From positions 45,519,159-45,583,158 of the forward strand of contig OX031059.1 of the NCBI GenBank assembly GCA_943736015.1: a DNA stretch of 64,000 nt, written 5' to 3'. The position numbers and the translations under genes were made by a program. This DNA comes from Tridacna crocea (lineage: Eukaryota > Mollusca > Bivalvia > Cardiida > Cardiidae). This document shows, piece after piece, positions 1 through 64,000 of the stretch (positions are counted from its first letter, which is position 1; each line of letters begins with the position of its first letter). A model generated the notes under the pieces. The model saw only the letters and a list, made by a program, of their open reading frames with translations. It did not search any database and was not told where the DNA came from.

Positions 1-107
1 AAGAACTGGCTTTTTAGAACGTCTTTTTTCCACAGTGTTTTCAAAAAGCCTTTGCTTCATGGTCGTAAAAACCAGGGGTTGATTGTTTAAGGGTTATGTG
101 ACGCCCT
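1..107. repeat. Family A MITE, right part only (cut by window edge)
   Basis: This is the second half of a family A element: the motif TTTTCAAAAAGCC, then CATGGTCGTAAAAACCAGG and the terminal TTTAAGGGTTA. The left half lies outside the window. Confidence 0.7.
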
Positions 108-224
108 GCAGTGAAACTATTTTTAAAACTGTTGCTTTTTACAGATTTTTTTTTTTATTTCTTTAAGCCGTTCTACATTTAAAGGGAATAAAAGCGATTG
201 AATAATGATTGCTGAATAACTAAT

Positions 225-457
225 TTAACTCATTACCACATAATCCCTACTTTTGACGACTCTGAGAAAGAAGCCTTTAAAAACATTGTGGGAAAAGGAG
301 AAGAAAATACTGGTAACCAGCATTTTCTCCTTTTCCCACAGTGTTTTCTACCCTTCACAGAACAAATTTCAAATTTTCAGTCCCTTTTATTTTGTCGTCT
401 GCAAATGCCTTCGATTTGGACAAACCTAAAATTTTGTCGTTTGGTAATGAGTTTTAA
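225..457. repeat. Family A MITE (TTAA-flanked hairpin element)
   Basis: The element is bounded by TTAA on both sides, with inverted ends CTCATTACCAC and TTTGGTAATGAG. A central palindrome carries CTGGTAACCAG at its tip, flanked by GGAGAA and TTCTCC arms. It encodes no transposase. TTAA target sites are typical of piggyBac-like transposons, so mobilisation by a piggyBac-type enzyme is inferred. Short ORFs across the palindrome are artefacts. Confidence 0.9.
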
Positions 458-615
458 AAGCTTAGAGACATCTGTGCAGTCAGAGTGTAAACAGAAACTG
501 TTAAAACTTGACGGTGTTATAATCTATTCAGCTGTGCAAACGAACATAAAGATCAATACATGGTGTATGGGATAAAGAAACTGTCAGGTTTATCGTCGAT
601 TGAAACCGAAAACTT

Positions 616-800
616 GGCCCGTATTCACCAACCATTCTTGAGAATATTCTTTGTCTTATTTTCCAAGGTTTTCTAAATTTGTAAGTAACACCACTTGTGA
701 TTGGCTAAACCGAATGGTTTAGCCAATCAGAAGTTGTGTTACTTAGAAATATAGAAAATTCTGAAGCAAAAGACTAAGAAGGGTTGGTGAATACGGGCCC
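616..800. repeat. Family F MITE
   Basis: The inverted ends are GGCCCGTATTCACCAACC and GGTTGGTGAATACGGGCC. The centre is a palindrome around GGCTAAACC and GGTTTAGCC. Related copies lie near 41650, 46878 and 53306. It has no coding capacity. Confidence 0.88.
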
Positions 801-1179
801 TGGTCGTTATGTCTATGGCTAGTCGCAGTAATTTGAAATGCATTTCCTCGTACCTGCCGTAATCTGTACAACCTTACAACCATCAAGGGCAATATTTGGC
901 ATGAAGATACAAGAGTAGCTTAAGTTTCATTAAAAAAAAAACAGTTACGAAACTGAAGAGATGTATGTTTAAATGTAGACCAAGATCAGATGATCGTAGT
1001 CTACACTATCAAAGTTTTTGCTTCATCATCCAAGGTCACATATTTCAGGATGGAAGTCAATTTACAGACCCTTTTATTACTAATAACTCGCAAATTATAG
1101 GAACTCGTCCGGCTGAAAATATGACTCACTGCAACAAAAAAGAAAAAGGTTTTACTTTACAAACTTGGCTACACAATAG

Positions 1180-1250
1180 GACAGTATAAATCCAAGATTA
1201 GACTGCACTGAACGTGCAGTCTGATCTTAGTCTGTGCTGTTCACGAAAGT
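1180..1250. repeat. Family B MITE, core palindrome
   Basis: The core of family B is seen: GGACAGTATAAATCC, then ATTAGACTGCACTGAACG and the mirrored arm to CTGTTCACG. The element ends are decayed. A further fragment lies at about 975-1005. Confidence 0.7.
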
Positions 1251-1482
1251 CCCTGTTTTTACTTGTGGTGCTTGAAAGGTTAAGAACCATAATGTAGCTC
1301 AAGCTGTTGACTCCAAGGATAACAAATGAAGGAAAAAAATCAAAGTACATCGATAATGAAACTGCAGGTTTTCCACTGAACAATATTAATACCGGATAAC
1401 ATTTTAACACAACAAAAAGGAGAGCATTTTTAATAACTTTAACAGAAAATATGTGAGTTTGAAACAAGGACAAAATTCTGAC

Positions 1483-2197
1483 ATGTTGCTGTTAATGTTT
1501 ACCCTCGGCTTTAATGTATGGAGAACAGCCGGGACCTTGGTGAGTACATCTAAACAAATTATGCGTCGATTCATTGTTTATTTCACTGTTTCACATTAAC
1601 TTTACGCTGTTTATAATGTAACAAAACGAATTCAAAATAATTTAATATATTCCATTAACTCTTAGGTTGTTTTGCGCGACTCAGTGACCTTTTGCAGTCA
1701 GTGTACATTAACCCTTTCCCAAACAATCCCTGGTTTTTACGGGTCTAGAATAGTAGCCTTTTGAAAACATTGTGGGAAAAGGAGAAAATGCTGGTAACCA
1801 GCATTTTCTCCTTTTCCCACAATGTTTTCTACCCTATCATAGACAGAAATCATCCTTTCAGCAAGAATTGAACTATCATCTGCAAATGCTTTCAATTTGG
1901 TCTAGTCCAAAAGTTTGTCGTTTGGGAAAGGGTTAATATCAGACAGCACGGAACGTGCATCTGCTCTTCGGTCTATACTGCCAATGAAGAGATTCCCCCT
2001 TCCTATGAAATAGAAAAAAAATCTTTTTATCTGTTTCAAGGTTTTAATTAACTAATTTAGCAAACTAAGGGTTAATTTTCATAGCGAAGGAATTATGCTG
2101 CTTTAATGGTGTAAGTTTCTGTTCGGAAATTACAGTTTCATACTCCACATTCCTAATGGTTTCTCTTTCTGTCTGTGCGTCTGACCGTCCGCCCGCT

Positions 2198-2229
<32 letters not shown>

Positions 2230-5200
2230 GTTTTCTAAGTAAATTTAGTGAAAAAATGACGAATCTCTGTTTTATGGCATGCTTGCAGGTTCGCAGCACT
2301 GACTGTGGTATTGAGAGAGGCTGTTTCTACGACTGTACCGAAAATGATTGTAACTTTATTGTATACTGGCGATACAGGCCAGAAATTGACAGTGTGGAAA
2401 TCTCTATGAATAAAAAGCTGGAGGACATTTATCAAATACAGTGGTTTGCTCTCGGACTGTCCGATGACAGAAAGATGGTAAGACAAAAATACATAACCAG
2501 GCATAAGGGGACTAAATGTATCTTCGTTGTCCATAATACCAAGCTATTCGTCACAAAATTCTCCTTGTCTCATAATAGACTGAATTATGAGCTAGCATGG
2601 TTCTTGGACATGCAGAACATTAACTAAGGGCAAAACATTTTGGCCCAAGTCATTTTTGTCTTATAATGTACTGAATTATAAGACATAATGCTCCTTGGAC
2701 ATGTAGGTAATTTACCTAAAGCAAAAAGTATTGACTCAGGTCAGTCTTCGCAGATTGCGAAGACTGACCTGAGTCAATACTTTTTGTAGATGCGTCTAGA
2801 TCCTTTTTCACAGATCACGACTCCAGGTATATTCCAACAAGCCAAAATATAATCAGTGATAAAGCCAAAGAGCTAGCAATACATTGGCTGTAAATCTAAG
2901 GCCCGATTCGATAGGCATTCTCCGCTAGTATAGATAACGTCATAACGCAAGGGAGGTAACTAATGTATGTTTGATCCCCTCGATCACTGGATGTCTTTTG
3001 GTTGCTATTGATATTGTCAATTTTACTTGACAGATTTATGTACATGTTTTAGCTTCTCTTTACCAGTTGGAGTATTGTTAGAATGGTCCAAATTCAAAAC
3101 ATTTGCAGATAATAAGTGTCCGCTTTTGACGGGAATGGTCTTTGAATGGTACGAAACCGTTTTGGAAAAAGAGAAAATGTTGGTCACCCGCCTTTTCTTC
3201 TTTTATCTCAGTTTATTTAAGAAAGTTTTCTTATTAAGGTTCCTTCTTAACACGTGGTCGTGTGGTAAACGCTTAATTATGCAACTGTTTCAGGGAGCGG
3301 ACAGTGTTATGGAATGCACGATGAACCAACCATTTTTCCACTTCGCCGATGTACGACATTCGTATAACGACCATAATTTAAACCTAGAAGTATACAACGT
3401 AAGGCATTTTTTATATATCATTTAGATATGAAATATGAAAATATAAAGAAGCTCTGCATACGAATAATTGCAATAATCATAAGTTAATAGCCTTCACTGT
3501 GATGGGTTTAATTCTTTTAAATTTGTATCTAGATATATAAAGTATAAAATCACGAAACAAAAGAGTTAGGCACTGTAGATTTTGGCTAACCTCTGCTGCT
3601 CCGATAGTTTAATATCTCGACTGTATTACGATAAGATATAATCATCTTCACGGTATAGATCTATTTCTTTCTGTAAATCGCACACTTGAAAATTTAGATC
3701 TCCAGGTATGACTTGTTCAGTGCACGTCTTCTCCTGAAACCTATATTTGGAGTTGGACTGACATTAGGTGATTCCAATATAATTTTAGGCCAAGAATGGA
3801 CTTCGTCATGTGACTGGACAAGTTGTAGACAGCGTCCTCACGTGTAATTTTACAAGAACGATAACCGTGGCGGGAAACGATAGAATTTACAACTTGGACC
3901 GACCTTGGTACCTATTGGTTGCTTCTGGTTTGATGTCCCAAGGTATGGATCGAAGTCGGAATTAGAAACCAGCTGTATTCTATACTTCCTAACACAGCTC
4001 TAGTCTATATCTAAGACAGGTTATCTCTTTACCACACGAGAAAAATTTAGACTGGTCCAAATCGAAAGCATTTGCAGACGACAAAATAAAGGTGACTGAA
4101 AATTGAAATTTGTTCTGGGAAGGGTAGAAAACACTGTGGGAAAAGGAGAAAATGCTGGTTACCAGCATTTTCTCCTTTTCCCACGGTGTTTTCAAAGGGC
4201 TTCTTTCTCAGGGGCGTCAAAAGTAGGGATTGTGTGGTAATGGGTTAAGTATAGATCGGACTGCACAGAGAATATCTCCCAAAAACCTTACTATGGAAAT
4301 ACCGGTACAATATCAGACTATATCTGATATTGTATTTCCATAGTAAGGTTTTTTCGGAGATATTCTCGATAGAAAAAAAAAAACCACCTTAAAACTGCGA
4401 AATAAGGAGTTTTTGCAATACATGAAAATGTTGAGTTCAGTTCGTGGCACCATCAGTTGTCGTTGTCGTATTGCCAATTCTAATCTGACAACTTTTTGGC
4501 ACTTCGCAAAATTATACCATGTTTAAAGGACCCTGAGATAGGCCACTGTTGTTCTGTTCTCTTTATGCAGATTCGAAATTGAAGCACAACACAGAGCAGA
4601 GTATATCCCCGTATCAAGTCGATTTAAGGGAGCATCAAAACGTAGATGGACACCGTGTATACTATCTTGTGAAGCTACATGGTAAATATATTTGTGCCCG
4701 TTGTCTGCGCATGTCATATTCTTCGTAGATTCGACGTGTCTGCTATGACGTATCACCCATTCCCCCCCCCCACAATCCTGGGAAAAGTAGGGCCTATATC
4801 GAAGCTATTAGCCTATTACCCAAGCATGTAGGTGTTGTTTTAATAAATGGCCCGTGCATAGGTTACATGCTGCCGATCATAGCTGAATCAATCGCACCAA
4901 GTAACGTTTTATTGAGTAAACGTTTATTTCATTTTGAAATTCAAAGTGACGGCTGTTGTTTTGAATAAATAGTCCGCTTCTGTACCCAGAATGCCCAAAT
5001 TAGATAAATGTGTATTTGTTAAATGCCATCTAGCGGGAAATAATATATTTATGCGTCCATGACTACATGATGACTTGCTTGGTTAGTATGTATACGTATT
5101 TGGGTTGCAATATCTTCTCTTTTGCCAGAGCATGGCTCATTTGTGTGGCACACTGGAAAACAGGGGGTTCAATATAATAATTATGACTCATCACGCAAAA

Positions 5201-8200
5201 AGGAACCATCTGTGAATTCTGTACATCAATTAGATGAAAACAGATCAACGATAGTGCAGGTCAATGTAAGTTGATCATTCAAAAATGATTGTATAACAAA
5301 CTACAAAGACCACTTTTTATACAGAAAATGTTATTAAAGTATCAAGTGTCAACCTGGTCACACTGCGCAAATTGCGCACTCTAAGCAGGGTTGACACTTT
5401 TCGCAGTTCCCAGAAGGTCCCTTTTTGCGTGATGGGTCACACATATAAGCAACGAATTGAATAGAGCAAGTAACGTTAGTTTCATAATGCAGATCGATTT
5501 TTGTCTAAAAATTGGCTGATTTGTGGGGTAGAACGGCCTTTGACAAGCAAAAATGGCAAAAAGCTTCGTCCGAACTGAGGAGAATGCACAGTTTCACATG
5601 GGTCTATACTGTTTGAAGATTCGTCAGATCTCCCATTCGCAGAACATGACTCATTTAGATTTTTTAAGGAGACGTACAAGCGACTGTATTATTCATGAAA
5701 TGCAAAGAGTTGACAAAGACAGTATAGGTAAGGTTATCCACCAAAGTATGAAAAATCAAATTCTGAAAGTAGTGGCCCTTTTTTGCTTCCGTATGAGCAA
5801 AAAAAAAAAACAAACACAATTTAACATAGCCTAAAGTAAATGTAATGTAGTGTAATAAGCAATTTTTTACACACAATAACACCTTTTTAGGACACAAGCA
5901 ATGCTTTGTGAAAAGGGGGCTTGATGAATCTGCAAAAACTATCGACCAATGCGCAGTCTGAACAGGCTGACAAGGGTCGAAAGTTTTTTTCCATTTGTAA
6001 ATTTTCTGCATTTCTAAGGATCATTCCACCCCATGATACAATCAGTTGGTAGACAAAAATGAGTTTCATGAATCAATGATTACGTGATGTCTTGCTTAAT
6101 GTAATATATCACCAAGATGCATTAACCCTTTCCCAAACAATCCCTGGTTTTTACGGGTCAGGAATAGAAACCTTTTGAAAACATTGTGGGAAAAGGAGAA
6201 AATGCTGGTAACCAGCATTTTCTCCTTTTCCCACAATGTTTTCTACCCTATCATATAGAAAAATCATCTTTTTTAGCAACTGTTAATTTGTCATCTGCAA
6301 AATGCTTTCAATTTGATCTGGTCCAAAATTTGCTGTTTGGGAAAGGGTTAATCCCCCGTTTCATAAATCGTGGCTCAATTATTTGAAAAAAAAATCGACA
6401 AAAAGGTTGAGTAACTTAGATGAACGAGATTAACAATGGCAAAGTTACTGAAGGTTTACTTTACCTTTTAACCTCTAACCACGTACTGAATACGCTATAC
6501 AAGTGTAGACATTGAGGATCAGAGCATGCATTCTGATTTTGACAATAAACCGTTCGCCATTTTATACTTAAATACGAGAAAAAAAATCTATATTTTTTCT
6601 ACAAGAGTACGTTGTGTAATCCTGGAAGAAGAGTCGCGACGGCGTCGATCTACATTCAATCTGTCACGAAGCTTTGTTTGATCTTAATTCTGTTTTAAGT
6701 ACTTTACACTTTCATATGAGCCATGTTCTGACAAAAGGGGGCCTAATGCATCTCCCTGATCCATGGTACAAAGCAAGTTATCACATTCTTATTGATATAC
6801 ATGTATTGTTATCCACTTTTTCTAACAAACACCCCCGTCATGAGGTGGACAGGTCTTTGCTCATACAAATAATTGATCAATAGCGAAAAGTATCAATTCA
6901 GGTCAGCCTGCGCGGACTGCGCGGGCTGACCTGAATCGATACTTTTCGCAGATGCCTTAAGCCCCTTTTTCTCAGAGCACGTCTCATATTTTTTATCGTT
7001 TTGAGCGTCACTAATCATCTGGATGTGACGACTTTTAAATCATCCATATATAACGAGTATATAAACAGAGGCTAACCAACTATAATTTTGTGTGATACTA
7101 AAAATATATCACTGTGATGCGGTTGAAAAAATGAGTCCGAACGACCACCTTTTTAACCGCGTTAAGGTAAGACCTGTGTAATGCACTTCCGGTGAAAATT
7201 CTAATTTGTTGATAAATAAGGATAAATAAGGATTTATACAGAAATAATATTTTTGCACATTTCTAACGGATCAGAAATTCCGTTTATGTCTATCTTGAAA
7301 TTATTTTTTGATACTTTTGTTAGTTTTCTGAAAAGGGAGGTATCATTATTTCTTTTTGAATCGAGAATATAGTGGTTTTAGATTTATAAATGATAATTCA
7401 AAGAAGGAGAAAATGGAAAAAATGAAAAGGTGAAAGTAGATCAATAATACTCATTTTTAAATATAGCTAATTTTGCAGGATGATATTTTAGTGGAAATAG
7501 CTATTTTCCATTACACAGGTCTTACGTTAAACCTCATTCGCCTGACATATTTTTAATTTCACACAAGCAGATGATTATCCTATTTATTATTCACATTTTT
7601 TATTCTTATAATTATCAAAAATGGTACAATATGAGCAATAAAGTGAAAAAGTAGTTCCGGCCAACATTCTAAAACTATATCATCACTAGTGATGCTACCG
7701 TATTTATCATCACCAGTTGTGTTATATGTCTGTCATTGCCATATATCCATGTTGTTTTTTGTAAATGGCCAATGGCATATTTATTTTGCGAATGCCTAAT
7801 AAATATGAGTTGAGTTGAACAATTCACTGTGAAATCCCACTAATTTACTGATGAGAATATAACAAAGGCATATTACACATGTTTGAAAGAAAAAAGGTAA
7901 CTGTGAAAAAAAGAATGCTCCTTTCGAGCAATTTCTGCTTAAATAATGCATGGCTATTGTAGTTATAATTATCTATACTTTTTTCCAAAGTTTTCTCCAA
8001 ACAATGCCTTTTCACTTACATACTTTCATTTTAAGGAATGAATAAGGACGTGTGAAAAAAAATAAGGCAAAAATATAAAAGAAAAAAAGCTGCCATTGAG
8101 CGATTTCTGTTTTTCTATGATATTTCCAAGTTCATCCTGCTGAAGGGTAGAAAAGAAAGACTGGCTTGAAAGACTTTTGATAGTGTGATAATGACAGTGG

Positions 8201-11200
8201 GGACTATATCTGTCCTTTTGCCTCAAATATCGACGCGGCAAAATGAGGCCAACGTTGTTACAGCTTTGCAGAGCCAAAGAATTGCAATTATAAAACAAGA
8301 CATGGCATGAATCGTAGACCTGTCCCTGTGACCTCGCTGAAATCCTATTAACTCAACCAAACGACAATATTTTAGGCTTGTCCAAATCTAACGCATTAGC
8401 AGACGACAAAATAAAAGTGACTGAAAATTTGACATTTGTTTTGCGAAGGGTAGAAACATTGTGGTAACCGGCATTTTCTCCTTTTCCCACATTGTTTTCT
8501 AAAGGCTTCTTTCTCATGGTCGTCAAAAGTAGAGATTTTGCTGAAATTGGTTGAAGAGGTGTAAATCCTATTGAACAACAAGGGAAAATATCGTAGTCAT
8601 TTGTTTCTTTCTACAGGTTGTTTGATGGTGTTTAGCTGGATGATGTTGGCGTCTGTCGCTGTTGTACTTGCTAGGTATTTCAAGCAAGCCTGGCCACAGG
8701 ATAAACTGTGTGGACGACCAGCATGGTTTCAGGTACGATACCATACCAAAATCTGCATACTATATTTCATGCCTTCCGGTAGGATATCGAGAAATAGCAG
8801 TGAAAATATTTTTCGATCTCACACTGGTTCCACCAGTGAAAATACCGATTTTCACGTTCTTGTTGCCTAGGTAAATTGCGCGTGCCTAACAACCAGATGG
8901 GAAATATGACGCCATATACCTTACATTTCTCGCGCTTGACGTAACGTTGCTATGCGGGAGGGGTACGCCACGGGGAATAAGGGAAAAGAACTGTACTGAA
9001 TTTTGATAAAGCTCCTCCCAGAAAGGGTAAAAAGCATGAAATAAATAGAATATTTGCTTTTTTCGGTGAAAGATCGAAATTTATTTCATCTCGTGAACAC
9101 CATCGGTAATATTTTCACTCGTGGCTGCGCGCCACGAGTGAAAATATTACCGATGGTGTTCACGAGATGAAATAAATTTCGATCTTTCACCGAAAAAAAC
9201 AAATATCCTCTATATATACTTCACGCTTCACACTTGCAATAAACATTTCTTTCTTTTTATTTTACCATAGCGGGAAAAATCGCATAAATGGATTTGTCGC
9301 CTTGGTACTGTCACGTCTTTCAAGCAAGTCTTGCCACAAGATAGACTTTGTGGGCGACCAGCATAATTGAAAGTATTGTAATGCATGTATATGTTTTTAA
9401 GATGTATATATGTATATAAGATATTTCTGTTTCGTCCATTTTCTCTGCTGCAGGTCCATCGATTGCTGATGTTAACTGCGGTGATATGTGTTGCCGCTTC
9501 TTTTATCATTATCTGGTATGACACTGGTAAATACTCAGAGGTAAAGATGCTCATATTTTGTTACATATTTTTCTTTTAACAAACACTTCGAAGCACTATG
9601 GTTGCTTGTTCAAGCCTTTGCACGGGCAAATACTACCAGGTGCGACAGCATTTTTTGTAGTGGGAACCTATCGCTTCTCGCTACTAAAATTTACACTTAT
9701 TTTGAACAGTTTTAACTCTTTACCAAACGACAAAACCTTAGATTGATCCAGATTAAAAGCATTTGCAGACGAAAAAATTAATTTGACTCAAAAATTGAAA
9801 CTTGACTTTTGACGAGTAGGAAACATTGTGGGAAAGGGAGAAAATGCTGGTTACCAGCATTTTCTCCTTTTCTCACAATGTTTTCAAAAGGCTTCTTCCT
9901 CAGGGTCGTTAGAACCAGGGATTGTTTGATAAAGGGTTAAAAGAGCAAATACCTTGGTGTTATATCTGTAAAGAAACCCAAGCAAACAATGGGAAGGCGC
10001 TCTCTTGGCCATATGAAATGAGCGTTTTTTTTTTATATATATAGATAAATAACATGTAATATTCTGGTTCGCCCTGCAGCAAAAGATGAGGTGGCAGCCT
10101 TTTACTGAACGGTGACAAATTATAAACTGTTAGTTTAGTTAAACTCTTTACCAAACGTCAAAACTGGTCCAAATTGAAAGCACTTAAACAGACAACAAAA
10201 CGAACATACTGTAACTCAAAATTCTAAATTCCCAACAGGGTAGAAAACATTGTGGGGAAAGGCCTGAGAAATTGCTGGTTATCAACATTCTCTCCTTTTA
10301 CCACAATGATTTCTAAAGGCTTTTATCCCTGGGTCGTAAAAAACTAGGGATTGTTTGGTAAAGGGTTAGACATACTTATTTCACATCGATTGAGAAACAA
10401 GTTCTAACAACGTATACTAATCTCTCTGGATAAACTGATGCCTTCAAAACATTTTAATATGTTACTAGTAGCTAATTAAGTTTTTGATTTTTAAAAAAAA
10501 CTTCTTCACTTAGCTCAAATGGAGTGCTTCTGTCAAAAAGAAATACCTTCATTTCTTAAGATCATACACCAATAAAATAATCGTTTTCTCAATTTATATC
10601 TGTTTTGTGCCTCTTGTATCCATGTATAAGAGGTACATGTGTGTTCTAAAAGTGGTAGCAGTACATTTAACCCTTTACCCCATAGGAGATTTCTATGGTA
10701 TCTCTTATTGACCCTAAATAACACCAAGGATGAAGTTGTTTCTTATGTGTATATGACACCTTTTGATAGCATAGAAAACATTGTGGCAAAAGGTGAAATT
10801 GCTCGTGACGAGCAATTTCACCTTTTGCCACAATGTTTTCCAAAGACTCCTACAAGCAATGCGTAGAAATGAGTATCTATGGAGTAAAAGGTTAAATACA
10901 TATCTATTGTTATTTTTTTCCAATCTGTAGCTAAGAGGTGCAAGTACATTCCAGCGTGCTCATCCAGTTTTAGGAGTTGTTGTAATGGGCCTGACACTTC
11001 TAAATGTAAGTATCAGTGACGTAGGAAGCTTTTCAAGATTGGGGGGGCTAACTTCGAAATACTGATATTTTTTGCGTGGTTGTTTCATTGCGCTAAGAAC
11101 TCATATTTTAGTTAACTATGATTTTCAAAAATATTGGGGGGGGAGGGGGCTGAGCCCCCCTAGCCCCCCTTGTTCCTACGGGCCTGAGTATGATAACACA

Positions 11201-14200
11201 TGTGGTAAAGTGTAAGAATGCTAACAGCTATTTCAATAGCTTTTCAACAGCGGACAACGTGGATCAGTAAGGGACTTAACTCTTTACCAAACGACAAAAT
11301 TTTAGACTGGCCCAAATTCAAAGCATTTGCAGACTACAAAATCAACGTCAGTCGAAAATTGAAAATTGTTTTGGGAGGGTAGAAAACATTGTGGGAAAAG
11401 GAGAAAATGTTGGTTACCAGCATTTTCTCCTTTTCCAACATTCTTTTCAACAGGCCTCTTTTTCAGGCTCGTGAAATCCAGGGATTGTTTGGGAAAGAGT
11501 TAATTAAAGGCTGGTGCCTATCCGAGAAGGGATTATACCTGAGCTCTGTAAATGCTTGTTTCCCATTTAGAACTGCTTATATTGTTTTATTTTTCCCCCA
11601 AAAGTATGTCACCTACATGGAAAAAAATAAAGTTTAAGATAAACAGCACAAAGACTTTATGGACAACTTTATCCCAATATATCAAAATGTTGAGACAGAA
11701 AATAAGTTTTGACACTGAGACACAAAGCACGAATCCTAATTTCATTCTTATATCAGGACTTTTTGTATGCTGAAAGTGCAACATAGAATTCTTGCCTCTT
11801 TCCTGTTTGATTGATTGATTATTTTCGTTTATTTATCGTCGCTACCGGTTGCCCATCTGAGCGACGCCCCCAGAAGACGGTTAGTTGTTACGGGGGATAG
11901 TGCAAGGATACAGGACGAAACTACTGAGAATTCCGCCTGGTTCTTTAACGTGCTCGGTGTATAGCACCCTCACACGGGACCTCGGTTTAACGTCTCATCC
12001 GAAAGACTATCAATAATTTTTTCAGTTGGCCAGCCGGGAACTCGAACCCACAACCTGTAGAGACCCGAAACATTGTGTTCACGAGTCCTACGCTCTACCT
12101 ACTGAGCTAGTCGGCCGGTTCTCTTTCCTGTTCCTGTGTGTGTATGGATTTGTTTGTGTCAATAGTCGCCTGCCGTATACATAAGTCTATCCTGATCACC
12201 AGCCATGAATGACAAAAAATCACCATATCTCTCTCTCTCTCCCTCTCTCTCTCTCTCTCTCCCAACCAGCCCCAACTCCATGTACATAAATAAGTATAGT
12301 ATTCTTCAAAGATTTTTGTTTGGAAAAACTTCAAGTTTCTTTTTATTTCTAATATAAAAAACAGATCCAAGAAAAAAATACCCTTTTAATGGTACAATGC
12401 AATTTCAAACACACCTGTAGAATAAGAGTTAAAGTGGAAGGTAATTATGTTTATACAAAAATGCATAGAAAATCAAATAAAAAGCAAGATAAATAGCAAG
12501 ATTGTATGCATTACTCAATTATGCCTTTATCAAACATTCGCATATGTAATTACCCGACACTTAACTCTTTACCAAACGACAATATTTTAGATTGGTTCAA
12601 ATTGAAAGCAATTGCAGACGACAAAATAAAACTGACTGAAAATTTGAAATTTGTTTTGTGAAGGATACAACACATTGTGGGAAAAGGAGAAAATGCTAGT
12701 TACCAGCATTTTCTCCTTTTCCCACAATGTTTTAAAAAGGCTTCTATCTCAGGGTCGTAAAAACAGGCATTGTTTGGTAAAGGGTTAACCTTTAGGTTGC
12801 TACTCAATGGCCTTTTGTGGACGGTGTAGATTAAGATCAGACTGCACGGAACGTGTAGTCTGATCTTTGATCTACAATGTCCGACAGAAAACTTTCGAAA
12901 ACAAATGGGTTTTACTATTTTAAAAGTTTCATTTTACCTACGTAGAGGGTAAAGGGTTGAGAAGAAAAGCTTTTGAAAATCTTGTGGGACGAGGGGAAAA
13001 TTGCTTGTCACCAGCATTGTCTCCTTTCCTTACAAGTTTTCTAACATTTCGACCATGGATCTCTATCATTTGAGCAATATTTGAAGAGTCGTCTACAAAT
13101 GCTTCCAGTTTGGATACATTTAAAGTTTTGTCGTTTAATAAAGAGTTAAGGCCGGTGTAATGCAGAGAAATAATCCTCCCCTACAAAATGGCCCATGGGT
13201 CATTTCTCTACGTAGAGGCATGACCTGGGTCATTTCTCTACGTCCCAGGGGATCATTTCTCTACGTAGATTAATGACCCAGGTCATTTCTCTACGTAGTA
13301 AAGTGACTTCTGGGGTCATTTTTCTACGTAGAATAATGACCCGGGTCATTTTGTAGGGGAGGGTCATTTCTCCGCATTACACCGGAAGGATATAATTCTT
13401 TTATCCATTAGCTTACTAGGGACAATATCATGCGTCTATGTGGATATTGAAATACAGAGATCTGATCGGTGGTCTACACATAATAGGGAAAAAACCTGAA
13501 TTTGAGTTTTTGACTCCCGCTAAACTTGGGTTGATGGTTTAATCCTTTATCAGGCGACATACTTTTAGACTTATCCGAATTAAAGATATTTTCACAGAAC
13601 AAATTAAATACAATGCTGGTGACCAACCCTTTGACCTCTTCTGCAATGATTTCATGGATGATCTTTCTCAGAGTCGAATCATTCCAAATAGTTCGTTGAA
13701 GGGTTAACGGACTAAGAGAGATATAGATTTTGGAAGGGCTTGAGTTTCGATGAATAAGAAGAAGAATTTTCTAATCGTTTGCTAAAAGGCTTCTGAATCT
13801 TAAATGATTTGTGCTTAATGGTTGCCATTGGAAACCCTGCCATATCGTATGTTATGATATGAATAGTTCCAAAGTTTGACACAGATATAAATCTAGAACT
13901 TTTGATGTGATGCTTTGATTCTCTATCCGTACACGGCTGTCTCCTGTCTTCTCTACTTTCAGCCTATAATGGCCCTACTGAAGCCGGCAACAGGCACTGT
14001 TTCTCGTCCCATTTTCCGGTACGCGCACGGCTTCATCGGAACCGCTGTTTATATGATTGCAGGTAATTTGTCTACCTTTAATCCTTTCCCAAACGAGCCC
14101 TGGTTTTTACGTGTCTGCAGTAAAAGTCTTTTGAAAACACTGTGGGAAAAGGTGAAATTGCTTGTAACGAGCAATTTCACATTTTCCCACAATGTTTTCT

Positions 14201-17200
14201 ACCCTTTTAGAGAACTTTCTGCCATTTTCTCAAATTTTAAAACTGTCGTCTGCAAACTCTTGGAAGAGTCCAAAAATTTGTCGTTTGGGAAAGGGTTAAA
14301 GCCATTTTAGGCCATTATTACTTACAACAATGTCCCCATATCACTTTCAGCTTCGGACAGAATCTTTGCACATAGTTACTCTCGCACATAATTAGTAATC
14401 TATAAACCTAAATATCAAGGGATACCTTAACTTTTGACTAACACGCTAAATATTCTAATAAAGTACTGAAAATTCACGAAGTCAATCACAGACAGTGTGG
14501 CAGTCGATATGTCGAATTATTTTCTACTTTCAGTGTTGAACATAGCTCTAGGAACAACACTGGAGAAAAGTGGGACATCAAGTTACACCTTGTGGGTTGT
14601 TGTCGCTTTCGGAGCATATCAATTTGTAATAGAAGTCATACTTGAAACACATAATTGTTACTTAATAAAATCAGGTAAGTAGGGTAGGCACAGCCCTACC
14701 GAAAGTCCTACCCCTTTCGAAATCTATAATTACTTGAGAAGTAAAAGAGAGGGCACTGCTGAAAACTGCACCATTTTGTGTGCAAACTGTGCAGTTTATG
14801 GTGTCGCTTATGGTTATCCGCGGTTTTACAGTGAAATAGAGATCTTTCAAGTATGAAGTACTTCTAGCTAGCAGTTGAAATGGACCACCATGTTTTTTAA
14901 GTCCACGAAAGCAGTGGAATGCTGCTGCTGCTGCTTTTTCTAAAAGAAAGAATTCCATAATGTATCTCCAAGGGAAATTGAGTTATATGTACTGATTCTT
15001 TCGACGAAGGTTGATTGATTGATTGATTGATTGATTGATCGATCGATCGATCGATCGATTGATTGATTGATTGGTGTTTGCTGCCATTTTCAACGGTTAT
15101 TTCAGTTATATGTTGGCGGCTGGTGCACTTATGTATGCTTTCCTGGAGTCTCTTTTTTTTTCATAATATTCTTTCCAAGCCACTGGCTGTTTTCCCACAT
15201 AATCAGCGACGAAGCAATGGACATCGGTAGGAAAAAATGGATCCTGTCGCACTGACTATCATCAATCCTCGGAAAGAATTTTTACCGAGCCGCGGGTCGT
15301 AGCCTACCCCCTGTTCTCAAGTCAGCATACTATCGATTGAACTATGTACAGGTACCCGGCTCGACTTAGATTGAAACTACAAAAGATCGAACTACAGTTT
15401 GATTATCAGATCTACATATAGTTTCGTGATCGTAAAGGTCAAAAAAGGGGTTTCATAAAACTTTTAATATAAGATGCACATCTATTCAGCTACATTTTTT
15501 CTGAAACACGATGTTAAATATAAAAAGAAAACAGGAGTTACTTGTAAGATAAATCAAAGGACTGATAGTCCTGAGAGTCACCTGTAGGGTAATAGGTTAG
15601 AAGTCTTCACCCTTTTTTGTTCAAATCTATTAAAAGCATTCAAGATACAAAATAACTTAACCATAAGACAGTATTATATGCAAGCATATGTCTGAGTTGT
15701 CATCCTAAAATCCAAAATATCCGTATTAAAATTTACATTTAAAAAATGTGGTGGAAATTAAAATTTAGACACTAAGTTCAACGTTTTTTACTCACAGACA
15801 ACAACCATTTACAAATAAAGACCAGATTATCTTCTGGTATAGGATCTAGTGATATACTTTTAGACCAAAAATGCCCTTTTGCAACTCGCTCATATCTAAT
15901 CTTAGCAGTCTCACAAAGTTTCATAAGTACTACACTGAACATAAATGGATTCTACAGCTCTATTACGGTTTCGCCTGATTTGACCTGGTGACAACCTTTA
16001 GGCTTTTTCTTTTAACCCCAGGTGACCTATATTCAGTTTTGTCAAAAATACTATTGAGACAAACAGCCGGGCAATTTCACAATCATTGGACTGAACTGTA
16101 GCCTTTGGAGCACAAACAAATGTATTTGACTCGGTGATCTACCTGTCCTTTGGAAATAATTTTTTTTTGTTGTTGTCCAGGTTGAGGTTTTGACCAGCGA
16201 TGAATGTAGCTGCTACAACTAAATAAAATCTATAACGCAACAGCATGATCATCATCCTTTAATATTTGTCTGCGTTTTATAACGTCCCAGGGATTAATAG
16301 TGCTTCCACACCAATCGGAAATTGTCTACATGTATATTGCTTTGGTGTAAATTAAATGTTTGCAATTCGCTTTATTACCCTTTACAGAAACCCTTCACAA
16401 GATTACAAACACTCCAATAAAGAACTTGTTGTTGGAGCGGGTAAACACTGATCTGTTCTTTTATATTTAAATTACAGCGGAGTAAAAAGTCAATTTCTCA
16501 GGTTGCTGGTAACGTTGTTAGAACTGCGTAGTGTAAATTCAGATTTTGGCAGTTACAAAAGCACCTTGCGTTCTAACACCCGCACTAATAAATTGTTGTT
16601 TAATAAATACTAGATCTAGGTTAATCGCTCATTGAAAAAAAAAAACAGCAGGTTTTAACAAATTTGGTCGTCTTTATGAACGAAAACCAATTAAATATAG
16701 TAAACTTCATTTGAGGCACCCTCTCTACATAGGCCGGTTCGGCGACTGATTCATAAATATGTAAATTCATAGATTTCCGTGGTGCAAATGACGTTTATAC
16801 GTCACGTGATTACAAGATCTATATTTATCGCAAAGCTACATTCCAGAAAACACCTGCAAAGCGATGACTTGGTACAACCTAGAACCATGTGCTTTGCATA
16901 CGCTATGTACGATCTCTGGTGTACCTAGAGTATGGGTGTGCTAAGTATCTAAAGTCTAGATTAAAAAGCTGGGAAGAAGCAACGTGTAAGAATGTCTAAG
17001 AAGGCAATGTAACCATTGCAAGTCGTTATAAATTTGTTAAAAAAAATTAGCCTACTGTTGAGAAAAAAAGCAATTGAAAGCTTCCATGTTAACTCGGCAT
17101 CGCCTTTCTCTGTCCAAACATAGGTTGAGCGTTGAATTGAAATAAGGTTTGCAGTTAGGATTGTAAGATTGTAAGAGTTAGAGTGTACTTCTAATAGGTA

Positions 17201-19445
17201 ATTATCAAACAATTTTCACTGTGAGTTGTCCACTAATAGAAGCAGAAAAGATGCTTGTAGTTGAACATTTCTCAGCGTGTCCGCAGACTTGTTTAGCTCA
17301 CGGCAGCTATTTTTACATATACGTAATGCGCTATTTTTAGAGATGATCTCTTACACAGACATCAGGCTGATGTGTATCCTTGCGGACGAAATGATTGTTT
17401 CAAAGGTTTGAACCGTTAAACAGCTCAGTCTTTATAGACATATTCATTATAACAAAGGCATAATTGTAAATTATTTACAACAGGAAAAAACTGGGTTGTT
17501 CACCGAATAATAAGAAAACTGTTTTATGTCATAAACCGGAACTTGGGACAGGAAGCAGTACAAGGCCGGACGTGTGCTTACGTCACCCCATAGATCAGGA
17601 CGATAACAATGAGAGCCTGTTTGCTACGCAAACAGGCGACTCAAAAATCCTGAAAAAGTTAACCTTAATTGATTATTTTTGATAAATCAGATGACTTTTG
17701 TTTTTTTATATATTTACATACATACATATGGTAAATTTCTGCATCGTTGGTCAGGTAAAGTAATATGTTTTTTGTACATCTTGACTTTCTACAAAACAAA
17801 AAAAAGACAAAGCAGAAGTTACGTTAAGTTTCATTGTTTTTCGAAATACATCTTCTACAATTTTTGAGGAGGATTAGAAGCAAGTATGTTTTGTACAGCA
17901 ATGTCTGGTTTTATGGTATTTGTGGAAGACAATACCACTATGAGTTCAATACTTGAATTTTGAAGACCATGGATCGTATTTTGTGCAAAGCCGAAGAAAA
18001 TAAACCCGATTAACCCAAGTTTTTGGTAGCTTTCAGATATGTAATTTGAAATGGCATGTTAAAATACACTAGGTGAGGCCATCGATCGTGAAAATACCAA
18101 TTTTAGATTGAATATAGATATACTCGCTCATAGCCTTCTATTGGGGCAAGGATTCAAAAGTTGTCTACCGATCGCTTAGTCCTGGGCTTTTTCGTTCCAA
18201 AACCAGTTCGTCACGTAGCTTGTTCAAATACCACTTTAGCGTTCTCAAAGCTTTGATCTTTTTATTGTAAACTGCGTTCTTGTGTGATTCTATATCTGTT
18301 TGACTTTTTTTCCAGGTCAAAAGGCAGCCTATGAGATGAAACAAACTACACCAGTGGAAGAGTCAATGTCTTCTTTAAAGCAAGAACCACCGGTAAGCCA
18401 TTACATGAGTGCTTAGTGCATCTGCGAAAAGTATCGACTCGGGTAAGCTTGCGCAGTCTGCGTAGGCTGACCCGGGCCGAAAAGTATCGACTCGGGTAAG
18501 CTTGCGCAGTCTGCGTAGGCTGACCCGGGCCGAAACTTTTCGCCATAGACTAATTTTCTGTATGTAAACGTACCAATTTACCTCATGATTCAATCTTATT
18601 TTTTTTTAAAGTGGCTCTTATGGATCCCTAATTATGTAATGACATTGGGCTGGTATCATGTATCACGGAGTCGCGATAATCCCCGTTTTGCCAAAGCACG
18701 GCTCATATTGTCGGTTTACTTCCAAAGCCTCGTAACTACAGCATGTTACAAGCTGTAGTTAGGAGGTTTTGGAAATTAACCGACGATATATCCTTTTCGT
18801 ACGGTGCGCATGGGCATCATCCTGTGTAAAGTCGGTCCAATACATCTTGGTGATGCCTTATACAAGGCAAGTAACCATATATTAAGGACCCATATATTCT
18901 TTTGTGTCTAACAAACGACAAATTCATGAGGTAATCTGGTCCTCTGTCATGCAGAAATTTGTCCCAAAGCAAAAAGTTGTCCCAAACCAAGGTTGATACT
19001 TTTCACAGCGTATGTTTCTTATATACTAATGAACAAATTCTTAGAGTTACGAACACTATATGACTTCCAATACGCGAAAAGGGGCATTCGGACAATTGCG
19101 TAAATGTCGTCTCGGATCAGTCTGTGCAGTCCGCGTAGGCTGATCCGAGAAGGCAATTTTTCGATTACCTTAGATTTTGTTCTTCAGTAGACTTGCGCAA
19201 AAACAGAGAATGACATAAAAGCGGAAAGAGTCGTTTCGGATTAGCCTGCGCGAAATGTGCAGGCTAATCCGAGACGACGCTTTCAGCAAAAGTCCGAATG
19301 CCCCTTTTCCCGTGTTGCATGCCATATTATAGAAACGTATTTTCTATCATTACAGGGTATTGTGTTCAAGAAGTCTCTCCTGGCGTTTCACGTTGTCGTT
19401 GTATTCGGTGTTAGTACGACTTGTCTCTTTCTTGTTGCCATGTAA
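1483..19445 (+). CDS. FRRS1: DOMON and cytochrome b561 protein, ferric-chelate reductase 1-like, 12 exons
   Basis: The coding exons are 1483-1539, 2289-2477, 3294-3398, 3789-3942, 4571-4681, 8617-8732, 9454-9540, 10931-11005, 13963-14062, 14534-14674, 18316-18392 and 19356-19445. All introns are GT-AG, phases agree at every join, and the total is 1302 bases (433 residues plus stop). Residues 1-19 (MLLLMFTLGFNVWRTAGTL) look like a signal peptide, which decided the start. Residues 20-168 form a DOMON domain opening with cysteine-rich DCGIERGCF and ending RPWYLLVASG. Residues 169-205 are a linker ending LVKLHG. Six hydrophobic helices follow. His205, His246, His284 and His320 fit the four haem-binding histidines of b561 domains. 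Such proteins move electrons across endomembrane or plasma membranes to reduce ferric iron or related acceptors. Vertebrate FRRS1 also has an N-terminal reeler domain, and none is seen here. The family is secure; the substrate is inferred. Confidence 0.93.
1657..2010. repeat. Family B MITE split by a family A insertion
   Basis: Left of the insert is TTAACTCTTAGGTTG to CAGTCAGTGTACA. Right of it is TATCAGACAGCACGGAACG to TCTATACTGCC. Together they match the family B core. The break falls at a TTAA within the core, where the family A copy at 1708-1936 sits. This makes the A insertion younger than the B copy. Confidence 0.8.
1708..1936. repeat. Family A MITE nested in family B
   Basis: TTAA flanks both ends. 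The inverted ends are CCCTTTCCCAAAC and GTTTGGGAAAGGG. The central palindrome carries the CTGGTAACCAG tip. It lies in intron 1 of the FRRS1-like gene. Confidence 0.92.
2199..2229 (+). repeat. (CT)n microsatellite
   Basis: A run of CT dinucleotides about 60 bases before the exon 2 acceptor. It may also serve as an extended pyrimidine tract. Confidence 0.85.
2718..2825. repeat. Family C MITE, partial
   Basis: A near-perfect palindrome runs from AAAAAGTATTGACTCAGG to the mirrored arm, with tip CGCAGATTGCG. It is followed by the family C tail TAGATGCGTCTAGATCC and CCTTTTTCACAGATCACG. Confidence 0.78.
4020..4248. repeat. Family A MITE
   Basis: It starts at a changed flank (TTATCTCTTTACCACACG) and ends GTGTGGTAATGGGTTAA. 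The central palindrome is intact and has the CTGGTTACCAG tip. It lies in intron 4 of the FRRS1-like gene. Confidence 0.88.
4268..4367. repeat. 100 bp near-perfect palindrome
   Basis: The arms begin GAGAATATCTCC and end GGAGATATTCTC. Inner arms are CCTTACTATGGAAAT and ATTTCCATAGTAAGG, with a second inner stem CAATATCAGA/TCTGATATTG. It directly follows GATCGGACTGCACA, so it probably inserted into, or grew from, a family B core. Confidence 0.85.
4690..5055 (+). repeat. Dispersed repeat X, copy 1
   Basis: It runs from GTTGTCTGCGCATGTCATAT through GGGAAAAGTAGGGCC, AATCGCACCAAGTAACG and GTAAACGTTTATTTCATTTT to CATCTAGCGGGAAATAAT. The same string of motifs recurs in reverse at 52061-52420 and 55908-56735. 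No terminal repeats were found. It sits just after exon 5 of the FRRS1-like gene. Confidence 0.75.
5184..5444. repeat. Family E MITE
   Basis: The inverted ends are TGACTCATCACGCAAAAAGG and CCTTTTTGCGTGATGGGTCA-like. An internal palindrome lies around GTGTCAACCTGG and AGGGTTGACAC with tip GCGCAAATTGCGC. Copies occur at 26048, 32279 and 38634. Confidence 0.85.
5890..6380. repeat. Family C MITE interrupted by family A
   Basis: The left part has GAAAAGGGGGCTTGATG, a decayed core (TGCGCAGTCTGAACAGGCTG) and the tail motif AAATTTTCTGCATTTCTAAG. It stops at GATGCATTAA, the usual TTAA near the right end of family C, where the family A copy at 6122-6351 is inserted. After the insert only TCCCCC-like family C sequence remains. 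Confidence 0.72.
6122..6351. repeat. Family A MITE nested in family C
   Basis: TTAA flanks both ends, the ends are CCCTTTCCCAAAC and GTTTGGGAAAGGG, and the central palindrome is intact. The target is the GATGCATTAA site of family C. Confidence 0.92.
6708..6990. repeat. Family C MITE, full length
   Basis: The ends TATGAGCCATGTTCTGAC..AAAAGGGG and CCCCTTTTTCTCAGAGCACG..CTCATA are inverted. A perfect core palindrome is built on GCGAAAAGTATC and GGTCAGCCTGCGCGG arms. It lies in intron 5 of the FRRS1-like gene. Confidence 0.88.
7162..7530. repeat. TTAA-flanked TIR element (single copy here)
   Basis: TTAA occurs at both edges. Inside lie inverted 17-base repeats GTAAGACCTGTGTAATG and CATTACACAGGTCTTAC. 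The 330-base interior is AT-rich with no ORF. It looks like another piggyBac-type MITE, different from families A and B. Confidence 0.82.
7540..8345. other. Intron 5 sequence without recognised features
   Basis: This is AT-rich intronic sequence. Only a short CATCACTAGTGATG palindrome and scattered A/T runs were noticed. No exon with the required phases was found. Confidence 0.5.
8348..8554. repeat. Family A MITE, internally shortened
   Basis: It starts at TTAACTCAACCAAACGACAA. The left arm of the central palindrome is missing: GAAACATTGTGG runs straight into CCGGCATTTTCTCC. The right end is decayed to GGTTGAAG. Confidence 0.75.
8762..9213. repeat. Dispersed repeat with ~138 bp hairpin (copy 1)
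   Basis: It runs from TATTTCATGCCTTCCGG to AAATATCCTCTA. It contains a long palindrome at about 9061-9198 with arms from TTTTTCGGTGAAAGATCG and tip GGCTGCGCGCCACG. A second copy lies at 20551-21016, outside the gene. It begins about 30 bases after the exon 6 donor of the FRRS1-like gene. Confidence 0.87.
9286..9369 (+). pseudogene. Decayed duplicate of FRRS1-like exon 6
   Basis: The stretch TTTCAAGCAAGTCTTGCCAC to GGGCGACCAGCATAA closely matches the end of exon 6 (8617-8732). In the exon 6 frame it reads FKQVLPQDRLCGRPA then stop, where the real exon has FKQAWPQDKLCGRPAWFQ. The donor site is lost (AATTGAAAG replaces CAGGTACG). Weaker similarity continues upstream (TTGTCGCC..GGTACT). It lies in intron 6, behind the hairpin repeat. 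Confidence 0.8.
9712..9940. repeat. Family A MITE
   Basis: TTAA flanks both ends. The left end is CTCTTTACCAAACGAC and the right end TTTGATAAAGGG. The central palindrome is complete. It lies in intron 7 of the FRRS1-like gene. Confidence 0.92.
10139..10369. repeat. Family A MITE, decaying
   Basis: It begins TTAAACTCTTTACCAAACG and ends GTTTGGTAAAGGGTTAG. The central palindrome has several mismatches (GGAAAGGCCTGAG against CTCTCCTTTTACC), so this copy is older. Confidence 0.85.
10667..10895. repeat. Family A MITE, subfamily 2 (GCTCGT core)
   Basis: It is TTAA-flanked with ends CCCTTTACCCCATA and TATGGAGTAAAAGG. The core arms are GTGGCAAAAGGTGAAATTGC and the exact mirror image, with tip CTCGTGACGAG. 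Compared with the main core (GTGGGAAAAGGAGAAAATGC) several bases differ, and every difference is matched in the other arm. Copies of this subfamily also lie at 46420 and 50694. Confidence 0.92.
11014..11190. repeat. G-rich repeat with inverted ends
   Basis: It runs from GACGTAGGAAGC to GTTCCTACGGGCC, so ends CGTAGGAA/TTCCTACG are inverted. It contains G7 runs and GGGGGGGAGGGGGCTGAGCC followed by CCCCC runs. It starts 9 bases after the exon 8 donor. The G runs could form a quadruplex in one strand. Confidence 0.65.
11276..11503. repeat. Family A MITE
   Basis: TTAA flanks both ends. The ends are CTCTTTACCAAACGAC and TTTGGGAAAGAG. The core palindrome has mismatches in the right arm (TTTTCCAACATTC). 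Confidence 0.9.
11810..12120 (-). repeat. tRNA-derived SINE (type 1)
   Basis: On the minus strand the head carries an A-box-like TAGCTCAGTAGGTAGAGC and a B-box-like GGTTCGAGTTCC. A body with ACGTTAAACCGAGG and ACGTTAAAGAACC follows, with a (TCAA)n/(GATT)n-type tail at the left end. The A-to-B spacing is enlarged, and there is no intact tRNA acceptor stem, so it is a SINE and not a tRNA gene. A second, split copy lies at 32745-33268. Confidence 0.82.
12229..12261. repeat. (CT)n microsatellite
   Basis: A nearly pure run of CTCTCT in intron 8 of the FRRS1-like gene. Confidence 0.85.
12561..12788. repeat. Family A MITE
   Basis: TTAA flanks both ends, with CTCTTTACCAAACGAC and TTTGGTAAAGGG ends and a complete core. 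Its right TTAA is also the left edge of a family B copy (12789 on), so it appears to have used the B element's own target site. Confidence 0.92.
12789..12960. repeat. Family B MITE
   Basis: It starts CCTTTAGGTTGCTACTC, then has GGACGGTGTAGATTAAGATC and the palindromic core GACTGCACGGAACGTGTAGTC. The right part is decayed. Confidence 0.8.
12945..13149. repeat. Family A MITE, strongly decayed
   Basis: Remnants are in order: GCTTTTGAAAATCTTGTGGG, CACCAGCATTGTCTCC, GTCGTCTACAAATGCTTCC, and TTTTGTCGTTTAATAAAGAG ending TTAAGG. Confidence 0.65.
13151..13386. repeat. Family H MITE with CTACGTAG array
   Basis: The inverted ends are CCGGTGTAATGCAGAGAAAT..CCTCCCC and GGGGAGGGTCATTTC..GCATTACACCGG. Inside are about six units of TCATTTCTCTACGTAG in both orientations, so the element is made of short palindromes. 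A decayed copy lies at 57137-57310. Confidence 0.87.
13540..13707. repeat. Family A MITE, decayed, core lost
   Basis: It has GTTTAATCCTTTATCAGGCG, ATGCTGGTGACC and TCTTTCTCAGAGTCG, ending GTTGAAGGGTTAA. The central palindrome is largely gone. Confidence 0.6.
14078..14299. repeat. Family A MITE, subfamily 3 (mixed core)
   Basis: It is TTAA-flanked with ends TCCTTTCCCAAACGAG and GTTTGGGAAAGGG. The core is GGGAAAAGGTGAAATTGC with the mirrored GCAATTTCACATTTTCCC, which is intermediate between the two main cores. It begins 15 bases after the exon 9 donor. Confidence 0.9.
14675..17900 (+). other. Intron 10, left part, largely unique
   Basis: Over 3 kb of intron without a copy of families A to F. 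It holds a (GATT)n/(GATC)n/(GATT)n tract at about 15010-15073, a (GCT)n patch near 14920, and a short GCCTGTTTGC/GCAAACAGGC palindrome near 17613. No coding exon fitting phase 1 was found. Confidence 0.6.
15010..15073. repeat. (GATT)n(GATC)n(GATT)n microsatellite
   Basis: About seven GATT units, then GATC units, then GATT units again. The GATC part is a self-complementary tetranucleotide run. Confidence 0.9.
17905..18235 (+). repeat. Dispersed repeat Z, copy 1
   Basis: Motifs GAACTCA/TTCAATA, TTTTGTGCAAAGCCGAAG, GGCCATCGATCGTG, AATACCA and GGGCTTTTTCGTTCCAAAAC recur in reverse at 40445-40800. Ends were not defined. Confidence 0.65.
18404..18709. repeat. Family C MITE with its half-core duplicated in tandem
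   Basis: A ~58 base unit (GCGAAAAGTATCGACTCGGG to GGCTGACCCGGGCC) occurs twice back to back at about 18425-18530. It is then followed by the family C body and the right end CAAAGCACGGCTCATA. It begins about 12 bases after the exon 11 donor of the FRRS1-like gene. Confidence 0.82.
18711..18783. repeat. 73 bp palindrome (CTCGTAACTACAGC type)
   Basis: The arms are TCGGTTTACTTCCAAAGCC and GGTTTTGGAAATTAACCGA. The inner stem is TAACTACAGC../..GCTGTAGTTA. It starts one base after the family C copy. Related palindromes lie at 36491-36570 and 42268-42345. Confidence 0.8.
19062..19326. repeat. Family D MITE, full length
   Basis: The ends are CAATACGCGAAAAGGGGC and GCCCCTTTTCCCGTGTTGC. There are two core palindromes: TCTCGGATCAGTCTGTGC with its mirror, and TTTCGGATTAGCCTGCGCG with its mirror. 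It ends about 30 bases before the acceptor of the last FRRS1-like exon. Confidence 0.88.
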
Positions 19446-19456
19446 TAGATGATTGT

Positions 19457-19603
19457 AATAAATTAGGTTCTCTTTGTTCTTTAGAGATATATTGCCACAA
19501 ACCGAAGACTCAAACCGTCATTGAGATTTTCGTGACAATTTGACCTTTTTAACCCCTATCCTTGAAATGCCATATCCTACAATGTATAGGCAAAGGAAAT
19601 AAA
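19457..19603 (+). promoter_or_regulatory. Candidate polyadenylation signals of the FRRS1-like gene
   Basis: AATAAA occurs at 19457-19462, only 12 bases after the stop, and again at 19598-19603. The second gives a more usual short 3' untranslated region. Neither is proven. Confidence 0.45.
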
Positions 19604-20118
19604 GTACGCCATACACAGCTTCATGATACTGATACTTTCGAAACAGATACCACAAAAGCGTTGAGTCCACAAGGCAAGTACCATATGCTTATATAGGAAA
19701 ATGGAAAAAGAATCAATCTTGTACCACTTTATAAAGCCTAAAACCGAAAAAAAAAATATTAAAAATTTCCAACCGACGTAAAGAAATGTGTTATTTCGTC
19801 CTATTTCTATTCGAATATAAATCTCACTGTAAGTCTGTATACTGATCAAGCCCAGACTGCATATACTCTGTGTGGTCTGTTCTAAAATTTAGACTGTCCG
19901 GAAAAGAACAGTACGTTGCACTTATCAGCCTACGGATGAAATAAAGTTTTCGATTCGAATTGTGCAACGATTCTGAAGAACTGGTCAAACCCTGGTATAG
20001 TATCATTGCTTTCGTCGTTAAAACTTGAATAGATAAGATCATTACGGGAAAAAGCATGCACTACAGGTATGACCTGTGATATTAGAGTGACTATGGGTAT
20101 TTTGAAAAACCAGTGCGC

Positions 20119-20310
20119 TTAACCCTTCACCAAACAATCCTTTGTTTTCACAACCTTGAGGAAAAAGAATTCTGAAAACATTTTGGGAAAAGGAGAAAAT
20201 GCTGGTAACCAGCATTTCCCCTTTTCCCATAATGTTATCTTCTATTTTAAAGTCAAGTTTCAATTTTTGAGTCACTTTTTTTTGCCGTCTGCAAATGTTA
20301 AGTTGAGTTA
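20119..20310. repeat. Family A MITE, right end lost
   Basis: It begins TTAACCCTTCACCAAAC. The central palindrome with the CTGGTAACCAG tip is complete apart from a few changes. The copy breaks off after GCCGTCTGCAAATG. Confidence 0.85.
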
Positions 20311-20550
20311 AAAATGTAAAAAACGAATCGTGATCTGTGAAAAGGGGTCTTAATAGACACAACTTCCTTTATATAGAAAGAAGTACTGAACGTAAACTCA
20401 AATCGTGCTCCAGCAGGCGCAATATGCCAATATTACTGTTGAGATGGAGGACGAACGGACCTTTAGTTAAGTAGGCCTACTCCTTTCTATATATAGTTTT
20501 ATGCCATGACCCCCTTTTTTTCCTTACTACTTCCAAATACTAAGTCTTGT

Positions 20551-21016
20551 TTATTTCATGCTTTCCGATAGGATATCGAGAAATAGCAGTGAAAGTATAT
20601 TTCGATCTTACATTGGTACCGCCAGTGAAAATACCGATTTTCACGTTCTTGTTGCCTAGGTAAATTGCGCGTGCCTCACAACCAGATGGGAAATATGACG
20701 TTATATACCTTATATTTCTCGCGCTTGACGTAATATTGTAATGCGTTGCTATGCGAGAGGGGTACGCCACGGGGAATGACGGAAAAGAACTGTACTGGAT
20801 TTGATAAAGCTCCTCCCAGAAAGGATTAAACTCATGAAATAAATAGAATATATGTTTTTTTTCGGTAAAAAATCGAAATTTACTTCATTGCGTGAACACC
20901 ATCGGTAATACTTTCACTCGTGACTGCGCCACTCGTGAAAATATTACCGATAGTGTCCACTCGATGAAATAAATTTCGATCTTTCACCGTAAAAAAACAA
21001 CAAATATCCTCTATTT
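20551..21016. repeat. Dispersed repeat with long hairpin (copy 2)
   Basis: This is the same element as 8762-9213, from TATTTCATGCTTTCCG to AAATATCCTCTA. The palindrome tip is shortened here (GACTGCGCCACTCG), so the copy is more decayed. Confidence 0.85.
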
Positions 21017-21113
21017 TAATCATCGATTTATGACTGGTAAATATAACACAACATGTCATGTCAAACCGATAGAAAAACCATTGTACAATGCATACTTCAA
21101 CTTTGGTAAGCAA

Positions 21114-21366
21114 TTAACCCTTTACCAGACGACACAGTTTTAGCCTTTTCCAAATTGCAGACGACAATAGTAGTGTAGCAGACGACATTTGCAGACGACA
21201 ATAGTAGTGTAGCTAAAGTGGTGCAAATTTTCTTTGATAGGGTAGAAAACATTATGGGAAAAGGAGAAAATGCTGGTTACCAGCATTTTCTCCTTTTCCC
21301 AAAATGTTTTCGAAAGGCTTCTTTCCCAAGGTCGTTAAAAGTCGGCTTTGTGCGGTAATGGGTTAA
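21114..21366. repeat. Family A MITE with a small internal duplication
   Basis: TTAA flanks both ends. The motif GCAGACGACA..ATAGTAGTGTAGC is repeated twice in the left half, which explains the larger size. The core palindrome is intact. Confidence 0.9.
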
Positions 21367-21545
21367 CTGTAATCATGGCACTACGAAGTTCATTCAACAC
21401 TGTAATTCAATATGGCCTACTACACGCGAAAAGGGGTATTCGGACGATATTGAACGAGGTACTGGCAAAGGAAACTTCGCTGATGATGGATATGTGCAGT
21501 AGCCCCGATATGACTAAAGTAATTTTGAAAACAGCAGTGAATTCC

Positions 21546-21590
21546 ATGCAAACAAACAAACAAACAAACAAACAAACAAACAAACAAGAT
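21546..21590. repeat. (CAAA)n microsatellite
   Basis: About ten CAAA units. The predicted NKQTNKQ-type peptides across it are not real. Confidence 0.9.
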
Positions 21591-22034
21591 GACTCGGTTA
21601 AGCAATGTGGTTAAGTATAATTTTATTACATGTCCCGTATCGGGCCTTGCCAGTTGTCTGTGACAGGTAATTCAGACCCTTATTTTATACCCCTAATATA
21701 ACCCTTCCGGCGCCTTTTACACATACCATTGCAATTGCCGGCAGCGCAGATCACGTTCACACTGCACAATAAGTGCAGCTAAATCTTTGATCAACAATAC
21801 TGTCCGCTTTGATGAGACGTGTTGGACAAAAGTACCTTCGAAACGGTCCATTTAGAGATTCAAACTTTCCTTTTTGTCCATTCAGCGCTGTCAGATTTAA
21901 CATGCTAAACGACTTTTTTTTTTCTTTTGGATCAAATTCAGTACAAGCATAGAAATACCTAAATGTTTATGTACTTTTCAGCTAAACCAACAGTAAGACA
22001 GCACACATGCATAATACACAAAAATGGGCCATAA

Positions 22035-22420
22035 TTCTGTGAAAAGAGCGCGCAGGCTGTCCTGGGCCGAAACTTTTCGGTACTGGTCAATTTATTGCAT
22101 GTCTAAGGACCAGTCTATACCATGATTAAGCTGATTGTATGGGTATTATGGATCCATAAGTATTTTATAGCTAGCTTGGTTCCATGGATCACGAAGATGC
22201 ATTGAGCCTTTCCCAAACAAGCCCTGGTGATTACGTGTCTGAAGTACAAGTCTTTTGAAAACACTGTGGGAAAAGGAGAAATTGCTCGAAACGAGCAATT
22301 TCTCCTTTTCCCACAGTGTTTAAAATTGTTGTCTGCAAACTCTGTCAGTTTGGAAGAGTCTAAGATTTGTCGTTTGGGAAAGGGTTAAGCCCCTTTTTGT
22401 CAGAGCACAGGTTCATTTAC
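22035..22420. repeat. Family C MITE interrupted by family A
   Basis: The left part has GCGCAGGCTGTCCTGGGCC, the CATGTCTAAGGACCAGTCTA body and ATCACGAAGATGCATTGAGCC. The right end AAGCCCCTTTTTGTCAGAGC follows the family A insert at 22200-22388. The insertion site equals that of 6122. Confidence 0.8.
22200..22388. repeat. Family A MITE, subfamily 4 (GCTCGAAACGAGC core), nested in family C
   Basis: It ends GTTTGGGAAAGGGTTAA. The core is GGGAAAAGGAGAAATTGC with a perfect mirror and tip CTCGAAACGAG. The left TTAA has changed to TTGA. Confidence 0.88.
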
Positions 22421-22534
22421 TCTATTCCTTTAGACCTGTCCCTCAATATAGTATTTTCGACAAAACACGTATTGTAACACGTGATACAAACGGAGGAACA
22501 TTTGACCCTTTCAGCCCCCAACATGCGAGAATGT

Positions 22535-22610
22535 ATAGACCGAGATCAGACTACACAGATTGTGCAGTCTCATCTTCAATCAATATCGTTCACTTAATAA
22601 GTCAATCGTA
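22535..22610. repeat. Family B MITE, core only
   Basis: GTATAGACCGAGATCAGAC, then CACAGATTGTGCAGTC and a mirrored decayed arm to ATCGTTCAC. Confidence 0.65.
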
Positions 22611-22619
22611 TTTATAAGA

Positions 22620-23540
22620 TGATAATGTTTTGAAGTTACATTTGAATGTATTTTAAGCCGTCAAAAGGGATAGAATTAATATACTTGGCGCTGAGAGAAA
22701 GAACAGAAAACTACTATTATCTAATCGATTGTGGTAAGACTAGAAACAAGAACTAGTTCTTTTCCCCAAAATGCTTTAGAAAAAAGATTTAAAAAATCAA
22801 TGCTTTCTAGTAACTGGAATTAGGGATAGTGCAAAATTTACAAGACTGTGCACCCAAACATAGGTATGTCGACTATGCAATTATTCTTTTTTAAAAGAGA
22901 AGAAAAGGATTGGGTCGAGGTTTTGAAACTTACTCTTAACATGGTGATAAACTTTAATCAGGTTCTTATTGGCAGCATTAGCAGACGACAAAGGAACTGT
23001 GGTTCAAAGGATTCAGATTGTCAGTAAATGTGTCTGAAACATTTTCAGAAATGTACAAAATGCTATTTAAGAGAGTTTTCTATAGTTTCCTCAATGTTTT
23101 TGAATGATATTCGTGCACAAGTTCGCAAAACACAGGATCGTTAGGTAAAGAACTGAAATCCGATCGAGGTTTGCGCATTTTTCACAGTTCACTCATTTGT
23201 AACAGGTCTTTGTTCTGGAGCAATGGAAGATTTTTGTGCACAGTAAGATGTAAGCTTTGTAGTTATTGTTGTGTATGTATTCTTTTAATGTTGTTGTTCT
23301 TGGGGTTTTTTTGCTTCTTATTTCCGTAAGTTTTACATGGTCTGCTGTTTTTGACAGCAAAATTACATAATGTCGTGCAGTATCAAACTATCAGAGAACA
23401 ATGGCAAGGTTTCAGCGAGCCTTTGTGCCCATGTTCTGCAAAAGTGTTTTCAGCGTTAAAAACGTTTAGGGGAACAAAATAATTTCGTCAGTGTATGCAT
23501 GATTACTTTAGCAGTGGCTGGTTATGGAAGTCGAAACCTG
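22620..23540. other. Intergenic stretch, no gene seen
   Basis: No coding exon was found. A very decayed family A remnant lies at about 22960-23155 (GCAGACGACAAAGG .. GTTAGGTAAAGAACTG). The half of a family F element begins at 23545. Confidence 0.5.
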
Positions 23541-23654
23541 AGGGTCTGTATTCACCAGCCATTCTTAAGAAAACTGTATGTCTCATTCTTCAAGATTTCC
23601 TGACTATAAAAGTAACGGAACTTCTGGTTGGCTAAACCACATGTGTAAAGATTC

Positions 23655-23898
23655 TGCCCGTTACCAAACGACAATATTTTAGGTTTGTCGAAATCGAAAG
23701 CATTTGCTGATGACAAAAAAAAAAAGATGACGAAATAAAAGTGACTGAAAATCTAAAATTTGTTTTGTGAGTGTTAGAAAACACTGTGGGAAAAGGAGAA
23801 AATGCTTATAACCAGCATTTTCTCCTTTTCCCACAATGTTTTCTAAAGGCTTCTTTCTCAGGGTCGTGAAAAGTAGGGGTTATGTGGTAATGGGTTAA
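23655..23898. repeat. Family A MITE inserted in a half family F copy
   Basis: The left edge follows GGCTAAACCACATG of family F (23545-23648). The element begins TTACCAAACGACAATATT and ends TGGTAATGGGTTAA. The core palindrome is complete. Confidence 0.85.
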
Positions 23899-24235
23899 AT
23901 GCATTTTACAAAAGATATTGAACCATACCAACCTGTACAGTCGGAGCAGACTAACACTTGCCAAAGCTTTTTGCTTTTAGTAAATTTTCTGCTTGTCAAG
24001 TAGCCATACCTCAAAATTTAGCCGGTTCTCAGACAAATTGGGACTATGTTATACGACTACTAGCATAGTAACCCCTTTTGAAAGAGCGTCGGTAGTTTAG
24101 TCTAGCTTTTCAATACAGTTTGTAACACAAACGCAGAGATAATCTTATGATCGGTCAAAAAATAAAATCCCTGATGTTGCAAATTTCAGTCGTTTTGTAC
24201 AAGTTTTAAAACTTGTAGATAAAAGATCAAATTAA

Positions 24236-24367
24236 CTGATTTGTGCATTCTTGTTCATTGATCTGCATTGTTCACAAAAACTGATTTGTGTATTCTGTTC
24301 ATTGATCTGCATTGTTCACAAAAACTGATTTGTGCATTCTGTTCATTGATCTGCATTGTTCACAAAG
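24236..24367. repeat. 44 bp tandem repeat, three copies
   Basis: The unit ACTGATTTGTGCATTCTG.. to ..CTGCATTGTTCACAAAA is repeated three times with almost no change. The first unit has one extra base. Confidence 0.9.
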
Positions 24368-24407
24368 TGGGTTGTCAAAAATTTGTCATTTATGTATTCC
24401 TTTATAG

Positions 24408-24844
24408 GTGACCCTTCAGATTCTGGGACAAACATTTTACAAAAATACAAAAAAAAATCTTTATACTCCCAAAGCCTTATAATTTCCATTCATAAAACCC
24501 TAGTATTCGAAAACCATCCGACAACAAGAGAAATCAGAGATTTACTACAGCCCAGGTTGACGCCGACGGGAAACATGTTCTATTTTTACATGAGCAACTT
24601 GCTCATTTACATACTGGAAATACACAGACGAAGCTTCAAACATAGCGTCCGAAGAAGCCGTTATGGAAAGCAATTACATGTTTGTTATGTTATGGAATTT
24701 CAGCGTCATTAGTCACGTACCAGTCACTTAACATTCCCACAATGCTTTTTTTTTTAATTTTTGGCGCGAAATATAAAAATAGCTTAACGGGCTACGTAGT
24801 CTTTTAAGGGAATACCACTCCGAAAAACCTAAATACCCACCTTT
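24408..24844 (+). repeat. Dispersed repeat Y, copy 1
   Basis: It runs from GACCCTTCAGATTCTGGG through AACCATCCGACAACAAGAG, ACAGACGAAGCTTCAAAC and AATTTCAGCGTCATTAGTC to AATACCCACCTTTA. It matches 56035-56590 along most of its length and, in reverse, the last 190 bases of the window. It ends directly against the TTAA of a family B copy. Confidence 0.8.
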
Positions 24845-25055
24845 AACCCTTATCCTGTTAAATAACGAAAACCGAAATTTTGAAATTGATGGTAAAAACC
24901 CTAATATTGCTGTTTCAAAGTTATGTGTTGGGTATTAGTATTTCCTGATAGAACAGTGTAGATTCAAAATCAGACTGCACTTTCTATGCAGTCAGATCTT
25001 CATCTACACCGTCCGCAAAAGGTCAACGAGTCGTGCTTAGCAGCCTAAGGGTTAA
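24843..25055. repeat. Family B MITE, full length
   Basis: TTAA flanks both ends, with ends CCCTTATCCTGTTAAATAAC and TTAGCAGCCTAAGGG. The core palindrome is ATCAGACTGCACTTTCTATG with its mirror, bounded by GAACAGTGTAGATTC and ATCTACACCGTCCGC. It shows that family B also uses TTAA. Confidence 0.88.
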
Positions 25056-25214
25056 AATTCAACATAAATAAAGTAAAAATTTAACACTTCGTATGCAAAC
25101 TCAATATCTGACAGTAATTCTCAAAATATTGGACAGTGTAGGGTATTATACGCAGTCTGATCTTGATCTACACGCTCTGCGAATAAATCTCCCGTCGCCT
25201 TTATACCAGAAGGG

Positions 25215-25430
25215 TTCAATCCTTAGCCGAACAATATTTCCTTTAACGACCCTTAAGAAGAAGCCTTTCAGAAAAAATATGGGAAAAGTATAAATAGCCG
25301 GTAACTAGCATTTTCCCCTTTTCATTACTATGCTTTCTCTTTCGAACGTTAATCTCATTGCCCTTGCCACATTTAACTTGTTGTAGAAAGCTATAGATTT
25401 GTGTAAAATGTTATGATTCAGTAAAGAATT
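25215..25430. repeat. Family A MITE, decayed
   Basis: AATCCTTAGCCGAACAATA, AAGAAGCCTTTCAG, CCGGTAACTAGCATTTTCCC and a decayed right end. A family B remnant lies just before it (25120-25190). Confidence 0.6.
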
Positions 25431-25785
25431 TCAAGTAACGTTAGATCTTTCTTGGGATTAGAAGCTCTTACAAACGAAGATCTGCGGTATCAGATTTGAC
25501 ATTTGAGAATACTTCCTGATTGGGTATAGCACATACAAAAAAGAATAACTGTAAAGTTTTATAATATCGATTCTATCCTTCACCTTCAAATGTATGAGTA
25601 AATTCTCTATACTGTCAGACATTTGATAAAAAAAACCAACCTGCTGACCTTTTTTGTTCTATTTTGCTATTATGAAGGGATCTTAATGTACACACTAATT
25701 GAGTGAAAAAAAAGTATCTGAATTCACATACAATGTAAAACTTTTTTTTATTCGCATTTGCTAAATGGGATACATTAATATTGTA

Positions 25786-25786
<1 letters not shown>

Positions 25787-25828
<42 letters not shown>
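25787..25828. repeat. (ATT)n microsatellite
   Basis: About 14 ATT units. On the other strand it would read as poly-asparagine, which is an artefact. Confidence 0.92.
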
Positions 25829-25829
<1 letters not shown>

Positions 25830-25982
25830 TGCTACGAATACTTTTACGACTGCATGCTACTACTAAGAACATTCATTTTTAGGGTAATATGTGTTGAATA
25901 TGTGGTAAAATGTGCAACACCTTGTAAAGATCAAAAGGTTATTTTCTTTACAAGTCTACCAAATGTGGGCGTATTTGCTTAT

Positions 25983-26450
25983 GGTTACATAAATGAGCCA
26001 CGCTTTGGTAAAACGGGATTTCTGTCATATATTATTCTGTGCAAGTCATGTCATAAATGTGACCCGTCACTCAAAAAAGGGACCTTCTGGGAGCTGCGAA
26101 AAGACTGTGCGAATTATGCAGGCTGACCACGGTTGACGCTTTACGATTTGATGACATTTTCTTTATGAAAAGTTGTCACTGTACCTTGTTATACAATCAT
26201 TTTTGAATTATCAGCTTAATCTGACCTGCACTATCGTTGATCTGTTTTCATCTAATTGATGTACACAATTCCCAGATGGTCCCTTTTTGCGTGATGGGTC
26301 ATAAATATGAAACCATAAAATCAATTTTGTATCATAATCGACAGAATCGTGAGGTAAGAGTAGACTGGTCCACTGACACGCAGATCTGGATCGAAACTGT
26401 TTGCAGATGAATTTAACCCCTATTTTGCAGAGCATGATTCAATGTAAATG
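25983..26450. repeat. Family C MITE split by a family E element
   Basis: Family C sequence on the left (AATGAGCCACGCTTTGG) and right (GACTGGTCCACTG..TTTTGCAGAGCATGATTC) surrounds the family E copy at 26048-26312. Confidence 0.68.
26048..26312. repeat. Family E MITE
   Basis: The ends are GTGACCCGTCACTCAAAAAA and CCTTTTTGCGTGATGGGTCA-type. The body contains ACAATCATTTTTGAATTATC and GATCTGTTTTCATCTAATTG as in the other copies. The core palindrome is decayed. Confidence 0.85.
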
Positions 26451-26685
26451 ACTTAAGAAATCGGTTCTTCTTGTTTCTTCTCATTTGGAAGTTTCATGTA
26501 TCCATGGTTTTACACAAACTAGGGTCTTGATATTTGTGGTTCTACCAGGGCCCCAGTCGCTGAATCTTTATCCTTTTACCAGTTCAGGCTTTTTTCGGGC
26601 GGCATCTATATAAACTAGCCTTTGTTCGAAAAAAACAGTACACAAAAAAGATTAACCGAGAAAGACGTTTAACCTATAGACTTGA

Positions 26686-26775
26686 TTGAGAAAACGGACG
26701 GTATAGATCCAAGATCAGATTGCGCATTTTGTGCAATCTGATCTTTGTCGATACCGTCAGCAAAAGTCTCTGTCT
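26686..26775. repeat. Family B MITE, core and flanks
   Basis: ACGGACGGTATAGATCC, then AGATCAGATTGCGCATTTTG with its mirror and GTCGATACCGTCAGC. Both arms changed together relative to other copies (TTGCGCA where most have CTGCACG). Confidence 0.78.
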
Positions 26776-27048
26776 ATCCTTTTTCCTTTTTGCGCTAAAT
26801 GGGTTCAAACCAGATACATGTATATGTTCAAGTTTACTTTGATAAATTCGATAAGCATAAGGAAAACGCAGATGGCGACATTGAAAACATCCTCATGCAA
26901 AAGTAACACCGCACCAAGCAAATTATCACATCTGCTTTTTGCAACAATCTCTCTGCAAAAGAGGTTTGTATGAAGGCCCATGAATTTGTAGCCCCAGCTT
27001 TCTAAGAACTACAACTCAAAATGGTGCGTTAAAAACGCCAGTTGTTTC

Positions 27049-27092
27049 CCTTTGAAAGAGTTTTCCCGTTTCTTTAGGCAGACAAATAGTTT
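27049..27092. repeat. Short direct repeat, partner at 28525-28568
   Basis: The motif CCCTTTGAAAGAGTTTTC..GTTTCTTTAGGCAGACAAATA is found at both places, 1.48 kb apart. Next to each lies a TCGCCG/GCGGCGAC motif (27110 and 28390). Confidence 0.6.
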
Positions 27093-27409
27093 AGACATAT
27101 TTTATTAGTCGCCGCGCAGAAGCGCGCGACTATATTTTTAATAGTTTTTCGAGTTAGGACATGGATAGTGGGAATTTCGTTTTTATAGGGGTGTTAGGTT
27201 AACAAGGAATCTTTCTAACGTTACTTCGCCTTAATTAAACTGGCTTTTTAATTCATTCTTAAACTACGAAATTGCAATACGATACTATTTTTTGTTCTAT
27301 TAATACTTACAACATCAAAAAACCGCCTAATTATTTCTTTTATTGTCGCTATTCGTGAGAAATGGACTCGTCCACAGAAATGCCTTGTTTCCATTGGTCA
27401 AGGCTGTAC

Positions 27410-27545
27410 AGGTTTCCAGTCATTTCGTACCTTGTTAATTTCGTACCTAGGTCATTTCGTACGATTTTGGTCATTTCGTACCTACTTATACTTTCAATTT
27501 TGGTCATTTCGTACCCAGTTGGTCGTTTCGTACAAACTTCGTACA
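27410..27545. repeat. Cluster of CATTTCGTACC repeats
   Basis: About six units of TCATTTCGTAC(C), separated by 5-25 bases, with GGTACGAAATGACC-type complement implied. The layout resembles family H, where a short motif is repeated many times. Confidence 0.75.
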
Positions 27546-27999
27546 CAGGTTTAATAATCATTTTGATTATTTTGTAGATAGTTTTTCCTACTATTTGTGT
27601 GTTTTTTGTTGAATGACCACTGCTAAAATTGTGCATTGCTGAAATTGTGCTAAATTCCGCCGAAGAACGGGTATGATGGTTATGATTGTATCTGACCGTT
27701 ATTGGTTACTTATTTCTAAGTTTAGTTTTTACAACAAACATAGTTTAGAACTCCTTTGTTTATTTCTCAACGAGCTCTGCATAAATTCAATTTGTGGAAA
27801 AAATCTGGAGAGAGGCCACTTTTTCGCTGTGTTGTTCATAATGATAAAGCGCGATGCAAAACCATGATTCTTTATGAACACTGTTCACCAAACACTATAG
27901 TCTTAGACTTGTTTAAATTGAAAGCATGCCTTGCAAACTTACGTCCTCTTGAATCATACTTTCCTAGGACAGCAACATTTTAGTAACTTAGCCCTGCTT

Positions 28000-28228
28000 T
28001 CACCACTTTCCCAAACAAACACGGGTTATCACATGTGTGCTATCGAATTCTTTTGTCAAAACATGTTGGATAAGGAGAAATTGCTCGTTATAAGCAATTT
28101 CTTCTTTGTTAAATACTTTTTCCCCACTACTAGCGAATTTTCCACCATTTTTGCAGCTTTTTAAATTGTCATCTGTCAACTCTTTGAATTTGGAAGAGTC
28201 TGATATTTGTCGTTTGGAAAAGAGCTAA
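28000..28228. repeat. Family A MITE, decayed (GCTCGT core type)
   Basis: It has CTTTCCCAAACAAACACGGG, a decayed palindrome GGAGAAATTGCTCG..AGCAATTTCTTC, TGGAAGAGTCTGATATTTG and TCGTTTGGAAAAGAG. A family A left end also lies at 27884-27935. Confidence 0.72.
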
Positions 28229-28627
28229 GAGAGCGCTGTGCTAGGGTATTAGATACTGTAACAGAAGACAAGTTTTGATATAGGTTACTATTCACATAAT
28301 TTCATAATGTCACAGTGTTAAAAAATCTGCTGATGAAAACTGACATTTACTTACTTGCCCTGGCTTTCTTGCAGCATTAAACAATTTTTTTTGCGGCGAC
28401 TTTGATGCTTTGCATCAACTTTTTCTTGTTGCCATATGTACAAGTCATATACAATTCAAAGACAGCTTTCGATAAAGATGGCAAATGGGTTGAACCACAA
28501 GTTCAATAACTTAGTTACGGCTCTCCCCTTTGAAAGACTTTCGTGTTTCTTTAGGCAGACAAATAGACTAGGAGAGATTACTAACTGCAAATAATGCTTA
28601 GAATAGGACATGTATCCCTACATGAGA

Positions 28628-28700
28628 GAGACAGACAGACAGAGAGGGAGAGGGAGACACAGAGACAGAGAAACAGAAACAGAGAGACAGAGACAGGGGA
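28628..28700. repeat. (GACAGA)n purine tract
   Basis: Imperfect runs of GACAGA, GAGAGGGAG and AGACAGAG, purine-rich on the plus strand. Confidence 0.85.
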
Positions 28701-28782
28701 AGGGAAAAAGGGAACTTCCATGAAGCCATGAATTACAGTAATCCCTAGGTGTTTATATCGGGGTTATATTCTTTTTCATACA

Positions 28783-29056
28783 TATGGCCTTCAACACGCG
28801 GAAAGGGTCATACGGACATTAATGCAAAGTGTCGTTTCGGATCAGTCTGCACATTCTTCGCAGATTAATCCCAAACGACTCTTTCCGTTTTTATGTAATT
28901 TTCTGTTTTGCACTAGTCTACTACTAGTATAGCACAAAATATAATGTACGTAGTCGTAAAGTGTTGTCTCGGATTGCCTGCGGGGACTGCGCAGGCCTTC
29001 GAGACGACGGTATACGTAAATGTCCGAATGCCCAATTTCGCGTGTTGCATGCCAGT
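28783..29056. repeat. Family D MITE, full length
   Basis: The ends are TATGGCCTTCAACACGCGG and CGCGTGTTGCATGCCA. Two core palindromes are visible. It ends about 25 bases before the candidate acceptor of the NCS-like gene 1 leader exon (29083). Confidence 0.86.
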
Positions 29057-29082
29057 TATAGAATTTCTTTTTACCTCCACAG

Positions 29083-29192
29083 GTCTGACCAAAGTGGCTT
29101 AACAACTCAGCCCGGCAATAGTTCAAAGAATTTGTGGCGCATTACGGCGTAACAGTATTTCATGAACGAGAGAATAAGTACAATAGTTTATC
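29083..29192 (+). promoter_or_regulatory. Probable 5' untranslated exon part of NCS-like gene 1
   Basis: The sequence TTTCTTTTTACCTCCACAG before 29083 is a strong splice acceptor, and the 110 bases from there to the ATG contain no competing good start. If used, an upstream leader exon and promoter lie further left and were not found. Confidence 0.45.
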
Positions 29193-31814
29193 ATGGGAAA
29201 CGCTGATAGTAAAAGAATAAAGAAGAAGAAACTGCAAGATCTACATGAACTCGTACCAGATATGAATATCGAGGACATCCAGGCCGCCTACGAGGACTTC
29301 CGGTCTGGCTCTCGCGGAAGATCTGGCCTTAAAATGAAAGATTTTATTCGAGTGTATACGAACGCATTCGGTAGAGAAGCAGCTACTCTTGGGGAACAAA
29401 TGTTTCGAGCGTTTGATACAGATGGAGACGGGAAAGTGACGTTTGAAGAATTTCTTATTGGGCTGAGTATATCTGAAATGAAACCAGGAATGGATCGGAA
29501 AAGTAGACTTAAGAAACTGAAATTCTTTTTTGAAGTGTATGACAAAGACAAAAGTGGTACAATTGACAGAGATGAAATGCGTTGTATTGTTAGGGTAAGT
29601 CTTTGTCTGTTTGTCTGTTTGTCTGTTTGTTTGTTTAGATTTTAACACAGTTTTCAACATTATTTCAGCTGTATCGCGGCGACAAGCGTACCTATCTATC
29701 AGAGCTCCAGATAAGAGGGAGTGATGGTATTCTAAATTCATTATTTCTCTTCCAAACCCTATGTTGTGGGTACTCACTGGAAACGTCTCTCTTTGATAGA
29801 GAATAAGGAATAATTTTGATTTTGAAATCAAAGTCACTCCCTCTCTCTTGAGCTCTGATGGAACTGCCTCTAGCTGAGCTCTGATTTTTTTTTGTAGACG
29901 TATTAGTTCCCCTTTGCAATGAGCATAAGGTTCCCCAAATCTCTTCTTTGATTTTTTTCTTTTCATTTTTCTTATCTTAATCTTTAGTACATCTCACTTT
30001 CCTCTATTTTTAGCTCACCTGAGCACAACGTGCTCAAGGGGAGCTTTTAGGGTCACTGGGTGTCCGTCGTCCGTCGTCCGTCGTGCGTCGTGCGTCGTCC
30101 GTCGTGCGTCGTGCGTCGTGCGTCGTCAACAATTCTTTAAACATCAACTCCTCCTAAACCGCTGGGCCAATTTGGACCAAACTTGGCAGGAATGTTCCTT
30201 GGGAGGTCCTCTTTAAAAAAAGTTCACAGAATTTGATTCCGTCAAAAACTCTGGTTGCCATGGCAACCAAATGGAATTTTTTAGCAAATTCTTTAAAAAT
30301 CTTCTCCTCTGAAACCGCTGGTCGGATTTTGAAATTATTTCACAGATATGTTCCTTGGGTGACCCTCAGTTTCAAAAATTGTTCGTGAAATTTTGATCCG
30401 TCAAAAATTGTGGCTCTGGTGAATGGGGGCTACTTGTACTATACAGAAATGAAGGAATTCTTTAAAAATCTTCTTCTCTGAAACCGCTGATCAGATTTTG
30501 AAATTATTTCACAGAGTTGTTCCTTGGGTGACCCTTTTCAAAATTGTTCGCGAAATTTTGATTGGTCCAGAAACATGGCTCTGGTGAATGGGGGCTACTT
30601 GCACTATAGGGAAATGAGGAAATTCTTAAAAATTTTTCTTCTCTGAAACCGCTAGTCAGATTTCGAAATAATTTCTCAGGGATGTTCCTTGGGTGACCCT
30701 TTTCAAAAAGTGTGTGCGGAATTTTGATTGGTCAAGAAACATGGCTCTGGTGAATGGGAGCTACTTGCACTATATGGAAATGAAGAAATTCTTGAAAATT
30801 CTTCTTCTCTGAAACCCCTAGTCAGATTTTAAAATAATTTGACAGAGATGTTCCTTGGGTGATCCTTGCTCTTGTGAATGGGGGCTACATGCGCTATATG
30901 GACATGATGAAATTCTTGAAAATTCTCTTTCTCTGAAGAGAAACCCCTGGTCAGATTTTAAAAGAAATTTTCCGAAAAGTTCCTTGGGTGACCCTTTTCA
31001 AAACTTGTTCGTAAATTTTGATCCATCAAGAAACATGGCTCTCGTGGATGGGGGATACTTGCTCTAATACAGAAATGAAGAATTCTTAAAAATTCTTCTT
31101 TTTGAAACTGATGGTCAGATTTCGAAATTAATTTTACAGGTGACCTTTTAAAAATTGCTCAGCAAAATTATAAATTTGGTTCCAATGTTTCAATACCACA
31201 CAAAAAAAATAGGCTATGGTTATCTCAAAACTTCAGGTGAGCGATCCAGGGCAATCTTGGCCCTCTTGTTTTTTATTCTGATGCCCAATTTCCGTTTTTC
31301 TGTGCTCTTTGTAACTTTTCGTGTTTTTCACGAATTATGAACCCATGTGCCACAATTGATATCAATTGTAACAGACAAAGTAGAAAAAGAAAATGGAAAA
31401 TGAATATGCTTGTTACAACCATTTTGTTTTTCCTTTTTCCCTTTTCGGTTTTGCACAACTCAACTATAACACAAAATCTAAAGTAGACGTGAAGTGCTGT
31501 CTCGGATTAGCCTACACGGACTGCGCAGCCTGATCCCAGACCTTACTTTACGCAAATGTCCGAATGCGCCATTTTGCAGGTTGCAATCCATTAATTGTGA
31601 ACTTCTTTCGTAGGCTGTAAGTGGTATCACGACGATGCCACCGGAAATGGAAGGAAAAACACCGGACCAGTATGCAGATAACTTGTTTGATGAAGTCGAC
31701 ACAGATGGAGACGGAGAAATTACGTTTGAGGAGTTCGTACGTGCCGCCGACCAAAATGAGCGTTTAATAGAATTGATACTTCCGGCTCCACCGGATGATG
31801 ACGCAATATCATAA
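29193..31814 (+). CDS. NCS-type EF-hand calcium sensor, tandem copy 1, two exons
   Basis: Exons are 29193-29594 and 31614-31814, with a GT-AG phase-0 intron, giving 200 residues. The protein starts MGNADSK, which fits the N-myristoylation signal (Gly2, Ser6, Lys7), so membrane attachment is likely. A first EF-hand region (about residues 30-58) has no usable calcium loop, as in the neuronal calcium sensor/recoverin family. Three canonical loops follow: 75-86 (DTDGDGKVTFEE), 117-128 (DKDKSGTIDRDE) and 163-174 (DTDGDGEITFEE). The 200-residue length is usual for the family. The N terminus is strongly basic (KRIKKKK), which is unlike frequenin or hippocalcin. The acidic tail ends PPDDDAIS. Its closest relative here is the gene at 37893-41375. 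Family-level call is secure; the exact orthologue and target are unknown. Confidence 0.93.
29700..29857. repeat. TIR element in the intron of NCS-like gene 1
   Basis: Inverted ends are CAGAGCTCCAGATAAGAGGG and CCCTCTCTCTTGAGCTCTG, about 25 bases each. The interior is AT-rich and carries ATTTTGATTTTGAAATCAAA. No ORF of its own. Confidence 0.75.
30011..31272 (-). repeat. Bivalve-type GAGCAC-ended repeat with internal ~160 bp tandem units
   Basis: The left edge is TAGCTCACCTGAGCAC..GTGCTC and the right edge GGCCCTCTTGTTTT. After a (CGTCGTCC/CGTCGTGC)n stretch at 30060-30128 come about six diverged units of ~160 bases. Each has TTCTCTGAAACCGCTGGTCAG, GTTCCTTGGGTGACC and GCTCTGGTGAATGGGGGCTA. Short relatives lie at 55121 and 62780. 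It fills most of the intron. Family name unknown to me. Confidence 0.83.
31445..31592. repeat. Family D MITE, right half
   Basis: TTTTGCACAACTCAACTAT, TGTCTCGGATTAGCC..CTGATCCCAGACC palindrome, then GTCCGAATGCGCC and GGTTGCAATCCA. It ends about 21 bases before the acceptor of exon 2 of NCS-like gene 1. Confidence 0.8.
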
Positions 31815-32278
31815 TAGGGGTGTCTTGACGTTTGTGTTGAAGGAATATTTTAGAAAAGAAAAATATTCTAACAGTGTTTTAGTGCACTTGTGTGCGACAA
31901 AATGATTCAAGATTGATAAGTTAGCATTTGCACATATTGATAATTGTGACGAGTTGTTCTGTCGGAGATGCGAAAGGTTATTTTGAGCTGACTAGATAAA
32001 AAAGCAAGTTTGATACCATAAGAGCATTTGTTATCGTAGTCTATAAACGATTGTTTTGATTTGATGTAGTTGAGATTAATTTTCATTATTGTAATTCTCA
32101 AAGTGCTCAATTTGTTTTTCAGATTTTCTTTTTCACCATATCGGCTTGTGTTAATTCAAGATAAGAGTCATGTCTTATTCTGTGCAGTATGATCTTGACC
32201 CGCACTTTAACTTAACACGACTCAATTCTTATTTCGTGGACGTACCCTGCTACTCTGATACATCTGCAATACAAAACC
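31815..32278. other. Downstream of NCS-like gene 1, presumed 3' untranslated region
   Basis: AT-rich with no ORF and no repeat I recognise. No canonical AATAAA was seen, so the transcript end is not placed. Confidence 0.4.
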
Positions 32279-32537
32279 AAATGTGACCCATCACCAAAAA
32301 AGAGAGCTTGAACCGCGAAAAGTGTCAACCCTGGTCAGACTGCGCAAATTGCGCAGTCTGACCAGGGTTGACACTTTTTGCTTTAATGACATTTTCTGTA
32401 TGAAACGTGGTCATTATACCTTGTTATACAATCATTTTTGAATTATCAACTTAAACTGACCTGCACTATCGGTGATCTGTTTTCATCTAATTGACGAACA
32501 GAATTCCAAGATGGTCCCTTTTTGAGTGATCGGTCAC
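32279..32537. repeat. Family E MITE, full length
   Basis: Ends GTGACCCATCACCAAAAAAG and CCCTTTTTGAGTGATCGGTC. A perfect palindrome is built on GTGTCAACCCTGGTCAGAC with tip GCGCAAATTGCGC. Confidence 0.9.
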
Positions 32538-32744
32538 ATTTCTATAAGTAACGCCGTTTTCCACTTTTTTCTTAAAGTAACAAAACCGTAAGGCAATGTA
32601 CTGTACATATAAAATACTTTCACATGAATAGCTCGTATTTCTTTGTGTTTGTTCAACTGCCCTACTTGCATTAAATCTTCGATAAAAAAAATATTTCATT
32701 CTCTTTACAGCGTACAAAATAAAGCAACACGAATAATTGAATAG

Positions 32745-33268
32745 CCGTTTATCTATTGTCGCCACTAGTTGCTCATATGACTGATACCCCCACAAAAAAA
32801 TGTTCGTTCTGTTACAAGGAATCCTGCAAGATACAGAAGGAAACCAATTCAATAGGTTACGTTTGGTTCGGTACCCGGTTGAGGCGAACTTTCTTTCTGG
32901 ACAGCGTATTTTAGCCTCTCACCTCTGCTGAAGCATGTGAGTAAAATAGTCGGTGGCTTCGGAAAGAAAGTTGTGTTAGTACTGGTGTGAGAAAGCCAGG
33001 AAACACATGTGCGTTACCGACCGTCATGATATGACCTTAGCTGTTATAGTGGCGTTAAACCCCAATACAACCAACCAGGTTACGCTTGGTTCTTGAACGT
33101 ATACTGGGTGTAAAACACCGTCGCACTTGACCTAGAGTTAACGTCTCAACCGAAAGACCATTAGTGATGTCAGGTGGCTAGCCGTAGGGCTCGAACCCAC
33201 ACCCTCAAGGTGACCCCAGAGTTGACGTTTACAAGTGTTCTCATACACCACTTGAGCTTTGCTAGAGC
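32745..33268 (-). repeat. tRNA-derived SINE (type 1), split by another SINE
   Basis: On the minus strand the head has TGGGTTCGAGCCC (B box). The body motifs ACGTTAACTCTAGG and the left part (TTGTCGCCACTAGTTGC) match the copy at 11810-12120. The body is interrupted at 32870-33076. Confidence 0.75.
32870..33076 (+). repeat. SINE type 2 with target-site duplication
   Basis: The insert runs from GGTACCCGGTTGAGG to GCGTTAAACCCCAATACAAC. It is flanked by 16-base near-identical direct repeats AGGTTACGTTTGGTTC (32854) and AGGTTACGCTTGGTTC (33077). The tRNA head is truncated here; a better one is at 46733-47110. Confidence 0.85.
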
Positions 33269-33439
33269 ATCGTCCTTATGTTTACATATTTGTATCTCGA
33301 ATTCTCTGTACTGTATATTCCGAGGTGATTAATTACTGAAATTAACCAACAGCTGCAGTTGTTAAAGTATCCTCTGTGAGTAAAATCGCATAAAACGAAT
33401 TGTCACAGAAACAAACGAACAAAGCGTAAATATATACAC

Positions 33440-33669
33440 TTAACCCTTTCCCAAACAATCCCTGGCTTTTACGACCCTGAGATAGAAGCCTTTGGAAAAC
33501 ATTGTTGGAAAAGGAGAAAATGCTGGTAACCAGCATTTTCTCCTTTTCCCACAATGTTTTCTACCCTGTTGGAAGCAAATTTCAATTTTTGAGTTACGTT
33601 TATTTTGTCGTCTGCAAGTGCTTTCAATTTGTACCAGTCTAAAATTTGGTCGTTTTGGTAAAGGGTTAA
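33440..33669. repeat. Family A MITE
   Basis: TTAA flanks both ends, with CCCTTTCCCAAAC and TTTGGTAAAGGG ends. The central palindrome is complete. Confidence 0.92.
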
Positions 33670-33685
33670 AAAGCCCGCATAACGT

Positions 33686-33845
33686 ATTTGAGCCATGCTC
33701 TCTGAAAACTGGGTTGAATCGATCTGCAAAAGTATCGACTCATGCCAGCCTGCGCAGACCGCGGAGTGCGCAGGCTGGCTAGGTCGACACTTTTCGCGGA
33801 TGGATTAAGCCCCTCTTTTCACAGAGCTTGGCTGAATTATATACT
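33686..33845. repeat. Family C MITE, short form
   Basis: Ends TTGAGCCATGCTCTCTG and CACAGAGCTTGGCTGAAT are inverted. The core is CCAGCCTGCGCAGACCGCGG with its mirror. A second family C fragment lies at 33900-34010. Confidence 0.82.
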
Positions 33846-34029
33846 AATATGATCCTGAAATACGTAAGTTTATAATGAACGACCCTGAAGGTCGACAAAT
33901 CCTTTGACAGGCAGAAAATTGGCCAAGAGCAAAAGGTTCCGACTCAGATCAGCCTGCATGCTGACCCTGGTCTGTCCTTTTTACAGGTTCACTAATCTCC
34001 GTTTTCATATAGAATGGCCTAATTGTATT

Positions 34030-34250
34030 TAATTCCTTACAAGACAAAAAAATTCAGACATAAAACCTAAAGCATTTGCAGACAAATGTATAACAACACA
34101 TATATTTTGTGACTTGTCTTTAAAAAAGTAGAAAACAATGTAGCAAAAGGAGAAAATATTGGTTACTAGCACTTTCTCCTTTTCCTACAATGTTTTCAAA
34201 AGTGTTGTTTTTTTTTCCGGAAGCGGACAAAACACGGGTTTTGTTAATTA
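34030..34250. repeat. Family A MITE, decayed
   Basis: Remnants AAAGCATTTGCAGAC, GTAGAAAACAATGTAGCAAA, GGTTACTAGCACTTTCTCC and ACAATGTTTTCAAAAG are in the right order. Confidence 0.72.
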
Positions 34251-34433
34251 AAACTTTTGAAAATTAAGGCAACAGCTCAAGTGTGAATATGTTTAAAGGA
34301 TGTCGTAATTACTTGGCTAGTGGCAACAGTGCTTTGCCCAATGGCTTTCAAACGAAAACACAAACGACTCAGGTTAGGATGAGCTATATAGAGAAACAGA
34401 ACTGTAATCCAATTCCTGCATAAGAATATGATG

Positions 34434-34643
34434 TTAACCCTTATCCATCTAAATAACAAAAATTAAATTTTCACTTTGATATGAATAACCCAACTATGGC
34501 TATTTCAAAGTTAAGTCTTGGGGAATAATCTCCTTATCGGACAGTGCAGATCCAAGATCAGACTGCACGTTCTGTGCAGTCTGATCTTGATCTACGCTGT
34601 CCGCAAAAGGTCGAGTAGTCGCTCTTGGCAGCTTAAGGAGTAA
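34434..34643. repeat. Family B MITE, full length
   Basis: It starts TTAACCCTTATCCATC and ends GCAGCTTAAGGAGTAAC. The core is a perfect palindrome AGATCAGACTGCACGTTCTG and mirror, within GGACAGTGCAGATCC and GATCTACGCTGTCC. Confidence 0.9.
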
Positions 34644-34727
34644 CACCCAAACAACAAAGGGTACAAAATAAGAATTCCTCAACCCTTTGCAAACAATAAA
34701 TTTTAGAGTCTTAAAATGATTCGAACA

Positions 34728-34858
34728 GGCCTAAAATATTGCCGTGTGGTAATGAGTTAAGGATGGTTGGAGAATATAGGTCTATCTAAACGGCTCAGTT
34801 ATAAATCGTTACTATTGTACTTGGCCTACTTTATGGTTTACACCTCCGAAGAAAATTG
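34728..34858 (+). repeat. Left arm of a ~130 bp inverted repeat
   Basis: This stretch (GTTAAGGATGGTTGGAG to CACCTCCGAAGAAAATTG) is about 90% identical in reverse to 35693-35830. The outer part of each arm is family A sequence. Confidence 0.85.
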
Positions 34859-35177
34859 AAAAAAAAAAAACATACAAATGAGCTGAAATTCTCTGATAGG
34901 GTAGAGAACACATTGTGAAATGGAGAAAATGCTGGTTATCATGTTTTTATGTTGTTGTTGTTGGTTTTTTTCCCCCATTTACCCGCCATATTTTTCAAAA
35001 GTTTAGTTCTTCAGGATCTTCAAAAGGTAGGACTATGAGTGAAAGGGTAGAAAACCTTTCATTGTGAGGAAAAAAAACTACATACATAAATAGACACTTC
35101 TTTTCAAACTTTAATAAAGGAAAATGAAACCTTCAGGGTCGTGTATTATTAGCTTACGTATTTTATGTCGTAATTAG

Positions 35178-35452
35178 CATATAATTTAGCCAAGCTCTAT
35201 GTAAAAAGGGGCTAAAAGTGCACTTGCGAAAAGTGTCGACTCAGGCCAGCCTGCGCACTCCGCGCAGGCTGATCTGAATCGACACTTTTCGCTATCAGTC
35301 AATTTTCTGTATGTCCTACGACCAGTTTACCCCCTGATTAAGTCAAGTATTACAGGAATAGATATTATGGATCCTTTAGTATGCGATAGCTTGCTTTAAG
35401 AAATGGATCACGCAAATGCATTAAGCCCCCCTTTCCCACTGCATGGCTCAAT
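35178..35452. repeat. Family C MITE, full length
   Basis: Ends TTTAGCCAAGCTCTATG..AAAAGGGG and CCCCCCTTTCCCACTGC..GGCTCAAT. The core is CAGCCTGCGCACTCCGCGC with mirror. The GCATTAAGCCCC site near the right end is empty here, giving the pre-insertion form of 6122, 22200 and 37530. Confidence 0.88.
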
Positions 35453-35692
35453 TACAAGTCATTCCCCCCTGAAGCTAATTGACAGAAAATCGTTATACCC
35501 GTGTCATGCTCTATAAAAGGTTTGTTCAATCCATATTGAAAAAGTGTCAATTCATGTCAGACTGTGCATTCCGCGCAGGCTGACATGGGTCGAAACTTTG
35601 CTATTATTTCCTTTTTGCATGTCATTGGACCAATCTACGGCATGATTCAGCCCACTGTTAGACAAAATGGATACACGTCATCTGGTTATGTT

Positions 35693-35830
35693 TGCAATTT
35701 TCTTCGGAGGTGTAAAACATAAAGCAGACCAAGTACACGAGTAACGATTTATTTCTGAGCCGTTTAGATAGACCTATATATTCTCCAACCATCCTTAACT
35801 CATTACCAAACTGACGACAATATTCTAGGC
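35693..35830 (-). repeat. Right arm of a ~130 bp inverted repeat
   Basis: Mirror of 34728-34858, starting CAATTTTCTTCGGAGGTG and ending in the left end of the family A copy at 35795. The 830-base space between arms holds two family C copies and decayed family A sequence. Confidence 0.85.
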
Positions 35831-36028
35831 TTGTTCAAATCAAAAGCATTTGCAGACGACATAATAAAAGAGACTGAAAATTTGAGATTTGTTTTGTGAA
35901 GAGTAGAAAACATTGTGGGAAATGGAGAAAATGCTGGTTACCAGCATTTTCTCCTTCTTCCACAATGTTTTCTACAGGCATTTTTGCTCAGGGTCGTCAA
36001 AAGTAGGGGTTGTGTAGTAATGGGTTAA
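35795..36028. repeat. Family A MITE
   Basis: TTAA flanks both ends, ends CTCATTACCAAAC and AGTAATGGG. The core palindrome is complete apart from single changes. A truncated family B copy follows at 36040. Confidence 0.9.
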
Positions 36029-36490
36029 TTAATCCTTAACCTTAGGCTGCTAAGAGCCACTCAGTGACCTTTTACGGACAGCGTGGATCAAAAATTCTTA
36101 GACTTATTCTGAACTTACCAAGTAACAGAAAGTCTGATTGGCTAAAACGTCTGATTCTACATTATCCGATATTGAGTTTTTGCTTTCTTTTGACAAAGAA
36201 GAGTTTCTGTATTTCTGAGGTTCTAGTTGCAGAGTAAACCCGGATGTTTGCTCGGCAACACTACACGGTGTGGAGAATGCAAAGATCGATTTCCCATTTT
36301 CAACCTTTAGAATGCCATTGGTAACTTTTGTGTGACTCTACAGACAGTACAGATCAAGATCAGAATGCGTAAATGTCACAAACATTGTAACTAAATACGG
36401 TCATAAACTGTCATTGGTCATTAACCAATTATTCCCGACTTTTAGGCTTATTAAAACGAAGGCTTTTGAAAAGATTAACGGAAGAAATAG

Positions 36491-36570
36491 TCAATTTACT
36501 TCGAAAACCTCGAAACTACAGCTTGTAACAAGGTTTTCGAAGTAAAACGAGGTTTTCGAAGTAAACCGAC
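36491..36570. repeat. Palindrome (CTCGAAACTACAGC type) inside a decayed family A copy
   Basis: Arms TTTACTTCGAAAACCTCG and CGAGGTTTTCGAAGTAAA, with an extra partial arm AGGTTTTCGAAGTAAAACG. Family A remnants lie on both sides (GCTTTTGAAAAG before, ATGCTGGTAACCAGCAT after). Confidence 0.75.
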
Positions 36571-36636
36571 GAAATGCTGGTAACCAGCATATCCCTCTTT
36601 TCCCATATCGTTACTCTGCTATTAACTGCTTGTGTT

Positions 36637-36850
36637 TTAAAGCCCTATCCTGCTAAATAACTAAAATGAAATTTTCAATTCGATAGTAAAAAACCGAAAT
36701 ATTGCGATTTCAAAGTTATGTTTTGGGGGATAATATTTTCCTATCGGACAGTGCAGATCAAAGATCAGACTGCACGTTCTGTGCAGTCTGATCTTGATCT
36801 GCACTGTCCGCAAAAGGTTAGCGAGTCGTGCTTTGCAGCTTAACGGTTAA
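36637..36850. repeat. Family B MITE, full length
   Basis: TTAA at both ends. Ends are AGCCCTATCCTGCTAAATAA and GCTTTGCAGCTTAACGG. The core palindrome AGATCAGACTGCACGTTCTG with mirror is perfect. Confidence 0.9.
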
Positions 36851-37300
36851 ATTCAGAAAAGACCACCTTACAAAACCTATGTAACACACAGTTTTAATCG
36901 GAGTTGAAGCTTTCCATATTAATTACAATCAGGAATAACTCAATTTTATCATTTTATCGATTTTCAGCAAAACTGATCATTTTTTTGAAAATACACACAT
37001 TCAAATTGGAATTGCATTTCTGTATTTATTCAGTACAGGTTTGGAGAGCATAATAGAATATAATTCTGTGCAGTAATAATCTTTACAGGCGATTTGTGAA
37101 ACCTTGAGCTGAAGGACTGAGAAAAATGATCTAATATTATACAGGTGTAAATGGATTTAAAATTGTCCTGTAGAATTTTGAAGATTATGTAACAGGTGCA
37201 TGTATACAAAAACTATTCTAAATTGAACTCGGGACTTAAGTTCTAAGACCAGCGATCTGATAGGCCGAGATATTCTGTGTAAATTCGTCTAAATTTAGAA
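36851..37300. other. Upstream of NCS-like gene 2, nothing recognised
   Basis: AT-rich sequence without ORF or known repeat. Confidence 0.4.
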
Positions 37301-37309
37301 TGAGCAAGT

Positions 37310-37760
37310 GAGCTATGCTCTTTGACAAAGTGGTAAATGCTCCCGCAGATTGCATCGACCGATATCAGCTTGCGCGGACTGCCTAAGCTGACATGAAAAG
37401 AGACTATATGCTATCGGTCAATTTTCTGCATGTTAAAGAGCCGTTCTACTTCGTGTTCAACGCGTTTTCAGATAAAATCAAGCCATATCATTCAATGGCA
37501 TGCTTGGTATAGCACAATGCAGATATGCATAAACTCTTTCTCATACAATGACGACTTTTGACGAGCCTGTGGTAGAAGACTTTTGAAAACACTGTGGGGG
37601 AAAAGGAGAAAATGCTGGTAACCAGCATTTTCTCCTTTTTCCCACAATGTTTTCAGTCACATTTTTTTTTTATTTGTCGTCTGCAAATGCTTTTAATTTG
37701 GACTACTCTATGAATTTGTCGTTTGGTAAGAGTTAAACTCTTCTTTCCCAGAGCAAGGTT
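37310..37760. repeat. Family C MITE interrupted by family A
   Basis: Left part: GTGAGCTATGCTCTTTGAC, core ATCAGCTTGCGCGGACTGCC, AAATTTTCTGCATG-like body and GCAGATATGCATAAACTC. Right part after the insert: AAACTCTTCTTTCCCAGAGC. The insertion site is again the TTAA before the right end. Confidence 0.78.
37530..37736. repeat. Family A MITE nested in family C
   Basis: Ends CTCTTTCTCATAC and TTTGGTAAGAG with TTAA at the right. The core palindrome has one extra G and T in the arms (GTGGGGGAAAAGG, CCTTTTTCCCAC), so the two arms lengthened together. Confidence 0.88.
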
Positions 37761-37892
37761 CACATCAGTTTTATAATAATTTGAAAATACGATTCCCAAT
37801 ATGACGTAGTGGATTTCATTTGAAAAGGGGTTCCGCAGACTTTCAGATTACTCCCACAAGAACAAACTATCATATCTCTACAAGTTATTGCG

Positions 37893-40800
37893 ATGGGAAA
37901 CCAGAAAAGTAAACCCACCGCTCGAAAGCCGAAGCGCAAACTCTTGGGCAAACTTCATAAACTTGTGCCTAGCATGAACTTGGAAGAAATAAAATCTCAC
38001 TGGGACTTATTCCATCATCACACTGGTGGGAAAAGTGATCTTACTTTAACAGATTTCATAGAGGTTTATAGAATGATATTTGGTGAGGAGGCGAAAGTTT
38101 ACGCGGAGCGTATGTTTAAAGCTTTTGACTGCAACGGTGACGGAAAAGTGAACTTTGAAGAATTTCTAATTGGGCTTAGTCTTACAGATGGAAATTTTGA
38201 TAATACGGTGGAAAACAGGAAGAAAAAGTTGCAGTTCTTTTTTGGTTTATACGACAGCGATAAAAGTGGACAGATAGACCGCGAGGAAATGAGACGAATG
38301 GTCAAGGTGAGCTTCTGTTTTCTGTTTTTCCTCTGTGAAAAGGGGTTTCAATGCATTTGCAAAAAGTATCGACCCAGGTCAGCCTGCGCAGTCCGCGCAG
38401 GGTGACCTGCGTCGAAACTTTTTGCCTTTGATAAATTTTCAGTATATGGTTTTGTTGATTTGTTAGACAGACTTGATTCAAGATTCCATAACTACATGTA
38501 TATTACGAGTTGCTTGGAAGAATGGATCAAAGGGTTAAAACCCAAAAGGGTTCAGCGAACGAAAAGAAAATCTTATTGTCGGTCCAAACTTAATGTATTA
38601 AAAAAGCTAAATTTTTCTTTATTTTTTTTTTATACATATGTGACTCGTCACGCGGAAAGAGACAATCAGGGAATTTCGTACATCAATAAGATGAAAACAG
38701 ACTAAAAATAGTGTAGGTCAATTTAATGATGGTTGATTAAAAAATGATAGCATAACAAGGTAGAATGGTCACCCTTCATGCATAAAAACGAACAGTGTCA
38801 ACCTTGGTCAGCCTGAGTAATTCGCACAGTCTGATCAGGTTTAACCCTTTTGGCAGTTCCCAGACGGTCCTTTCTTGCGTGACAGGTTGTACACATATAT
38901 AATGATGCAAGTAAGTAAGTTAGTATCTAAGTAAGTAATTTTTTTATTACAGTGACGTTCCGGTTGATAGCATTTAAGTGAAGCTCTGGCAACAAGGGGT
39001 TTAAAACTAGAATTGCTGAATTAGTACAAGAGACATTTTTAAATAGGAAAAAACATCCGATATATTTCTGCACCAAGGGTTTTTTTTTTTTGCCAGAATA
39101 TGTAACAGAATAGTGGACAGAGTAGATCCAAGATCAGACTGCACGTTTTGTGCAGTCAGATCTTGGATCCACTCTGTCCACTAAAACAAGTTAAGTTGGT
39201 TCCAACGCTTTAAGGGTTAACGCATCCTAGTGTTGCATTATACCTAACAGTTCATCACAAAATGTTGGACCCATAAATTCCATCTTGTCAAACAATCCAC
39301 TGAATCCCTATGTAGTATGGTCCTCTGATATGCATAAAATGTACCAAAAGCACAAATTCCAATCCAGATCAGTCAGCACTGACTGCATAGGCTGACCTGA
39401 ATCGATAATTTTGCGGTTCTATGAAACCCTCCTTTCATTGAGCATGGCTCATTTTCTCCTTTTCACACAATGTTTTCAAAGGCATCTTCTTCATGGTCGT
39501 GAAGCCGGTGGAGTTCTTTGGTAGGCCTAATGGAAGTGATTGAGTAAAGACGAACATGTTTTAGACCACGAGATACATGTTATTGTCTGTCTTTTGTCAT
39601 TTTGCATTGGGGAAAAAATATATGGCATAGTTACTAATTAATGTGGCGAGGATCTGGTTTTGAATTTAACTAAAAGAAAAAGGTTGGCCCCTAAAAACGT
39701 TTTCGACGTATGAAACTACAGTTCGCCCAAACTCCGTATATATTTATCGAACATGCTTTACAAAACAGACGGACGGCAGAGATCAAGATCAGACTGCACG
39801 TTCTGTGCAGTCTGATCTTGATCTTTGCCTTCCGCAAACGTCACTTTTTTCGCCAGTGGTGCTACAAAAGATTAGAAAACAGGGACGGGTAAAATATACC
39901 ACAGCTTGAAAAGTCAATTATCCTTTACGAAGGTTATCGATTCACGATTAATATATATCTTTTAAAAAGGCTATGTAATCTGTAGGCATTGATTGGAAAA
40001 GTTAATACGAATTGGCGAAAAGTAAATGCAGTCTAAAGTTTGTGTATGAATCGACTATCAAATCAAAGCATTGAGAACGCAGAAGTGGTATTTGTCAAGG
40101 AAGCCCTTGTGAGGAATTAATAATCTGAAAGAAAAAGAGAAATTCTATTCAAATACTGGCTTGAAGGTCAACCTCCTGAATAAATGAATACCTTTTTGGT
40201 TGAAGGGAGAGTACTCATGACAAAGTTAGGATTACTTGTATATTGGTGGTCTCCCTTGACCATAAGCGGATTCAAGAGTAACGTCCCTTGACAGTAGGAT
40301 GCATGATGGATAAAGAGGTACACCATGTGAATATATCGAATAAAGTTAAATTAATACCTAAACACTATGATTATGAAATATCTTTGGCAGTTAACACTTT
40401 ATTCCCAACATAACAATCTATTATTTCGATCTGTAAATATTCATCCACAATTAAATGGAGTAACGCGCAATCATGGTATGAACAAGCCATGGGACGATCT
40501 GGTTTTGGAACGAAAAGGCCCAGGACCAAGTAGACAAATTTTGTATCATTGCGCCAATAGAAGGCTTTGAGCGGGTGACGCTATTTTCATTAAAAAATAG
40601 TATTTCCACGATCGATGGCCTCATCGAGTGTATTTTAAGACCCCATTTCCATTTACATATCTGAGTGCTACCGAACACTCACTTGTCTATGAAAAAGTGA
40701 GTTTAATTGGGTCTATTTCCTTCGGCTTTGCACAAAATATGGGACATGGTCTTCAAAATTCAATATTGAACTCATTTTGGTAATTGTGGTTTTGAAAAAG

Positions 40801-41375
40801 CAAAATTTGAGTTTTTATTATCAGTTTACAGTTTTGATGTTAATTATTTAGCAGGATAAAGATTAATCCATACCCGCCAGATAAATGAAAATTTCCAACC
40901 AATCTTAAAAAAAACTCATTGGTGCGATTTATAACTTTTCGTTCGTCGATGTCTAAATATATTATCGGTCAGTGTAGATCTAAGTTCAGACTGTTCTGTG
41001 TAGTCTGATCTTGGTCTACATTGTCCATCAAGGCACATTAAGCCCTGCTATAGTTACTCCAGGGTGAAAATCAAAGCCATATCAAAATTACCCCAGTTAA
41101 TGAGAGATCTGAACTAAACAGTGTATAAATTATTCATTTTCCATAAATATTTTTTGATATTTTTACAGGTAGTTTATGAACTGGTAATTTCGCCTGAAGA
41201 TAGGAGTGAAAGGGCCCCAGAAGATTTAGCTGACGAAATTTTCGATCAAGCAGATGTAAATAAGGATGGTTTTATAAATTTCGAGGAGTTCGAAAAGGCC
41301 GTGACCTTCGACCAGACACTAGTGAATATTCTACTTCCAAGCCCGCAGCAGGACACAAACACTGAAGAGTTATAA
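37893..41375 (+). CDS. NCS-type EF-hand calcium sensor, tandem copy 2, two exons
   Basis: Exons are 37893-38306 and 41169-41375, with a GT-AG phase-0 intron at the same place as in the gene at 29193, giving 206 residues. It starts MGNQKSK, a good N-myristoylation signal, followed by a basic stretch (RKPKRK). The first EF-hand region (about residues 33-62) lacks a calcium loop. Canonical loops lie at 79-90 (DCNGDGKVNFEE), 121-132 (DSDKSGQIDREE) and 167-178 (DVNKDGFINFEE). EFLIGLS and KK(L)xFFF are shared with copy 1, supporting tandem duplication on the same strand 6 kb apart. Sequence between loops and the tail (PSPQQDTNTEEL) has diverged much more, so the duplication is not recent. Likely a membrane-bound calcium switch; the partner cannot be told from sequence. 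Confidence 0.93.
38340..38425. repeat. Family C MITE core in the intron of NCS-like gene 2
   Basis: GAAAAGGGGTTTCAATGC, then AAAAGTATCGACCCAGG and CAGCCTGCGCAGTCCGCGC with mirror. It lies about 30 bases after the exon 1 donor. Family C body sequence continues to about 38530. Confidence 0.82.
38634..38901. repeat. Family E MITE
   Basis: Ends TGTGACTCGTCACGCGGAAA and CTTTCTTGCGTGACAGG. The core palindrome TGTCAACCTTGGTCAGCC is partly decayed. Confidence 0.82.
39110..39222. repeat. Family B MITE, right part
   Basis: A near-perfect palindrome from TAGTGGACAGAGTAGATCC to its mirror, with TGCACGTTTTGTGCA at the tip, then TTTAAGGGTTAA. It has longer arms than other copies (into TAGTGGACAGAG/CTCTGTCCACTA). 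Confidence 0.85.
39290..39525. repeat. Family C remnant followed by half of a family A copy
   Basis: Family C: TATGGTCCTCTGATATGC, GATCAGTCAGCACTGACTGC, TTCATTGAGCATGGCTCA. Directly after comes CATTTTCTCCTTTTCACAC and TTTTCAAAGGCATC of family A, without its left half. Confidence 0.7.
39766..39842. repeat. Family B MITE, core
   Basis: GACGGACGGCAGAGATC, perfect AGATCAGACTGCACGTTCTG palindrome, GATCTTTGCCTTCCGC. Confidence 0.85.
40445..40800 (-). repeat. Dispersed repeat Z, copy 2
   Basis: In reverse it matches 17905-18235: GGTTTTGGAACGAAAAGGCC, ACGATCGATGGCC, CTTCGGCTTTGCACAAAAT and TCAATATTGAACTCA. It lies in the intron of NCS-like gene 2. Confidence 0.7.
40965..41040. repeat. Family B MITE, core
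   Basis: GGTCAGTGTAGATCTAAG, GTTCAGACTGTTCTGTGTAG and GTCTACATTGTCCATC. It lies 130 bases before exon 2 of NCS-like gene 2. Confidence 0.72.
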
Positions 41376-41649
41376 ATCCATTAAAGACGTTTTGAGAAAT
41401 TACTGAAATCTGTTACAAATTACAAAAAATGACAAATATTTGGTGAAATGGAAAATATATGTCTCATTTTTACGTGAAAAACATTGTGGAAATAGGAATA
41501 AGTGCTCTTGTTAAAAGCAATTGGTCCTTTAGTAATCTTTATTTTTTACACGTTGTCAGTTTCATCAGACTTTGGCGGATTGAACTCGACCAAACACTCT
41601 AGATATTTTGTCGATGTATGTTTGTAAAATAGTTCCAGCACAAGCAGGG

Positions 41650-41850
41650 GTCTGTACTCAAAAAAACATTGTTAAGAACATCGTTTACATGTTTTATTCC
41701 CCAAGATTTTTAACATTTGAAAGTATTACTACCTCTAATTAGCTAAACCAAATGATTTAGCCAATAAGAAGTTGTGTTACTTTCAAATTAAAATGATTCT
41801 GGAGAATAATAGAATAAGAATGATTGTTGAATACGGACCTGGGTCATCTC
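41650..41850. repeat. Family F MITE
   Basis: Decayed left end GGTCTGTACTCAAAAAAAC and right end GATTGTTGAATACGGACC. Central TTAGCTAAACCAAATG/GATTTAGCCAATAAG palindrome. Confidence 0.75.
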
Positions 41851-42267
41851 AATCACTGATACACTGGTATCATCTGCTTGAAAATTATTGTCCGCTTATC
41901 ATCGACTATATCGCCAGTTAAAATAAGGACTGACAAAGGGGGTCCCAGGATTGATTCCCCCGGGGTTCGCCGATCCACATATGACATACAAGGACTGATT
42001 GATCAGTTGTTAGCCTTGTATTGCAGGCATTAAGCAGGGATGACCTTTTTCAGTCCTATTTTTCCCTGGCTATTTAAGGTTGTGTCCCATGACACGCGTC
42101 TGGTCAATTTATGTGGAAGAGATAGACTTCTGGATTAAAATAAGGCAAGTTATATTTTCAAAATAGACAGAACCGCCGAAGGAAATTCGCATAAGAAAGG
42201 TCTAGCACCTAAGGCTATCCATACTGATAGAGTAGCAACACTATCGAAAGACGCACCTTCATTCAGT

Positions 42268-42345
42268 CTGTTTACTTCAAAATCCTCGCAACTTTAGCTT
42301 GTAACAAGCTGTAGTTACAAGCTTTTCGTTGAGCCGTTTGGAACT
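42268..42345. repeat. Palindrome related to 18711 and 36491
   Basis: GTTTACTTCAAAATCCTCGC, then TTAGCTTGTAACAAGCTGTAG and GTTACAAGCTTTTCG. The arms are decayed. Confidence 0.55.
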
Positions 42346-42775
42346 TTCGAGGGTCAGGGTACAGAAGAAAAATAATTTATAAACCCATCTTCACCGGTAA
42401 CTAGGTTTATTTTTCCCGTTTTCTATTAAATATCATCTCTGACGGGAGATGGAATTTTTTTTTTTTTCGATTTCGTTGCACCCCTTGTCTTACTATAAAC
42501 GATATTGAGGGAGTCGTCAATGAGCTATTTATAGAAACTGTGTTAATGAAAGTTCGAGTATATTCGTTATACATGTATATACAGGCGATATATGCACAAA
42601 TGTAGCATAAGTCTTCCATGATCGACCATGGAAGATCTTAATGTTTAGTGATAGACCAATAGAGCTTTAAAAGCCTGTGGTCTCACCAAATTTGTGTGCT
42701 GTACACTTGTTTTTCAAGAGATTCGTCAATCTGTCATATTCCAGCCATGCTTTATCAAAAGGGCATTTACTGCAC

Positions 42776-42857
42776 AGGTGCCTGACATGTCTGGTATCAT
42801 ACCAACCCTCTATATAGAGGGATGGTATGATACCAGATATGTCAGGCACCTGTGATT
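42776..42857. repeat. 82 bp near-perfect palindrome
   Basis: Arms CACAGGTGCCTGACATGTC and GATATGTCAGGCACCTGTG, inner GGTATCATACCA/TGGTATGATACC and tip CCCTCTATATAGAGGG. Only one mismatch pair was noted. It starts within a family C-like remnant region. Confidence 0.9.
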
Positions 42858-43296
42858 TACTGTATCTCCGTTGTTCTTGACACAAAGCAGGCCATCACAT
42901 AGCAAAGGATCCATGACATACATCTTGTCTGGATACCGGCTGCGCGGAACGACCTGGGCCCATACTTATCGTAGATGCATCGAACCTCCTTTCAAAGATC
43001 ACGGCTATCTTCTTAAACACTTTTACTCCTCCTACTTAGCACAGCTTTATCTCTACTAAGCATGAAACTTCAAAGTCACAAAAGCAAAATAAAATATAAT
43101 TAAAGTTTTGTAGTTTTCTTTTATTCTCCTTTTTGAGATTTTAATAAAACATAATATATGTAGTACAATACAGTAAAGCACAAAACTAAATATCCGAGAT
43201 TTTATCCCTATGGTACGACTACATAAAAAACAACAAATGTTTAACACACATAATTCCTTAACATTTTCTTGACATACGCGAAAGCATGGGGTTTTG

Positions 43297-43364
43297 CGGA
43301 TGGTATGGATCAAGATCAGACTGCACAGAACGTGTAGTTTGATCTGTGATCTATGCTTTCCGCT
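43297..43364. repeat. Family B MITE, core
   Basis: GGATGGTATGGATC, AGATCAGACTGCACAGAACG and mirror, ATCTATGCTTTCCGC. Confidence 0.8.
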
Positions 43365-43463
43365 TGATCAGTCAAGCTAGTAACATAGAAATCTTTCGGT
43401 TCGTAGTTGATTGGATTTTCAGTCGTAGAAATATGTTGGACATATGTTTTTGGCACTGAAAGA

Positions 43464-43693
43464 ATTAACACTTCACCAAACAACAACATTTTAGACTGGT
43501 TCAGTTTGGAAACGCTTGCAGACTACAAAATAAAAGAAACTAAAAAAAAATGAAGTTTGTTTTCAGCAGGGTAGAAAACATTGTGGGAAAAGGAGAAAAT
43601 GCTGGTTACCAGCATTTTCTCCTTTTCCCACAATTTTTTCAAAAGGCCTTTATAACAGGGTCGTAAAAACAACCAGGGATTGTTTGGTAAAGG
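43464..43693. repeat. Family A MITE
   Basis: Left TTAACACTTCACCAAACAAC, right TTGTTTGGTAAAGG with the last TTAA changed. Complete core palindrome. Confidence 0.9.
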
Positions 43694-43769
43694 TGGGTAT
43701 CTTCTTCATTGACTGATGATTGACGAATTGTCTTTCGTATACCCTTTCATTATTATTTCAGTTACATAA

Positions 43770-43960
43770 CGGCGACAGCTCGCATATTCATGTGTTATCA
43801 GGATTTCAATAGCAGTAGGCAAGAGCCCCGAAGTATCTTACCAATCTTAACCAAGGTAGCTCCCATGAAAAACTCAGTGCTCCCAGTGAGGCACGAACTC
43901 TTGGCCTCCAGGTTGAGAGTCCCCTGTTCTTTACCATTGTACCACGCAGGATCAGAGTAT
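43770..43960 (-). repeat. tRNA-derived SINE (type 3)
   Basis: On the minus strand: CGTGGTACAATGGTAAAGAAC (A-box-like), CCAAGAGTTCGTGCCTC (B-box-like), then a body ending GATAACACATGAATATGCG and GAGCTGTCGCCGTTATG. The motif CGGCGACA after a TTATTTCAG also occurs at 29660, which may be a fragment of the same SINE. Confidence 0.65.
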
Positions 43961-44093
43961 CTTTGTTATATTTAACGATTATGTGGTTACATACTTAAAA
44001 AAAAAAATACTCTTCGTCTAACTCTAGATTAATAAATTTAAATTCTGATTTGCTAAGTCCTCCTCGTTTAGCTGATCATAAATTACGTTATTT

Positions 44094-44322
44094 TTAACCC
44101 ATTACCACAAAATCCCTACTTTTGACGCCCCTGAGAAAGAGGCCTATTGAAAACACTGTGGGAAAAGGAGAAAATGCCGGTAACCAGCATTTGCTCCTTT
44201 TTCCACAGTGTTTTCTACCTTTCCCAGAACAAATTACAATTTTTCAGTCACCTTTATTTTGTCGTCTGCAAATGCTTTCAATTTGAACCAGTCTAAAATT
44301 TTGTCGTGTGGTAAAGAGTTAA
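44094..44322. repeat. Family A MITE
   Basis: TTAA flanks both ends, ends CCCATTACCACAAAATCC and GTGTGGTAAAGAG. Complete core with one mismatch (GCCGGTAACCAGC). Confidence 0.92.
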
Positions 44323-44426
44323 ATCTAGAAAATTCTTGAAAACTGTATTAAGCATTTCATCTAGAATGGTTTGCGAAGGGCCCTGGTCTGTTTTTTTTTT
44401 TAAAAATCTTTCCTCAATTCTATTAC

Positions 44427-44695
44427 TTGGCCTGCAACACGCGAAAAGGGCATATGAACATTTGCGTAAAGCGTCGTCTCGGATCAACCTGCGCAGTCCG
44501 CGCAAGCTAATCCGAAACGACACTTTCCGTTTTTTATGTATTTTTTTCTGTTTTTTCGCATGTCTTTAGTTTAGGACAAAACCTGATGTTGTCGTAAAGT
44601 GCCGTCTCTGATTAGCCTGTGGGCATATCGCAGGCTGATCCAGGACGACAGTTTACCCAAATGTCCAAATGCCCCTTTTTCGTGTTTTCAAGCCA
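44427..44695. repeat. Family D MITE
   Basis: Ends TTGGCCTGCAACACGCG and CGTGTTTTCAAGCCAA. Two core palindromes: TCAACCTGCGCAGTCCGCG and TTAGCCTGTGGGCATATCGC. Its right end touches the TTAA of the next family A copy. Confidence 0.87.
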
Positions 44696-44697
44696 AT

Positions 44698-44926
44698 TTA
44701 ACCCTTTCCCAAACAATCCCTGGTTTTTACGGGTCTGGAATAGTAGCCTTTTGAAAACATTGTGGGAAAAGGAGAAAATGCTGGTTACCAGCATTTTCTC
44801 CTTTTCCCACAATGTTTTCTACCCTATCATAGACAGAAATCGTCTTTTCAGCAAGAGTTGAATTGTCGTCTGCAAATGCTTTCAATTCGGTCTAGTCCAA
44901 AAAAATCGTCGTTTGGGAAATGGTTA
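44698..44926. repeat. Family A MITE
   Basis: TTAA flanks both ends, CCCTTTCCCAAAC and GTTTGGGAAATGG ends, complete core. It lies 70 bases beyond the stop codon of the glycosyltransferase gene and may fall in its 3' untranslated region. Confidence 0.92.
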
Positions 44927-44994
44927 AATAAGGTATCCCCAGTGCATGTTCAAAACACGCTACATGTGGCATATTTTGGTATTTCCGCCTTGTA

Positions 44995-47900
44995 TCACCA
45001 AAGATTTCGTCCATAGATTTTAACACGTGGAATAAGTTTTGAAATAATATTTTCATCCGAGTACGTTACTTTATAAATGTTGGTATGATACCAGGTGTGA
45101 TACGTCAGAGCGTTTTCGCTCAAAGTCCTATCTTTCATACCTCTTGCCTTCCATTTCTCACATATTGCAACTTTATTGGGATGTAGGGTTGTCGTGTTGG
45201 AACATCTATCACGTAACAGACCGTCATTCATCTTTGAGTCGTAAACATCTTGGAAAGTTTCAGACGGTTGTAAATCAGGTAACCGAATCAGCACTCCAGC
45301 CGTCTGGTTTATCTTTCGATACAAGTGGGTCATAAAATTTGGCCCTGTGCAGGTGAAAGCGTCTTTACAGGCTTCAGGATGCTCCCAAATTTTCAAGATT
45401 ATGAGTTTATAGAATGGATGCTGCGGTACACAGAGAAGAGCGGCGTTGGATATCAGCAAGTCCACGTTCCACAGGAAGTAGTGTTCGCCTGGTTCCTTTG
45501 CCAGAGAGCATTCGTGAGTGTTGACGTAGGCATCCAAGGGTTTCACGCTAACGGTGTCTAGGTCAAAATATACCCCTCCATACTCGTGTATCACAAGGTA
45601 ACGCAAGGTGTCGGCACGGAAAAAATTTGAAGTCACTGAAAAGACAAAGGTATGACAATGACATGCGAGCATTTTAAGTTGCTAGATATTACCAGCTACT
45701 GTCGCCCTCCTCCATTTTGCTTTCTTTTGAATGACTACCTTTGAACATATTGTGAAAGAAGAAGATCTCTCTTAAAAATCGGCAAGTTATTAGATGTAGA
45801 ACTATTTCGTATTATGGTCTAATTCTATCCAGAAACAATTGATGTTGGTTGTCCATATTTTACAAGGAAGTTGACTGGTTCAAACATACATGTATATGAC
45901 TGTAGATGAGTTGAACCATAAACCTCTGTAGTTAGCTTTTGCGGACAGCATAGATCAAGATCAGACTGCACAGAACATGCAGTCTGATTCCGATTTATAC
46001 CGTCCGCACACGCATCTATTTTTGCCTATGGCGCGAGAAAGTTCAAGAATAAAACCAATTTCTAGATCAAGAAACCTCATCAAGATGCAAGAAAACGGAT
46101 TGTGAAAGCTTCCTTCTTTTTCTGTATGATGTGGTGCAGTTGTATTTTCTTATTTTCCTAGAACATTGTTGGAAAAGGAGAAAATGCTAGAATGCTAGTA
46201 CCAGTAATTTTTCCTTTATCGAGATATTTTCTAGCTTTTCTAGTTCTATCATTCTAACCACATTTAATTTGTCGCCAGTAAATGCTTTCAAATTTGAGGA
46301 AGTATAAACTTTTTTCTGTCTGCTATAATTTCCCCAGCTGTAGGCGATCTAACAGTCATCTGACTAAAGGAATAACATTCTTTCTGGTAATGAAGTGAAT
46401 TCAATAAATGAATGAACGATTAACCCTTTACCCCATACGGCATTTCTACGGCATCTCTAATTGACCCTAAATGACAGCAAGGGTGAAGCTGTTTTTTAAG
46501 TGTAAATGACACCTTTTGATAGCACAGAAAACATTGTGGCAAAAGGTAAAATTGCTCGTCACGAGCAATTTCACCTTTTGCCACAATGTTTTCCAAAGGC
46601 TCCAACAAGCAATGTGTAGAAATGAGTATCTATGGAGTAATTGGTTAAATGAATGAATGAATTAGAGTTTGACGCCATTTGCACAGCCTATGTCATATCA
46701 AGGCGGTAAACGCGGTCAACCTACGTATGTATTTCCAGGCTTTCTCACACCAGTAATGACACAACTTTCTTTCCAAGCCAATGACTACTTTCCTCTCGGG
46801 CATCAGAGGTGAGAGACCAAAAATAGCAGGAAAGAAAGTTTGCCTCAACCGGGTATCAAACTCACAACCAGCAGGGCCCGTATTCACCTACCATTCTTGA
46901 GAATATTCCTAGTCTTATTCTCCAAAGTTTTCTTTTGTAAGTAACACAACTTCTGATTGGCTAAACCGAATGGTTTAGCCAATCAGATGTTGTGTCACAT
47001 ACAAATGTAGAAAATTCTGGAGAATAAGACAAAGAATGTTCTTAATATGGTTGGCGAATACGGGCCCAGGTCACAAGTAGGATACGCTAACCACTAAACA
47101 ATCAGCCGGACATGAATGAATGATCACTTGTCGCACTACACAATCAAATATTTGTGCAAAATAAAGGAAGTCATTATAACAATACTGATTATAACACTTC
47201 ATTAGTGAGTGGTTGAGTGAGTGATGGATGGAAGGAGGGAATGAAGGAAGGGGAGAACGAACGAACAACGAACGAACGAGCGAACGAACGAACGAATGAA
47301 TGAATATTAGATAGGAAGGCAGGAAGGAAGGAAGGAAGGAACGAACGAACGAACGAACGAACGAACGAACGCATGACTATTAGATGGGCACTTGTGCGAA
47401 ATAAAGGAAGTTATTATAACAATACTGATTACATGACAATCCCTGATATCTACATATACATGTATACAAAATTCAACACATTTACTCCGAACGACATCTT
47501 TTTACGCTTTGTGACCGGAGTACCCTAGAAAACATTTTAACGAAGGGAGGAATTACGTCCATTTTTTACCGCTTTATTGTTCTGCATTTATTGACCTTAA
47601 TTCATAACTTTTTACTTTACATGGATGGTTTCAAAGTCGATTGTCTTTACAATTTTCTGGCGGGCGTCGGTGTTTTTCACCGCACTCCTTTTAAGTAAGT
47701 AAAACTTTCTTAACCCTTTACCAGACGACAAAATTTTAGCCCCGTCCAAATTAAAAGCATTTGCAGACGACAATTTCAGTGTGGCTCAAACGGTGCAACT
47801 GTTTAGTGATAGGGTAGAAAACATTGTGGGGAAAGGAGAAAATACTGGTTACCAGCACTTTCTCATTTTCCCACAATGTTATCAAAAGGCTTCTTGCCAA

Positions 47901-50900
47901 AGGTCGTCAAAAGTTGCCATTTTGTTGTAAAGGCTTCACTTTATTTCCCAACACGCCATTCAGGCAGATGTTAAAGTTCCGGATGTTGCCAACTGAAAGT
48001 AATGGGGGGATTAAAAATCTCCCAAATGGACAGTGCAGATCCAAGATCAGACTGTACGTTCTGTGCAGTCAGATCTCGATCTATACTGTCCGCAAAAAGT
48101 CATTCACGCTCAGCAGCCTCTTTAAACTCTTTACCAAAGGATAATTTTAGACAAGTCCAAATTAAAAGCATTTGCAGACAACATAATAATAATCAAATTA
48201 TCTAATGTATCTCAAATGGTTATTACTGTCTTCGCGATGGTAATAAACAGTGGGGTTTTGATGCTCCACTACCAACTGATTGTTCAGATTTCGAATTAAC
48301 CCATTACCAAACAACAAAATTTAACACTGGTCAAAAATGACAGTATTTGCAGACGACAAAATAAAAGTGACTGAAAATTTGACTTTTGTTTAGGGAAGGG
48401 TAGAAAACATTGTGGGAAAAGGAGAAAATGCTGGTTACCAGCATTTTCTCCTTTTCCCACAATGTTTTCTAAAGGCTTCTTTCACAGGGGCGTCAAAAGT
48501 AGGGATTGTGTGGTAATGGATTAATCCTCTGTTCTACCTTTTTATGCCTTATTGACTTCAAGAGTATCTAAACAGGAAAATATAGGTGATTTTAGCTTTT
48601 CGCAAATCTTTGATAAGCAACAGTGCGACTTCTTGATAATCTTTTACGTACTTTGAATTTACTTTACAACAGTTCAAATCTTCTAACTTCTCCTTAACTC
48701 TTTGCCACACAATCCCAACTTTTAACGACCCTGAGAAGGAAAGCCTTTAAAAACATTGTGGGAAAAGGAGAAAATGCTGGTTTCCAGCATTTTCTCCTTT
48801 TCCCACACTGTTTTCTCTAATTTCCAAATCAAATTTCAATTTTTGATTCACATTTATCTTGTTGTCTGCAAATGCTTTCAATTTGGATCAGTCTATAATT
48901 TTGTTGTTTGGTAAAGACTTAATTAAAGGCCAAGTAAAGGCCAAACTACCAACACCGGTGTCATCATACATTTAACCCATTACCAAACGACAATATTTTA
49001 GGCTTGTCCAAATTGAAGGCATTTGCAGACGACAAAAAAAAAGTGACTGAAAATTTGAATTTTGTTTTGTGAAGAGTAGAAAACATTGTGGGAAAAGGAG
49101 AAAATGCTGGTTAACAGCATTTTCTCCTTTTCCCACTATGTTTTCTTAAGGCTTCTTTCTCAGAGGCGTCAAAAGTAGGGATTGTGTGGTAATGGGTTTA
49201 AAATCTTACCATTTCAAAGTATGGAAAATATGGTAGAGATGACAGTACGATCGTATGTTATTTTGTGGACGGGTCGTATGTAAACATTTTCGCGAGCCAA
49301 GGTTACGATCACTACGTGGATCTTACCTTGGCGAATCGAGCCCGATTTCGAGATTCCCGCGACACGCCCCCTATTGGATGCTGCTTATTATCTCCCTTTA
49401 CATCATATTTCTCATAGCCAATGAAATGTCGTTTTACAACCCGCTTACGAATACAATAATTCAACATGAAGCAATAAACATAAACGTACTTCGACATGCC
49501 ATGGTCAGGTGCTAGGATATAGCCTAAAACATCTGATAAATGATTGGTCACATTGAAACTTTATGTAAATATTGTTCGTCTATGTTTTCTTCGGTAATAA
49601 ATCATTACAGATCCTGCACACATCCACGGAGGTATTCATGTTTACCTTCTATTTTTATAGCGACCCTGTTCTATTTTTATCAAAGATGAAATGTTACGAG
49701 CGATTTGATTTGATGCAGCTAGAGCTAGCTGCAACCAATGAAAATGCGTATGATTATCGAAATCAAGCTCAATCCGCCAAGGGTAGGGTAGCGTAGTGGA
49801 TCGTAACCCTTGACGTGCGAAGATGTATGTAAAAAGGTGACAGAAAAAAGAACGATTTTTAAAATCAGGCAAAAAGCGAACAAAAGACATGCAGTTGGCA
49901 GGTTTTAAACCTAGTTTTGAAATTAATTTCTTTGTCAGCGGTTAACACTTTGACCGACTGTACAATGGCAGATTGAAATCTTAACAACAATAATTTCAGT
50001 ATTTTCAAATGGTATAATACAAATTCGAATGCATTTGAACATCGCAGAACAGAAGAGAACGGTCCTATTATACTAGTATTCGCTGTGTATTTTTCCCAGA
50101 TATCTGATTTCCCGATTAGCGATATTTCACTCTTTCCCAAACAAGCCCGGATTTTTACGTGTCTGCAGTACAACTCTTTGGAAAACACTGTGGGAAAAGG
50201 AAAAATTGCTCGTAACGAGCAATTTCTCCTTTTCCCACAGTGTTTTCTAGCCTATCGGAAAACTTTCTGCCATTCTCATCAAATTCAAAATTGTCATCTG
50301 CAAATACTTTGAGTTTGGGACAGTCTAAAATTTGTCATATGGGAAAGGGTTAAGCCTATGAACTACTGAAGTAGAAACTCCCTCAGAGTTGAATATTAAA
50401 CGAAGCCTATTTCAACGGCTCAAAATACTATCCACTGTAGGAAACTCAAGACTTGTATCATAAGACTTGACCATAGAAGTGTACGAAATAGATCCAAGAT
50501 CAGACTAAACCTTCTGTGCAGTCTGATCTTGAACTATGTCGTCCGTAAGAGCCACCGATTTCGCCAAAAGGGAAAGAAAGAGTTAAACATATTCAGACAC
50601 AATCATGTATGTCATACATTTTAAGGATATATATATAAAGTCATCACTTATACGTGTATAGTACTTTGCCTTATATGATTTCTCTCTCTTTCTAAACCCT
50701 TTACCCCATAAGACAAGGATGAAGCCGTTTCTTATGTGTATATAGCTCCTCTTGATAGTGTAGAAAACATTGTGGCAAAAGGTGAAATTGCTCGTCACGA
50801 GCAATTTCACCTTTTGCCACAATGTTTTCCAAAGGCTCCTACAAGCAGTGCGTAGAAATGAGTATCTATGGAGTAAAAGGTTAACAACTTTTATTTTTCG

Positions 50901-51181
50901 ATCTAACAGCGTAATATCACAGTACTTTCTACGTTGCCCCTCCTCGCCCAGCTCCTTGGTTCTGGTTACCTGCTGTTGGTTCGAATCCCGTGACAGTCGA
51001 AATTCTTTCCAGGATTGATGAATTTTCAGCAAGTGGCTTTGAAATAGAGTGTCTTATTTTAGTGTGTGGAGTTTCAAAAACTCTAAAAAAAAACATAATT
51101 GATAAATCTGTGCACTGTTAAAAGGGCTTTATCAACAAATTATATTTCTCTGCAGTTGTGGTCAGCTATCCTCTTTACATG

Positions 51182-51215
<34 letters not shown>

Positions 51216-52064
51216 AAATTTACTGTGTCTGATTCTTTGTTAGACATTTTGATAAACAAAAAAAAAAACGGCTTTGAAATTGCAAACCTGCATCTTTAGT
51301 TCTGACTGAGGATGTTCATTTTATGTATGAGAGTTGTCCCAGAGATACATGTATGTCATCCTCGGATACCCCGGGGTCTCCCTATTTGCTACGCTACATC
51401 GACCCCTGGGACAATTAATTGAATTTCCATCGCTTTACCGCTGGCCGAATGCTGGCTTTTCATTGGTTCCATCATCATTTTGTGATGGGCGAGTGGACTG
51501 TACGCTATGACGTTTCGTATCGATTTTCGGCGGCTGATTCAAAGTTTTATTAGTCAGTTGTCCCAGGGGTCGATGTAGCGTACCAAATAGGGAGACCCCG
51601 GGGTATCCGAGGATGCATGTATGTGGACTTCTACCATTACTCGACCATTTAATAACAGTTTAATACCCAATATATACACCACAAGCATAAAGCCTACCTT
51701 CATCGTTCGAAAGTCTTGGGTACAGAAAAGGATACTTGTCTTTAACAAACTTCAGTCCCGACTCTTTGGTCCAAAAGTAGTAATCCCACTTTGGCTGGGG
51801 GTTATCCTTCAAAAAGCTCCGAATGTTTGATACAAATTCACTGGGAAGCGTTTCGTTGTTCCAAATGAAATGTATAATCTTCGGAATAGTTTTACCTGGG
51901 TCGACAAAAACGCGCTCTACTCTATCTTCCACTTGTTTGACACTATTGTTCATAAAGCCCCTGTTAGTGACCAGAAAAGTGACAATTATACTGAAAATGA
52001 ACAGCACGACCAGGAACTGCTCTCTTCTATAATGTAACTTATTCAAAATGTCTATCATGGTCAT
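44995..52064 (-). CDS. Type II membrane glycosyltransferase with DxD motif (Gly_transf_sug/GT32-like), two exons
   Basis: On the minus strand exon 1 is 52064-51698 and exon 2 is 45635-44995, joined in phase 1 across a 6.1 kb GT-AG intron, giving 335 residues. Residues 1-17 are basic and cytoplasmic, about 18-33 (LVVLFIFSIIVTFLV) form a signal anchor, and the rest would face the Golgi lumen. TIPKIIHFIWNNETLP opens the domain, and FRADTLRYLVIHEYGGVYFD with the DxD motif Asp147-Leu-Asp149 is the nucleotide-sugar and metal site. This pattern is that of the OCH1/alpha-1,4-glycosyltransferase-related proteins. The sugar donor and acceptor cannot be told. Exon 2 includes several cysteines (CSNTT, CEKW) as expected for a secreted domain. 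The first ATG lies in a dispersed repeat; Met3 is an alternative start. The intron is packed with MITEs. Confidence 0.92.
45938..46010. repeat. Family B MITE, core
   Basis: TGCGGACAGCATAGATC, AGATCAGACTGCACAGAACATG palindrome, TTATACCGTCCGCAC. In the glycosyltransferase intron. Confidence 0.8.
46140..46340. repeat. Family A MITE, decayed
   Basis: TAGAACATTGTTGGAAAAGG, a broken palindrome (ATGCTAGAATGCTAG), TTGTCGCCAGTAAATGC and CTTTCAAATTTGAGG. Confidence 0.65.
46420..46648. repeat. Family A MITE, subfamily 2
   Basis: TTAA flanks both ends. Core GTGGCAAAAGGTAAAATTGC against GCAATTTCACCTTTTGCCAC, tip CTCGTCACGAG. Close to 10667 and 50694. Confidence 0.92.
46733..47110 (-). repeat. SINE type 2 carrying a family F insertion
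   Basis: On the minus strand the head CCGGCTGATTGTTTAGTGG..TTAGCG is followed, beyond the family F insert, by TGTGAGTTTGATACCCGG. The body GAGGCAAACTTTCTTTCC and GAAAGAAAGTTGTGTCAT is shared with 32870-33076. The family F copy at 46878-47070 lies between matching CAG triplets. Confidence 0.75.
46878..47070. repeat. Family F MITE nested in SINE type 2
   Basis: Ends GGCCCGTATTCACCTACC and GGCGAATACGGGCC, flanked by CAG on both sides. Central palindrome ..TTGGCTAAACCGAATGG and mirror. Confidence 0.87.
47210..47372. repeat. (GAAC)n and (GGAA)n microsatellites
   Basis: Runs of GAAC, GGAA and GAAT units. The same TTATAACAATACTGATTA motif occurs on both sides (47174 and 47413), so part of the region has been duplicated. 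Confidence 0.85.
47710..47933. repeat. Family A MITE
   Basis: Starts TTAACCCTTTACCAGACGAC, as in 21114. The core is nearly complete. The right end is changed to TTGTAAAGGCTTC. Confidence 0.87.
48022..48100. repeat. Family B MITE, core
   Basis: ATGGACAGTGCAGATCC, AGATCAGACTGTACGTTCTG palindrome, TCTATACTGTCCGC. A family A left end follows at 48122-48190. Confidence 0.82.
48296..48524. repeat. Family A MITE
   Basis: TTAA flanks both ends; ends CCCATTACCAAACAAC and GTGTGGTAATGGA. The core palindrome is perfect. Confidence 0.92.
48694..48922. repeat. Family A MITE
   Basis: TTAA flanks both ends; ends CTCTTTGCCACACAATCC and GTTTGGTAAAGAC. Core tip CTGGTTTCCAG. Confidence 0.92.
48972..49199. repeat. 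Family A MITE
   Basis: Left TTAACCCATTACCAAACGAC; right GTGTGGTAATGGGTTT. Core palindrome complete except CTGGTTAACAG. Confidence 0.91.
49200..50080. other. Glycosyltransferase intron stretch without recognised repeats
   Basis: Contains only short ORFs on both strands with no family resemblance. A CCACTACGCTACCC/..GTAGCGTAGTGG motif near 49790 hints at another repeat, but ends were not found. Confidence 0.4.
50129..50353. repeat. Family A MITE, subfamily 4
   Basis: CTCTTTCCCAAACAAGCCC to ATATGGGAAAGGGTTAA. Core GGGAAAAGGAAAAATTGC and mirror with tip CTCGTAACGAG. Confidence 0.9.
50484..50560. repeat. Family B MITE, core
   Basis: GAAATAGATCCAAGATC, GACTAAACCTTCTGTGCAGTC and GAACTATGTCGTCCG. 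Confidence 0.75.
50694..50884. repeat. Family A MITE, subfamily 2, internally shortened
   Basis: Left AAACCCTTTACCCCATAAG, right TATGGAGTAAAAGGTTAA. Perfect core with tip CTCGTCACGAG. A piece of the left half is missing. Confidence 0.9.
51182..51208. repeat. (CT)n microsatellite
   Basis: A pure CTCTCT run in the glycosyltransferase intron. Confidence 0.85.
51357..51615. repeat. ~260 bp TIR element with 54 bp inverted ends
   Basis: Left arm from CCTCGGATACCCCGGGGTC to CGACCCCTGGGACA, right arm its mirror with a single changed stretch (TTGCTACG against CGTACCAAA). The interior (~145 bases) has no ORF. Flanks CATGTATGTCAT and GCATGTATGT are similar. It lies 83 bases from the splice donor of the glycosyltransferase exon 1. 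Confidence 0.87.
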
Positions 52065-52420
52065 TATCTCCCGCTAGACGGCATTCAACACATACTCAAC
52101 TATCTCATTTGGGCATCTTGGTACCGAACCACTTTCCTACGCAATAAACCGTTACTTTGAGTTTCAAACTAAAATAAACGTTTACTCTATAAAACGCTAC
52201 CCCGTGTAATTCACTCAGCTTTGATCAGCAGTTTAGAGAAATCTGAAGGTAAAGCAGGTCTCATTTCTCCTCAAACGTATTGATAAAAGCTATTTTCTCC
52301 ATTGCTACTTTACAGAGCTTTTGGGGCTAGTGATGCGTCATATAAGACATGTACAGTCTTCGAAGAATATGACATGCGCAGACAATGCTATCATGGTATT
52401 AGATGTATCACAAAAACGCA
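52061..52420 (-). repeat. Dispersed repeat X, copy 2, 5' flank of the glycosyltransferase
   Basis: In reverse it matches 4690-5055: GAATATGACATGCGCAGAC, AAACTAAAATAAACGTTTAC, CCGTGTAATTCACTCAGC and TCTCCCGCTAGACGG. It reaches the first ATG (52062-52064) of the gene, so the core promoter and leader are probably in the repeat. No clear TATA box. Confidence 0.75.
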
Positions 52421-52470
52421 GTCCAGTTTTAAAACACCCCTTTAAATGTCATAATAGACAGTAAGTTATC

Positions 52471-52690
52471 TTAACTCTTTACCAAACGACAAAATTTTAG
52501 ACTGGTCCAAATTGAAAGCATGTGCAGACGACAAAATGAATGTGACTAGTGACTAAAGAATTGAAATTTGTTTTGGGAAGGTAAATAAAAACATTGTGGG
52601 AAAAGGAGAAAATGCTGGTTACCAGCATATTCTTCTTTTCCCACAATGTTTTCAAAAGGCTTCTTTCACAGGGGTCAGTAGCGTCTTACC
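52471..52690. repeat. Family A MITE, right end replaced
   Basis: TTAACTCTTTACCAAACGAC left end, complete core with GCATATTCTTC change. The right end runs into the next family A copy. Confidence 0.88.
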
Positions 52691-52858
52691 CCTTTACCAC
52701 TTAATATCGATTTTTTACGGCCTTGAGGAAGAGGCCTATAAAAGCATTATGGGAAAAGGAGGAATTGTAAAATAGATTTTTGAGTCACACTTATTTTGTC
52801 GTCTGCATATGTCTTGGATTTGAACAAGTGCAGATTTTTCTGTCGTCTGATAAAGAGA
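52685..52858. repeat. Family A MITE, half core missing
   Basis: CCCCTTTACCACTTAATATC, GCATTATGGGAAAAGGAGG, then directly ATTTTTGAGTCACAC without the second arm; ends GTCTGATAAAGAG. Confidence 0.8.
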
Positions 52859-52952
52859 AAATTGACCATGTCCTGCGTTAAAGGCTTCTGTAAGTGTTTG
52901 CAGCAGACGACAACAACATACGTTTTAGAAATATGATATATTTGACATGAAT

Positions 52953-53160
52953 TAATAACTCTTTACCAGTAGAATGGAATTTAGACGACCAAATTCAAAG
53001 GACTTGCAGACCAAAATTCAGATGTGGCTAAAATGATAGAATTTGTCTGTGATAGTGCAGAAAATATTGTGGAAAAAGGAGAAAATCCTGGTCACCAGCC
53101 TTTTCTACTTTGCCCACAATATTTTTTTTCTTATTCGGGATTGTGTGGTGAACAGTTAAC
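52953..53160. repeat. Family A MITE, decayed
   Basis: AACTCTTTACCAGTAG, GAAAATATTGTGGAAAAAGG, CCTGGTCACCAGCCTTTTC, GTGTGGTGAACAGTTAA. Another decayed family A piece follows to 53260. Confidence 0.78.
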
Positions 53161-53305
53161 GGCTTTGACACACAAAATCATTGTGAAAATATTGTGGCAA
53201 AAAAAAAACGAGCAAGATCTACTTTTGCCAGAATGTTTTCAAAAGTTGTCCACTACAAGTAACAGAAATCCGATCGGAATCAAATGAGTTATTGCAAAGC
53301 CTGGG

Positions 53306-53502
53306 GGTCCGTATTTACCAACCATTCTTAAGAACGTTCTTTGTCTTATTCTTCAAGACTTTCTGAAAATGAAAGTAACAGAACTTCTGATTGGCTAAAC
53401 CATATGGTTTAGCCAATCAAAAGTTGTGTTACTTTCACAATGACGAAAATCTGAAGAATAAGACTTAGAGTTTCTTAAGAATGGTTGGTGAATACGGACC
53501 CT
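53306..53502. repeat. Family F MITE
   Basis: Ends GGGTCCGTATTTACCAACC and GGTTGGTGAATACGGACC. Central GGCTAAACCATATGGTTTAGCC palindrome region is intact. Confidence 0.87.
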
Positions 53503-53589
53503 GCAGCTGATCACTGGCCTTGGAAAATGAGTCTCCTGATAAAACACAATCACATGTCTATGAAAAACGTAAAACGGCACATGAACTGA

Positions 53590-53822
53590 ATTAACCTTTT
53601 ACTAAACAATCTCCTTGTTTACAACCTTGAAGAATAATCCGTTGGAAATATCGTTGGAATGGGAGAAAATTCTGGCTAACAGACTTTTCTCTATTTGCCA
53701 CACTATCTTTCACCCTTGCGGATATATGCAAATACTATAATGTCAGCCATATTTATTTTGATGACTGTCAATCATTTGAATTTGCACAGTCTAAAATTTT
53801 GTCGTTTGATACGGAGTTGAAC
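53590..53822. repeat. Family A MITE, decayed
   Basis: TTAACCTTTTACTAAACAATC, GGGAGAAAATTCTGGCTAAC, TTTTGTCGTTTGATACGGAG. Confidence 0.78.
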
Positions 53823-53967
53823 AAATATTAAAAAAAAAACACTTTTCAGAAATCCGATACCCACGTTGTTCAGCTTTAAATAGTATTTTTGGTTTACGCT
53901 CCAAAACACAAATCACATGTCGGTATACCACAACGTTGTATAGTTGAGATACGGTAAGTTGTTCTCT

Positions 53968-54207
53968 ATATATACTACTCAACTTTTGCTTGGAATCAAA
54001 ACCAAAATGTAGTTAATTTTTTCGAAAGGGCAAATCCGTTTTCTTCGCCTTCCACGATGTCTGAAAAAACCTTATTCTGTTTATTTGATATTGATTTCTT
54101 TACTGTGACCATGAAATGAACTTGTTTCTGTTTGAATAAATTTAATTTTGGAAAAATATATTCATTTTTTATTTTGATTCCTAGCAAAAGTTGAGTAGTA
54201 TATATGA
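53968..54207. repeat. 240 bp TIR element
   Basis: Inverted ends of about 35 bases: TATATACTACTCAACTTTTG..GGAATC and its mirror GATTCC..CAAAAGTTGAGTAGTATATA. AT-rich interior without ORF. A family D copy starts right after it. Confidence 0.86.
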
Positions 54208-54208
54208 T

Positions 54209-54482
54209 AGGCGAGCAACAGGCTAAAGCGGGCATTCCGACAGTTGCGGGAAGTGTCGTTTCCGATCAGCCTGTGCAGTCCGCGCAGGCTAACACTAACT
54301 GTTTTTATGTAATTTTCTGTTTTTTGCACCAGTCTAGTACAATGGCACAAAATCGAGATCTGCAATTTATGGAGTCATAAAATACTGTATCGGAATAGCC
54401 TGCGCAGACTGCGTAGTCTGACCCGAGACGACACTTTACACAACTGTCCGAATGCCCCTTTTCGCATGTTGAAGACCATAAT
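54209..54482. repeat. Family D MITE
   Basis: Ends AGGCGAGCAACAGGCTAAAG..GGGCATTCCGACA and TGTCCGAATGCCCCTTTTCG. Two core palindromes, GATCAGCCTGTGCAGTCCGC and GAATAGCCTGCGCAGACTGC. Confidence 0.86.
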
Positions 54483-54513
54483 TATAGTATATAGCGAAAT
54501 GTTTCCTTGTTTG

Positions 54514-54960
54514 GGGTTAGTTCTTTAACTGACAAAGCAAATGGGCTTGTTTAAATTCAAAGCATTTGCAGACAAAAATTGATGTAACTTTTATGATGAG
54601 ATTAGTATATGGAAGGATAGGAACCATTATGGTAAAAACAGAGAAACTGCAGCACAAGTGTAGTCTGGAGATCCCTTTTCAACATTGTTTTCACAAGTTT
54701 TCTTCTTCGAGGTCGTTAGTACATGGATTCGGTAAAAGGGTAGCTCTTTATCGAATAACAAAATTTTGGACGAGTCCAAATTGAAAGCAATTGCAGGCGA
54801 CAATATGAATCAAAAATGGAATTATGATTTGGAAAGGGTAGAAAACATATGGGAAAAGGAGAAAATGCTGGTTACCAGCATTTTCTCCTTTTCCCACAAT
54901 GTTTTCTATAGACTTCTTTCTCAGGGTCGTTAAAAGTCGAGATTGTGTGGTAAAGGGTTT
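54514..54960. repeat. Two adjacent family A MITEs
   Basis: The first (to about 54740) is decayed with a lost core. The second (about 54738-54960) begins CTCTTTATCGAATAAC, has a complete core with CTGGTTACCAG tip and ends GTGTGGTAAAGGGTTT. They share one boundary. Confidence 0.82.
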
Positions 54961-55120
54961 AGTCAGCTGTTCACAGTGTGTGTCAGTTATATCTTATACG
55001 GAAGAACACCCATACATGTATATGTTGTACTGGAGTTCCTACAGCCATGGAGTACTTCGGTAAACATTCTGGAAAATATTCTCTCCAAGTCAATGCCTGT
55101 TCTTTTACTACGTTAAAAAA

Positions 55121-55242
55121 ACGAGAGGGCCATGATGGCCCTGAAGTTGCTATAATGAGTTTTTTTTTGACTAAACATAAGGTAAAAGTTGACGACGGAC
55201 GGCGCATGACGGACACAGCACTTTGTGCTCAGGTGAGCGAAA
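55121..55242 (+). repeat. Short GAGCAC-ended bivalve repeat
   Basis: Left CGAGAGGGCCATGATGGCC, right GCACTTTGTGCTCAGGTGAG, with ACGACGGACGGCGCATGACG inside. Same ends as 30011-31272 but without the tandem units. Confidence 0.8.
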
Positions 55243-55419
55243 AAAAATCGAAACAATATTTGACGTTGAGAAAAGGACCCGTCGCCATTTTTTAATCCTC
55301 GGACAGAACATGGCCGCATTCACTCTCTTGCACTCCGGATCATTACATTCACCTCTGTAGTGGGCTCAGAAAGTAGTCCGTCATTACGTCATATTTTTGT
55401 CACATGACCATAACTCAAA

Positions 55420-55566
55420 ATGGCTACACAAACGCCGGTGAAAGAAAGACCAATATCAATTGTTTCGTGTGCTGTTCAAACAGCATGGGACCAATCAGAC
55501 TTACTGATAGGAAATGAACAAAAGAGGGATTTTCTGAAAAGCCTACATATCTTTAAAGGACGATAA
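55420..55566 (+). CDS. Isolated 48-codon ORF, doubtful
   Basis: Starts MATQTPVKERPIS in a favourable AAAATGG context and ends LKSLHIFKGR. It has no recognisable domain and no downstream exon was found, but the sequence is unusually balanced in composition for this AT-rich, repeat-rich stretch. It could be a first exon or a chance ORF. Confidence 0.2.
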   Translation: MATQTPVKERPISIVSCAVQTAWDQSDLLIGNEQKRDFLKSLHIFKGR

Positions 55567-55907
55567 CTTGATTTTTAATCGTACAAACTTAGATCCAGCG
55601 GTGTGTCTAATCAGCTGTCATCATTCATGGGCGCAGCCATTTTTGTTAAAATCGGCGTAAGATTCTGAAAAGTGAAGAGGCTTGAAAAATATAGTTCCAT
55701 TTTATACAGGTAAATTCATCACTTTGAACGCACCTATATAATGTATACAGAATCATATTTCCTTTGTCCAACTTACAATTTTACATATGAAACAGTTAAA
55801 CAGTAACAAAACATCTTTTCCTCGGTTTGACAAGATTCTTGTCATTTAGCCCATCGCAGAGATGTAAGTGAGGTAACGAACGACAACTCTGCTCGGAGAT
55901 TGGGCCG

Positions 55908-56735
55908 CATTATGTCCCGCTATATAGATGGCATTCAACATCTATCCTTGAATTTCAAAATGAAATAAACGTTTACCCAATATACTTGGTGCGATTTATT
56001 CAGCTATAATCCGCTAGCATGTAACCTATACATCGACCATATCATGTGGCCCTTCAGATGTTGGGACGCACATTTTACAAGAATACAAAAAAAAGGCATC
56101 CTTTTACTCTATAAGCCTGATAATTTTCATTCATAAAACCCAAGTAGTCGAAAACCATCCGGCAACAAGAGAAATTAGATTTACTATAGCCCAGGTCGAC
56201 ACAGACGGGAAACACGTCTATTTTTACAAGAGCAACTCGCTCGTCAACATACCGGAAATATACAGACGAAGCTTCAAATATAGCATCCGGAGAAGACATT
56301 ATGGAAAATAGTTACATCTTTGTTATGGAATTTCAGCGTCATTAGTCACTTAACATTCCCACAATGTTTTTTTTTTTCTTTATTTTTTAGCGGGAAATCT
56401 AAAAATAGTTTAGGAGGTTATGTAGCCTTTTAAGGGAATACCATCTTTTTTTGTGTAATTTTTATTATTCTTAATTATTGATGATTTGTATTTTTTTTTT
56501 TTTTCATATAAAATTCAGTGATATACATGTATATACTTTTTATTTTGATGGGATGTGAAAATTCTAAATAGCCACCTTTAAAACGGCTTCTGCATGCTTG
56601 GATCACAGGCTTATTTATAGCTTGTATATACAAGCCCTACTTTTCCCAGGTATAAGGGGGATGGGTGATGTGCTATAGAAGAAGGGTCGGACCTTTGAAG
56701 AATATGACGAGCAGACAACGAACATGACTGAGCTA
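55908..56735 (-). repeat. Dispersed repeat X, copy 3, split by repeat Y
   Basis: In reverse: CCTGGGAAAAGTAGGGC (56640), then after the Y insert GGTTACATGCTAGCGG, AATCGCACCAAGTATATTGG, AAACGTTTATTTCATTTTG and CTATATAGCGGGACATAAT. Confidence 0.75.
56035..56590 (+). repeat. Dispersed repeat Y, copy 2, nested in X
   Basis: GGCCCTTCAGATGTTGGG through ACCATCCGGCAACAAGAG, CAGACGAAGCTTCAAATA and CGTCATTAGTCACTTAAC to AATAGCCACCTTTA. It is longer than copy 1 because it keeps the AT-rich part (56440-56560). The minus strand is open for 75 codons (56075-56299), with FEASSVYFRYVDERVALVKI conserved in part in copy 1. Confidence 0.8.
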
Positions 56736-57136
56736 GGAATTGAACTAGCAGACCCTTGGACGCCATATCGTGTCCGTTACTGCCATTACTACTAGGCCAG
56801 GCGTGATTGTGCAGGAGATAGAGACAGCTTATTATTGCTTAATGCACCACAAATTTTATCAGTCCAATCTTTTTGTATATCATCATGAACGGTTGGGGAA
56901 AAAACGGTCAGGAAATTTAAGTTTCCAAGAAGTTTCTTTGTGCATTAGAATCCAAAGCTAGTGATATATGGTGATTCTTGTCCAGAAACCGTTCCTGCAT
57001 TGTGATGAAATATTGAAATGCATACGAGACAGTCTCAATAGCAAATCTACTACAATGACGACCAGTGTACCTACATATGAACCATGCTCTGTGTCTACTT
57101 GTATCAAGCAAACCATCACATAACTAAAACTTTGCA

Positions 57137-57310
57137 AGGTCGGTGTAATGCAGAGAAATGATCCTCCAATGCAAAATGATCCATGGCGTCATTTCTCTAA
57201 GTAGAGGAATGACCTGTGTCATTAATCTAAGTAGAGAAATAACCCTAGAATCATTATTATACGTAGAGAAATGACCCCAGAGGGTTATTTCACTACGAAG
57301 AATATTATAG
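57137..57310. repeat. Family H MITE, decayed
   Basis: GTCGGTGTAATGCAGAGAAA at the left, then CATTTCTCTAAGTAGAGG and further CTACGTAG-like units. The right end is lost at the start of the satellite. Confidence 0.8.
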
Positions 57311-57330
57311 TAATGAGCCGAAGAAGTGAC

Positions 57331-59674
57331 GTGGGGTATAATAACTACATAGTATTGCCATTTAAAAGATAATGGGAACTGAAGTATGGTACAATAACAA
57401 AATACATGTATATTTGCATACTGTAATGTTCATGTAATGTGGGGGTATAATAACTACATAGTATTGCTATTTAAAAGATAAAAGGAACTGTAACATGGTA
57501 CAGTATCAAAGTACATCCATATTTGCATACTGTGATATTCATGTAATGCAGGGTATAATAACTAAATAGTACTGCCATTTAATAGATAATAGGAACTATG
57601 GTATAGCACTTATCACAGTACATCCATATTTGCATACTATTATGTTCATGTAATGTGGGGTATAATAGCTATATAGTATTGTTATTTAAAAGATAATAGG
57701 AACTGTAGTATGGTACAGTATCAAAGTACATCCATATTTGCATACTGTAATGTTCATGTAATGCGGGGTATACTAAATAGTACTGCCTTTTTAAAGATAA
57801 TAGGAACTGTAGTATAGCACATTATCAAATTACATCCATATTTGCATACTGTAATGTTCATATAATGTTGGGTATAATAACTACATAGTATTGCCATTTA
57901 AAAGATAATAGGAACTGAACTGTTGGATACCACAGTATCAAAGAACATCCATATTTGCATACTGTAATGTTCATGTAATGTGGGGTATAATAACTCCATA
58001 GTATTGCTATTAAAAAGATAATAGGAACTGTTGGAAACCACAGTATCAAAGTACATCCATATTTTCACACTGTAATGTTCATGCAGTGTGGGATGTAATA
58101 ACTACATAGTATTCCTACATAAAAGATAATAGGAACTGTGGTATAGCACAGTATCAAAGTACATCCATATTTGCACAATGTAATGTTTATGCAATGTGGG
58201 ATGTAATAACTAAAATATTGCTATTTATAAGATAACAGGAACTGTATGTAGTATGGCACAATAGCAAAGAACATCCATATTTGCATACTGTAATGTTCAT
58301 GTAATGTGGGGTATAATAAGTGAATAGTATTGCCATTTCAAAGATAATAGTACCTGTAGTATAGCACATTATCAAAGTACATCCATATTTGCATACTTTA
58401 CTGTGCATGTTATGTGGGGTATAATAACTATACTGCCGTTTTAAAGATAACAGAAACAGTAGTATGGTACAGTATCAATGTACATGTACATCTACATTTG
58501 CATACTGTAATGTTCATGTAATGAAAGGTATAATAACTACATAATATTGTCATTTAAAAGATAAAAGGAACTGAGGTACAGCACAGTATTAAAGTACATC
58601 CATACTGCCATTGTAATATTGCTATTTAAAAGATAATGGGAATTGTGGTATAGCACAGTATCAAAGTATATCTATATTTGCATAGTAAATGTTAATGCAA
58701 TGTGGGGTATAATAACTCCACAGTATTGCTATTCAAAAGGAAATAGGAACTGTGGTATGGCATACTATCAAAGTACATCCATATTGGATATTGTAATGTT
58801 CGTGTAATTTGGGGTATAGTAACTACATAATATTGCTATTTACAAGATAACAGGAACTGTTGGATACCACAGAATCAAAGTACATCCATATTTGCATAAT
58901 GTAATGTTCATGCAATGTGGGGTGTAATAACTACATAATTTTGCTATTCAAAAGATAATGGGAACTGTGGTATAGCACAGTATCAAAGTACATCCATATT
59001 TGCATATTGTAATGTTCATGCAATGTGGGGTATAATAACTACATAGTATTGCTGTTTAAAAGATAACAGAAACTGAACTGTTGGATACCACAGTATCAAA
59101 GTACATCCATATTTGTACACTGTAATGTTCATGTAATGTGCAGTATAATAACTACACATAATTGCTATTTAAAAGATAACAGGAACTGTAGTATGGATGA
59201 TATCAAAGTACACGCACATCTATATTTGCATACTGTAATGTTCATGTAATGGGGGTATAATAACTACATAACATTGACATTTAGGAGATAAAAAGGTACT
59301 GTGGTATAGCACAGTATCAAAGTACATCTATATTTGCACACTGTAATGTTCATGTAATGTGGGGTATAATAATTACATAGTATTACCATTTAAAAGGTAA
59401 TAGGAACTGTGGTATGGCACACTATCAAAGTACATCCATATTTGCATATTGTAATGTTCATGTAATGTGGGGTATAATAACTACAAAATATTGCTATTTA
59501 AAAGACAACAGGAACTGTTGGATACCACAGTTTCAAAGTACATCCATATTTCATACTGTAATGCTCATGTAATGTAGGATATATTAACTACATAGTATTG
59601 CTATTAAAAAGATAACAGGAACTGTACCATAGCACAGTATCAAAGTACATCCATATTATATACTGTAATGTTCA
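57331..59674. repeat. Satellite array, ~109 bp unit, ~21 copies
   Basis: Each unit has GTGGGGTATAATAACTACAT, AGTATTGCTATTTAAAAG, ATAATAGGAACTGTGGTA, GCACAGTATCAAAGTACATC and CATATTTGCATACTGTAATG. Unit length varies from about 100 to 120. Two unit types alternate irregularly, one with TGTTGGATACCACAG and one with GTGGTATAGCACAG. No ORF runs through it. Confidence 0.95.
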
Positions 59675-59785
59675 GCGATTAAATGACTTTTCTCCAAAGA
59701 CAGCCACATTAAATTTGTTGTATGCAGATGCTTTAGATTTGGAAATGCCCAAACTTCTGTCCTTTGGTAAAGTGTTGACCCCTCT
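59663..59785. repeat. Family A MITE, right half
   Basis: TTTTCTCCAAAG, TTGTATGCAGATGC and TCCTTTGGTAAAGTG, directly after the last satellite unit. Confidence 0.65.
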
Positions 59786-59859
59786 TTGACAGTAGAGACA
59801 TAATGAGACACTTGAAAGGTTACAAACTGAAGCACCATACACAATCTTAATACAACCCT

Positions 59860-60078
59860 TTACCACAATCATAATCCCGATTTTTCACAAACCTGAGGAA
59901 AGAATCTTTTGAAATCACTGTTGGAAAAGAAAAAAATGCTGGGTACCAGCATTTTCTCCCTTCCCAGAATGTTTTCTACCCATTCAACCTATTTCATCTT
60001 TATAGCCACACTTAATTCTGCAAATGCTAAAACAGTTTGGACAAGTCTAAATTTTGTGGTTAGGGATAGCATTAAAGC
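59860..60078. repeat. Family A MITE, decayed
   Basis: CAACCCTTTACCACAATC, CACTGTTGGAAAAGAAAAAA, GCTGGGTACCAGCATTTTC and TTGTGGTTAGGGATAGC. Confidence 0.8.
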
Positions 60079-60079
60079 C

Positions 60080-62131
60080 ATGTTTGACAGGAAGATTTCT
60101 TTCATCTAATCATAACTTACTCTCCTTTTTTTGTAAACATATTATCCTTGGTGCAGAGAGATCTTTAACTCTCTGAGCATAATTTCAGCAACTTTGAATG
60201 GGAGACAGATGGCAGTAGATGATGCTACATACAAAGTATCAGGAACCCTGGGCCTTCTGGTCCCAACAAGCAATGTAGGTTTTTCTCACAATGTTATCCA
60301 CCCTATCAAATGATTTCAGCTCATCTGTGTACTTATAAAACTCAGACCCTTAGGAGAGCCCGAAACTTGTTTGGGAAAGATATGTCTGGGAGTGAAAGTA
60401 GTTATGTACACAAAAAAATTAACAAGTTTATGATTGGTTTAAAGTTTAATATTTCTTAAACTATCTGTACATTTTACACAAAAATTGATTTATTCATCAA
60501 ATCATTCTTTGCTTGCTGACAACATTTCTCTAACAACTTTGTCTCCAATATTCAAAGTGACTGATACTAGAATATTTAGTCATTAGCAAGCATCTACTAG
60601 AATCATTGTGGGGATAAAGGGAATGGTTAGTATCAGTCATTTTCATTTCTCAAAATGTTTTCATCAATATCTAACACATGTCTTTCCTTTTAGATGAAAT
60701 TTCTTTCTATTTGTTTCCCAGTTCCTTCTAGGTACTTGGATAATAAAAAGGAATACTTTATGAGGAACTGAAAAAGATAAATGCTTTCACATATAAGGTA
60801 ATTAAATTCATTCATAAACACCAATTTCTGTTTTTTTTTCTAATAGATTTGCAATGCTTGAAAACATCGTCTATGATTTTTATGAAGACAATTTACATCA
60901 AATCAAAGAACCATCTTCAACTTTTTATTCAATTAATCTAAAGACAACAATTTAATGACTTTTGGTCTGGTTTTTTATTCATGATATGCCAAACTGACCT
61001 TTAATTTTGCCACAGTTGCAAGGTCTTTCTTAAAGTATACAGTACATTTCATGTTTGAAAACCAGTCTTACAGTAATCAAGTAGTCTTTGGATTCACCAG
61101 TATTACGCTGGTGCTACATGTATAAGCTTAAAATCCAGTTCCTTGGATGTGGATTGGACCTGAGACCACTAGATTACAAATCCTATTCTTTACCACAGAG
61201 CAATATACATGCAGGACCATTTCTTCTCAGGAACATACAAGTGGTTTTAATCTTTTTCTTGTTCTCTCATTAAAAGAAAACTGCCAAATCAGCAAACACT
61301 ACATTAGACTAGTTCATGACACTTTCTTACGGTGAATGCCATGTTGCAACTCAATGATTTATGAAAATTAGAAATGAATTCTACTTTAGACTGAAAATAG
61401 AGAAAACAACCTATTCCAAGCCTGAGGCTACACTTGTTATACATATCATTAACAATCACAGCTTCAAGTACACAAACATAGATATATCAAGATGTTATAG
61501 ACAAAGTAAACATTGTGGTAGATGAATAAATGCAGCATGAGCAATTTCTGCATCTACTATAAAATGTTTTCTTCAACTTCATCTGATCATAATTTAGAAT
61601 GAATTTACATGCATTGAAATATATGAAATTCTTCCATTGTAAAATTGAATACATAAAAACTGGACTACATATAACATGCTGTCTGATCTTGGATCTACAC
61701 ATTTTTATCCAGCTACATATTCTGTTCTGAACACAGAGTCTGTTCTTGACAAAGAATTCAAATACAAATCAAGTTTCAAAATGAATATCTTTACTGCATA
61801 AATTTTTGTTTATTTGTATTCATATCAAATACATGTACAGGTAAATAAGTTGTTATTTCTATACCATTTTTCATGTAAATAGCACTATACTCCTTCATCA
61901 AAGTTCCAGATATTGAATTTGAGACCACTGCAGTTAACAGCTTCAGAAATATTAGGAGAAGAGGAGCATTTTTTTTCTATAAATACCTTTTTTGTTTCAA
62001 ATTCATAAACTTCTTTAAGCCCCTAAATGTATATCTACATTAACCTTCATTGGAATGAGTGAAATAATGCAAACCACATTCTGCCTTAATGAACAAAAGT
62101 CCAGGTTGAACCGTTAGTGTTAAGTTGTTTC
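60080..62131. other. AT-rich stretch, partly 3' flank of the minus-strand gene
   Basis: Only very decayed family A (60240-60380, 60600-60670, 61500-61570) and family B (61680) traces were seen. Minus-strand AATAAA (TTTATT on plus at about 61810) lies 320 bases beyond the stop of the exon at 62132 and could end its transcript. Confidence 0.45.
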
Positions 62132-62274
62132 TCAGTTGTAAAATTTCTTATTGGAATTGGCATGATCTTTTAATAATTGACATGGCTCAAATTCATTGCC
62201 ATACCATTCTTGATATTTCAGCATTCCATCAACCACAGGTTTTGCACCATGTAAATCTAAATACTTAAATGGAC
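62132..62274 (-). CDS. Last coding exon of an unrecognised minus-strand gene (partial)
   Basis: The acceptor CTTTTCAG is followed by an open frame in phase 1 that codes for 46 residues and then TGA. It starts [20 protein letters not shown], continues [10 protein letters not shown] and ends NSNKKFYN. The exon has normal codon use and a sharp contrast to its AT-rich surroundings, so I believe it is real. No family was recognised. The preceding exon, which must end with one base of a split codon, was not found up to 64000, so the gene extends beyond the window or has a long intron. Confidence 0.7.
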
Positions 62275-62779
62275 CTGAAAAGTACAGAACATTAAGGTCA
62301 AAGCTCTAAAAATTTTATCAACGTGTACATGTCAAACTGCTGTAAAATAGGAAAATTCACATAACTGATTGATGCTCCAAAAACATTGACTGGTAAGTGT
62401 TTCATCCTGCTACAGAATCACTTCATTTAAATCATAGCAACAGCTCTTTTATTTGTGTTTTCTGGACTTCACCAGAACCATGTTTGGGCTCTGATATGTC
62501 TAGGGACAGGACAAACTTCCAAAAATCATGAGCACTGTATAGTACATACAGGTGCCAATACCTGGCTGAAGTTGCTTTCAGAAATAAACCGATTTTCAGT
62601 GGAAATGTTGTGTCAAAAACCGGGCATTGCCGAGTCAAAATATTTTAAAGGTTACTTGTACCTACTGTAAGGGTTGTCCTTTAGGTAGCTAACAACAAGT
62701 CAGAGTTTGAAGAAAATATGTTCAGTAATGACAGAGTTATAACAAAATGCCAGTTTTTGCACAACAATAGTGCTTTAAC

Positions 62780-63541
62780 AGTAGCCTGACCATTACTTCA
62801 ATTACAGCTGAGCTAAAAACCAATGCCTCCTCTGAGTATTTTTGTGAAAATGTTTCTTCTACAGTGCACACACTGTTTTTCTAACATTTGTTTGATTGAC
62901 CTACTTTTTGGCTAGACATTATCAACTTTCAAATCTGTCTCATATATAATCTGAACAAACATTCTAACTGATATTCAAGAGTATGTAACTGAAAATGTAG
63001 GCTCTGAAGTGAACACATGGAGTTTCTAAGACATGACCAGGAGACCTACTTTGTTACTTGACATTAACTATTTTCAAACTTGTACACAATGTCTTTTAGA
63101 CAAGCATTCTGCTCTACGTTCGTGAGTATTGAATTGAAATAGGGTCTCAAATTTGTCCACTATTTTTTTGCAACATTTAATCCTGCGACCTAGTTTTTCA
63201 CTAGATAAGACTTTTTGTCAAACTTGCCTGATATGCCTTTATCCCTCAACCTTTGCGAGGGTATAAAAAATATGGCCTATAGAGCATACCTAAGGTTTTA
63301 TAAAGATTTGAATCCTTGACCAAGTTTTTAACTCGTGACCCAATTTGGATCTCATATGCGATGTTATCAAAACAAACATTTTGAAAAAGTTTCATGTATA
63401 TTGGACTGAAAATGTAGCCTCTAGGGCTTACAATAGTAGAGAACACTTGACACAAACTTGACTTTAGACCATATAGAACTGATGCACCACAGCACGATCA
63501 CAAAACCTCACCTTCAGCACTTCATGCTCAGGTGAGCTCAA
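62780..63541 (+). repeat. Bivalve-type repeat ending GCTCAGGTGAGCT
   Basis: Repeated phrases of the type TAGACATTATCAACTTTCAA, ACAAACATTCTAACTGAT and TGAAAATGTAGGCTCTGAAG occur about four times at ~170-base spacing. The right end is CTTCATGCTCAGGTGAGCTC. The left end was not defined. Confidence 0.7.
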
Positions 63542-63651
63542 AGCTACTGAGATAGAAATATACAAGAGACAGGCACTGGGCATTAACTCCTGTGGTACCA
63601 AGTACATGCAAGAGACATTTTTCAATCCAGAAATAAGACCCATGGTTGCTT

Positions 63652-63800
63652 AACTCTTTACCGAATGCCAAAATTGTAGACTTGTCGAAATTAAAAGCCT
63701 TTGCAAACAATAGAACTAATGTGACTCTAAAATTAAAATTTGTTCTGGGAAGGGAAAGAAACATTGTGGGAAAAGGAGAAAATGCTGGTTATCAGCATTG
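63652..63800. repeat. Family A MITE, left part, cut by repeat Y
   Basis: TTAACTCTTTACCGAATGCC to GGGAAAAGGAGAAAATGCTG and ATCAGCATTGG. The second half of the core is missing and repeat Y begins shortly after. Confidence 0.85.
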
Positions 63801-63814
63801 GTACAGCAATTTAA

Positions 63815-64000
63815 AACTGAAAGGTGGGTATTTAGATTTTTCACATCTCACCAAATTAAAAAATAGATATATGAATTAAATCTATACGAAAAAAAAAAAC
63901 AAATCATCAATAATCCAGAATCATAAAATTACAAAAAAAAAATTCTTGATGGTGTTCCTTTAAAAGGCTACGATACGTCCTTAAAAAGCAATATGCTTTC
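63815..64000 (-). repeat. Dispersed repeat Y, copy 3 (cut by window edge)
   Basis: AAAGGTGGGTATTTAGATTT, AATCATCAATAAT and GTTCCTTTAAAAGGCTACG match the end of the copy at 56035-56590 in reverse. Confidence 0.75.

What the first reader, a model, noticed from the sequence alone, without database searches (positions are those of the whole stretch)
10667..50884. Both arms of the family A hairpin change together between subfamilies
The main core (GGGAAAAGGAGAAAATGC, tip TGGTTACCA), subfamily 2 (GGCAAAAGGTGAAATTGC, tip TCGTGACGA at 10667, 46420, 50694), subfamily 4 (GGGAAAAGGAGAAATTGC at 22200, 50129) and a mixed form (14078) differ at several positions. Nearly every difference is matched in the opposite arm. 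At 37530 both arms also gained a base. Independent mutation would break pairing, so something restores it: arm-to-arm gene conversion, hairpin-templated repair, or selection on the folded form (DNA cruciform or RNA). Family B shows the same at 26686.
Basis: seen in the sequence. Interest (0 to 1): 0.72.

Follow-up and report, generated by a model that had tools for sequence, protein, structure and literature searches.

The report
Palindromic transposon arms changing in step
A very abundant small transposon carries a near-perfect DNA hairpin whose two arms differ in step between its main lineages, which suggests that copies with matching arms are the ones that multiply while one arm is now and then rewritten from the other.

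Summary
The hairpin is the core of a 229-bp, TTAA-flanked, piggyBac-type MITE (55-bp left body, 67-bp palindrome, 107-bp right body) in a 1.05-Gb genome; 173,858 perfect inner hairpins were counted. The paired differences between subfamilies are real: main and subfamily 2 differ at 4 arm pairs, main and subfamily 4 at 3, all matched. The matched gained base claimed at 37530 is wrong (left arm +2 G, right arm +1 T). Two layers appear. (1) Inserted copies decay mostly one arm at a time: 455 one-arm changes against 17 matched double changes (13.5 by permutation) in 125 copies chosen by their bodies. (2) Of 62 hairpin alleles with at least 4 carriers, the 3 both-arm alleles follow body lineages and 0 of 59 one-arm alleles do. 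Genome-wide, double changes at three partner pairs are 3.8, 5.2 and 27 times the control-corrected expectation; the 27-fold one is mostly one inherited lineage, but G:C to T:A at pair 22 (about 14-fold) is scattered over body lineages. Best reading: amplification favours intact dyad symmetry, and rare arm-to-arm templated copying (about 3-5% of one-arm changes at pair 22) supplies paired variants. Both ingredients are known separately.

The parts
48296..48524 (-). Typical main-family element, 229 bp, TTAA at both ends
48403..48469 (.). Its palindrome: 33-bp arms, 1-bp centre, 0 arm mismatches
10667..10895 (-). Subfamily 2 element, also 229 bp, TTAA at both ends; hairpin at the same offset, body far more diverged from main than the hairpin
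10774..10840 (.). Subfamily 2 hairpin, 0 arm mismatches, four paired differences from main
46420..46648 (-). Subfamily 2 element; hairpin 46527-46593 has 1 arm mismatch
50692..50884 (-). Shortened subfamily 2 element, TTAA altered at its low end; hairpin 50763-50829 has 0 arm mismatches
22257..22323 (.). Subfamily 4 hairpin; 3 arm mismatches
50181..50247 (.). Subfamily 4 hairpin; 1 arm mismatch
14133..14199 (.). Mixed form in a subfamily 4 type body: pairs 21 and 26 paired, three other pairs mismatched
37585..37654 (.). Copy with arm insertions that do NOT match: left +2 G, right +1 T
26696..26760 (.). Family B hairpin (another palindromic repeat), partly paired differences

Best explanation
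The hairpins are the central palindrome of one 229-bp piggyBac-type MITE family. Shown: after insertion the two arms decay mostly independently; the hairpin alleles that follow body lineages are present in both arms; and double changes at partner positions are commoner than a non-partner control, one of them recurring in unrelated lineages. Inferred mechanism: (a) supply, one arm is occasionally rewritten from the other by template switching during DNA synthesis across the palindrome (quasipalindrome correction), which either erases a one-arm mutation or makes it paired; (b) filter, copies with an intact dyad are the efficient sources, because the palindrome (as extruded DNA hairpin or cruciform, or as a symmetric protein-binding site) helps amplification in cis. 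Together they make subfamilies look as if the arms change in step.
For: Sample chosen by the right body, not by the hairpin (window plus 18 stretches of 10 kb at one fixed coordinate): 138 copies kept. 62 hairpin alleles with at least 4 carriers: the 3 both-arm alleles cluster by body distance (pair 8 p=0.0005, pair 26 p=0.016, pair 31 p=0.02, uncorrected); 0 of 59 one-arm alleles do (smallest p=0.10). Differences between the three lineages compared (main, subfamilies 2 and 4) are at pairs 8, 14, 21, 26, 31: five of five paired; a sixth, pair 24, is a lineage found by a search for double changes, so it was chosen for being paired. On a tree from the right body alone internal branch length is 0.29 for the hairpin and 1.40 for the left body. 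Genome counts on a 35-mer (pairs 17-33): 173,858 perfect; one-arm and both-arm: pair 22 7,434 and 432, pair 20 16,362 and 2,870, pair 24 2,226 and 281; the one non-partner control run, pair 22 with pair 20 across the arms, gives 243 and 261. Ratios corrected by it: 3.8, 5.2, 27.4. Of the first 50 pair-22 double changes listed 36 are matched, 0.40 expected (p=6e-6). T:A at pair 22: 83 hits, four of them one tandem array, against 5.5 expected; the 51 copies read need 42 changes on the body tree, shuffled labels 45.0 sd 2.2, whereas pair-8 C:G needs 7 for 19, shuffled 18.0 sd 1.0. The matched excess is a similar share of one-arm copies for A, C and T at pair 22 (3.0, 3.2, 4.6%), as conversion of existing one-arm changes predicts.
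Against: In the body-chosen sample matched double changes are not in significant excess (17 against 13.5; 62 of 300 permutations reach it) and one-arm mismatches keep rising with age, so conversion is slow. The pair-24 excess is mainly inheritance: 7 of 8 fetched copies share one body type, judged by eye. The pair-20 matched copies listed are 43 A:T and 1 T:A of 44, not proportional to the one-arm spectrum. Copies matched at pair 22 have more diverged bodies than unmatched doubles, so small old source lineages or exchange of hairpins between copies may contribute. That symmetry helps amplification is inferred, not tested. Hairpin terminal length is 0.54 of the left body's on the right-body tree and 0.75 of the whole body's on the body tree, which the estimated conversion rate does not explain.
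Confidence: 0.6

Rival explanations
1. Pure inheritance: a few old master copies happened to carry paired differences and nothing acts today; the recurrent pairs are small unseen subfamilies.
For: Paired alleles at pairs 8, 26, 31 and 24 are inherited with the body; the body-chosen sample shows no significant matched excess; matched pair-22 copies have more diverged bodies than unmatched ones.
Against: Does not say why the lineage-level changes compared are all paired when one-arm changes dominate otherwise; pair 22 T:A is scattered over body lineages nearly as a random label, and at pair 22 all three derived bases are in matched excess.
Confidence: 0.2
2. Selection alone: pairing is restored by a second ordinary mutation and only restored copies amplify; no arm-to-arm copying.
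For: Only both-arm alleles follow lineages; hairpin internal branches are about one fifth of the left body's.
Against: Paired changes at pair 22 occur in scattered copies 10- and 14-fold above double mutation for the C and T forms; selection on sources does not make them in copies that did not amplify.
Confidence: 0.15
3. Exchange between copies: whole hairpins are swapped among elements by ectopic gene conversion, carrying paired variants into different bodies.
For: The same paired states occur in different bodies; over 170,000 identical inner hairpins give plenty of partners.
Against: Would also move pairs 8, 26 and 31 between bodies, but these follow the body; a similar conversion share for A, C and T is not predicted.
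Confidence: 0.15
4. RNA-level constraint: the hairpin is a functional RNA, for example a small-RNA precursor.
For: A 33-bp stem with a 1-nt centre could be processed if transcribed (inference only).
Against: No Rfam match in the one stretch tested, window 1600-11000; several lineage-level changes are pair flips (G:C to C:G, A:T to T:A), which have no G-U path.
Confidence: 0.05

Closest known systems
CMITE elements of Acropora corals (PMC2872659; abstract, part 1 of Results and one Discussion section read)
   Same: Short elements with TTAA duplications and CCCTTT-like ends, linked to piggyBac-like transposons, with an internal region more conserved between families than the ends; the authors suggest it may help transposition.
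   Different: Coral elements are about 100 bp and about 1,600 copies in A. millepora; here 229 bp and at least 173,858 copies with a perfect inner hairpin, and the conserved part is a near-perfect palindrome with paired evolution. Sequence similarity to CMITEs was not tested, and I did not see whether their internal region is palindromic.
Template-switch creation and maintenance of RNA hairpins (PMC8794818; passages read)
   Same: Template switching can copy one stem arm into the other, giving a paired change or restoring the old pairing.
   Different: There inferred from ancestral reconstruction of RNA genes; here from very many parallel DNA copies with a non-partner control, and beside a separate lineage-level filter.
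Inverted-repeat arm homogenisation and spacer inversion in yeast (PMC8604942; passages read) and quasipalindrome mutations in yeast (PMC3820800; abstract read)
   Same: Arms of imperfect inverted repeats are made identical by template switching; spacers can be inverted.
   Different: Here spacer inversion is only hinted at: among 138 copies the centre is A 109, T 17, C 1, G 1, gap 10, but a few other A sites reach a similar T share.

Membership tests
piggyBac-type MITE | TTAA target duplication | tested here: met
   TTAA at both ends of 48296-48524 and 10667-10895; consensus of 91 oriented copies has TTAA at both ends
piggyBac-type MITE | terminal motif CC[C/T]T | tested here: inconclusive
   CCCTTT in the overall consensus and two of three cluster consensuses, CCCATT in the largest cluster
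piggyBac-type MITE | short, non-coding, high copy number | tested here: met
   229 bp; 173,858 perfect inner hairpins; coding was not scanned, the length alone leaves no room for a transposase
piggyBac-type MITE | piggyBac transposase in the same genome with matching ends | tested here: inconclusive
   118 PF13843 matches, several in long open frames; TTAACCC lies near the gene in 7 of the 8 loci fetched (not L028) and as an inverted pair in four of them, but goes on as ATTTATGCC, TTTATATAC or TGAAG, not as the MITE's TTACCA
CMITE | internal region more conserved between families than the ends | tested here: inconclusive
   main vs subfamily 2: hairpin 58/67, left body 33/54, right body 63/91 aligned identities; the ends were not measured apart from the bodies
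CMITE | homologous internal sequence | not tested
   coral sequences not compared
Template-switch (quasipalindrome) correction | excess of matched changes at partner positions | tested here: met
   three of three pairs tested genome-wide; not significant in the small body-chosen sample
Template-switch (quasipalindrome) correction | independent events in unrelated copies | tested here: met
   pair 22 T:A scattered, pair 20 A:T in many bodies by eye; but pair 24 C:G mostly one lineage
Template-switch (quasipalindrome) correction | spacer inversion | tested here: inconclusive
Known structured RNA family | match to an Rfam family | tested here: not met
   0 matches at gathering scores in window 1600-11000, the only stretch searched

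The most novel reading that the evidence does not exclude
The palindrome is a cis licence for amplification that in effect checks its own symmetry: elements whose two arms agree are the ones copied on, while template switching keeps proposing new agreeing pairs. The family is then a hairpin replicator that proofreads itself, and a very large natural experiment from which per-site rates of arm-to-arm templated mutation could be read.
Probability: 0.35. Interest if true: 0.75.

Novelty: new variant of a known kind. Interest (0 to 1): 0.55.

Why it matters
How long perfect stems keep pairing despite random mutation is an old question. Here more than 170,000 near-identical palindromes of mixed age sit in one genome, so one-arm mutation, arm-to-arm copying and lineage-level filtering can be measured separately with internal controls. 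It also points to the palindrome as a part that a piggyBac-type MITE may need in order to spread.

Tried and rejected
Rejected: efficient ongoing correction in inserted copies (no plateau, no significant matched excess). Rejected: a matched base gain at 37530. Rejected as sole cause: one subfamily behind the pair-22 doubles. Accepted against my first reading: the pair-24 double changes are mainly one inherited lineage. Inconclusive: centre-base inversion. Unexplained: left arm more diverged than right arm in my alignments (167/2846 against 115/2804), possibly an alignment effect.

Rows dropped before counts: 8 of 152 aligned copies with too little left body; 6 of 144 under 60% body identity; 49 of 138 outside the three clusters of at least 5; 13 of 138 with short hairpin coverage, for the trees; CpG columns; 30 of 140 copies that could not be oriented and 19 of 110 without both ends, for the consensus. 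L053, L086 and L110 were mistyped or misplaced stretches and were not used; L114 (pair-20 T:A) was left out of the A:T set. Of 83 pair-22 T:A copies 51 were read (three of the rest belong to one tandem array); of 44 matched pair-20 copies listed 19 were read; of 41 pair-24 C:G copies listed 8 were read. Listings show only the first places of the genome (contig 1, in part contigs 2 and 3), so matched fractions rest on those. The one-arm base spectrum at pair 22 (55 A, 23 C, 22 T) was counted by eye from the 100 lines and typed into; the age correction of 1.44 comes from one non-partner combination only. Four paper searches were made and only their top rows seen; they do not show that the element or the pattern is unpublished.
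Full report
What it is. The window lies on contig 4 of an unnamed 1.05-Gb genome of 31 contigs, the first 18 of which are 40-77 Mb long. The family A hairpin is the centre of a transposon. Ninety-one oriented copies with both ends give a 229-bp consensus that begins TTAACCC and ends in GTTAA, with 55 bp of left body, a 67-bp palindrome (33-bp arms, 1-bp centre) and 107 bp of right body. Subfamily 2 at 10667-10895 is also 229 bp with the hairpin at the same offset, so it is best seen as a deep branch of the same family; 14,579 perfect inner hairpins of its type were counted. The genome has 118 matches to the piggyBac transposase family PF13843, several in long open frames. In 7 of the 8 loci fetched TTAACCC lies near the gene, in four as an inverted pair. 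A piggyBac-type MITE is therefore the natural label, though no element with the MITE's own longer ends was found.

Observation. Differences between lineages are paired. Main and subfamily 2 differ at pairs 14, 21, 26 and 31, main and subfamily 4 at pairs 8, 26 and 31, each in both arms, while the bodies differ much more: hairpin 58/67, left body 33/54, right body 63/91 aligned identities for subfamily 2; 61/67, 43/55 and 83/107 for subfamily 4. Within single copies most differences are on one arm, and the 37530 insertion is not matched.

Decay after insertion. To avoid choosing copies by their hairpin I searched the window and 18 stretches of 10 kb, at one fixed coordinate on 18 contigs, with a model of the right body only: 204 hits, 151 near full. 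I aligned 152, kept 144 with enough left body and 138 with both bodies recognisable. Over 28 pairs (all but 8, 14, 21, 26, 31) in 125 copies there are 455 one-arm, 17 matched and 15 unmatched double changes; permuting right arms among copies of like age gives 13.5 matched and 20.1 unmatched, and 62 of 300 permutations reach 17. One-arm mismatches rise with terminal branch length (rho 0.69) without a plateau. So inserted copies are not corrected at any large rate.

Lineage level. I tested each hairpin allele with at least four carriers for clustering of its carriers by body distance. Of 62 alleles the three both-arm alleles cluster: pair 8 T>C, 19 copies, p=0.0005; pair 26 A>T, 7 copies, p=0.016; pair 31 G>C, 6 copies, p=0.02. 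None of the 59 one-arm alleles does, the smallest p being 0.10. No correction for many tests was made; only the first would survive a strict one. Another paired change, pair 24 A>C, is a small lineage: 7 of 8 fetched copies share one body type by eye; it was found by searching for double changes, so it does not count as an unbiased case. On a tree made from the right body only, internal length is 1.40 for the left body and 0.29 for the hairpin, terminal length 21.8 and 11.8. The hairpin is thus held mainly at the level of sources.

Partner excess. Exact genome counts use the 35-mer of pairs 17-33. Perfect: 173,858. One-arm and both-arm: pair 22 7,434 and 432, pair 20 16,362 and 2,870, pair 24 2,226 and 281. 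The one control, pair 22 on one arm with pair 20 on the other, gives 243 and 261 in the two orderings, 1.44 times independence, which I take as the effect of mixed ages. Corrected by it, partner double changes are 3.8, 5.2 and 27.4 times the expectation. In the first 50 copies listed, matched are 36 at pair 22 (18 A, 11 T, 7 C), 44 at pair 20 (43 A, 1 T) and 44 at pair 24 (41 C, 2 G, 1 T) (counted from the listings). T:A at pair 22 occurs 83 times; taking one tandem array as one, 80 against 5.5 expected. The 51 copies read come from many body types: on a joint tree with 125 body-chosen copies the label needs 42 changes, shuffled labels 45.0 sd 2.2, while pair-8 C:G needs 7 for 19 copies, shuffled 18.0 sd 1.0. 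Nearest-neighbour distances within the matched sets are larger, not smaller, than in 67 background copies. In the outer arms of the same 51 copies, which the pattern left free, there are 110 one-arm, 12 matched and 5 unmatched double changes.

Mechanism. Shown: largely independent decay, lineage alleles in both arms, partner excess with recurrence at pair 22. Inferred: arm-to-arm templated copying as the supply, about 3-5% of one-arm changes at pair 22, and selection for dyad symmetry at amplification as the filter. Results against a simple view: pair 24 is mostly inheritance, pair 20 nearly all A:T, and matched pair-22 copies have more diverged bodies (T 0.224, C 0.255, A 0.205) than unmatched doubles (0.166; p=0.010, 0.011, 0.047), so old minor lineages or exchange between copies may add to the excess.

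Known relatives. Arm homogenisation and spacer inversion by template switching are described in yeast (PMC8604942, passages read; PMC3820800, abstract read) and template switching is proposed to create and maintain RNA hairpins (PMC8794818, passages read). Coral CMITEs share TTAA, similar ends and a conserved internal region (PMC2872659; abstract, part 1 of Results, one Discussion section read). What is added here is the number of copies, the non-partner control and the separation of copy-level from lineage-level change.

Noticed in passing
window 26696-26760, and 20 further places (some weak): Family B is a second palindromic repeat (arms GGACAGTGTAGATC-AAGATCAGACTGC, about 9-nt centre) found in the window and in 10 of the other sampled loci.
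   Followed up: partly
G000:C4:49998260-49999816 (outside the window): Four copies with the paired T:A at pair 22 repeat every 506-508 bp: a tandem array containing the MITE hairpin.
   Followed up: no
L027-L034 and the places: Several piggyBac transposase matches have open frames and identical scores at different places (492 aa, 624 aa), hinting at recent activity; fragments cluster on C8 near 50.4 and 56.7 Mb and on C13 near 4.5 Mb.
   Followed up: no
window 9041-9215, 647-780, 53338-53469, 42773-42854, 18705-18789, 32315-32381, 2722-2786: Other long palindromes (79-100% complementary arms) that are not family A.
   Followed up: no
left against right hairpin arm: The left arm is more diverged than the right (167/2846 against 115/2804 sites), unexplained.
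   Followed up: partly
centre base of the hairpin: In oriented copies the centre A is T in 17 and C or G in one each, as spacer inversion would give, but a few other A sites show a similar T share.
   Followed up: partly
pair 20 of the hairpin: A paired G:C to A:T change is unusually common (2,870 double changes, 43 of the 50 listed A:T) in many body types.
   Followed up: partly
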